A stretch of DNA of 64,000 nucleotides from contig OZ020254.1 in assembly GCA_963971285.1 (NCBI GenBank), positions 4,960,001 to 5,024,000 on the forward strand, in the 5' to 3' direction. Under the pieces are notes generated by a model. The model did no database searches, was not told the DNA's origin, and worked only from the letters and a program-made list of their open reading frames with translations. This DNA is from Astropecten irregularis (taxonomy: Eukaryota; Echinodermata; Asteroidea; Paxillosida; Astropectinidae). Positions 1 through 64,000 of this stretch are shown here, piece after piece (the stretch's first letter is position 1; each line of letters starts with the position of its first letter). The position numbers were made by a program, and so were the translations under genes.

Positions 1-349
1 TGGGGTTAGGGTTGGAATCAGAGCGATTTAGGGTTAAGAACTGGTCATAGGGTTGAATTTTGGGGGCTAGGTTTACAATTTAGGGGATTGGGTTGGAATT
101 TCGGCCGGCTAGGGTTACAATTTTGGGTCTAATGGGGTTAAAAGTTGGGCCACCTTCGTCTAAACAAAACTCGAAAGATGTAGAAAAGACAATGTAAGTT
201 GCGTAATACAAGGTTTTATGCGTATTAGGATTGATGTTTTCAGGAAATAATTAACAAAATCTGATGAGAAACTTGGTCTTATACAGTTTCTTTTCGTTCT
301 CGCCTCTCACAACAGAGTGGTGGCGCTATCACAAAATGGCTACCGATGC

Positions 350-361
350 GCCGCCATCTTG
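350..361 (-). promoter_or_regulatory. Perfect YY1-type motif in the satellite unit (one example; one per unit)
   Basis: Read on the minus strand this is CAAGATGGCGGC, the core motif bound by YY1-family zinc-finger proteins. It recurs at offset 349 from each unit start, for example 1311-1322. In long units the MITE begins only nine bases after it. Binding is not shown by sequence alone. Confidence 0.5.
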
Positions 362-898
362 TGACCTATAAGGGGGGTCAACTTTCAAAATTGGTTTTCC
401 AATTAGGCCCAAAATGTAGAGTTTATGACACTGATCTCATATGTGAAAACAAAATTGAAAAATATTATTGCGTTTTTCTACGGCACGGCTTAATGTGTTA
501 GGTCGTTGACCCGTGGTGGCCATACTAACGTGCACATTCTCCCTTATAATATTGTGTACACCCTATGGAAAGTCGGGCTCTGAATCCACATATTATTTCC
601 TCACAAAGTTATCTTATGGCTATTTTAGGATGCAATGATGCTCAGGCCATTACATATAGTTTAATTAATCAAGGCGAGGGTGTCATTTCACATGAAAAGG
701 TGGTGTAAGGTCAGGGTTGGCCTGTTTGGTTGTGGGGGGGGGGGGCGTTTAGGCTATTCCGTGGAATATTTCTGCCCCAGTATCCATATTAAGACATAAT
801 GATGAACTTTTTTGGGATTAATCAATGCATATTACATTTCACCAAATTTCGCTGTCCTTGAGAATAATCATTTCCCCTCTGAAAAGTGAGAAAGAGGC

Positions 899-1102
899 GA
901 TTAGGGTTGTCAGCGTGTGGGCGGGGCTTGCTAGGGTTGGGTCTTGGTCTGGAGCCCCGGCTGGGGTTAGGGTTGGAATCAGAGCGATTTAGGGTTAAGA
1001 ACTGGTCATAGGGTTGAATTTTGGGGGCTAGGTTTACAATTTAGGGGATTGGGTTGGAATTTCGGCCGGCTAGGGTTACAATTTTGGGTCTAATGGGGTT
1101 AA
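899..1102 (+). repeat. Telomere-like TTAGGG-variant cluster (one example; one per unit)
   Basis: About 200 bp spanning the unit junction contain TTAGGGTT, CTAGGGTT, TTTAGGGTTA, ATAGGGTT, TAGGTTTA and TTTAGGGG, around nine degenerate copies of the vertebrate and echinoderm-type telomere motif, spaced by unrelated sequence. The same cluster recurs at every unit junction of the array. The G-rich strand is the plus strand. I infer either an ancient telomeric seed or plain G-rich satellite drift. It is not a functional telomere tract because no perfect tandem TTAGGG run exists. Confidence 0.7.
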
Positions 1103-1331
1103 AAGTTGGGCCACCTTCGTCTAAACAAAACTCGAAAGATGTAGAAAAGACAATGTAAGTTGCGTAATACAAGGTTTTATGCGTATTAGGATTGATGTTT
1201 TCAGGAAATAATTAACAAAATCTGATGAGAAACTTGGTCTTATACAGTTTCTTTTCGTTCTCGCCTCTCACAACAGAGTGGTGGCGCTATCACAAAATGG
1301 CTACCGATGCGCCGCCATCTTGTGACCTATA

Positions 1332-1814
1332 GGGTGCACCACACTAAATAAACTCCCATTGACCTTAGTGTAAAATCCCTCAACTTCACAGTTCAAAAAA
1401 ACCCATCCAGAAGTTTCTCAGTTGTTGGTGCAATAGTGTAAATGATAGTGTGAACTCTCATCTACCCAATTCTTTTCAATTTTTGGTTGGGTAACCGATT
1501 GGATTTTTTTCTAATTGCCCCAAGAAAAAAACACCCCCGAAATGTCCTTCTTCCGTAACCGACTTGCTACGAGTTTTCATGAAGCAACCCTCCACGTTCA
1601 AGACAATGTAGGACCGGATTGTAAACCAAAATATCTCAAGTCTCTACAACAGGCTGAAGCACTGAACCCCCAGGTTGTCATAACCAGTCAAAATTACACA
1701 ATATATTAATTGCACGACCCCCCAAATTGCATATTTAAAAAACATTTGAGGGTACACACATTATGATAATCAGCTCGGCGCATTGATTTTTGAGCTATTT
1801 AGTGTGGTGCATCC
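1332..1814. mobile_element. Satellite-resident MITE, copy 1 (unit 2)
   Basis: A 483-bp insert absent from short units. Ends are inverted: GGGTGCACCACACTAAATA on the left, and the right end reads GGATGCACCACACTAAATA in reverse complement (18 of 19 match). It is flanked by TATA on both sides (1328-1331 and 1815-1818). The direct repeat can be read as up to CCTATA, so target-duplication length is uncertain (2-6 bp) and the superfamily is not assigned. It has no transposase, so it is non-autonomous. The only internal reading frame is about 55 codons from an ATG and resembles nothing I know. Confidence 0.88.
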
Positions 1815-2779
1815 TATAAGGGGGGTCAACTTTCAAAATTGGTTTTCCAATTAGGCCCAAAATGTAGAGTTTATGACACTGATCTCATATGTGAAAACAA
1901 AATTGAAAAATATTATTGCGTTTTTCTACGGCACGGCTTAATGTGTTAGGTCGTTGACCCGTGGTGGCCATACTAACGTGCACATTCTCCCTTATAATAT
2001 TGTGTACACCCTATGGAAAGTCGGGCTCTGAATCCACATATTATTTCCTCACAAAGTTATCTTATGGCTATTTTAGGATGCAATGATGCTCAGGCCATTA
2101 CATATAGTTTAATTAATCAAGGCGAGGGTGTCATTTCACATGAAAAGGTGGTGTAAGGTCAGGGTTGGCCTGTTTGGTTGTGGGGGGGGGGGGCGTTTAG
2201 GCTATTCCGTGGAATATTTCTGCCCCAGTATCCATATTAAGACATAATGATGAACTTTTTTGGGATTAATCAATGCATATTACATTTCACCAAATTTCGC
2301 TGTCCTTGAGAATAATCATTTCCCCTCTGAAAAGTGAGAAAGAGGCGATTAGGGTTGTCAGCGTGTGGGCGGGGCTTGCTAGGGTTGGGTCTTGGTCTGG
2401 AGCCCCGGCTGGGGTTAGGGTTGGAATCAGAGCGATTTAGGGTTAAGAACTGGTCATAGGGTTGAATTTTGGGGGCTAGGTTTACAATTTAGGGGATTGG
2501 GTTGGAATTTCGGCCGGCTAGGGTTACAATTTTGGGTCTAATGGGGTTAAAAGTTGGGCCACCTTCGTCTAAACAAAACTCGAAAGATGTAGAAAAGACA
2601 ATGTAAGTTGCGTAATACAAGGTTTTATGCGTATTAGGATTGATGTTTTCAGGAAATAATTAACAAAATCTGATGAGAAACTTGGTCTTATACAGTTTCT
2701 TTTCGTTCTCGCCTCTCACAACAGAGTGGTGGCGCTATCACAAAATGGCTACCGATGCGCCGCCATCTTGTGACCTATA

Positions 2780-3262
2780 GGGTGCACCACACTAAATAAA
2801 CTCCCATTGACCTTAGTGTAAAATCCCTCAACTTCACAGTTCAAAAAAACCCATCCAGAAGTTTCTCAGTTGTTGGTGCAATAGTGTAAATGATAGTGTG
2901 AACTCTCATCTACCCAATTCTTTTCAATTTTTGGTTGGGTAACCGATTGGATTTTTTTCTAATTGCCCCAAGAAAAAAACACCCCCGAAATGTCCTTCTT
3001 CCGTAACCGACTTGCTACGAGTTTTCATGAAGCAACCCTCCACGTTCAAGACAATGTAGGACCGGATTGTAAACCAAAATATCTCAAGTCTCTACAACAG
3101 GCTGAAGCACTGAACCCCCAGGTTGTCATAACCAGTCAAAATTACACAATATATTAATTGCACGACCCCCCAAATTGCATATTTAAAAAACATTTGAGGG
3201 TACACACATTATGATAATCAGCTCGGCGCATTGATTTTTGAGCTATTTAGTGTGGTGCATCC
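2780..3262. mobile_element. Satellite-resident MITE, copy 2 (unit 3)
   Basis: Same 483-bp element, inverted ends and TATA flanks as copy 1, at the same site and in the same orientation, inside the unit starting at 2410. Confidence 0.88.
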
Positions 3263-5187
3263 TATAAGGGGGGTCAACTTTCAAAATTGGTTTTCCAATT
3301 AGGCCCAAAATGTAGAGTTTATGACACTGATCTCATATGTGAAAACAAAATTGAAAAATATTATTGCGTTTTTCTACGGCACGGCTTAATGTGTTAGGTC
3401 GTTGACCCGTGGTGGCCATACTAACGTGCACATTCTCCCTTATAATATTGTGTACACCCTATGGAAAGTCGGGCTCTGAATCCACATATTATTTCCTCAC
3501 AAAGTTATCTTATGGCTATTTTAGGATGCAATGATGCTCAGGCCATTACATATAGTTTAATTAATCAAGGCGAGGGTGTCATTTCACATGAAAAGGTGGT
3601 GTAAGGTCAGGGTTGGCCTGTTTGGTTGTGGGGGGGGGGGCGTTTAGGCTATTCCGTGGAATATTTCTGCCCCAGTATCCATATTAAGACATAATGATGA
3701 ACTTTTTTGGGATTAATCAATGCATATTACATTTCACCAAATTTCGCTGTCCTTGAGAATAATCATTTCCCCTCTGAAAAGTGAGAAAGAGGCGATTAGG
3801 GTTGTCAGCGTGTGGGCGGGGCTTGCTAGGGTTGGGTCTTGGTCTGGAGCCCCGGCTGGGGTTAGGGTTGGAATCAGAGCGATTTAGGGTTAAGAACTGG
3901 TCATAGGGTTGAATTTTGGGGGCTAGGTTTACAATTTAGGGGATTGGGTTGGAATTTCGGCCGGCTAGGGTTACAATTTTGGGTCTAATGGGGTTAAAAG
4001 TTGGGCCACCTTCGTCTAAACAAAACTCGAAAGATGTAGAAAAGACAATGTAAGTTGCGTAATACAAGGTTTTATGCGTATTAGGATTGATGTTTTCAGG
4101 AAATAATTAACAAAATCTGATGAGAAACTTGGTCTTATACAGTTTCTTTTCGTTCTCGCCTCTCACAACAGAGTGGTGGCGCTATCACAAAATGGCTACC
4201 GATGCGCCGCCATCTTGTGACCTATAAGGGGGGTCAACTTTCAAAATTGGTTTTCCAATTAGGCCCAAAATGTAGAGTTTATGACACTGATCTCATATGT
4301 GAAAACAAAATTGAAAAATATTATTGCGTTTTTCTACGGCACGGCTTAATGTGTTAGGTCGTTGACCCGTGGTGGCCATACTAACGTGCACATTCTCCCT
4401 TATAATATTGTGTACACCCTATGGAAAGTCGGGCTCTGAATCCACATATTATTTCCTCACAAAGTTATCTTATGGCTATTTTAGGATGCAATGATGCTCA
4501 GGCCATTACATATAGTTTAATTAATCAAGGCGAGGGTGTCATTTCACATGAAAAGGTGGTGTAAGGTCAGGGTTGGCCTGTTTGGTTGTGGGGGGGGGGG
4601 GCGTTTAGGCTATTCCGTGGAATATTTCTGCCCCAGTATCCATATTAAGACATAATGATGAACTTTTTTGGGATTAATCAATGCATATTACATTTCACCA
4701 AATTTCGCTGTCCTTGAGAATAATCATTTCCCCTCTGAAAAGTGAGAAAGAGGCGATTAGGGTTGTCAGCGTGTGGGCGGGGCTTGCTAGGGTTGGGTCT
4801 TGGTCTGGAGCCCCGGCTGGGGTTAGGGTTGGAATCAGAGCGATTTAGGGTTAAGAACTGGTCATAGGGTTGAATTTTGGGGGCTAGGTTTACAATTTAG
4901 GGGATTGGGTTGGAATTTCGGCCGGCTAGGGTTACAATTTTGGGTCTAATGGGGTTAAAAGTTGGGCCACCTTCGTCTAAACAAAACTCGAAAGATGTAG
5001 AAAAGACAATGTAAGTTGCGTAATACAAGGTTTTATGCGTATTAGGATTGATGTTTTCAGGAAATAATTAACAAAATCTGATGAGAAACTTGGTCTTATA
5101 CAGTTTCTTTTCGTTCTCGCCTCTCACAACAGAGTGGTGGCGCTATCACAAAATGGCTACCGATGCGCCGCCATCTTGTGACCTATA

Positions 5188-5670
5188 GGGTGCACCACAC
5201 TAAATAAACTCCCATTGACCTTAGTGTAAAATCCCTCAACTTCACAGTTCAAAAAAACCCATCCAGAAGTTTCTCAGTTGTTGGTGCAATAGTGTAAATG
5301 ATAGTGTGAACTCTCATCTACCCAATTCTTTTCAATTTTTGGTTGGGTAACCGATTGGATTTTTTTCTAATTGCCCCAAGAAAAAAACACCCCCGAAATG
5401 TCCTTCTTCCGTAACCGACTTGCTACGAGTTTTCATGAAGCAACCCTCCACGTTCAAGACAATGTAGGACCGGATTGTAAACCAAAATATCTCAAGTCTC
5501 TACAACAGGCTGAAGCACTGAACCCCCAGGTTGTCATAACCAGTCAAAATTACACAATATATTAATTGCACGACCCCCCAAATTGCATATTTAAAAAACA
5601 TTTGAGGGTACACACATTATGATAATCAGCTCGGCGCATTGATTTTTGAGCTATTTAGTGTGGTGCATCC
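5188..5670. mobile_element. Satellite-resident MITE, copy 3 (unit 5)
   Basis: Same element and insertion site as copy 1. The preceding unit (3857-4817) is an empty-site unit. Confidence 0.88.
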
Positions 5671-7596
5671 TATAAGGGGGGTCAACTTTCAAAATTGGTT
5701 TTCCAATTAGGCCCAAAATGTAGAGTTTATGACACTGATCTCATATGTGAAAACAAAATTGAAAAATATTATTGCGTTTTTCTACGGCACGGCTTAATGT
5801 GTTAGGTCGTTGACCCGTGGTGGCCATACTAACGTGCACATTCTCCCTTATAATATTGTGTACACCCTATGGAAAGTCGGGCTCTGAATCCACATATTAT
5901 TTCCTCACAAAGTTATCTTATGGCTATTTTAGGATGCAATGATGCTCAGGCCATTACATATAGTTTAATTAATCAAGGCGAGGGTGTCATTTCACATGAA
6001 AAGGTGGTGTAAGGTCAGGGTTGGCCTGTTTGGTTGTGGGGGGGGGGGGGCGTTTAGGCTATTCCGTGGAATATTTCTGCCCCAGTATCCATATTAAGAC
6101 ATAATGATGAACTTTTTTGGGATTAATCAATGCATATTACATTTCACCAAATTTCGCTGTCCTTGAGAATAATCATTTCCCCTCTGAAAAGTGAGAAAGA
6201 GGCGATTAGGGTTGTCAGCGTGTGGGCGGGGCTTGCTAGGGTTGGGTCTTGGTCTGGAGCCCCGGCTGGGGTTAGGGTTGGAATCAGAGCGATTTAGGGT
6301 TAAGAACTGGTCATAGGGTTGAATTTTGGGGGCTAGGTTTACAATTTAGGGGATTGGGTTGGAATTTCGGCCGGCTAGGGTTACAATTTTGGGTCTAATG
6401 GGGTTAAAAGTTGGGCCACCTTCGTCTAAACAAAACTCGAAAGATGTAGAAAAGACAATGTAAGTTGCGTAATACAAGGTTTTATGCGTATTAGGATTGA
6501 TGTTTTCAGGAAATAATTAACAAAATCTGATGAGAAACTTGGTCTTATACAGTTTCTTTTCGTTCTCGCCTCTCACAACAGAGTGGTGGCGCTATCACAA
6601 AATGGCTACCGATGCGCCGCCATCTTGTGACCTATAAGGGGGGTCAACTTTCAAAATTGGTTTTCCAATTAGGCCCAAAATGTAGAGTTTATGACACTGA
6701 TCTCATATGTGAAAACAAAATTGAAAAATATTATTGCGTTTTTCTACGGCACGGCTTAATGTGTTAGGTCGTTGACCCGTGGTGGCCATACTAACGTGCA
6801 CATTCTCCCTTATAATATTGTGTACACCCTATGGAAAGTCGGGCTCTGAATCCACATATTATTTCCTCACAAAGTTATCTTATGGCTATTTTAGGATGCA
6901 ATGATGCTCAGGCCATTACATATAGTTTAATTAATCAAGGCGAGGGTGTCATTTCACATGAAAAGGTGGTGTAAGGTCAGGGTTGGCCTGTTTGGTTGTG
7001 GGGGGGGGGGCGTTTAGGCTATTCCGTGGAATATTTCTGCCCCAGTATCCATATTAAGACATAATGATGAACTTTTTTGGGATTAATCAATGCATATTAC
7101 ATTTCACCAAATTTCGCTGTCCTTGAGAATAATCATTTCCCCTCTGAAAAGTGAGAAAGAGGCGATTAGGGTTGTCAGCGTGTGGGCGGGGCTTGCTAGG
7201 GTTGGGTCTTGGTCTGGAGCCCCGGCTGGGGTTAGGGTTGGAATCAGAGCGATTTAGGGTTAAGAACTGGTCATAGGGTTGAATTTTGGGGGCTAGGTTT
7301 ACAATTTAGGGGATTGGGTTGGAATTTCGGCCGGCTAGGGTTACAATTTTGGGTCTAATGGGGTTAAAAGTTGGGCCACCTTCGTCTAAACAAAACTCGA
7401 AAGATGTAGAAAAGACAATGTAAGTTGCGTAATACAAGGTTTTATGCGTATTAGGATTGATGTTTTCAGGAAATAATTAACAAAATCTGATGAGAAACTT
7501 GGTCTTATACAGTTTCTTTTCGTTCTCGCCTCTCACAACAGAGTGGTGGCGCTATCACAAAATGGCTACCGATGCGCCGCCATCTTGTGACCTATA

Positions 7597-8079
7597 GGGT
7601 GCACCACACTAAATAAACTCCCATTGACCTTAGTGTAAAATCCCTCAACTTCACAGTTCAAAAAAACCCATCCAGAAGTTTCTCAGTTGTTGGTGCAATA
7701 GTGTAAATGATAGTGTGAACTCTCATCTACCCAATTCTTTTCAATTTTTGGTTGGGTAACCGATTGGATTTTTTTCTAATTGCCCCAAGAAAAAAACACC
7801 CCCGAAATGTCCTTCTTCCGTAACCGACTTGCTACGAGTTTTCATGAAGCAACCCTCCACGTTCAAGACAATGTAGGACCGGATTGTAAACCAAAATATC
7901 TCAAGTCTCTACAACAGGCTGAAGCACTGAACCCCCAGGTTGTCATAACCAGTCAAAATTACACAATATATTAATTGCACGACCCCCCAAATTGCATATT
8001 TAAAAAACATTTGAGGGTACACACATTATGATAATCAGCTCGGCGCATTGATTTTTGAGCTATTTAGTGTGGTGCATCC
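7597..8079. mobile_element. Satellite-resident MITE, copy 4 (unit 7)
   Basis: Same element and insertion site. Its host unit (7227-8676) carries the longest poly-G run in the array, 14. Confidence 0.88.
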
Positions 8080-10007
8080 TATAAGGGGGGTCAACTTTCA
8101 AAATTGGTTTTCCAATTAGGCCCAAAATGTAGAGTTTATGACACTGATCTCATATGTGAAAACAAAATTGAAAAATATTATTGCGTTTTTCTACGGCACG
8201 GCTTAATGTGTTAGGTCGTTGACCCGTGGTGGCCATACTAACGTGCACATTCTCCCTTATAATATTGTGTACACCCTATGGAAAGTCGGGCTCTGAATCC
8301 ACATATTATTTCCTCACAAAGTTATCTTATGGCTATTTTAGGATGCAATGATGCTCAGGCCATTACATATAGTTTAATTAATCAAGGCGAGGGTGTCATT
8401 TCACATGAAAAGGTGGTGTAAGGTCAGGGTTGGCCTGTTTGGTTGTGGGGGGGGGGGGGGCGTTTAGGCTATTCCGTGGAATATTTCTGCCCCAGTATCC
8501 ATATTAAGACATAATGATGAACTTTTTTGGGATTAATCAATGCATATTACATTTCACCAAATTTCGCTGTCCTTGAGAATAATCATTTCCCCTCTGAAAA
8601 GTGAGAAAGAGGCGATTAGGGTTGTCAGCGTGTGGGCGGGGCTTGCTAGGGTTGGGTCTTGGTCTGGAGCCCCGGCTGGGGTTAGGGTTGGAATCAGAGC
8701 GATTTAGGGTTAAGAACTGGTCATAGGGTTGAATTTTGGGGGCTAGGTTTACAATTTAGGGGATTGGGTTGGAATTTCGGCCGGCTAGGGTTACAATTTT
8801 GGGTCTAATGGGGTTAAAAGTTGGGCCACCTTCGTCTAAACAAAACTCGAAAGATGTAGAAAAGACAATGTAAGTTGCGTAATACAAGGTTTTATGCGTA
8901 TTAGGATTGATGTTTTCAGGAAATAATTAACAAAATCTGATGAGAAACTTGGTCTTATACAGTTTCTTTTCGTTCTCGCCTCTCACAACAGAGTGGTGGC
9001 GCTATCACAAAATGGCTACCGATGCGCCGCCATCTTGTGACCTATAAGGGGGGTCAACTTTCAAAATTGGTTTTCCAATTAGGCCCAAAATGTAGAGTTT
9101 ATGACACTGATCTCATATGTGAAAACAAAATTGAAAAATATTATTGCGTTTTTCTACGGCACGGCTTAATGTGTTAGGTCGTTGACCCGTGGTGGCCATA
9201 CTAACGTGCACATTCTCCCTTATAATATTGTGTACACCCTATGGAAAGTCGGGCTCTGAATCCACATATTATTTCCTCACAAAGTTATCTTATGGCTATT
9301 TTAGGATGCAATGATGCTCAGGCCATTACATATAGTTTAATTAATCAAGGCGAGGGTGTCATTTCACATGAAAAGGTGGTGTAAGGTCAGGGTTGGCCTG
9401 TTTGGTTGTGGGGGGGGGGGGCGTTTAGGCTATTCCGTGGAATATTTCTGCCCCAGTATCCATATTAAGACATAATGATGAACTTTTTTGGGATTAATCA
9501 ATGCATATTACATTTCACCAAATTTCGCTGTCCTTGAGAATAATCATTTCCCCTCTGAAAAGTGAGAAAGAGGCGATTAGGGTTGTCAGCGTGTGGGCGG
9601 GGCTTGCTAGGGTTGGGTCTTGGTCTGGAGCCCCGGCTGGGGTTAGGGTTGGAATCAGAGCGATTTAGGGTTAAGAACTGGTCATAGGGTTGAATTTTGG
9701 GGGCTAGGTTTACAATTTAGGGGATTGGGTTGGAATTTCGGCCGGCTAGGGTTACAATTTTGGGTCTAATGGGGTTAAAAGTTGGGCCACCTTCGTCTAA
9801 ACAAAACTCGAAAGATGTAGAAAAGACAATGTAAGTTGCGTAATACAAGGTTTTATGCGTATTAGGATTGATGTTTTCAGGAAATAATTAACAAAATCTG
9901 ATGAGAAACTTGGTCTTATACAGTTTCTTTTCGTTCTCGCCTCTCACAACAGAGTGGTGGCGCTATCACAAAATGGCTACCGATGCGCCGCCATCTTGTG
10001 ACCTATA

Positions 10008-10490
10008 GGGTGCACCACACTAAATAAACTCCCATTGACCTTAGTGTAAAATCCCTCAACTTCACAGTTCAAAAAAACCCATCCAGAAGTTTCTCAGTTG
10101 TTGGTGCAATAGTGTAAATGATAGTGTGAACTCTCATCTACCCAATTCTTTTCAATTTTTGGTTGGGTAACCGATTGGATTTTTTTCTAATTGCCCCAAG
10201 AAAAAAACACCCCCGAAATGTCCTTCTTCCGTAACCGACTTGCTACGAGTTTTCATGAAGCAACCCTCCACGTTCAAGACAATGTAGGACCGGATTGTAA
10301 ACCAAAATATCTCAAGTCTCTACAACAGGCTGAAGCACTGAACCCCCAGGTTGTCATAACCAGTCAAAATTACACAATATATTAATTGCACGACCCCCCA
10401 AATTGCATATTTAAAAAACATTTGAGGGTACACACATTATGATAATCAGCTCGGCGCATTGATTTTTGAGCTATTTAGTGTGGTGCATCC
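10008..10490. mobile_element. Satellite-resident MITE, copy 5 (unit 9)
   Basis: Same element and insertion site. This is the first of three consecutive long units. Confidence 0.88.
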
Positions 10491-11455
10491 TATAAGGGGG
10501 GTCAACTTTCAAAATTGGTTTTCCAATTAGGCCCAAAATGTAGAGTTTATGACACTGATCTCATATGTGAAAACAAAATTGAAAAATATTATTGCGTTTT
10601 TCTACGGCACGGCTTAATGTGTTAGGTCGTTGACCCGTGGTGGCCATACTAACGTGCACATTCTCCCTTATAATATTGTGTACACCCTATGGAAAGTCGG
10701 GCTCTGAATCCACATATTATTTCCTCACAAAGTTATCTTATGGCTATTTTAGGATGCAATGATGCTCAGGCCATTACATATAGTTTAATTAATCAAGGCG
10801 AGGGTGTCATTTCACATGAAAAGGTGGTGTAAGGTCAGGGTTGGCCTGTTTGGTTGTGGGGGGGGGGGGCGTTTAGGCTATTCCGTGGAATATTTCTGCC
10901 CCAGTATCCATATTAAGACATAATGATGAACTTTTTTGGGATTAATCAATGCATATTACATTTCACCAAATTTCGCTGTCCTTGAGAATAATCATTTCCC
11001 CTCTGAAAAGTGAGAAAGAGGCGATTAGGGTTGTCAGCGTGTGGGCGGGGCTTGCTAGGGTTGGGTCTTGGTCTGGAGCCCCGGCTGGGGTTAGGGTTGG
11101 AATCAGAGCGATTTAGGGTTAAGAACTGGTCATAGGGTTGAATTTTGGGGGCTAGGTTTACAATTTAGGGGATTGGGTTGGAATTTCGGCCGGCTAGGGT
11201 TACAATTTTGGGTCTAATGGGGTTAAAAGTTGGGCCACCTTCGTCTAAACAAAACTCGAAAGATGTAGAAAAGACAATGTAAGTTGCGTAATACAAGGTT
11301 TTATGCGTATTAGGATTGATGTTTTCAGGAAATAATTAACAAAATCTGATGAGAAACTTGGTCTTATACAGTTTCTTTTCGTTCTCGCCTCTCACAACAG
11401 AGTGGTGGCGCTATCACAAAATGGCTACCGATGCGCCGCCATCTTGTGACCTATA

Positions 11456-11938
11456 GGGTGCACCACACTAAATAAACTCCCATTGACCTTAGTGTAAAAT
11501 CCCTCAACTTCACAGTTCAAAAAAACCCATCCAGAAGTTTCTCAGTTGTTGGTGCAATAGTGTAAATGATAGTGTGAACTCTCATCTACCCAATTCTTTT
11601 CAATTTTTGGTTGGGTAACCGATTGGATTTTTTTCTAATTGCCCCAAGAAAAAAACACCCCCGAAATGTCCTTCTTCCGTAACCGACTTGCTACGAGTTT
11701 TCATGAAGCAACCCTCCACGTTCAAGACAATGTAGGACCGGATTGTAAACCAAAATATCTCAAGTCTCTACAACAGGCTGAAGCACTGAACCCCCAGGTT
11801 GTCATAACCAGTCAAAATTACACAATATATTAATTGCACGACCCCCCAAATTGCATATTTAAAAAACATTTGAGGGTACACACATTATGATAATCAGCTC
11901 GGCGCATTGATTTTTGAGCTATTTAGTGTGGTGCATCC
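11456..11938. mobile_element. Satellite-resident MITE, copy 6 (unit 10)
   Basis: Same element and insertion site, in the middle of the run of three long units. Confidence 0.88.
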
Positions 11939-12903
11939 TATAAGGGGGGTCAACTTTCAAAATTGGTTTTCCAATTAGGCCCAAAATGTAGAGTTTATGA
12001 CACTGATCTCATATGTGAAAACAAAATTGAAAAATATTATTGCGTTTTTCTACGGCACGGCTTAATGTGTTAGGTCGTTGACCCGTGGTGGCCATACTAA
12101 CGTGCACATTCTCCCTTATAATATTGTGTACACCCTATGGAAAGTCGGGCTCTGAATCCACATATTATTTCCTCACAAAGTTATCTTATGGCTATTTTAG
12201 GATGCAATGATGCTCAGGCCATTACATATAGTTTAATTAATCAAGGCGAGGGTGTCATTTCACATGAAAAGGTGGTGTAAGGTCAGGGTTGGCCTGTTTG
12301 GTTGTGGGGGGGGGGGGCGTTTAGGCTATTCCGTGGAATATTTCTGCCCCAGTATCCATATTAAGACATAATGATGAACTTTTTTGGGATTAATCAATGC
12401 ATATTACATTTCACCAAATTTCGCTGTCCTTGAGAATAATCATTTCCCCTCTGAAAAGTGAGAAAGAGGCGATTAGGGTTGTCAGCGTGTGGGCGGGGCT
12501 TGCTAGGGTTGGGTCTTGGTCTGGAGCCCCGGCTGGGGTTAGGGTTGGAATCAGAGCGATTTAGGGTTAAGAACTGGTCATAGGGTTGAATTTTGGGGGC
12601 TAGGTTTACAATTTAGGGGATTGGGTTGGAATTTCGGCCGGCTAGGGTTACAATTTTGGGTCTAATGGGGTTAAAAGTTGGGCCACCTTCGTCTAAACAA
12701 AACTCGAAAGATGTAGAAAAGACAATGTAAGTTGCGTAATACAAGGTTTTATGCGTATTAGGATTGATGTTTTCAGGAAATAATTAACAAAATCTGATGA
12801 GAAACTTGGTCTTATACAGTTTCTTTTCGTTCTCGCCTCTCACAACAGAGTGGTGGCGCTATCACAAAATGGCTACCGATGCGCCGCCATCTTGTGACCT
12901 ATA

Positions 12904-13386
12904 GGGTGCACCACACTAAATAAACTCCCATTGACCTTAGTGTAAAATCCCTCAACTTCACAGTTCAAAAAAACCCATCCAGAAGTTTCTCAGTTGTTGG
13001 TGCAATAGTGTAAATGATAGTGTGAACTCTCATCTACCCAATTCTTTTCAATTTTTGGTTGGGTAACCGATTGGATTTTTTTCTAATTGCCCCAAGAAAA
13101 AAACACCCCCGAAATGTCCTTCTTCCGTAACCGACTTGCTACGAGTTTTCATGAAGCAACCCTCCACGTTCAAGACAATGTAGGACCGGATTGTAAACCA
13201 AAATATCTCAAGTCTCTACAACAGGCTGAAGCACTGAACCCCCAGGTTGTCATAACCAGTCAAAATTACACAATATATTAATTGCACGACCCCCCAAATT
13301 GCATATTTAAAAAACATTTGAGGGTACACACATTATGATAATCAGCTCGGCGCATTGATTTTTGAGCTATTTAGTGTGGTGCATCC
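12904..13386. mobile_element. Satellite-resident MITE, copy 7 (unit 11)
   Basis: Same element and insertion site, in the last of three consecutive long units. Confidence 0.88.
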
Positions 13387-15312
13387 TATAAGGGGGGTCA
13401 ACTTTCAAAATTGGTTTTCCAATTAGGCCCAAAATGTAGAGTTTATGACACTGATCTCATATGTGAAAACAAAATTGAAAAATATTATTGCGTTTTTCTA
13501 CGGCACGGCTTAATGTGTTAGGTCGTTGACCCGTGGTGGCCATACTAACGTGCACATTCTCCCTTATAATATTGTGTACACCCTATGGAAAGTCGGGCTC
13601 TGAATCCACATATTATTTCCTCACAAAGTTATCTTATGGCTATTTTAGGATGCAATGATGCTCAGGCCATTACATATAGTTTAATTAATCAAGGCGAGGG
13701 TGTCATTTCACATGAAAAGGTGGTGTAAGGTCAGGGTTGGCCTGTTTGGTTGTGGGGGGGGGGGGCGTTTAGGCTATTCCGTGGAATATTTCTGCCCCAG
13801 TATCCATATTAAGACATAATGATGAACTTTTTTGGGATTAATCAATGCATATTACATTTCACCAAATTTCGCTGTCCTTGAGAATAATCATTTCCCCTCT
13901 GAAAAGTGAGAAAGAGGCGATTAGGGTTGTCAGCGTGTGGGCGGGGCTTGCTAGGGTTGGGTCTTGGTCTGGAGCCCCGGCTGGGGTTAGGGTTGGAATC
14001 AGAGCGATTTAGGGTTAAGAACTGGTCATAGGGTTGAATTTTGGGGGCTAGGTTTACAATTTAGGGGATTGGGTTGGAATTTCGGCCGGCTAGGGTTACA
14101 ATTTTGGGTCTAATGGGGTTAAAAGTTGGGCCACCTTCGTCTAAACAAAACTCGAAAGATGTAGAAAAGACAATGTAAGTTGCGTAATACAAGGTTTTAT
14201 GCGTATTAGGATTGATGTTTTCAGGAAATAATTAACAAAATCTGATGAGAAACTTGGTCTTATACAGTTTCTTTTCGTTCTCGCCTCTCACAACAGAGTG
14301 GTGGCGCTATCACAAAATGGCTACCGATGCGCCGCCATCTTGTGACCTATAAGGGGGGTCAACTTTCAAAATTGGTTTTCCAATTAGGCCCAAAATGTAG
14401 AGTTTATGACACTGATCTCATATGTGAAAACAAAATTGAAAAATATTATTGCGTTTTTCTACGGCACGGCTTAATGTGTTAGGTCGTTGACCCGTGGTGG
14501 CCATACTAACGTGCACATTCTCCCTTATAATATTGTGTACACCCTATGGAAAGTCGGGCTCTGAATCCACATATTATTTCCTCACAAAGTTATCTTATGG
14601 CTATTTTAGGATGCAATGATGCTCAGGCCATTACATATAGTTTAATTAATCAAGGCGAGGGTGTCATTTCACATGAAAAGGTGGTGTAAGGTCAGGGTTG
14701 GCCTGTTTGGTTGTGGGGGGGGGGGGCGTTTAGGCTATTCCGTGGAATATTTCTGCCCCAGTATCCATATTAAGACATAATGATGAACTTTTTTGGGATT
14801 AATCAATGCATATTACATTTCACCAAATTTCGCTGTCCTTGAGAATAATCATTTCCCCTCTGAAAAGTGAGAAAGAGGCGATTAGGGTTGTCAGCGTGTG
14901 GGCGGGGCTTGCTAGGGTTGGGTCTTGGTCTGGAGCCCCGGCTGGGGTTAGGGTTGGAATCAGAGCGATTTAGGGTTAAGAACTGGTCATAGGGTTGAAT
15001 TTTGGGGGCTAGGTTTACAATTTAGGGGATTGGGTTGGAATTTCGGCCGGCTAGGGTTACAATTTTGGGTCTAATGGGGTTAAAAGTTGGGCCACCTTCG
15101 TCTAAACAAAACTCGAAAGATGTAGAAAAGACAATGTAAGTTGCGTAATACAAGGTTTTATGCGTATTAGGATTGATGTTTTCAGGAAATAATTAACAAA
15201 ATCTGATGAGAAACTTGGTCTTATACAGTTTCTTTTCGTTCTCGCCTCTCACAACAGAGTGGTGGCGCTATCACAAAATGGCTACCGATGCGCCGCCATC
15301 TTGTGACCTATA

Positions 15313-15795
15313 GGGTGCACCACACTAAATAAACTCCCATTGACCTTAGTGTAAAATCCCTCAACTTCACAGTTCAAAAAAACCCATCCAGAAGTTTCTC
15401 AGTTGTTGGTGCAATAGTGTAAATGATAGTGTGAACTCTCATCTACCCAATTCTTTTCAATTTTTGGTTGGGTAACCGATTGGATTTTTTTCTAATTGCC
15501 CCAAGAAAAAAACACCCCCGAAATGTCCTTCTTCCGTAACCGACTTGCTACGAGTTTTCATGAAGCAACCCTCCACGTTCAAGACAATGTAGGACCGGAT
15601 TGTAAACCAAAATATCTCAAGTCTCTACAACAGGCTGAAGCACTGAACCCCCAGGTTGTCATAACCAGTCAAAATTACACAATATATTAATTGCACGACC
15701 CCCCAAATTGCATATTTAAAAAACATTTGAGGGTACACACATTATGATAATCAGCTCGGCGCATTGATTTTTGAGCTATTTAGTGTGGTGCATCC
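15313..15795. mobile_element. Satellite-resident MITE, copy 8 (unit 13)
   Basis: Same element and insertion site, after the empty unit at 13982-14942. Confidence 0.88.
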
Positions 15796-16760
15796 TATAA
15801 GGGGGGTCAACTTTCAAAATTGGTTTTCCAATTAGGCCCAAAATGTAGAGTTTATGACACTGATCTCATATGTGAAAACAAAATTGAAAAATATTATTGC
15901 GTTTTTCTACGGCACGGCTTAATGTGTTAGGTCGTTGACCCGTGGTGGCCATACTAACGTGCACATTCTCCCTTATAATATTGTGTACACCCTATGGAAA
16001 GTCGGGCTCTGAATCCACATATTATTTCCTCACAAAGTTATCTTATGGCTATTTTAGGATGCAATGATGCTCAGGCCATTACATATAGTTTAATTAATCA
16101 AGGCGAGGGTGTCATTTCACATGAAAAGGTGGTGTAAGGTCAGGGTTGGCCTGTTTGGTTGTGGGGGGGGGGGGCGTTTAGGCTATTCCGTGGAATATTT
16201 CTGCCCCAGTATCCATATTAAGACATAATGATGAACTTTTTTGGGATTAATCAATGCATATTACATTTCACCAAATTTCGCTGTCCTTGAGAATAATCAT
16301 TTCCCCTCTGAAAAGTGAGAAAGAGGCGATTAGGGTTGTCAGCGTGTGGGCGGGGCTTGCTAGGGTTGGGTCTTGGTCTGGAGCCCCGGCTGGGGTTAGG
16401 GTTGGAATCAGAGCGATTTAGGGTTAAGAACTGGTCATAGGGTTGAATTTTGGGGGCTAGGTTTACAATTTAGGGGATTGGGTTGGAATTTCGGCCGGCT
16501 AGGGTTACAATTTTGGGTCTAATGGGGTTAAAAGTTGGGCCACCTTCGTCTAAACAAAACTCGAAAGATGTAGAAAAGACAATGTAAGTTGCGTAATACA
16601 AGGTTTTATGCGTATTAGGATTGATGTTTTCAGGAAATAATTAACAAAATCTGATGAGAAACTTGGTCTTATACAGTTTCTTTTCGTTCTCGCCTCTCAC
16701 AACAGAGTGGTGGCGCTATCACAAAATGGCTACCGATGCGCCGCCATCTTGTGACCTATA

Positions 16761-17243
16761 GGGTGCACCACACTAAATAAACTCCCATTGACCTTAGTGT
16801 AAAATCCCTCAACTTCACAGTTCAAAAAAACCCATCCAGAAGTTTCTCAGTTGTTGGTGCAATAGTGTAAATGATAGTGTGAACTCTCATCTACCCAATT
16901 CTTTTCAATTTTTGGTTGGGTAACCGATTGGATTTTTTTCTAATTGCCCCAAGAAAAAAACACCCCCGAAATGTCCTTCTTCCGTAACCGACTTGCTACG
17001 AGTTTTCATGAAGCAACCCTCCACGTTCAAGACAATGTAGGACCGGATTGTAAACCAAAATATCTCAAGTCTCTACAACAGGCTGAAGCACTGAACCCCC
17101 AGGTTGTCATAACCAGTCAAAATTACACAATATATTAATTGCACGACCCCCCAAATTGCATATTTAAAAAACATTTGAGGGTACACACATTATGATAATC
17201 AGCTCGGCGCATTGATTTTTGAGCTATTTAGTGTGGTGCATCC
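16761..17243. mobile_element. Satellite-resident MITE, copy 9 (unit 14)
   Basis: Same element and insertion site, in the second of a pair of long units. Confidence 0.88.
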
Positions 17244-19169
17244 TATAAGGGGGGTCAACTTTCAAAATTGGTTTTCCAATTAGGCCCAAAATGTAGAGTT
17301 TATGACACTGATCTCATATGTGAAAACAAAATTGAAAAATATTATTGCGTTTTTCTACGGCACGGCTTAATGTGTTAGGTCGTTGACCCGTGGTGGCCAT
17401 ACTAACGTGCACATTCTCCCTTATAATATTGTGTACACCCTATGGAAAGTCGGGCTCTGAATCCACATATTATTTCCTCACAAAGTTATCTTATGGCTAT
17501 TTTAGGATGCAATGATGCTCAGGCCATTACATATAGTTTAATTAATCAAGGCGAGGGTGTCATTTCACATGAAAAGGTGGTGTAAGGTCAGGGTTGGCCT
17601 GTTTGGTTGTGGGGGGGGGGGGCGTTTAGGCTATTCCGTGGAATATTTCTGCCCCAGTATCCATATTAAGACATAATGATGAACTTTTTTGGGATTAATC
17701 AATGCATATTACATTTCACCAAATTTCGCTGTCCTTGAGAATAATCATTTCCCCTCTGAAAAGTGAGAAAGAGGCGATTAGGGTTGTCAGCGTGTGGGCG
17801 GGGCTTGCTAGGGTTGGGTCTTGGTCTGGAGCCCCGGCTGGGGTTAGGGTTGGAATCAGAGCGATTTAGGGTTAAGAACTGGTCATAGGGTTGAATTTTG
17901 GGGGCTAGGTTTACAATTTAGGGGATTGGGTTGGAATTTCGGCCGGCTAGGGTTACAATTTTGGGTCTAATGGGGTTAAAAGTTGGGCCACCTTCGTCTA
18001 AACAAAACTCGAAAGATGTAGAAAAGACAATGTAAGTTGCGTAATACAAGGTTTTATGCGTATTAGGATTGATGTTTTCAGGAAATAATTAACAAAATCT
18101 GATGAGAAACTTGGTCTTATACAGTTTCTTTTCGTTCTCGCCTCTCACAACAGAGTGGTGGCGCTATCACAAAATGGCTACCGATGCGCCGCCATCTTGT
18201 GACCTATAAGGGGGGTCAACTTTCAAAATTGGTTTTCCAATTAGGCCCAAAATGTAGAGTTTATGACACTGATCTCATATGTGAAAACAAAATTGAAAAA
18301 TATTATTGCGTTTTTCTACGGCACGGCTTAATGTGTTAGGTCGTTGACCCGTGGTGGCCATACTAACGTGCACATTCTCCCTTATAATATTGTGTACACC
18401 CTATGGAAAGTCGGGCTCTGAATCCACATATTATTTCCTCACAAAGTTATCTTATGGCTATTTTAGGATGCAATGATGCTCAGGCCATTACATATAGTTT
18501 AATTAATCAAGGCGAGGGTGTCATTTCACATGAAAAGGTGGTGTAAGGTCAGGGTTGGCCTGTTTGGTTGTGGGGGGGGGGGGCGTTTAGGCTATTCCGT
18601 GGAATATTTCTGCCCCAGTATCCATATTAAGACATAATGATGAACTTTTTTGGGATTAATCAATGCATATTACATTTCACCAAATTTCGCTGTCCTTGAG
18701 AATAATCATTTCCCCTCTGAAAAGTGAGAAAGAGGCGATTAGGGTTGTCAGCGTGTGGGCGGGGCTTGCTAGGGTTGGGTCTTGGTCTGGAGCCCCGGCT
18801 GGGGTTAGGGTTGGAATCAGAGCGATTTAGGGTTAAGAACTGGTCATAGGGTTGAATTTTGGGGGCTAGGTTTACAATTTAGGGGATTGGGTTGGAATTT
18901 CGGCCGGCTAGGGTTACAATTTTGGGTCTAATGGGGTTAAAAGTTGGGCCACCTTCGTCTAAACAAAACTCGAAAGATGTAGAAAAGACAATGTAAGTTG
19001 CGTAATACAAGGTTTTATGCGTATTAGGATTGATGTTTTCAGGAAATAATTAACAAAATCTGATGAGAAACTTGGTCTTATACAGTTTCTTTTCGTTCTC
19101 GCCTCTCACAACAGAGTGGTGGCGCTATCACAAAATGGCTACCGATGCGCCGCCATCTTGTGACCTATA

Positions 19170-19652
19170 GGGTGCACCACACTAAATAAACTCCCATTGA
19201 CCTTAGTGTAAAATCCCTCAACTTCACAGTTCAAAAAAACCCATCCAGAAGTTTCTCAGTTGTTGGTGCAATAGTGTAAATGATAGTGTGAACTCTCATC
19301 TACCCAATTCTTTTCAATTTTTGGTTGGGTAACCGATTGGATTTTTTTCTAATTGCCCCAAGAAAAAAACACCCCCGAAATGTCCTTCTTCCGTAACCGA
19401 CTTGCTACGAGTTTTCATGAAGCAACCCTCCACGTTCAAGACAATGTAGGACCGGATTGTAAACCAAAATATCTCAAGTCTCTACAACAGGCTGAAGCAC
19501 TGAACCCCCAGGTTGTCATAACCAGTCAAAATTACACAATATATTAATTGCACGACCCCCCAAATTGCATATTTAAAAAACATTTGAGGGTACACACATT
19601 ATGATAATCAGCTCGGCGCATTGATTTTTGAGCTATTTAGTGTGGTGCATCC
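19170..19652. mobile_element. Satellite-resident MITE, copy 10 (unit 16)
   Basis: Same element and insertion site. It is followed by two empty units (20248-22169). Confidence 0.88.
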
Positions 19653-22539
19653 TATAAGGGGGGTCAACTTTCAAAATTGGTTTTCCAATTAGGCCCAAAA
19701 TGTAGAGTTTATGACACTGATCTCATATGTGAAAACAAAATTGAAAAATATTATTGCGTTTTTCTACGGCACGGCTTAATGTGTTAGGTCGTTGACCCGT
19801 GGTGGCCATACTAACGTGCACATTCTCCCTTATAATATTGTGTACACCCTATGGAAAGTCGGGCTCTGAATCCACATATTATTTCCTCACAAAGTTATCT
19901 TATGGCTATTTTAGGATGCAATGATGCTCAGGCCATTACATATAGTTTAATTAATCAAGGCGAGGGTGTCATTTCACATGAAAAGGTGGTGTAAGGTCAG
20001 GGTTGGCCTGTTTGGTTGTGGGGGGGGGGGGCGTTTAGGCTATTCCGTGGAATATTTCTGCCCCAGTATCCATATTAAGACATAATGATGAACTTTTTTG
20101 GGATTAATCAATGCATATTACATTTCACCAAATTTCGCTGTCCTTGAGAATAATCATTTCCCCTCTGAAAAGTGAGAAAGAGGCGATTAGGGTTGTCAGC
20201 GTGTGGGCGGGGCTTGCTAGGGTTGGGTCTTGGTCTGGAGCCCCGGCTGGGGTTAGGGTTGGAATCAGAGCGATTTAGGGTTAAGAACTGGTCATAGGGT
20301 TGAATTTTGGGGGCTAGGTTTACAATTTAGGGGATTGGGTTGGAATTTCGGCCGGCTAGGGTTACAATTTTGGGTCTAATGGGGTTAAAAGTTGGGCCAC
20401 CTTCGTCTAAACAAAACTCGAAAGATGTAGAAAAGACAATGTAAGTTGCGTAATACAAGGTTTTATGCGTATTAGGATTGATGTTTTCAGGAAATAATTA
20501 ACAAAATCTGATGAGAAACTTGGTCTTATACAGTTTCTTTTCGTTCTCGCCTCTCACAACAGAGTGGTGGCGCTATCACAAAATGGCTACCGATGCGCCG
20601 CCATCTTGTGACCTATAAGGGGGGTCAACTTTCAAAATTGGTTTTCCAATTAGGCCCAAAATGTAGAGTTTATGACACTGATCTCATATGTGAAAACAAA
20701 ATTGAAAAATATTATTGCGTTTTTCTACGGCACGGCTTAATGTGTTAGGTCGTTGACCCGTGGTGGCCATACTAACGTGCACATTCTCCCTTATAATATT
20801 GTGTACACCCTATGGAAAGTCGGGCTCTGAATCCACATATTATTTCCTCACAAAGTTATCTTATGGCTATTTTAGGATGCAATGATGCTCAGGCCATTAC
20901 ATATAGTTTAATTAATCAAGGCGAGGGTGTCATTTCACATGAAAAGGTGGTGTAAGGTCAGGGTTGGCCTGTTTGGTTGTGGGGGGGGGGGGCGTTTAGG
21001 CTATTCCGTGGAATATTTCTGCCCCAGTATCCATATTAAGACATAATGATGAACTTTTTTGGGATTAATCAATGCATATTACATTTCACCAAATTTCGCT
21101 GTCCTTGAGAATAATCATTTCCCCTCTGAAAAGTGAGAAAGAGGCGATTAGGGTTGTCAGCGTGTGGGCGGGGCTTGCTAGGGTTGGGTCTTGGTCTGGA
21201 GCCCCGGCTGGGGTTAGGGTTGGAATCAGAGCGATTTAGGGTTAAGAACTGGTCATAGGGTTGAATTTTGGGGGCTAGGTTTACAATTTAGGGGATTGGG
21301 TTGGAATTTCGGCCGGCTAGGGTTACAATTTTGGGTCTAATGGGGTTAAAAGTTGGGCCACCTTCGTCTAAACAAAACTCGAAAGATGTAGAAAAGACAA
21401 TGTAAGTTGCGTAATACAAGGTTTTATGCGTATTAGGATTGATGTTTTCAGGAAATAATTAACAAAATCTGATGAGAAACTTGGTCTTATACAGTTTCTT
21501 TTCGTTCTCGCCTCTCACAACAGAGTGGTGGCGCTATCACAAAATGGCTACCGATGCGCCGCCATCTTGTGACCTATAAGGGGGGTCAACTTTCAAAATT
21601 GGTTTTCCAATTAGGCCCAAAATGTAGAGTTTATGACACTGATCTCATATGTGAAAACAAAATTGAAAAATATTATTGCGTTTTTCTACGGCACGGCTTA
21701 ATGTGTTAGGTCGTTGACCCGTGGTGGCCATACTAACGTGCACATTCTCCCTTATAATATTGTGTACACCCTATGGAAAGTCGGGCTCTGAATCCACATA
21801 TTATTTCCTCACAAAGTTATCTTATGGCTATTTTAGGATGCAATGATGCTCAGGCCATTACATATAGTTTAATTAATCAAGGCGAGGGTGTCATTTCACA
21901 TGAAAAGGTGGTGTAAGGTCAGGGTTGGCCTGTTTGGTTGTGGGGGGGGGGGGCGTTTAGGCTATTCCGTGGAATATTTCTGCCCCAGTATCCATATTAA
22001 GACATAATGATGAACTTTTTTGGGATTAATCAATGCATATTACATTTCACCAAATTTCGCTGTCCTTGAGAATAATCATTTCCCCTCTGAAAAGTGAGAA
22101 AGAGGCGATTAGGGTTGTCAGCGTGTGGGCGGGGCTTGCTAGGGTTGGGTCTTGGTCTGGAGCCCCGGCTGGGGTTAGGGTTGGAATCAGAGCGATTTAG
22201 GGTTAAGAACTGGTCATAGGGTTGAATTTTGGGGGCTAGGTTTACAATTTAGGGGATTGGGTTGGAATTTCGGCCGGCTAGGGTTACAATTTTGGGTCTA
22301 ATGGGGTTAAAAGTTGGGCCACCTTCGTCTAAACAAAACTCGAAAGATGTAGAAAAGACAATGTAAGTTGCGTAATACAAGGTTTTATGCGTATTAGGAT
22401 TGATGTTTTCAGGAAATAATTAACAAAATCTGATGAGAAACTTGGTCTTATACAGTTTCTTTTCGTTCTCGCCTCTCACAACAGAGTGGTGGCGCTATCA
22501 CAAAATGGCTACCGATGCGCCGCCATCTTGTGACCTATA

Positions 22540-23022
22540 GGGTGCACCACACTAAATAAACTCCCATTGACCTTAGTGTAAAATCCCTCAACTTCACAGT
22601 TCAAAAAAACCCATCCAGAAGTTTCTCAGTTGTTGGTGCAATAGTGTAAATGATAGTGTGAACTCTCATCTACCCAATTCTTTTCAATTTTTGGTTGGGT
22701 AACCGATTGGATTTTTTTCTAATTGCCCCAAGAAAAAAACACCCCCGAAATGTCCTTCTTCCGTAACCGACTTGCTACGAGTTTTCATGAAGCAACCCTC
22801 CACGTTCAAGACAATGTAGGACCGGATTGTAAACCAAAATATCTCAAGTCTCTACAACAGGCTGAAGCACTGAACCCCCAGGTTGTCATAACCAGTCAAA
22901 ATTACACAATATATTAATTGCACGACCCCCCAAATTGCATATTTAAAAAACATTTGAGGGTACACACATTATGATAATCAGCTCGGCGCATTGATTTTTG
23001 AGCTATTTAGTGTGGTGCATCC
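22540..23022. mobile_element. Satellite-resident MITE, copy 11 (unit 19)
   Basis: Same element and insertion site. It is followed by two empty units (23618-25540). Confidence 0.88.
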
Positions 23023-25910
23023 TATAAGGGGGGTCAACTTTCAAAATTGGTTTTCCAATTAGGCCCAAAATGTAGAGTTTATGACACTGATCTCATATGT
23101 GAAAACAAAATTGAAAAATATTATTGCGTTTTTCTACGGCACGGCTTAATGTGTTAGGTCGTTGACCCGTGGTGGCCATACTAACGTGCACATTCTCCCT
23201 TATAATATTGTGTACACCCTATGGAAAGTCGGGCTCTGAATCCACATATTATTTCCTCACAAAGTTATCTTATGGCTATTTTAGGATGCAATGATGCTCA
23301 GGCCATTACATATAGTTTAATTAATCAAGGCGAGGGTGTCATTTCACATGAAAAGGTGGTGTAAGGTCAGGGTTGGCCTGTTTGGTTGTGGGGGGGGGGG
23401 GCGTTTAGGCTATTCCGTGGAATATTTCTGCCCCAGTATCCATATTAAGACATAATGATGAACTTTTTTGGGATTAATCAATGCATATTACATTTCACCA
23501 AATTTCGCTGTCCTTGAGAATAATCATTTCCCCTCTGAAAAGTGAGAAAGAGGCGATTAGGGTTGTCAGCGTGTGGGCGGGGCTTGCTAGGGTTGGGTCT
23601 TGGTCTGGAGCCCCGGCTGGGGTTAGGGTTGGAATCAGAGCGATTTAGGGTTAAGAACTGGTCATAGGGTTGAATTTTGGGGGCTAGGTTTACAATTTAG
23701 GGGATTGGGTTGGAATTTCGGCCGGCTAGGGTTACAATTTTGGGTCTAATGGGGTTAAAAGTTGGGCCACCTTCGTCTAAACAAAACTCGAAAGATGTAG
23801 AAAAGACAATGTAAGTTGCGTAATACAAGGTTTTATGCGTATTAGGATTGATGTTTTCAGGAAATAATTAACAAAATCTGATGAGAAACTTGGTCTTATA
23901 CAGTTTCTTTTCGTTCTCGCCTCTCACAACAGAGTGGTGGCGCTATCACAAAATGGCTACCGATGCGCCGCCATCTTGTGACCTATAAGGGGGGTCAACT
24001 TTCAAAATTGGTTTTCCAATTAGGCCCAAAATGTAGAGTTTATGACACTGATCTCATATGTGAAAACAAAATTGAAAAATATTATTGCGTTTTTCTACGG
24101 CACGGCTTAATGTGTTAGGTCGTTGACCCGTGGTGGCCATACTAACGTGCACATTCTCCCTTATAATATTGTGTACACCCTATGGAAAGTCGGGCTCTGA
24201 ATCCACATATTATTTCCTCACAAAGTTATCTTATGGCTATTTTAGGATGCAATGATGCTCAGGCCATTACATATAGTTTAATTAATCAAGGCGAGGGTGT
24301 CATTTCACATGAAAAGGTGGTGTAAGGTCAGGGTTGGCCTGTTTGGTTGTGGGGGGGGGGGGCGTTTAGGCTATTCCGTGGAATATTTCTGCCCCAGTAT
24401 CCATATTAAGACATAATGATGAACTTTTTTGGGATTAATCAATGCATATTACATTTCACCAAATTTCGCTGTCCTTGAGAATAATCATTTCCCCTCTGAA
24501 AAGTGAGAAAGAGGCGATTAGGGTTGTCAGCGTGTGGGCGGGGCTTGCTAGGGTTGGGTCTTGGTCTGGAGCCCCGGCTGGGGTTAGGGTTGGAATCAGA
24601 GCGATTTAGGGTTAAGAACTGGTCATAGGGTTGAATTTTGGGGGCTAGGTTTACAATTTAGGGGATTGGGTTGGAATTTCGGCCGGCTAGGGTTACAATT
24701 TTGGGTCTAATGGGGTTAAAAGTTGGGCCACCTTCGTCTAAACAAAACTCGAAAGATGTAGAAAAGACAATGTAAGTTGCGTAATACAAGGTTTTATGCG
24801 TATTAGGATTGATGTTTTCAGGAAATAATTAACAAAATCTGATGAGAAACTTGGTCTTATACAGTTTCTTTTCGTTCTCGCCTCTCACAACAGAGTGGTG
24901 GCGCTATCACAAAATGGCTACCGATGCGCCGCCATCTTGTGACCTATAAGGGGGGTCAACTTTCAAAATTGGTTTTCCAATTAGGCCCAAAATGTAGAGT
25001 TTATGACACTGATCTCATATGTGAAAACAAAATTGAAAAATATTATTGCGTTTTTCTACGGCACGGCTTAATGTGTTAGGTCGTTGACCCGTGGTGGCCA
25101 TACTAACGTGCACATTCTCCCTTATAATATTGTGTACACCCTATGGAAAGTCGGGCTCTGAATCCACATATTATTTCCTCACAAAGTTATCTTATGGCTA
25201 TTTTAGGATGCAATGATGCTCAGGCCATTACATATAGTTTAATTAATCAAGGCGAGGGTGTCATTTCACATGAAAAGGTGGTGTAAGGTCAGGGTTGGCC
25301 TGTTTGGTTGTGGGGGGGGGGGGGCGTTTAGGCTATTCCGTGGAATATTTCTGCCCCAGTATCCATATTAAGACATAATGATGAACTTTTTTGGGATTAA
25401 TCAATGCATATTACATTTCACCAAATTTCGCTGTCCTTGAGAATAATCATTTCCCCTCTGAAAAGTGAGAAAGAGGCGATTAGGGTTGTCAGCGTGTGGG
25501 CGGGGCTTGCTAGGGTTGGGTCTTGGTCTGGAGCCCCGGCTGGGGTTAGGGTTGGAATCAGAGCGATTTAGGGTTAAGAACTGGTCATAGGGTTGAATTT
25601 TGGGGGCTAGGTTTACAATTTAGGGGATTGGGTTGGAATTTCGGCCGGCTAGGGTTACAATTTTGGGTCTAATGGGGTTAAAAGTTGGGCCACCTTCGTC
25701 TAAACAAAACTCGAAAGATGTAGAAAAGACAATGTAAGTTGCGTAATACAAGGTTTTATGCGTATTAGGATTGATGTTTTCAGGAAATAATTAACAAAAT
25801 CTGATGAGAAACTTGGTCTTATACAGTTTCTTTTCGTTCTCGCCTCTCACAACAGAGTGGTGGCGCTATCACAAAATGGCTACCGATGCGCCGCCATCTT
25901 GTGACCTATA

Positions 25911-26393
25911 GGGTGCACCACACTAAATAAACTCCCATTGACCTTAGTGTAAAATCCCTCAACTTCACAGTTCAAAAAAACCCATCCAGAAGTTTCTCAG
26001 TTGTTGGTGCAATAGTGTAAATGATAGTGTGAACTCTCATCTACCCAATTCTTTTCAATTTTTGGTTGGGTAACCGATTGGATTTTTTTCTAATTGCCCC
26101 AAGAAAAAAACACCCCCGAAATGTCCTTCTTCCGTAACCGACTTGCTACGAGTTTTCATGAAGCAACCCTCCACGTTCAAGACAATGTAGGACCGGATTG
26201 TAAACCAAAATATCTCAAGTCTCTACAACAGGCTGAAGCACTGAACCCCCAGGTTGTCATAACCAGTCAAAATTACACAATATATTAATTGCACGACCCC
26301 CCAAATTGCATATTTAAAAAACATTTGAGGGTACACACATTATGATAATCAGCTCGGCGCATTGATTTTTGAGCTATTTAGTGTGGTGCATCC
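25911..26393. mobile_element. Satellite-resident MITE, copy 12, forming the array edge
   Basis: Same element with intact left TATA flank, but the sequence after its right end (GTGCATCC) is CAAAGGGG, not TATAAGGGGGG. The satellite therefore ends precisely at the transposon terminus, with no right target duplication. This implies a recombination or an independent insertion context at this end. Confidence 0.88.
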
Positions 26394-26580
26394 CAAAGGG
26401 GACTGCGAAATGGAAACGGAGGCATCAGGCTCCGTCTAAGGCTTCGGCTTCGGCTCCATTTCGTGAATCCAGTTTACAAAAAAATAACACTAAGGTCAAA
26501 AATCATAGCTTTTTGGATGCGGTTCGCAAGTAGATTCTCTGGTTTGAAAAGGAAAACAGAGCTTCAGCTTAAATGAAAAA
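26394..26580. repeat. Diverged copy of the CGGAGGC-ended dispersed repeat
   Basis: Immediately right of the array. It shares GAAACGGAGGC, GGCTCCGT, TAGATTCTCTGGTTTGAAAAGG and AGAGCTTCAGCT-type words with better copies at 41734-41963 and 45425-45565 (some in inverted orientation). It looks rearranged, and no target duplication is visible. Confidence 0.5.
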
Positions 26581-26639
26581 TCACAACTTGTCTGCCATCT
26601 GCTCATGGAGGAAGAAATCCTTCCTTCATGCTGTATCTG

Positions 26640-26880
26640 TCTTGATATTTTTGCCCATGAAGCTGTATTTCTTTGATAAAAACCAATTAAGTATGATATT
26701 ACCTTTAAAGATAAAAAATATGTTTGTGTCTTATTTCTCTATGCTTTTACTAATTTCTTTATAAACACAGCATTTTAGGCGGAAAAAGTTTAAATCAGCA
26801 CCATCTTTGTACCCTGTAAATTATAGGTAAATCTGTAAACATTTTTGTTTTGGTTTCCTACCCAAGTATGATAACAAGGA
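26640..26880. repeat. Rearranged fragments of the TTAA-flanked MITE family
   Basis: The left part (to about 26710) is the inverted 5' end of the family seen at 31868-32224 (AAGTATGATATTACCTTTAAAG). The right part (from about 26745) is the family's 3' half in direct orientation (AGGCGGAAAAAGTTT, ACCCTGTAAATTATA, CCCAAGTATGATAA). A short reading frame at 26573-26764 crosses it and is not a gene. Confidence 0.55.
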
Positions 26881-27623
26881 AAGACTTTCTTCCTTATAAT
26901 CAGCTCTCATTGTGAAAGTGTGAATCAGTGTGAAATTAGACAAAACCCTTTTTTTGCTAGCCGATCGTCTTGAAATAGCGCCCTCTGTCGGTGCTTTCCT
27001 ACATTTACTCCTATAACCAGACTGAAACTAGCCGCTCATGTTGCCCGATATTTGGTTATCCACAATATGCAATAGTGCGTGCGGAAAATATAACGGATAA
27101 CTCTTTGTTACAATAAAAAAAATCAATTAGTTCTTCTTTTCCATATTTTCTAAATTTTTATTTATTCAATCATATGGTTTTAGTTTTTCATAAAATACGC
27201 TAAATAATGATTAAAAAAAATATATATTTAGGAAGAAATACAAAATGTCATGACTTGTCTAGAATTTTTTTTCCTCTTTTTGTAATGCCAGAAAAAAGAC
27301 CCCGTAGTACTTCCTGCACTGCACCCATTCCTATTCGGGTACTTGCCGGAAATTCTGCCCACGTAAATTAACTGCTGTGGAAACTTGTGACTTGTGTGGT
27401 TGGATTATTACGTTAGTCATAAATATAAATTGGGGGATCCTTTTTCTCAAATTGGTTAAGACTGAGCTATTCAAAACAACTTATTTTTTCTGAATCGAAA
27501 TGACGTTCGTTTCGCAGAGTTTTGATCGTGTTAGGTGACATCGGCTTTCGTGTTTGTGAGTGTTTCTTATTAACGTTACGTTGCAGGCTACGCTACGTGA
27601 GTTTTCTACCACAAATTTTCAAG
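26881..27623 (+). promoter_or_regulatory. Upstream region and 5' untranslated region of CNNM
   Basis: AT-rich sequence without a recognised gene. The open frame of exon 1 extends upstream to 27522 but only through a TTG, so it is not used as a start. A 12-residue upstream frame (ATG at 27500, TGA at 27536-27538) could affect translation if it is in the mRNA. CAAGATGGCGGC at 27620-27631 overlaps the start codon, a YY1-type arrangement common at animal gene starts. I see no TATA box at a convincing distance. The transcription start is unknown. Confidence 0.45.
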
Positions 27624-30912
<3,289 letters not shown>

Positions 30913-31651
30913 ACAGTTGGGCTGACGTGTCAAGATTCCAGGTGGGTTTAGAGAAAAACAAACAAATAAACGCCCCAAACAAATATTTGCAGGATTCTCT
31001 GGCTTGACTACCTGAATATCTACGTAAGAAGATTTTTGAGAAAAAAGAAAAAGAAGTTATCGCAATAAGCCTCAAATAATGAATTTGAAGATGCATGTAC
31101 ATCCTTGGTCTCCTTATAAATTGAGAAAACGGTATAGCAGAAAAAAGTATAGCATTAAATAGATAAATGAAATCCCAGTAATATTCTCAATGTGACTCAA
31201 TTGTAGCACGTACATTCGCTTCCGGCATTTTTAAACAACCACAACTGTTGCCACAACACATGCTAAAGTCACACAGTTTACACAAGTACAATAATAGTTC
31301 TGTTTGATATACATGTATATACCAGTATATGTTCGATAAAAAGAATGCATTAAATACATCTATCTTAAAAAAATATCTATTCCAACAAAGCATGTTGGAA
31401 GGACATTTTTACAAAAAGCACAATTTACATGTAGATGAAGAACGTGAAATTGTAAAATATTTAAAAACCAATATACTGCCAAATGTAAGTTCTTAAAATG
31501 AGTCAGTTGTTTATAAAGTCTTTTCATCAGGAATGTCAAAGATGGGATGTTTTGATTTGATTCATGACGTTATGAGCCTCATTGACCAGTATTAGTTACT
31601 AGGATTAGGACTCTTGACCTTTCTGGCTGCTGTTAATAAGATAGATGACTT

Positions 31652-31813
31652 TGCGGTAACACTGTGAGATATAAATTATACTCTGGTACATTTGTGTGGC
31701 TCTACTCTTGAAGACGGCCAGAGTATACTAGCCGGAACGTCAAGTTATCTAGCTCTATTCAGAGCCACACCACTCAAAAAGAGTATAATTTGTGTCTCAT
31801 AGTGTTACCTCAA
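31652..31813. mobile_element. Short MITE with about 34-bp inverted ends
   Basis: The left end TTGCGGTAACACTGTGAGAT, continuing to ATTATACTCT, pairs with the right end, which in reverse complement reads TTGAGGTAACACTATGAGAC continuing to ATTATACTCT. About 162 bp in total, non-coding. Confidence 0.65.
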
Positions 31814-31867
31814 AATCACTTGTACTTCTGCCATGCATAGCTTCAAATCTAACTTGCCCACTGTTAA

Positions 31868-32224
31868 AGGTAGTATCATACTTTGGTTTTTATCAAAGAA
31901 GTACAGATCCATGGGCAAAAATATCAAGACAGATACAGTAATAGCCATCTGTGAAAATTTCAGTCCCATACGGTGCCCACTTTTTGAGAAAACAGTGAAA
32001 AACAGCCACAGTATTTCTTAAGTCTTTTCTCTTTTATTTTTGATCTTTTAAAAGATCAAAAAGATTTTCGGTCGTTGTTTTACTAATTTCTGGATAAATA
32101 CACCATTTCAGGCGGAAAAATTGTAACTGTAGGTTTCTACCAGCATCATCTTCATACCCTGTAAGTTATACGTAAATCTGTGAACATTTCTGTTTTGGTA
32201 TCTTACCAAAGTATGATACTACCT
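31868..32224. mobile_element. TTAA-flanked MITE, copy A
   Basis: A 357-bp element bounded by TTAA on both sides (31864-31867 and 32225-32228), with inverted ends AGGTAGTATCATACTTTGGT and ACCAAAGTATGATACTACCT. TTAA target duplication is the signature of piggyBac-type transposons, so this is probably a non-autonomous relative. Interior landmarks are AAAAGATCAAAAAG, AGGCGGAAAAA and ACCCTGTAAGTTATA. Confidence 0.75.
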
Positions 32225-34856
32225 TTAAAATGTTGATCCCTGTTGTATGATGAATTCCTCTGTAGATTGTCAAAGTGCCTTCCCTGGAGATGTACATGTT
32301 ACCATGCATAGACTGGTTCATAGCCCCATACTCACACGTGTCCCCATAAAACATAACGATGAACTAGAAATTTAAAGGTTCGTGTAATGTGTCTACTTGA
32401 CCCCGGACCACATGCATGTTGTTACCCTCCGAATTTTATATTTTTGCAATTATGCCATAATTTAATTTGCCATTCACATTGTAGATTATATTTTCCGTGT
32501 TGATATTAAAACAAAAATGAATGTTACAATTTACAAAAATACTAGGTATGGATATTGACGGACACATTTTGCACTGTTGTGGTTAAGAAAATTGCTGTGG
32601 TATAGAAAAGATGTTTAACAAAAAGTAATATACATGTACATGTAGTCACATACAGTGTACTCCATTATAAATTGCATGCATGCTAAACACCTCACCCTAC
32701 TGTACACATTTGACACATTTGACACATGAGAGTATCATTGTATCTTAGAACTTGTCCCAAACAGACAACATTGGTTGATTTCACTTTAAGCTCAAAATCA
32801 ATGTCTGGGACGAATAATTGAACAGATCAATTTACAAGGTCAAACCACAGCACTGTATACATTTATCCAGTATGCAGTATCAAAATGAAAAATAATCTGA
32901 AGAAGACAAGAGACAAAACAATATTAATCTTCTTTTCAGAAGAATTTTACCTGGTTTCCTACTGCAGTAAGAAAAATATACTTGATTCAGAGTCTGTTTA
33001 TTTGGGCAAACATCGTACTAATCTGATAAATTGTTGTGATGGCAGTGCATTTCAGTAGCAGCTTGTTATTCCTGCCAGAAGTTACACTCAAAATTAATCC
33101 TCTATTAACCACACACGTTAATCAATACCCCGGTAGTTTATTCCAATTTAACCATTGGTTATGCATACAGCTCGGTGGTATTGAGCTACATATCTATACA
33201 GTGTAGGTTTTACTACATGTTTCATTGTAATACATGCATGTGTGCCACTGGACCCCCTAACATTGGTTGATTTTGACATTCCTGATCAGTCTTGCATTCA
33301 CGATATCATGTGTGTACATAATACAAACTTACAAAGCATTAGAGTGTTTGTACAGTGTATGAAATTACAGTATGCATGTTTTCCTTCCTCCATGCAGTAT
33401 GTAACCATAATATGCAAAAATTGACTACTGGTTTAATGACAAAGAGCATTTTCAATCACTTTCAAATCACGACCAAGTGTATATTACCCAGTACATATAC
33501 ATGTACAGTAGTGTAAATATGTACATGTCTAGAGATAAACCAACCCATTAAGATACTTAGCATTATACAATGTACATGTACATATGGTGCACGTTATCAT
33601 TGCATGTAATGGATAATTAGCATGAATATATAATGTATACCACACATCTGGAGAGTCGTCTGTAACTTGGCTAATCTGTCGCCATGACAAGTCTACCCTA
33701 TCCCGCAGGCATTCACATTTCTGCGTGCATACATTTAGGGATTTATTAAGTTCTAAGGATTATGGTGTGTGTGATTGAACAGCTGTGCCCCCCCCCTCCC
33801 CTCCCCCTCCGCCCACCACCAAAGCAGCTTGGTAAAGTGTCCATTGGCTTCAAAGATACATTGTATGTGCTGTTATCCAGTTTATAACAAATAAAACTGT
33901 CAAGATTGTCTTACATTTCCACCTAGAGTGTCTTGCATCACAAAACGTAAAAGGAATGCATGTAAATGTGTGCATGTATCTTTGCCATATCTTTGAACAA
34001 CACTGAAGAGAATCAATTACAATGTACCGGTTAGCCCTTTGTATATTAAACAATAAATAATGTCAATTTTTTTTTCAAAATCAATACGTCCATGCATATG
34101 CAACAAAGTAGTGCGATAGAGTACGAGACATGTATACTTTTTGTATCGATTTTGTTTATCGATTTTGTTGTAATTTAGAAAACCGCAGTGTGCTAACTGA
34201 GTGCTAAAATCAGTAAATTTTGCCAAATTCTGATGTTTTTTCATTGGAACAGAAGTTATCAAAGGCATGTCGCACCACTGAGCATCTCAAATCCTAAATG
34301 CTCTACACACCCCATTCCACTTTTCTGCTCTTCCCAGAATTTCACCTTTGAAATTGTTGAGGCTCCCCCTTCTCCCTGCCAATTCCTGGCTTTTATAGCC
34401 AGTATGCTGCTGAACAGTTGTATGCATTTGGTCCCCAGGTGGTTGGGGAATAGAGTCGTTAATGAATTTGTGTTACTTTACATGACATTATATTACATGG
34501 CATTACAATGTGGTGTCATATGCATTTCACTGTTCACTCCGGTGGACAAGTCAGATTTGAGTTTATGACTCAATATGTTGGATTCAGTCATGAGCGACAA
34601 AGTACATATACCATCAAGTAACTTAAAAATTGTATACTTGGACAAAGTCAAAGATGGATTGTGTTCAATATTCTTAGCTGAGGAATCCCCCCCCCCCCCC
34701 CCACAGAAAAATGTAAATAATTAACACAGAAATGGTTAATACAATATAGGCTTGGACATACTGTACATATCTCTTTAATACTGTGATAAAATACAGTGCA
34801 TGTGTAACTTAATTTAGGGCTTCAGAAACACTCAGCAATAGCCTACACAAATCCAA

Positions 34857-35416
34857 CTACAGTGGAACACAACCATACCGAACATTTGGCTATGATACCG
34901 AACATCATCCTTGACTCCCAATTTGTATGTATAGGGATGCTGAACATTGTTCACTATAACGAACAACCACTTTAACAAAAAATTTCTGTGTATCCCAGCA
35001 TGTTCATTAGGCCATAAAAAAAAAATTGTTGTATTGGCGTAACCCGCCGGACCCAAAAATATGCCCCGACCGTAAACATTTTAACCCAAAAAAAAATAAA
35101 TAAATAAATAAATAAATAAAAATCAACACATTTCAAACAACAAAATCAAAAAAAAAATCGCACATTTCTATGCAGATTAAAAGCTTAAAAGGAGCAAAAG
35201 ATGGAAACCAGACTAGTTAAAGTTGTTATGTCATTTCTTGTCTTTATTTGACACGTCAAATACTGTGATATACAGGGGAAAAAGCATTTAATACCCCAGG
35301 AAAAAAAATATATAAAAAAAAATAAAAAATCCGCCCACCCTACCCTATTTTCCAAACCTCCGTTACGCCAATACAACAATTTTTTTTTATGGCCTTATAG
35401 TGGCGTTCCACTGTAG
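34857..35416. mobile_element. Outer MITE interrupted by a second element
   Basis: The ends CTACAGTGGAAC and GTTCCACTGTAG are inverted. Removing the inner insert (35010-35394 and one TTA) leaves a palindromic element of about 170 bp with repeated CGAAC words (CCGAACATT, ACGAACAAC). Confidence 0.6.
35010..35394. mobile_element. 385-bp MITE with TTA target duplication (Harbinger-like), nested
   Basis: It begins GGCCATAAAAAAAAAATTGT and ends with the inverse, with inverted ends of about 35 bp that continue into TATTGGCGTAAC. It is flanked by TTA at 35007-35009 and 35395-35397. Three-base TWA/TTA duplications are typical of the PIF/Harbinger superfamily. The interior is A-rich and non-coding. Confidence 0.7.
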
Positions 35417-35456
35417 TGCAACTGTGAATGGCCATATTTCAATTTTATAAAGTTTA

Positions 35457-35481
35457 TCTGCTAGTGGTTACCACTAGCAGA
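35457..35481. repeat. Perfect short hairpin
   Basis: An 11-bp stem TCTGCTAGTGG with a TTA loop and its exact complement. It could be the remnant of a palindromic element. No function is evident. Confidence 0.6.
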
Positions 35482-36149
35482 TTCTGGTAGTCGGGATTTT
35501 ATTTTATTTTATTTATTTATTTTTTTTTTTTAATAACACTGTATTGTAATTTTTTGTTACTACCGATATGGCCCTAAGGATGCATGTGTGCATGACTGCA
35601 TGTGTACTCCCTTAAGTCCCTTCATAATTAAAAATAAAAGCAAATAATATTTCAAGCAATTACTCTTTAATAACGCCAAGGGACGTCAGTGCTGTACTGC
35701 ACTTCCTATGTGGCACATTGTGTGCAATATTCATCTGCAAACACAAGCACTCCACGGTAAATCCAATTGAATTCATTCCATATCAAAGCAATCTCCTCAT
35801 GTTTAATTTAGGCTCGTGCAAGCACACAAATCAATACATCCGTGTGTAGGATCTAGGAGCAAGGCTACATCTGCCATCTGTACAATTTTAACTTGCATGA
35901 CCCAGTCATATACTAAAATTACCAAGACATGACCATATACACTGTGTAGTATTAATTAAATCTGATTAATTGCCAGTTCCAAAAATAAAGTGAAAACAAT
36001 CCTTGAGGTATACATGTACAGTCTGATCCAGCAGAAATATAATAGTGGAACAGAATTGGAGCCATATTGAAGGTACATGTATAGGCCTAATACATGATTG
36101 GTAAAGGTCACAGAGCAGTATTCACACTTTATATGATGAAACATGTGCG

Positions 36150-36440
36150 TGAAATGATAAACCTGTGAAAATTGGAGCTCAATTGGACATCTGTGTCATG
36201 GGAAATAAGTGAAAACCCGACTCAATTTGTCTTTCTCAAACGTAAAGAATGGTTTTGATCTTCCCCTGAGATCAAAACTGTTTGTTTTACTCTTTTCTGG
36301 ATAAATAGAGCATTTCAGGCGGAAATACTTTAACGGTTGTTTCTACCATCACCATCTTCATACCCTGTAAGGGAAATGGAAATGCAAATTTGTGAACATT
36401 TCTGTTTGGGTCTGTTACCAATCATGTACTGTACCTTTAA
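36150..36440. repeat. Diverged copy of the TTAA-flanked MITE family
   Basis: It shares TTTTCTGGATAAATAGAGCATTT, AGGCGGAAATA, ACCATCTTCATACCCTGTAA and GTGAACATTTCTGTTT with the 3' half of the element at 31868-32224. The right end is degraded to TGTACTGTACCTTTAA. The left boundary is approximate. Confidence 0.6.
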
Positions 36441-36467
36441 AGTTATATTGACTTTATAAATTGCATT

Positions 36468-36484
36468 GGGGGGGGGGGGGGGGG
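36468..36484 (+). repeat. Poly-G run of 17
   Basis: An uninterrupted G homopolymer directly after the diverged TTAA-type element. It is prone to sequencing and length error and has no other meaning visible in sequence. Confidence 0.8.
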
Positions 36485-39221
36485 TTCAATGCTTCCTTAA
36501 ATGTTATCATTCCATGTGATGAGGAGGTATATGTATATTGCTCATCATGCTGTGCATCCGTGAATAGTTACATTTACTGCAAGGTAAAGAATGCAGATTA
36601 TTTATATAACCTTTACTTTAATGTTTGTCATACCTGCATGTTACCTTCATAATTATTAGTCTCTCATTACTCATTAACAAATACGTGGGTTGGAAAGCAA
36701 CAACATGAATTTGTGATCAAGAAACAGTTCAGTTAATAGATAATACTGTACAGTGTACTTTAATAAAAAGTGCATGACTTTCAAATAGTCTCTGTGCAAA
36801 ACCAGCAAACTGCAGGTACACATACCTGTCATTCTGCATGTCCCTAGCAATTTTAAAATTAAATATTAATAAGGAGAGGGGATTATATTTGTTTTGCAAA
36901 AGATAATTACTTCCTCCTTTGATGAATCACTCAAAATTTATAATTTTACCATGTTCACTTGTGTACATTAGTTAGCCATTGATGGGCTTTGATTTGGTCG
37001 AAAAACCGATACAATTTGGATTACAATTGGGATTTGTAAGAAAGCGATCAGTAAAATAATGTTTAAATTGTTGACAACGATGAAAATCTAACTTTCTTTT
37101 TGATCTAGTGAGGCTGCTGAATCAGACGCACCTTTGGGTACTAATCAGAAAAAATATCCAAACAGTGCACATATACATACAGTACAAGTTGCATGTATAA
37201 AGATTTAATGTACAATATGTATTAAAATTAGAATGTGAACATATTCAGCTGTTGAGTGTGATACATTGTTCTGATATTTGTATACATTTCACATTTTCAT
37301 GCTAGGGTAAATGGTATGCCCTTATTTTGTTTAAAAAAGGGCCTTTTGGCAAAAAGTACACTGTACCAATTAAATATTATATCTTTAATTGAGTGTAAAG
37401 GCCCTATAACATGTTTTCTGGATAGGGATGAGATTTAATATTAAATACCAGCACCAACCAGCAAACGTTGCAAATAATATACAGTCAACATTGCGTGTAG
37501 TTGGCTGGTGTCCGAGCACCCTTTACTCTTTTAACTCTTAACCCGCCGGCCAGGTTATCTCAGACGGAATGAATAAAGCTGGCCACAGAGCCTTCCAATG
37601 GTACTCTAGCAGACACAGTTACATGTACACCATACCGACCAATTTAATCAACAGAATAACATTCAGTCACTAGAGAAAACCTGGGTAATGAAGCATGCTG
37701 GGATTATTCCAAAAGTTCTGTCGGTTGCAACCATTTTCATTAATTAAAATCAAGGAAAATTCTTATAAGAAAAGTAGAATTGTATATCGGTAAATAATAG
37801 TGTATTTTGGAGATTTTTCTAATGCAGGTAATCAGATGAATGATATACTTTTCAATTTATGTTTAATAAGAGAAATAATGTGTGTGATCTGTTCATCCCA
37901 GAAATTCAAACCAAAACTATTGTCATGGTAACATGACATAATGATTTGTATCAAATTATAGTCTTTTTTGTAGGTGTCCTAAAATTTTACGAATGGTATA
38001 ATTTTCCGTGTTTCTGATGCTTTATTTCCACTGATTTATGCAGAATCATTATTTTGAGTTTGTAGTTCAATACTTTTTGTTTAAGAAGGAAATGATTTCG
38101 GCTGAATGACAATATTAATTCACGTAGTGTAGTCCTTTTTATTGTTGTTACACAAAGTAAAATTTCAGTTAAATACATAACTGCACAATTATACACTTTT
38201 TGAAATCATCAAACATAAAAAGTTTCGAAGGGATGTTTGTAATACTGTATTGAATTTAATTTCCTCTTTTATTTAGTGAAAATATTTCTTTAGAGGCAAC
38301 AAAGTGATTTAATATTAAGTATGTTTGAAAAATCGGAATGAATGCAATGATTTTGAATAACACAAACTGATACTTTCAGAAGAGATATTATCTGAATTAT
38401 GTTTATGTTCAAATGTTTTGACTTGTATGATCCCTATTATAAGGTGCATAACGCAAACAAAGTTACCACTAGGCATCATAATTCTTTGTTTGTAATGTAG
38501 AGAGCAATATAGCTGGGAAACAAAACGAAAACGGTATGTAAATTTGTAATAAAAAACTGCAAACAAATTCACGATAGAGATTTTAGCTGCTAATTGCTAA
38601 GTATCTTCTTGGCAGTTATATATATTTTGTGTGGTGCAATTACAGATAAATGTGCAGGGTCTAAGTAATTCCAGAAAATTGCATTTTTTCCCCTCTTTAC
38701 TGAAAATGGAAGCTTATTGACTCATGCCTGTTATAGTATTAACCATAAAGAAAACATTATATTGATCCATTTTGTAGTTTAAAACAAAACCAGAAATAAA
38801 TGAAAAAGGACTTGTATGTGTATTTTATATGTCTTTCTATAATTCTTTGTGTTCTTTGTGGAGTGTGCAGAAAAATAAGAGGCACAAATTATACATATTT
38901 ATTCTATTATATTTAGCCCCCATCTAAAAAGCTATGTTCATACTTCATAGGAAAGTTGAATATGAACTTCATGAAGTAAAAAAGTGTTATAAAAGTTGGA
39001 CATAATACCCAGTGTGTGGAGAGGAACATATAAAATTATATCTGATATGCCCAACATCATATATCACATAGGGGAGGGAGGCCTTTAATTTGGTGACTGA
39101 TCAACAAAATTGCACTGAAAGTTTGAGAAAGTTTGAATTTTGTCTTTTGAGACTTCTCTAGTGGCAGATATAGGGGGGGGGGGTCGCAAACCTCCAACAA
39201 CTCCAAACCATTAATTATTCC

Positions 39222-39575
39222 CATCAACCACACATGGGTTTCATACGTATATTACATCAATCATACACAGGCTTCATACGTATATTACATCAATCATACA
39301 CAGGCTTCATACGTATAGCTACCATCAATCACACACAGGCTTCATACGTATAGCTACCATCAATCACACACAGGCTTCATACGTATAGCTACCATCAATC
39401 ACACATGGGCTTCATATATAGTTACCATCAATCATACACAGGCTTCATACGTATAGCTATCATCAATCATACACAAGATTCATACGTATAGCTACCATCA
39501 ATCACACACAGGCTTCATACGCATAGCTACCATCAATCACACACAGGCTTCATACGTATAGCTACCATCAATCAC
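39222..39575 (+). repeat. 35-bp minisatellite, about ten copies
   Basis: The tandem unit has the core CATCAATCACACACAGGCTT followed by CATACGTATAGCTAC. Early copies read TATTACAT in place of TAGCTACC, and one copy is shortened (CATATATAGTTACC). Confidence 0.9.
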
Positions 39576-39584
39576 CCCAAAGTA

Positions 39585-39719
39585 AGGCAGTGTCCCAAAT
39601 CTCTGGCCGTGGCCACAAATTGCACACACCTCTATGACAGCCACTAGCTAGTGACTGTAGCCGTTTCCCTAGACCTGTGCATTATTTGCGGCTGCAGCCA
39701 GAGATTTGGAACACAGCCT
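39585..39719. mobile_element. Palindromic MITE-like element next to the minisatellite
   Basis: The left end AGGCAGTGTCCCAAATCTCT and GGCC are mirrored on the right, which in reverse complement reads AGGCTGTGTTCCAAATCTCT and GGCTGCAGCC. About 135 bp, non-coding. Confidence 0.6.
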
Positions 39720-40845
39720 ATTTCAAACCCCAAATCCAAAACCCACATTCAGTTACTGCCGGACAAATTTAAAAAAAGAAAGCAAGGCATAAATTTCACC
39801 GTTTCTAAATTTTTCTAAATTTCTAAATGTCTTCATTTCACATCACGGAACATCCTCAATCAAAATTCAAATCAAGTAAGTTCGTTTAATACAATAAAAA
39901 TAAAAGCAAGGAATCAACAATTTCATCTCGTTGGACGTAAAAGGCGATATTAAATAAAATTTGGAGTTGTGATACATTGATACAAAAGCTCTTAAGTTCA
40001 ATAGCAACGGCATGATATAAGTTGCTTTAATTTAAGAACAAGTACAAAGTGCAGAGCTTCAAGCAAGCAAACATAGATATGACATTGAGATATTTCACAC
40101 TTTGGAGGAGGCCAAGGAAGAACAATTACGACCAATTTGCCGTAGTTTTGGCCTTATGGGGGTGCTCTACCAATACCATTTGGATGGTGTACATTGGCAT
40201 TATTTGTACACCTAAGATATCAAAATATCAGAATAATGTGTATCGTTATAATAATTTGAAACATTTTCATTGATTTGAACTTATACCAAATCTGTAAAAT
40301 TAATCCTTTAAAAGTATACTTCTTATATAGACCTTTCTTTTGCAATGTCACAGCCCAAGGTTTTGCCAACCAAGATGGCGGAAACTATGGAGAGCCATCA
40401 AAGCCGGGCATAAAAAATAACCACAATTTGAACATAATTTGTACACATCGTTTTATAAACGTTGGAAGATATTATTGAACGTAATGGAAACATTATAAGC
40501 AATGATGGTATGAATTTGTACAGCTATGGAAAGTTTGCAAATTATGTTGAATTTGAAGAAGACGAAATGATTTGCAACATTTGGCCGCCCATGCAAAGTA
40601 TTACCAACCAGCATGTCAGTGTTTGTAAACAAAAGAAAGGTCTATTTGTTTTTGTTTTCTGACTTGTATCTACATGTACAACGATGGCAGGCATTTGATG
40701 CAGCGCCCCCAAGAGGCCAACAGTCACGTCTATTTCACTGTGCTGCTTGGCAGAAAATAGAAATAAGTTATTTCAAAACATCTGTTGTGGGCCGGTCAAG
40801 CGATGCAAATAACACTTACAAATATTTGGTCATTGAAAAGTGAAA

Positions 40846-40897
40846 GCGACCTCCTGAACACCGTACAGTCGCACTACCAACTGAGCTATCCAGCTCT
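40846..40897 (-). repeat. tRNA-derived fragment (SINE head or decayed tRNA)
   Basis: The minus strand reads GCTGGATAGCTCAGTTGGTA then GTGCGACTG, a clear tRNA D-arm with an internal A-box promoter. It is followed by a GGAGGTCGC-like stretch, but no GGTTCGA B box or closing acceptor stem is present. It is probably the 5' part of a tRNA-derived SINE rather than a working tRNA. Confidence 0.6.
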
Positions 40898-41733
40898 ACA
40901 TTGGTGACATCACTAATAGTCAATTATCTTTGTTCGTTTGGTAGTCAGAAGCCATGAAACCATGCACACACTGCCATATCCCAAGGATCATTTCATCGTT
41001 ACGCGCAGCAATGCTGCAACCTTAAAAATTTTTGCTCAGAAAAACTTACCATGATGTGATATCGGCCCAGAACTGGCTATTTTAAAGATTGTTTTTGATC
41101 AGTGAAAATTAAATCTATCACCTGTGATCATTCGGCACGGTTCATGATCACAAGGAAAAATGATGAGTGGTCTGTGAATAAGCGAGGATCCTACAAATTC
41201 CTCATGCAGAGAGCTGACCGTACTAGGCACATTGTCCCCATAGACATAAATAACCTACAGACCGACAGCACCCTATTCAAATGTATGGAGGGATACCGTA
41301 ATTGTGACGGCACCCGACTACTGCCAAACAATGGGCAAAAAATATTACTTTTACGCACGATTGAATAGAAAGGATTGATTCAAACGGGAAATTCTAGATG
41401 AAAACGAATTGATATCCACTTTAAACCCATTGGAGCATTAGGTTTACCTCACATACCATTGTACAGTAATATATGTTTCTCAAATAATGCAAAGATTGAA
41501 TGAAAACCTTTGTGTTTGAAATTTCATCCTGATTTTATGAGAGGGAACTAGCGCGAGATTACATGCGCAACTGGCCTCTTTTAGAATCTTTGCGAGATTT
41601 TGAAATAAAATCATTGTTTACGTGCGCCTTGCACACTGGGTGATGCACAAGTTTGCCCATAGTTGTTTAAGATGGTGTCCGTTTCCAAAATTACGCGCTC
41701 ACGCACTCTGCTGTTGGTCTATAGGTTATTTAT

Positions 41734-41963
41734 GGGCCTTTTCGAAACGGAGGCTTAGGCTCAGGCTCCAGCTCTGACATCCATATGCTGAAAATATAGG
41801 TTGTGCTTTTTCATTGAAGCTGAAGCTCTGATTTCCTTTTCATACTAGAGAATCTACTTCAGAACTGCAGCTAAAAGCCTCTACTTTGATGCCCGATGTT
41901 TAAGAATGGATTCACGAAGCTGGTGCCTGAAACGGAGCCTGAGCCTCCGTTTCAAAAACGCCC
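41734..41963. mobile_element. MITE with CGGAGGC inverted ends
   Basis: The left end GGGCCTTTTCGAAACGGAGG is mirrored on the right, which in reverse complement reads GGGCGTTTTTGAAACGGAGG. Both are followed by CTCAGGCTC-type words. About 230 bp. Related copies lie at 45425-45565 and 26394-26580. Confidence 0.7.
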
Positions 41964-42093
41964 TAAGTCTGTGATTGTCCCAGCTCCTAATCTCTGCTGA
42001 TTAAAAAATAGACACCCAGTGAATAAATAACATATAAAACAATGCAGTATAGTATCAGTTTCTTTCCACTGACAGTCAGTCAGGCACTGTTGT

Positions 42094-45000
42094 TCATAGT
42101 TTAGGCTGATAGAAAGCCACTCTGCCGCACATACTCCCCGATACCAGCAAGCAGTGAGTCGGTGAAAAGCGCGACGTCAACACCGTGCTCTTGTGGCGAA
42201 CCAGAAACTTGGCCTGTTGGAGTTCCCGCACGGCGTGGGGCTGGATGTCGCAGAGCTCGCTGGACTTGTTGTCGAAGGCCAGAAGGCGGATACCATAGCC
42301 GTAGCAAGAGCAGATCAGGCGGCCGTCGGGGCTGACGCTGAGTTCCTTGATGTAACCCCGGCCATCCGTAGGCTCTTTGGTGTAGTACATAAGGCGTTTG
42401 GAGAAGGGGGATGGGTCTGAGGTGCTGTCACATGATGTTGATGACAAATTGGGCATCGGATCCTGGAGGTCATGAACGCATGTCCACTGTGACAACAAAA
42501 AGAATCAGAAGAAATTATCAGAAGTCGAAAATCATCCACGTATATCCTCGTTTTTCAAGTAGACCTAATTGCTACATAATAACAGAAATGTTGCAGTATG
42601 CTGCTTTTTTTTTCAATTTCCTTTTTTTTAGGTTGGGGGGGGGGGGCTAGACACAATTTTGGCTGGAAAACTGCGCCTGTGCTCAAGTATGATATCAACT
42701 TGCTGAAAGTGCTTCGCAAGCCAGACCAAAGTCCTTATGGTACCCAAACCCTCAACTATGAACTCATAGGCTGCGTTCCAGCGGTTACTCCCGGTAACAT
42801 GAGTAGGATGCGTGCGCAATACTCTCTGGTGCCAGAGTATACTCCCCATTTGGTGTGAGTATACTCTTGCTGACCCCAGTGTCGTACTCCAGCTGTTCGA
42901 GCGCTCAGGAGTATACTCATGTTAACAAGAGTACCTTGCTCAAACGCAGTCATAGTGACAGCAAAGGATGATAGGGGCATGGGGAGCAGATAGAGAGAGA
43001 TGTGAACATCATCAAACCTCTGCATCGTCATCTCTGGTTGTGTATCTGGAGATCATGGACCATCCCTGTGGATGCAGAACCAAGGAGGAGATGCAAGAGG
43101 CTTTGCTGTCATCGGGGAAGTCTGCCACCAGCTCCAGCCGATTCCTTCCTCTCCTGCAATGCCCCTCGGAACGATCGCTGGCCGATCCCTCCACCATCTG
43201 GGAGTAATATCTCATGATGTCCGTGTCGGCCAGGTCCGAGTTCAGGGTCGACAGGTTTAGGTCGTGAACGATGATGTAGAAGCCTCGTGCCGTTGACATT
43301 ACAAGCTTGTTGCAATCGGGGGTAAGGCGTGTTCTCATCAGAGATTCGATGTAAAAGACTTTCTCATGTGGCGTGCCGTTCTCCTCGTAACTAATAAACA
43401 ATCACAATTGGCCTATTAATAATAACGAGTAATTTTGTTTGAATCGAGATTCTGATCAAGAACTTGGGCTGGATTTCACAAAATACTAAGATTAATCTTA
43501 AGATGAGTTTTCACTATCACCATAGTGATTTCTACTGTGACATCACACTTTGCTTAGCAATTAAGACTGATTCACACTTAAGATCAATCTTAGTGCTTTG
43601 TGAAATCGGGCCCTGGGAACACCAATTATTATAAAATTTGGAAAGATAGTTTTATGAAATTCATTTCATAAACCAATAAGTTTAAAAGAATCCTTTCCTT
43701 AAAAACAGAACAAAACAAAAACAAAAAAAGAAGACTGATGATATACTGACTGATTGCTACATTTTAAAACCTTTGTAAACAACTAAGGGCACTTTTCTCT
43801 TGGAAAATCAGACCCATTGGAAAATCAGAAGTGTCTATTAGAATAAATGTGGTGGCCAGCAATGTCGAGACCAGGTCATCTAGTGCCATAGGCTCTCCGC
43901 TCTGTGACATTCCAGGGCTCGATTTCACAAAAGTCTAAGACAGATCGTAACATATGTGTTGATCTTAATTGCTAAGCAAAGTGTGATGTCACAATACTAG
44001 TTACTCCAAAACAACTCAAGTATTAAAAAGATGAATCGTTAATCTTTGTGAAATCGACCGCAGGCCTTGTAAAGCTGGTCATTCCATACATGTACCTGTT
44101 GATGTCCCAAGTGACCACAAAGCCATCAAATGCTGATGTGACCAGGCGTCGTGTCCGGTGGCAGTATTCGATGCTCTTGACCCAGTTGCTGTGACCCTCC
44201 AGACAACGCACCTTCTGCTTCAGATTACGGATATCCCACAATGCAATGGTTGAGTCGTCTGACCCCGACGCGAATGTCCTGCTGTCCAGAAATCTGAAGT
44301 ATCAAGATCAGGATAGAAACATTAGAATGAAAAAATTGAACAAATAGATGAATACTTGTATGATGGTCCTCATGGGAAATTCATTAAGATCTACTGGTAC
44401 AGGGATTTGTCTTTGCAGACTTTGTGTTCCAAGTCAGAGTCTGAGTGAGGTTGGTAACATTAAAACAAGTGAGAGAATAATCAGTTATAATTTATTTATT
44501 CGACTAGGAAATATAATAGTGCAAACAATTTTTTGCCCTTTAACGACGTAGATAAGCACTTCACAAAGTGCCTTTTGAGAGAATAATTTTGGTCAATGCT
44601 TAGAATTTAGACTGCATCTGTGAGACAGAGCCAGAGGTGTACATGGAAGGATTGAGAACGAGCAAGGTGAAGTCATTCAAGCAGATCTCTCCAAGAAGTC
44701 AAGAAATATCACATCAAGTCACTTTTAATCGTGAAGGACGTCAAATTCTACAGGAAAGAGACATGGGGGCCAATTTCATAGAGCTGTGTAAGCACAAAAA
44801 TGAAAAAGTCTTCCTTGATCTAACAGAATTACCCATCAAATGTTCATGTGATGTTTACTTCTTTTGACTTGTATTCAACCATTGTTTGCTGAGCATAACA
44901 TTCACAAGGAGTTTTGGCTGGCATACTGATTTTATTTACCAAGTTGTTTGGTGCTTAAGCAGATTTTGGTGCTTAAGCAGCTCTATGAAATTGGCCCCTG

Positions 45001-45939
45001 TTTGCAGTTTGCTCAGTCAATGGGAATTTGCTCAAAGAGTAGAGATATGCTCATTTACTGATTACAGAGGCTGTGACAAACTGACAACCCTCACACTAAT
45101 GATGCATTTCCCGACCAAGAATCATTTAATATTCATGATTACCTGATGCAGTTGACACAATCTGAGTGGGCGTTGCGGACGGCTGCTATGTGCTTTGTCG
45201 TCAGGGGATCAAACAGCAACATGCTATTCTCCTCACACGCTGCTACAAGAATATCACTGCAACAAGTAGGGAGAAAATCACTCAAGACAATGAATAACAC
45301 ATCAAGTGGAGTAGGGGGATGCTTTGGAGGATGGTTTGTAATGTTCTGTAGCCAATTTAAAAGCCTAAAAACTCATTATTTATCAATTTTGTTTTTTCTT
45401 GATGAGATAGACTATGGGCATTTACTATAAAATGGAGGCTTAGGCTCAGACTCAGGCTCCAGCTCTGACATCCATATGCTGAGAAATATAGGTTGTGGTT
45501 TTCCACTGAAGTTGTAACTCTGTTTTCCTTTTCAAACCAGAGAATCTACTTCAGAACCACAGCCAAAAGTGGTATCTTTGGGAAAGACACTCCCGTCTTG
45601 TATCACAGTTCAAAATAAAGAAGGAATCATATACCCTGTCGGAGAAAACTCCAGGTTGAATATTGCTTCGTGCCCGTTCTGCTTGGAGAAATCAGAGAAG
45701 CTGGACGGGGCAAGCCGGCCGTACAGACAGCACGTGACCTCATCCAGTAGCCTCCGCTGACTAGACGCAACGTTTGCCCGGATATGCTTCCCGACTGCTG
45801 ACCCTACATAAACTGACGCTGGATGACCGACCGGACGGTTCCTAACCCACTTGCTGATCGATGTTTGTTGAGAGGCATCATTCATGTTGCCGTTACTGCT
45901 TCCAGATCCACTGTCCTTGGATCTCTTATTGACTGCCAT
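42094..45939 (-). CDS. DCAF10: DDB1- and CUL4-associated factor 10 (WDR32), five exons
   Basis: Exons, in reading order on the minus strand, are 45939-45635, 45256-45143, 44293-44096, 43390-43018 and 42486-42094. They join in frame with GT-AG borders to encode 460 residues. The product is a WD40 propeller that acts as a substrate receptor of CUL4-DDB1 ubiquitin ligase. The first repeat starts near NGHEAIFNLEFSPTG and continues as VAACEENSMLLFDP. The third exon has STIALWDIRN, a DDB1-binding WDxR box, then GHSNWVKSIEY and LVTSAFDGFVVTWDIN. Exon 4 carries LMRTRLTPDCNKLVMST and exon 5 GRGYIKELSVSPDGR and the C-terminal end SGSMCGRVAFYQPKL, all typical of this family. It is shorter at the N-terminus than the human protein. 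The start is the first ATG after an in-frame stop (TGA about 14 codons upstream). An extra 5' exon cannot be excluded. Confidence 0.94.
42770..42950. mobile_element. MITE in DCAF10 intron 4
   Basis: The inverted ends CTGCGTTCCAGCGGTTACTC and CTGCGTTTGAGCAAGGTACT (reverse complement of the right end) both run into GTTAACATGAGTA or GGTAACATGAGTA. The interior has GAGTATACTC palindromes. About 180 bp, non-coding. Confidence 0.65.
43466..43613. mobile_element. Palindromic GGGCCCGATTTCACAAA element, copy 1
   Basis: The left end GGGCTGGATTTCACAAA is followed by TACTAAGATTAATCTTA. In reverse complement the right end reads GGGCCCGATTTCACAAAG followed by CACTAAGATTGATCTTA. About 148 bp in DCAF10 intron 3. 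Confidence 0.7.
43915..44060. mobile_element. Palindromic GGGCCCGATTTCACAAA element, copy 2
   Basis: It starts GGGCTCGATTTCACAAAAGT, ends TTTGTGAAATCGACC, and shares GCTAAGCAAAGTGTGATGTC with copy 1 in the opposite orientation. It lies within 40 bp of the third coding exon of DCAF10. Confidence 0.65.
44766..44998. mobile_element. Palindromic MITE in DCAF10 intron 2 (second copy of the family at 30210)
   Basis: The ends GGGGCCAATTTCATAGAGCT and AGCTCTATGAAATTGGCCCC are exact inverses. The interior matches the CNNM intron copy (AAATGTTCATGTGATGTTTA, CACAAGGAGTTTTGG). Confidence 0.8.
45425..45565. repeat. Partial CGGAGGC-family repeat in DCAF10 intron 1
   Basis: AATGGAGGCTTAGGCTCAGA onward aligns with 41745-41880 (GCTCCAGCTCTGACATCCAT, AGAGAATCTACTTCAGAAC). 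The right end is missing, so this is a truncated copy. Confidence 0.65.
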
Positions 45940-46739
45940 GACAGGCTTGACGTAGATCTGTTTGTGGATGCCGTTGACAACTCAACGTCTAGATTTCTTC
46001 CAAATTTGACCCAAACATGTATTCTATCAGTTCAAATGTCACTGGCAGATGAATCAGAACATGACGGTAAGATGCTTCATCCAATGTTTGTAAATCATTC
46101 TAGAGGTAGGACAACATCAAGTTCAGCATTTCAGTATTAAAAAAGTAATTTTTAAGGAGGGGGAGGAAATGGGTGTTGTTCAATTATTTTATAGGCTCAC
46201 AATCAGTTTGCTTGTTTAACCACTCAGGGCAAAGGGATAGCACAACCAGGGAAAGTATCCTGCGATGTTGAAATAACTTGGGGGAAAAGACAAGCCAAAT
46301 GCATGAAGCATCACGAGTTGAGATCAGCGACAAGTCTCTCTAACAGTGCCAGTATGCCGTCCAAATTGCAAGGTGAAGTCACACATTGCTCCCTGTCATC
46401 ACCATGGTCCAATTCTCACAAAGGATGAGGACGATTGCCGGATGAAACCAGATTCCTTAAGATTGTCTCGCTCTGTTCCTGGTAAAGGAAGCCTGAAGAA
46501 ACCTGCAAAGAACAAACAAAAGGAATGCAAATAATTTGAAATATGTTCACATTATATTGCCTGATATCTATTAATAATTACCTTGACAGAAGTTACAATA
46601 ACAGTCTGCACGTACATGTATTATACAGGACATAAGGTGATTGTAAAGTTCGTGACCTCCTGTGTTTTTATTATTTGAACTTGAAGGTAGGCCTACACTA
46701 TTGTACAGGATCGGTAACATACACAAACAGAATTGTTCA

Positions 46740-46990
46740 TAGATTTATGTACACATTTCAGGGCATGAAGTTGGTGCTGGCAGAACCATACTAGGCCTAT
46801 TGAAATATTTCAGCCTGAAATGGAATAGGGCCGCCCTAGGCAACCGTATTTATCCAGAAATTAGTAAAACAAAGGCCAAAAACAGTTTTGATCTCGGGGT
46901 AATCAAAACCATTCTTTTATGTTTTATAAGGAAAATTTAGTCAGGTTTCTGGTATTTTCTCGCAACTCAGATTTCCACAGGTTTATTTGA
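46740..46990. repeat. Inverted, diverged fragment of the TTAA-flanked MITE family
   Basis: In reverse complement it reads CTAATTTCTGGATAAATACG and TTTCAGGCTGAAATATTTCA, matching the interior of the element at 31868-32224. The neighbouring CTTTTATGTTTTATAAGGAA and AAATTTAGTCAGGTTT resemble the flank at 49450-49490. Confidence 0.5.
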
Positions 46991-47282
46991 TATTCAATCA
47001 TGTCCATGTTTGATCAGACAAAATGTGATTGCACTTGCAGGACAGTCAGTGTGACTGACCGAGTGTGTCCTTTTCAATGATGCACTGTATTAATATTATA
47101 TTTATAATCTTAAAGTTTAACAAAATGAAGGTGCTCAATCTCAATGTTTACTCAAACTTACATATGATGATCTGTAGAATACGTGTGGTGACTGTAAAAA
47201 ACCTAGGGCGAAAACGATCCACGTTTTAGTCGTGATACTTCGAAAATAACAAAGCGAACATCAACTTCCACAGACCCATGGA

Positions 47283-47295
47283 GGCAGCCATCTTG
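47283..47295 (-). promoter_or_regulatory. CAAGATGGCTGCC site, candidate DCAF10 promoter or 5' exon
   Basis: The minus strand has a YY1-type CAAGATGGC followed by TGCCTCCATGGG, nearly the same as the CNNM start-codon region. It is about 1.35 kb upstream of the DCAF10 ATG on the same strand, in a locally GC-rich stretch (about 47280-47370). From its ATG a frame runs 21 codons and stops. It could mark a non-coding first exon, but this is inference. Confidence 0.35.
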
Positions 47296-48665
47296 TCACC
47301 AGCTTGTCCACAGGAAGGTAGAGGGCGCTATATATCGTGTCCGCGGCGATCATCTTCATCGCCAGAGCGATTTCCAATGTATAAAATCGTAATACATGTA
47401 CATGTAATTAAAAGAAAAAGAAAAACGAAGACAACTTTGGCGTGAAAAACAGCACTTGCCTTTATCCGTTAGACAAGAATTTATTCTCTGTAAAAAAAGA
47501 AAGAAAAAAGAAAGAAAAAAAAAGTACATCTAGAGTCAATTACATTGCACCTTGTATTGGTACACTTTAAAACTATGCCAGCTAGCCAAACTCCTTGTGA
47601 ATGTTATGCTCAGCAAATATTGGCCGAATACAAGTCAAAAGCAGTGAATATCACATGGAAATTTAGTTGGTAATCCTTTAGTTTGATCAAGGAAGACCTT
47701 TGTCAGTCGGTAAACTTACATAATGGGAATGTAATTAATAATGAGCTAACGTTAGCATTATGAACATCTTAGGCATTTCTTATTCCTCCATAAGAACTAA
47801 CTCTTTTTGTGCAGGAAAATCTAGAGGAACAGGCTGCATCACGATGCATAATTCCTCTTGCCTTCTGAGCCTAACTGGGCTCATGATGGACTTATGTAGG
47901 GTCATTTCAAATTTCAATTTGAGATGTAATATATTGAAGATTTGACCTCAAGTCTGTACATTTCCCCCTTTTGGCCCAACAGTTTATTATTTGAAAATGA
48001 AAATTAAAAGGGGATTTCCCTTGAAAATAAATGATGTACCATATTATTATGGGGGCCTCCTTGATACTCAAGGTATACTGGAAGGTGTGTGACTCTCGAA
48101 GAAGTATTAAAGTGCATGGAAATATTACTTAGCGCCCCCTATATTATATACATTTTTGTTACCTTTGGGGCCGGGCAGGCTCGGACCTGTATCACTAGCA
48201 GGTGCATGGGCCCATGGACATAATATTCGCCTGTGTAGTGCAGATAAGAAGGGTGCCGTAGGAGTGGTGATGAGTCATGAATGTATTGCAGACATGAAAC
48301 CTATAATGTCAGGTTACATTGCGTGCATGCAGTGACCATGCAGCTCATGGCACGTGCCATATGCCCTGGATCGACCTGAACCATCAGCTGATCATACCAT
48401 CTCCCAAAGACAAAATTAAACAGACGGATTCGACAAGCAGACGGACAAACAGACGGAAACCGCTACATGACGAAAATAATAATGTCCAACAGCATTTGAA
48501 AGTTCAAGTGAAAGTATGCACCAATCAAAAACAAAACATTTCCTAAAAATTGACTATTTTTGTCCAATCAGATCAGTATTCAAGCTCCATTTCGATATCC
48601 TTTACGTCATAAATCACGCGCCATCCCCCTACTTTTCCCTGTGGCAATTAGCGATAGTGATGCTG

Positions 48666-48683
48666 TGACCTAAATTTAGGTCA
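48666..48683. promoter_or_regulatory. Everted nuclear-receptor half-sites spaced by six (ER6-like)
   Basis: The perfect 18-bp palindrome TGACCTAAATTTAGGTCA contains two AGGTCA half-sites in everted orientation with a six-base spacer. Such sites bind nuclear-receptor heterodimers in animals. A CCAAT-containing stretch lies about 100 bp to the left. No gene starts nearby, so function is unproven. Confidence 0.3.
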
Positions 48684-49339
48684 AGAGACCTGCCACGCGC
48701 ATCTTACTTCAGGAAATTGTTAATTTGTTCCCCTTTTAGAAAATCGGTGAAATCATTTGATTAATATTTCACCCGCCCCGTGCCCTTAATTATCCCCGGG
48801 AATGCAGAATGGCAACGGTGGATCGATTTGCACCACAATGATATAAAAATGATAATTTTGTTGAGGTTTCATAAAATATAATAATTGTTTGACCATGTGG
48901 CATTTGATAAAAGCCATTATTTAAAAAAAAATTGATCCTCCGACCTTGAAAAGCTCAATAGTACCAGCTCATGCATAGGCCTTCGTCATTGTTTTTGTCA
49001 TCGTCCTTGCACGGAATGAGAATATAAAATTATTTTCTACTAATAATCGCCATATCGTAGCACGTGCCCAGCAGCATTGCACAGAATGGTGCCAGCACAG
49101 TTCAACAGATTCATCACCTGATGTGACAGTAAAATACAAAACAACAAACAAGGAAAAAGGGAGGTTTTACGTAACAGGATCGTTCGAGAATTACCCTTTC
49201 ATAGCTTTCTTTCGACTATCAATTTTAATTTTCAGTACGTCGCTATCTGTGGCACACACTGAGTGATGACCAAACAAGTTGCAATCGTTTGCCACTCAAA
49301 CAGAAATGTTCACATATTTACGTATAACTTAGATATGGA

Positions 49340-49560
49340 GATCTGGTGCTCAGCAGAAACATGAAAAATGTTGTATTTATCAAGAAATTAGCAAATCAAC
49401 GACCGAAAGAGTGTTGATCTCGGCTCGGAGTATAAAGATCAAAACAATTCTAATAATTATGTTTTATAAGCAAAATTTAGTTGGGTTTTCGCTGTTTTCT
49501 CAAGACTGTCCGATAGAGCTCAAATTTTCACAGGGTTTATAATTTCATGTAACATGTACA
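49340..49560. repeat. Inverted fragment of the TTAA-flanked MITE family
   Basis: GTATTTATCAAGAAATTAGC and CGACCGAAAGAGT are the reverse complement of interior words of the adjacent copy (TTCGGTCGTTGTTTTACTAA). It lies directly left of the intact copy at 49584. Confidence 0.55.
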
Positions 49561-49583
49561 CCTGTACATGTTTTGATCTTTAA

Positions 49584-49925
49584 AGGTAGTATCATACTTC
49601 GGTTTTTGACAAAGAAGTACAGATTCATGGGCAAAAATATCAAGGAAGACTCGTCATCCGTGAACATTTCAGTCCCAATACGGTGCCCACTTTTTGAGAA
49701 AATCGTGACAAAACGGCCACAGTATTTCTTAAGTCTTTTCTCTTTTATTGTTCATCTTTTAAAAGATCAAAAACATTTTCGGTCGTTGTTTTACTAATTT
49801 CCGGATTAATACAGGCGGAAAATGTTAACGGTATGTTTCTACCACCACCATCTTCATACCCTGTAAGTTATACATAAATCTGTGAGCATTTTTGTTTTGT
49901 CTCTTACCCAAGTATGATACTACCT
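49584..49925. mobile_element. TTAA-flanked MITE, copy B
   Basis: A 342-bp element with TTAA at 49580-49583 and 49926-49929 and inverted ends AGGTAGTATCATACTTCGGT and AAGTATGATACTACCT. It matches the copy at 31868-32224 along its whole length (AAGAAGTACAGATTCATGGG, CGGTGCCCACTTTTTGAGAA). Confidence 0.77.
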
Positions 49926-49929
49926 TTAA

Positions 49930-50114
49930 AAGATCAAAATTAATTTTGGTCACTGGTTCTACTCTTTTCTGGATAAAATACAGCATTTCAGGCAGAAAAA
50001 AATAACGCTATGTTTCTACCATCTTTATACCCTGTAAGTTATCTGTGAAGATTTCTGTTTCGGTGTGCTACCGAAGTATGATAATAGGCCTAATAGTACA
50101 TTATACCTTTAAAA
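49930..50114. repeat. Second, 3'-only copy of the TTAA MITE in tandem
   Basis: It repeats the 3' half of copy B (TTTTCTGGATAAAATACAGC, ACCCTGTAAGTTATC, CCGAAGTATGATAA). About 18 extra bases (GGCCTAATAGTACATTAT) interrupt its right terminal repeat before ACCTTTAA. Confidence 0.6.
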
Positions 50115-53100
50115 GGGAAACGGGCAACAACCTTGAAAAACAACATCAGAGAACAAAATAACGAACAACAAACGAGACCCGACAGAAAATCGATGGGCCT
50201 GGGAGGCTCCCAAAGTAGGCTTAAAGGTATCGCTTTCATGGCCTAAGAAAGCTGGGCACAATCGCCTTTTCAATGGTTGTGTAATCAGTTTACAATGGTC
50301 CGGAGAATGGAATTATTTCATGTCTGAAATCGAACGAGGCGTCTTGTATTATAATTATATTGTGTGACGTGGCCACAGAGATATTATTAGACTCAGATAG
50401 CAGTATAGCAAAACTCTATAGGTTCCTTGTCATGCGATAACAAAATTCGACAAAAATAGGAAAGTTACATTTTGGCCGCCGGAAAAGTGACAACATTTCC
50501 TTTGTATCAAGGATCATGGAAAAGGTTCAAAAGGTTAACCTCAATAGATCAGCAAATGACCTCGAGCATTCTTCGGGTTAAGAGTTTATCTAGAGGTCAC
50601 AAAACAAGTCCCACTAAATATCTCCCCAGGACGGGAATGAAATATCTGATTCTTTCGATTTCAGGAGAAATTTCATTTCTGTTTGCCCCCCAACAAACAT
50701 AATTTTCTCAACATTATTGAGTGTCTGTCTTGAATTGGAAAATAAAACCAAAGCGTATGTGCAACAGCCAATTTGGACAATAGGCCTATATAATATTTTG
50801 CTAGAATAAAAAACCTGGAAAATAATCGAAAAGCTTTTTTGGGTACAAATTCCCTTCCGTGTTGAATGAGTGGCGTATATACGGATACATTGTGTGATCA
50901 CCGTACTGCTACCTATTATGAAAATTTTCCTAAATTCAAATACCGATTGCCGAACACATCAAGTTTGAAACACACCCTTCAAAGTTCAACAACACGTAAT
51001 AAAAGATACCATCCACACCATTTCCACTTCTTTTAAAAGATTTTTTCTGTATTAATGTATACTTTCTTTGGCATGACATAATACAGGAGAATACTGTACC
51101 ATATTATTTACAAATCATTTTAATATATACACACTATAGATTCGTTCAGTTCGTCAACCACTCCAGCACTAAAAGCTCTCCATCCATAAAACTCGTTGGA
51201 TTATTTTCATGCGTGATCGTCACGCTTGTCAAGGTCAAAGGTTAAATAAACCAGAGAATAGCAGCAAGCTCAAGACCGACGTACAAACAAGGACAGTCGG
51301 ATCCAGAGGCCAACCTCTCAATGTTTACAGGGTCTAAGGATGATCGTGATTGGTCGGATCACACCATAAATCCCCCAGTCTGGTTACGTTACCATTTTAT
51401 TCTTTGGCATTCTGACCTTTACGTGGGCGGATCAGGGCCGCGAGGCCAATAGGTCAAGTCACAGGTTGTATTTGTGCCCAAACCTTTCCATATATAACTC
51501 TCGCAAATACTTTTTCTTCAAAAGCGTCACCTCGGATTATTAATAATAATAAAAAAAATACCTAAATGTTTAATAAGATTGCTTCATTATGAAGCAAACA
51601 AACACAAAAAAATTTCCTCTCTGAGAACATGCATCACATTTTGAATTCTTTTAAAAATTCTGTGAAAACGACATAACAAATTACAAAGTCCAATTGAAGA
51701 TTATACAAAAAAAAAATCAAAATACAAAACTGTGCATCTGCTGCATTTATCAAACATTAAGAGAATCAGTAGCAATACACGTTCTAAGAGAATTAATTCA
51801 ATTTGTTTAACAAATTCACAAAGTGTCAAAAAACAACTGCCATCTACATACCCTATTAAACTTGTATGTTTTTTTGTACACGTTGAAATACAAAGGTAAA
51901 AGTAAAATATTTGTCTTAACTTAAATAACATGAGCATGACCAACCAGTTGGTACAATACACATATTATGCACTTTTCCCCAAATAGCATAATAGCACCAC
52001 CGACAGAAAAAAAAGCATCCTCTATGCACACTGTTAAATTCCAGTTCAATAGGAGATGAGAGAGTGTGTTATTCTTCACATTATACACCCTCTCTACAAG
52101 AATGCAATTTGTAACATTTTCACCTGAAACAATGAAAATCACAAAGCACATATCACCATAATTTTTAAGTGACTTTCCAATTTGTAACAACTAGGCACTC
52201 GACTTCAGTATGAAATTTTTTCATACATTTGCCGCTAACTGTAAAAAGCATTTCAGTTTTGTTCTGCTCCAGCACTGGTTTCCAAAAAAGTTTATAATTA
52301 TTATACTGCGACTGCGTTAGGTATTTTGTTTATTCCATCATTCCAGTTTAACTCTGAAACTTGACAGTGTGCTTGGCTTAGGGTACAAATTTAAGAACCT
52401 CTGCGCTATGCTAAAAAAAAAAAGCAGCTTGAAATAAACCCAAAACGAGAAAAAAAAATGCCATACCAAGGAGAGTTTTGTCCAGTTCTAAATTCATTAA
52501 TACTGAAATAAATTCAACTCAATGCTACAAGCTTGAATATCAATAACTAAATATATTAAGTAATCATACATAGTGTTCTAAATTATTATACGATAATAAA
52601 TTAAGACAAAAAATTGCTTAAGCATTTTAAATGCAGTTTTACTTACAAACAAACAACTTGGGAAAGAAAATACAAACTACTACAATTTTTTTTTAAAAAC
52701 ATTTTTTTTTCTCCTCATTTCAACAATTTAAGATGTTTGGATACGTTTTATGGAACACTGAAAAATGAAAGACTAAAGTAATCTATGTTTCTTTCCCCCA
52801 GAATTTACCGAAGAGATTCTACTAGACAGAATGAAAATTAAAGATGACTAAGCTCTATACTGCAGGTAACATCATTCATGCACTAGTATAAGATACATTT
52901 TTTTCCTTCAAAAATTTGAAATAGATATTAAATGATCCAGAGTGATGAAAGCATGTATGTAAATTTGTTCAATTAATGTACAATAATGGCAATACATCAA
53001 AATATCTTATTTTTTTTCCACATGCCATTTTTGTTTCTTTTTTTTTTTAATCTCGAATCCAATCTACCATTCTATGAACTTTTCTACAGCACATGCAGAC

Positions 53101-54935
53101 GAAAGTACAAGTAATAAAATATTGATGGCAATGAACATACTTGTATGCTCATAGGTAGGTGGGCGTTTTAGCTTAAAAATTGCAACGAGTACATCATCTT
53201 TCTTCCTCTCTTAGGCACTAAGTTTTCATATAAATATATTTTTCGACAGAAAAACAAAACAAGAGAAGACAACGACTTGCCAAAAATCTTTTATACATAT
53301 TATATGCTTTCTATGTTCACCTAAAACTTCAATGGTCATTCATTTTGTTTTTCTATTTCCAATCGGAATGTAAGCAAGAGACCACACTATGAAGCTTATC
53401 CGCAAGTTTTAAAAATGCAAGTGCAACTGAAATGAACAACATGTGCGAATTAGCAAATTTCTCTTTCTGAAACCCTTTTCTTAATGTGCTTAACTCTCTT
53501 TGATTTTCTTTGAGATCTTTTTCCTTTTCCTTTTTAGGGAGGGACAAAATCATGGGAAAACACCAGTAATTGTTACATGTTTCTATTTATCTCAAATGTA
53601 CAAATTGAAATACCAAACAAAAATCTGGATAATTTAACTTCAGGCACTGGCCATATTAATCCTCTTTTTAGTTCACCAGTACAATGTCTGAACAAGTCAA
53701 CAGTTGAACTGACATGTTATGCGCAAGCTTATCAATCATGCCTTGAAAAATGCAACCAAGCCCAATAAATGTACCATCCCTTCAAAAGCTTCAATTTCAA
53801 AACAGTTTATAAATTGATAACAAGAAAAGCATACTTATTATTACTTTTTTTTAAGACGCTGCAATTATAAATTGTAGCATTTCACATATAAAACTATGTG
53901 CAGAATAATTAACTGGTGGACACATAAAATAATGTAAATTAATGTAAAGTAATGGACTCGAACAGCACCAAAATTTGCCACACTAGCTGAGAGGTCCTGT
54001 GCAGTTCACTTATTGTAACATTAAGAAATCTTTGGAAAGAGGAAAAAACGAAACCTAAAAACTGAACCATTCTACAGCTGCCTGAGCATTGCATTGCTAT
54101 TTTGCTAACAACTAATTTCACAGACGAGAAGAAAATAATTAACCAAAAAAAAGAAGACTTTTCTATGACCCCTTCCATACTGAACAAAAAAATATTCTGG
54201 CTTAAGAGAAAATGCAACTGTACATCAATTGAGATTTTAAAGTAACAAGTGTGCATGATTCATTCAAGCACTTTTACCAGTCAAGACCCGAACCAGACAC
54301 GCGCCATACTTAAAACGTATGCGTTATTTCCACCATTTTCACGAGCCTCGCTATTTCAACTTTGCTTTGATTGTGAGCTTATTTCAAAGAGAGCAAAAGC
54401 AACTAGTCAAAGGAGGGGGCAATCGCTCCTTGATCCTAATCCTGCTTATGAACGCTTCCTGCAGTATTCCTGAGAGGGTAGCGTTATAATGCCAATTATC
54501 AATTAACTGAGGCTTCCCTTTTTTTTCTCTTCCTGTAATAAAACATCGCCATAAATAGCTAGTAGCCTTTAGCTAATGGCCTAGCTAGTCAGTGACTACA
54601 TTAGTTCTCTGGGAACTTGGCCAAACAGTTTAGATATTTAACAACTTTTCCTCTGTGCAACTATTACTGCAACTGAAATAGCAATGTTTAGTGTCGGAAC
54701 TCAATATGGGCTAGTGATCACCTGGCCATGTCTCTAGGTGTTTAGGCAGCTGTCTAAATACCGAATCACATGCTAACCTTTGAGGTCACGATATGGCTCA
54801 ACTGAAGAGGCATCAAAACTGGCAATATATCTTGCATTTTACTTCTTTTTAACGTGTAGTTTCCTTGTAGTATTTTATACGTACATTGGTTATTAAATCC
54901 ATCGAGGAGCATCATCCCTCCAGAGGGAGACTGTC

Positions 54936-64000
<9,065 letters not shown>

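What the first reader, a model, noticed from the sequence alone, without database searches (positions are those of the whole stretch)
1..26393. Satellite array in which a MITE has been captured and co-amplified
Twelve of 22 units carry the same 483-bp element at exactly the same base, with the same TATA flanks and orientation, while ten units keep the intact empty site. Twelve independent insertions at one base are implausible, so one insertion event was followed by amplification, and composite and empty units were then shuffled. The irregular S/L order is a readable record of unequal exchange or conversion.
Basis: seen in the sequence. Interest (0 to 1): 0.72.

Follow-up and report, generated by a model that had tools for sequence, protein, structure and literature searches.

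The report
Mobile satellite array bounded by MITEs
A long tandem repeat array next to an animal metal-transporter gene turns out to be the inside of a jumping element: a small transposon stands at both of its ends, and the same transposon-repeat-transposon package has been inserted at other places in the genome.

Summary
In detail: 22 unit starts, 12 with an identical 483-bp element (M), 10 without. The interpretation must change. The array runs 8.3 kb past the window's left edge (34,700 bp, 16 M, 28 backbone units B) and begins and ends exactly at M. Outside lies a 4-bp duplication, CAAA|M...M|CAAA; internal M copies sit in TATA. Elsewhere in the genome M-(B)n-M packages recur, n from 0 to about 30. 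In 18 of 20 packages whose two end positions I read, the outer 4 bp are identical, with letters that vary from locus to locus. Of 38 exact B hits listed on contigs C1 and C8, 38 have an exact M hit within 3.2 kb, 37 on both sides. M and B co-vary among loci, and three groups of near-identical packages occupy different target sites. Best reading: a MITE-like family whose paired copies act as ends of a composite DNA transposon (macrotransposon), with a satellite as cargo that expands between them. Each ingredient is known; my searches showed no described family of this form. S/L order in such long identical arrays depends on the assembly.

The parts
1..26393 (+). right 26.4 kb of a 34,700-bp M-(B)n-M composite (whole: contig C18:4951694-4986393, i.e. 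window -8306 to 26393)
1332..1814 (+). M, 483-bp MITE-like element, internal copy flanked by TATA on both sides; 19-bp TIR GGGTGCACCACACTAAATA / TATTTAGTGTGGTGCATCC, one mismatch
2780..3262 (+). M, internal copy
5188..5670 (+). M, internal copy
7597..8079 (+). M, internal copy
10008..10490 (+). M, internal copy
11456..11938 (+). M, internal copy
12904..13386 (+). M, internal copy
15313..15795 (+). M, internal copy
16761..17243 (+). M, internal copy
19170..19652 (+). M, internal copy
22540..23022 (+). M, internal copy
25911..26393 (+). M, right terminal copy; its right end is the end of the composite
26394..26397 (.). right copy of the 4-bp target-site duplication CAAA (left copy at contig C18:4951690-4951693, outside the window)
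367..370 (.). TATA, intact empty M site at a B|B junction (one of the 10 M-less sites in the window)
371..1327 (+). one B backbone unit between its TATA sites (957 bp; period 961 with one TATA)

Best explanation
The array is the interior of a composite DNA transposon (macrotransposon). M is a non-autonomous, MITE-like DNA transposon with 19-bp terminal inverted repeats that makes 4-bp target-site duplications. Two M copies in the same orientation with B between them behave as one element: a transposase supplied from elsewhere uses the outer left end of the first M and the outer right end of the last M and carries everything between to a new site (co-inheritance and outer duplications are shown; the transposase and the reaction are inferred). 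The commonest package is M-B-M, 1,931 bp. It probably arose when a segment containing an M that sat in TATA was duplicated in tandem, which puts TATA on both sides of every inner M and leaves M-B-M (inferred). Once M and B are in tandem, unequal exchange between M or B copies, or transposition-coupled rolling-circle replication, changes the number of units; at the window locus this gave 16 M and 28 B with no base substitution among them (the identity is shown; the mechanism is inferred). B|B junctions with a single TATA came from exchange with M-less units or from precise loss of M (inferred, not separated).
For: Both array ends are exact M termini with CAAA outside and TATA inside. Outer 4 bp identical in 18 of 20 packages whose two end positions were read: CAAA, TTGG, CTAG, CTCA, ATGA, ATAA, CTCA, CGAG (8 of 8); CTAG, CTCG, ATCT, GTTG, TGAA, ACCA, ATCT (7 of 9); ATAA, ATAG, TTCT (3 of 3). 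M left end with at most one mismatch: 648 genome hits, backward-pattern control 0. The first 100 listed places, all exact matches, form 58 clusters; 20 hold two or more M, with spacings equal to one B in 32 of 42. B 24-mer with at most one mismatch: 274 hits; of 38 exact B hits on C1+C8, 38 have an exact M hit within 3.2 kb, 37 on both sides. Three groups share near-identical M and B at different target sites: {C1 array, C1d GTTG, C1e CTCG}, {C30 CTAG, C1c ATCT}, {C17 CGAG, C19 TTGG}. Mantel over 11 loci: left M vs last M r=0.84, left M vs B 0.50, last M vs B 0.56, P at most 0.0005. The right end GGTGCACCC at C1:38813936 would make the inverted repeat perfect.
Against: No autonomous partner or transposase was searched for, so none is known. 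2 of 20 packages lack matching outer 4 bp (C1:33821620 TATA/CTAG; C8:2990631 right end not where expected). Of 5 lone left ends sampled at even steps from 38, 1 has a duplication (TGAC); one has B upstream, one is followed by TATAAGG, one has unlike flanks (TATA/TCAA) and one lacks its right end. With the first 8 loci left M vs B gave r=0.30, P=0.10. The 11-locus test leaves out C30 (one full M) and C1b (perhaps the same array as C1a); with C8a also left out P for left M vs B is 0.0011. Loci were chosen by similarity to the window's M or by contig order, and several interiors are inferred from spacing. No empty site was looked up. Whether 34.7 kb moved at once or a small package grew in place is not shown.
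Confidence: 0.85

Rival explanations
1. A resident B satellite received one M insertion at TATA and both were amplified in place; the array is not mobile.
For: The single TATA at B|B junctions is exactly an unoccupied M site, and M copies sit at one base.
Against: Array ends are M termini with a 4-bp duplication outside, here and in 18 of 20 packages read. No B hit without M among 38 exact hits on C1+C8. M-B-M occurs at separate loci.
Confidence: 0.05
2. M is an LTR and M-B-M a small non-autonomous LTR retrotransposon (TRIM-like); lone M are solo LTRs and arrays arise by LTR recombination.
For: Direct terminal repeats, M without B, tandem forms sharing M, 4-bp duplications. biv-TRIM of bivalves also has solo and tandem forms (PMC6934838, abstract and section 5).
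Against: M ends in a 19-bp inverted repeat, GGGTGCACC...GGTGCA(T/C)CC, not TG...CA. The sequence after the left M is TATAAGGGGGGTCAAC, with no TGG start, and that before the right M is GTGACCTATA, not purine-rich (read by eye). B|B junctions that lack exactly M and one TATA are not an expected product of LTR recombination.
Confidence: 0.07
3. Circular DNA carrying B and M integrates by homologous recombination into single M copies already present; there is no composite transposition.
For: It gives the same M...M structure inside the resident copy's duplication; M copies without B exist.
Against: Terminal M copies carry the same locus-group variants as inner M and co-vary with B. In three groups both M and B are near-identical at different target sites, which would need pre-existing near-identical M copies each time.
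Confidence: 0.07
4. The irregular order is in part an assembly product: the units are identical over 34.7 kb, so unit number and order may be wrong although the ends are right.
For: 0 substitutions among 16 M and 28 B; two C1 arrays with identical M and B in the copies compared end in N gaps.
Against: Ends are anchored in non-array sequence; small packages (M-BB-M, M-B-M-B-M) that long reads can span show the same arrangement. Poly-G length differs between units.
Confidence: 0.25

Closest known systems
Ac/Ds macrotransposons and Composite Insertions of maize, including McClintock's bz1-m4-D6856 (PMC9910405: passages; PMC4270019: passages and section 10)
   Same: two nearby elements act as ends of one large transposon; DNA between them moves; tandem duplications separated by the element; a 28-kb macrotransposon that left an excision footprint; rolling-circle replication proposed
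   Different: there, laboratory alleles with 8-bp duplications and unique host DNA; here, a dispersed family with 4-bp duplications and a fixed 961-bp cargo in tandem, up to tens of kb
MITEs with associated tandem repeats (miDNA4 and Xstir of Xenopus; via the review PMC12628747, section 6 part 1; originals not seen)
   Same: a MITE disperses satellite-like repeats whose number varies
   Different: in miDNA4 the repeats lie inside one MITE and in Xstir they may derive from the MITE's interior; here whole MITE-like elements stand at both ends and between repeats
Tetris foldback element and TIR-220 satellite, Drosophila virilis (PMC4079207: abstract and section 20)
   Same: tandem repeats amplify within a DNA transposon into long arrays
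   Different: the repeats are part of the inverted arms, and amplification may have disrupted the element; here the ends persist
TE dimers by double insertion into a shared target duplication (McGurk and Barbash, via PMC12628747 section 6; original not seen)
   Same: right-end/4 bp/left-end abutments at 11 places
   Different: does not explain the B cargo
biv-TRIM of bivalves (PMC6934838: abstract and section 5)
   Same: direct terminal repeats, solo and tandem forms
   Different: LTR type: 202-218-bp repeats, 77-80-bp interior, purine tract present

Membership tests
MITE (for M) | terminal inverted repeats | tested here: met
   19 bp with one mismatch; 23 bp at 96% counting TATA
MITE (for M) | fixed-length target-site duplication | tested here: met
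   4 bp at 4 copies without seen B: TTGT, ATGT, TTCA, TGAC (ends only); 4 of the 5 lone left ends sampled were not clean
MITE (for M) | short, non-coding, many copies | tested here: met
   483 bp; longest frame listed inside it 64 aa (bacterial start codons); 648 left ends
MITE (for M) | autonomous relative with the same ends | not tested
   no transposase search was made; superfamily left open
macrotransposon / composite DNA transposon | two elements bound a segment, and one target duplication lies outside the pair | tested here: met
   18 of 20 packages
macrotransposon / composite DNA transposon | ends and cargo inherited together | tested here: met
   not significant for left M vs B with 8 loci
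macrotransposon / composite DNA transposon | excision or new insertion observed | not testable with these tools
   single assembly
TRIM / LTR retrotransposon | TG...CA ends | tested here: not met
   ends GGG...(T/C)CC are set by the duplications
TRIM / LTR retrotransposon | primer-binding site after the left repeat and purine tract before the right one | tested here: not met
   read by eye; no tRNA comparison was run
satellite DNA (for B) | long head-to-tail array | tested here: met
   28 B in 34.7 kb; C15: 31 exact B hits over 49.1 kb with one 8.5-kb stretch without hits
satellite DNA (for B) | exists as arrays independent of transposon ends | tested here: inconclusive
   0 of 38 exact B hits on C1+C8 without M; other contigs and diverged copies not checked
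Helitron | no target-site duplication, no terminal inverted repeats (recalled) | tested here: not met
   inverted repeats and 4-bp duplications present

The most novel reading that the evidence does not exclude
Whole satellite arrays, tens of kilobases long, jump as cargo of a DNA transposon: MITE pairs not only carry the repeat but drive its amplification (transposition-coupled rolling-circle re-replication), so that arrays arrive pre-amplified and internally identical at each new site. This would be a transposition-based route for seeding satellites beside genes.
Probability: 0.25. Interest if true: 0.8.

Novelty: new variant of a known kind. Interest (0 to 1): 0.62.

Why it matters
How satellites spread to new chromosomal places is an old question. 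Here carrier, cargo and growth can be read together: small packages (M-B-M) at separate sites with intact target duplications, and a few arrays of about 20 to 50 kb. Because arrays have their own target duplications and locus-specific variants, one can ask when each inserted and whether it grew before or after. It also suggests in a natural genome what maize macrotransposons show in laboratory alleles: two short elements are enough to mobilise what lies between them.

Tried and rejected
Rejected: twelve independent insertions at one base (all copies identical, same register); resident satellite with a captured MITE; LTR/TRIM nature (ends; no PBS or PPT seen by eye); Helitron (inverted repeats and duplications). 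Rfam and tRNA scans of the window were empty. Folding M as a single strand gave nothing beyond the paired ends, z = -1.3. Under-dispersion of M spacing is modest and absent in C17. Congruence of left M and B was not significant with 8 loci, significant with 11. A paired-end search for M-like ends elsewhere in the 224 kb gave nothing. Left undone: genome-wide counts of M-to-B, B-to-M and B|B junctions (asked and again in 116-118, the first also in 93, 96, 98, 100, 103, 105, 108, 110, 111, 114; did not complete), a search for the autonomous partner, a search for an M-less donor of B, a look-up of the empty site, and the right end of the C15 array. In the list I read 9 of 14 pairs, 2 of 3 triples, the quadruple and 5 of 38 lone ends. 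Literature searches listed no paper on a MITE-bounded satellite family of this form; I saw listings only, and most subscription papers are not held.
Full report
Observation. The window's left 26,393 bases are a head-to-tail array of a 961-bp backbone (B). Twelve of 22 unit starts are followed by a copy of a 483-bp element (M) inserted after CTATA; ten keep the empty TATA. The genome that holds the window is searchable (G000, 475.7 Mb, 168 contigs; window = C18:4960001-5024000), so I read 160 kb to the left.

Both ends. The array starts at C18:4951694 and ends at C18:4986393 (window 26393), 34,700 bp. It starts with the first base of an M and ends with the last base of an M...TTTGCAAA|M-TATA...TATA-M|CAAAGGGG.... 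Thus CAAA is duplicated outside and TATA inside. All 16 M are identical; the 28 B differ only in a poly-G tract and show no substitution. B runs between M are 3,2,1,2,1,2,2,2,1,1,2,1,2,3,3.

Other loci. C19 holds M-BB-M in TTGG, and C30 a partly deleted form in CTAG. A search with M returned 41 matches; only 40 of 1,593 candidates were scored. Loci from it gave C23 M-B-M (CTCA), C28 M-B-M-B-M (ATGA), C18b M-B-M (CTCA), C17 with 16 B (CGAG; last M split by about 920 bp), C10 M-TATA-M in ATAA, and single M at C12, C21 and C27 (TTGT, ATGT, TTCA). The C1 array (CTAT on the left) is M-BB repeated, with one BBB and one B, and runs into an N gap.

Census. The M left-end 21-mer with at most one mismatch has 648 genome hits and 0 for the backward control. 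The 100 listed places are all exact matches, on C1, C8 and part of C9; copies with one mismatch are counted but not listed. The 100 fall into 58 clusters: 38 lone left ends, 14 pairs, 3 triples, one each of 4, 9 and 12. Their 42 spacings equal one B in 32, two in 8, three in 1 and none in 1. A B 24-mer has 274 hits with at most one mismatch; again the listed ones are exact. On C1 and C8, which both lists cover for exact hits, 38 of 38 B hits have an M hit within 3.2 kb on the same strand, 37 on both sides; the exception (C1:665368) lies close to an N gap. Diverged copies and other contigs were not tested.

Outer duplications. From the list I read the ends of 9 of 14 pairs: 7 match over 4 bp, one does not (C1:33821620, TATA/CTAG), and one lacks the expected right end (C8:2990631). 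The quadruple and 2 of 3 triples match (ATAA, ATAG, TTCT, left end of the quadruple). With the eight earlier packages this is 18 of 20. For four of the nine pairs the interior was later read and is M-B-M; for the others, the triples and the quadruple it is inferred from spacing and B hits. Not countable: the C1:447k and C1:648k arrays (one end in N) and C15 (right end not reached). The second base of the duplication is T in 14 of 18. Of 5 lone left ends taken at even steps from the 38, one has a clean duplication (TGAC); one has B upstream, one is followed by TATAAGG, one has TATA/TCAA and one lacks its right end. Lone M are therefore probably fewer than 38 of 58 suggests.

Co-movement. Terminal and inner M of a locus share the locus's variants, and these go with B variants: C19 and C17 share M C32G, A192G, T314C, T376C and B A436G, T447G, T483G, A792G; C1 and C30 share M T179G, G290T, T314C and B G280A, C636T, A642T. 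With five more stretches, three groups emerge in which M and B are both near-identical while target sites differ: the C1 arrays with C1d (GTTG) and C1e (CTCG), M 0 and B 0-4 substitutions per kb; C30 (CTAG; one full M) with C1c (ATCT), M 0 and B 5 per kb; C17 (CGAG) with C19 (TTGG), M 2-6 and B 0 per kb. Between groups M differ mostly by 6-25 per kb (down to 2-4 for the last M among C18, C18b, C23 and C28) and B by 10-27, or 43-54 against C8a. Mantel tests on 11 loci (C30 and C1b left out): left M vs last M 0.84, left M vs B 0.50, last M vs B 0.56, P at most 0.0005; without C8a 0.83, 0.53 (P=0.0011) and 0.68. With the first 8 loci left M vs B was 0.30, P=0.10.

Mechanism. I take M-B-M to be a composite of two MITE-like elements moved as one. 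Shown: outer duplications, shared history, no free B among the exact hits on two contigs. Inferred: transposase in trans, origin by tandem duplication of a segment holding one M, and growth by unequal exchange or rolling-circle replication. A right M end meets a left M end over 4 bp at 11 places, with TATA three times and other linkers otherwise (only the ends were seen there, except C10, and one place reads the same on both strands, so its orientation is open). Double insertion at one target would give this. M spacing is more even than random placement in C18 (P=0.023) and C1 (P=0.009), not in C17 (P=0.97), as expected if blocks M-B or M-BB are copied and shifted by one B now and then. Within-locus substitutions are 0 at C18 and C28, at most 1 among B at C1, up to 3 (M) and 5 (B) at C17, 1 at C19, and 4 and 3 between the two M of C18b and C23: the large array here is young or recently homogenised.

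Comparison. In maize, paired Ac/fAc ends move the DNA between them as macrotransposons, make Composite Insertions by re-replication, and rolling-circle replication is proposed for tandem copies separated by Ds in bz1-m4-D6856 (PMC4270019 passages and section 10; PMC9910405 passages). Satellite repeats associated with single MITEs, foldback arm repeats and TE dimers are known (PMC12628747 section 6; PMC4079207 section 20). This family works like the first and disperses a satellite like the second. I therefore call it a new variant of a known kind.

Limits. One assembly; unit order in long identical arrays may be wrong; the superfamily of M is open; loci were taken by similarity and contig order. 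The organism was not identified. The window holds an open frame with a CNNM domain 1.1 kb to the right of the array, hence an animal gene region (inference).

Noticed in passing
window 27504-29069 (+): Long open frame with a CNNM domain (Pfam PF01595, E 1.3e-32; best solved chains are CNNM4), 1.1 kb right of the array.
   Followed up: partly
window 42094-42504 (-): Open frame with one WD40 match; frames on the same strand at 43012-43401 and 45610-45981 had no Pfam match.
   Followed up: no
window 39221-39575: Separate tandem repeat of 35 bp, 10.3 copies.
   Followed up: no
window 55198-55264: 12-bp tandem repeat inside a frame rich in Thr, Pro, Ser and Ala (54936-55574, minus strand); no Pfam match.
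   Followed up: no
G000 C1:447410-467400 and C1:648194-666100 (L031, L035, L038, L041, L078, L079, L082): Two array stretches in opposite orientation, identical in the M and B copies compared apart from the poly-G tract, each open at an N gap and each with CTAT at its other end: perhaps one array, with the piece between the gaps placed the wrong way round in the assembly.
   Followed up: partly
G000 C8:36553179-36553183 (L061): Two M-B-M packages (by spacing and B hits) abut with a 5-bp linker TATAA inside an ATAA duplication.
   Followed up: no
C17 array, right terminal M (L037): The terminal M is interrupted by about 920 bp of other sequence.
   Followed up: no
window 26400-27400: The right flank holds several short interspersed repeats that recur many times in the surrounding 224 kb.
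   Followed up: no
window 1-130 and each unit: B contains clustered TAGGGTT motifs, seen as 20- and 42-bp tandem periods.
   Followed up: no
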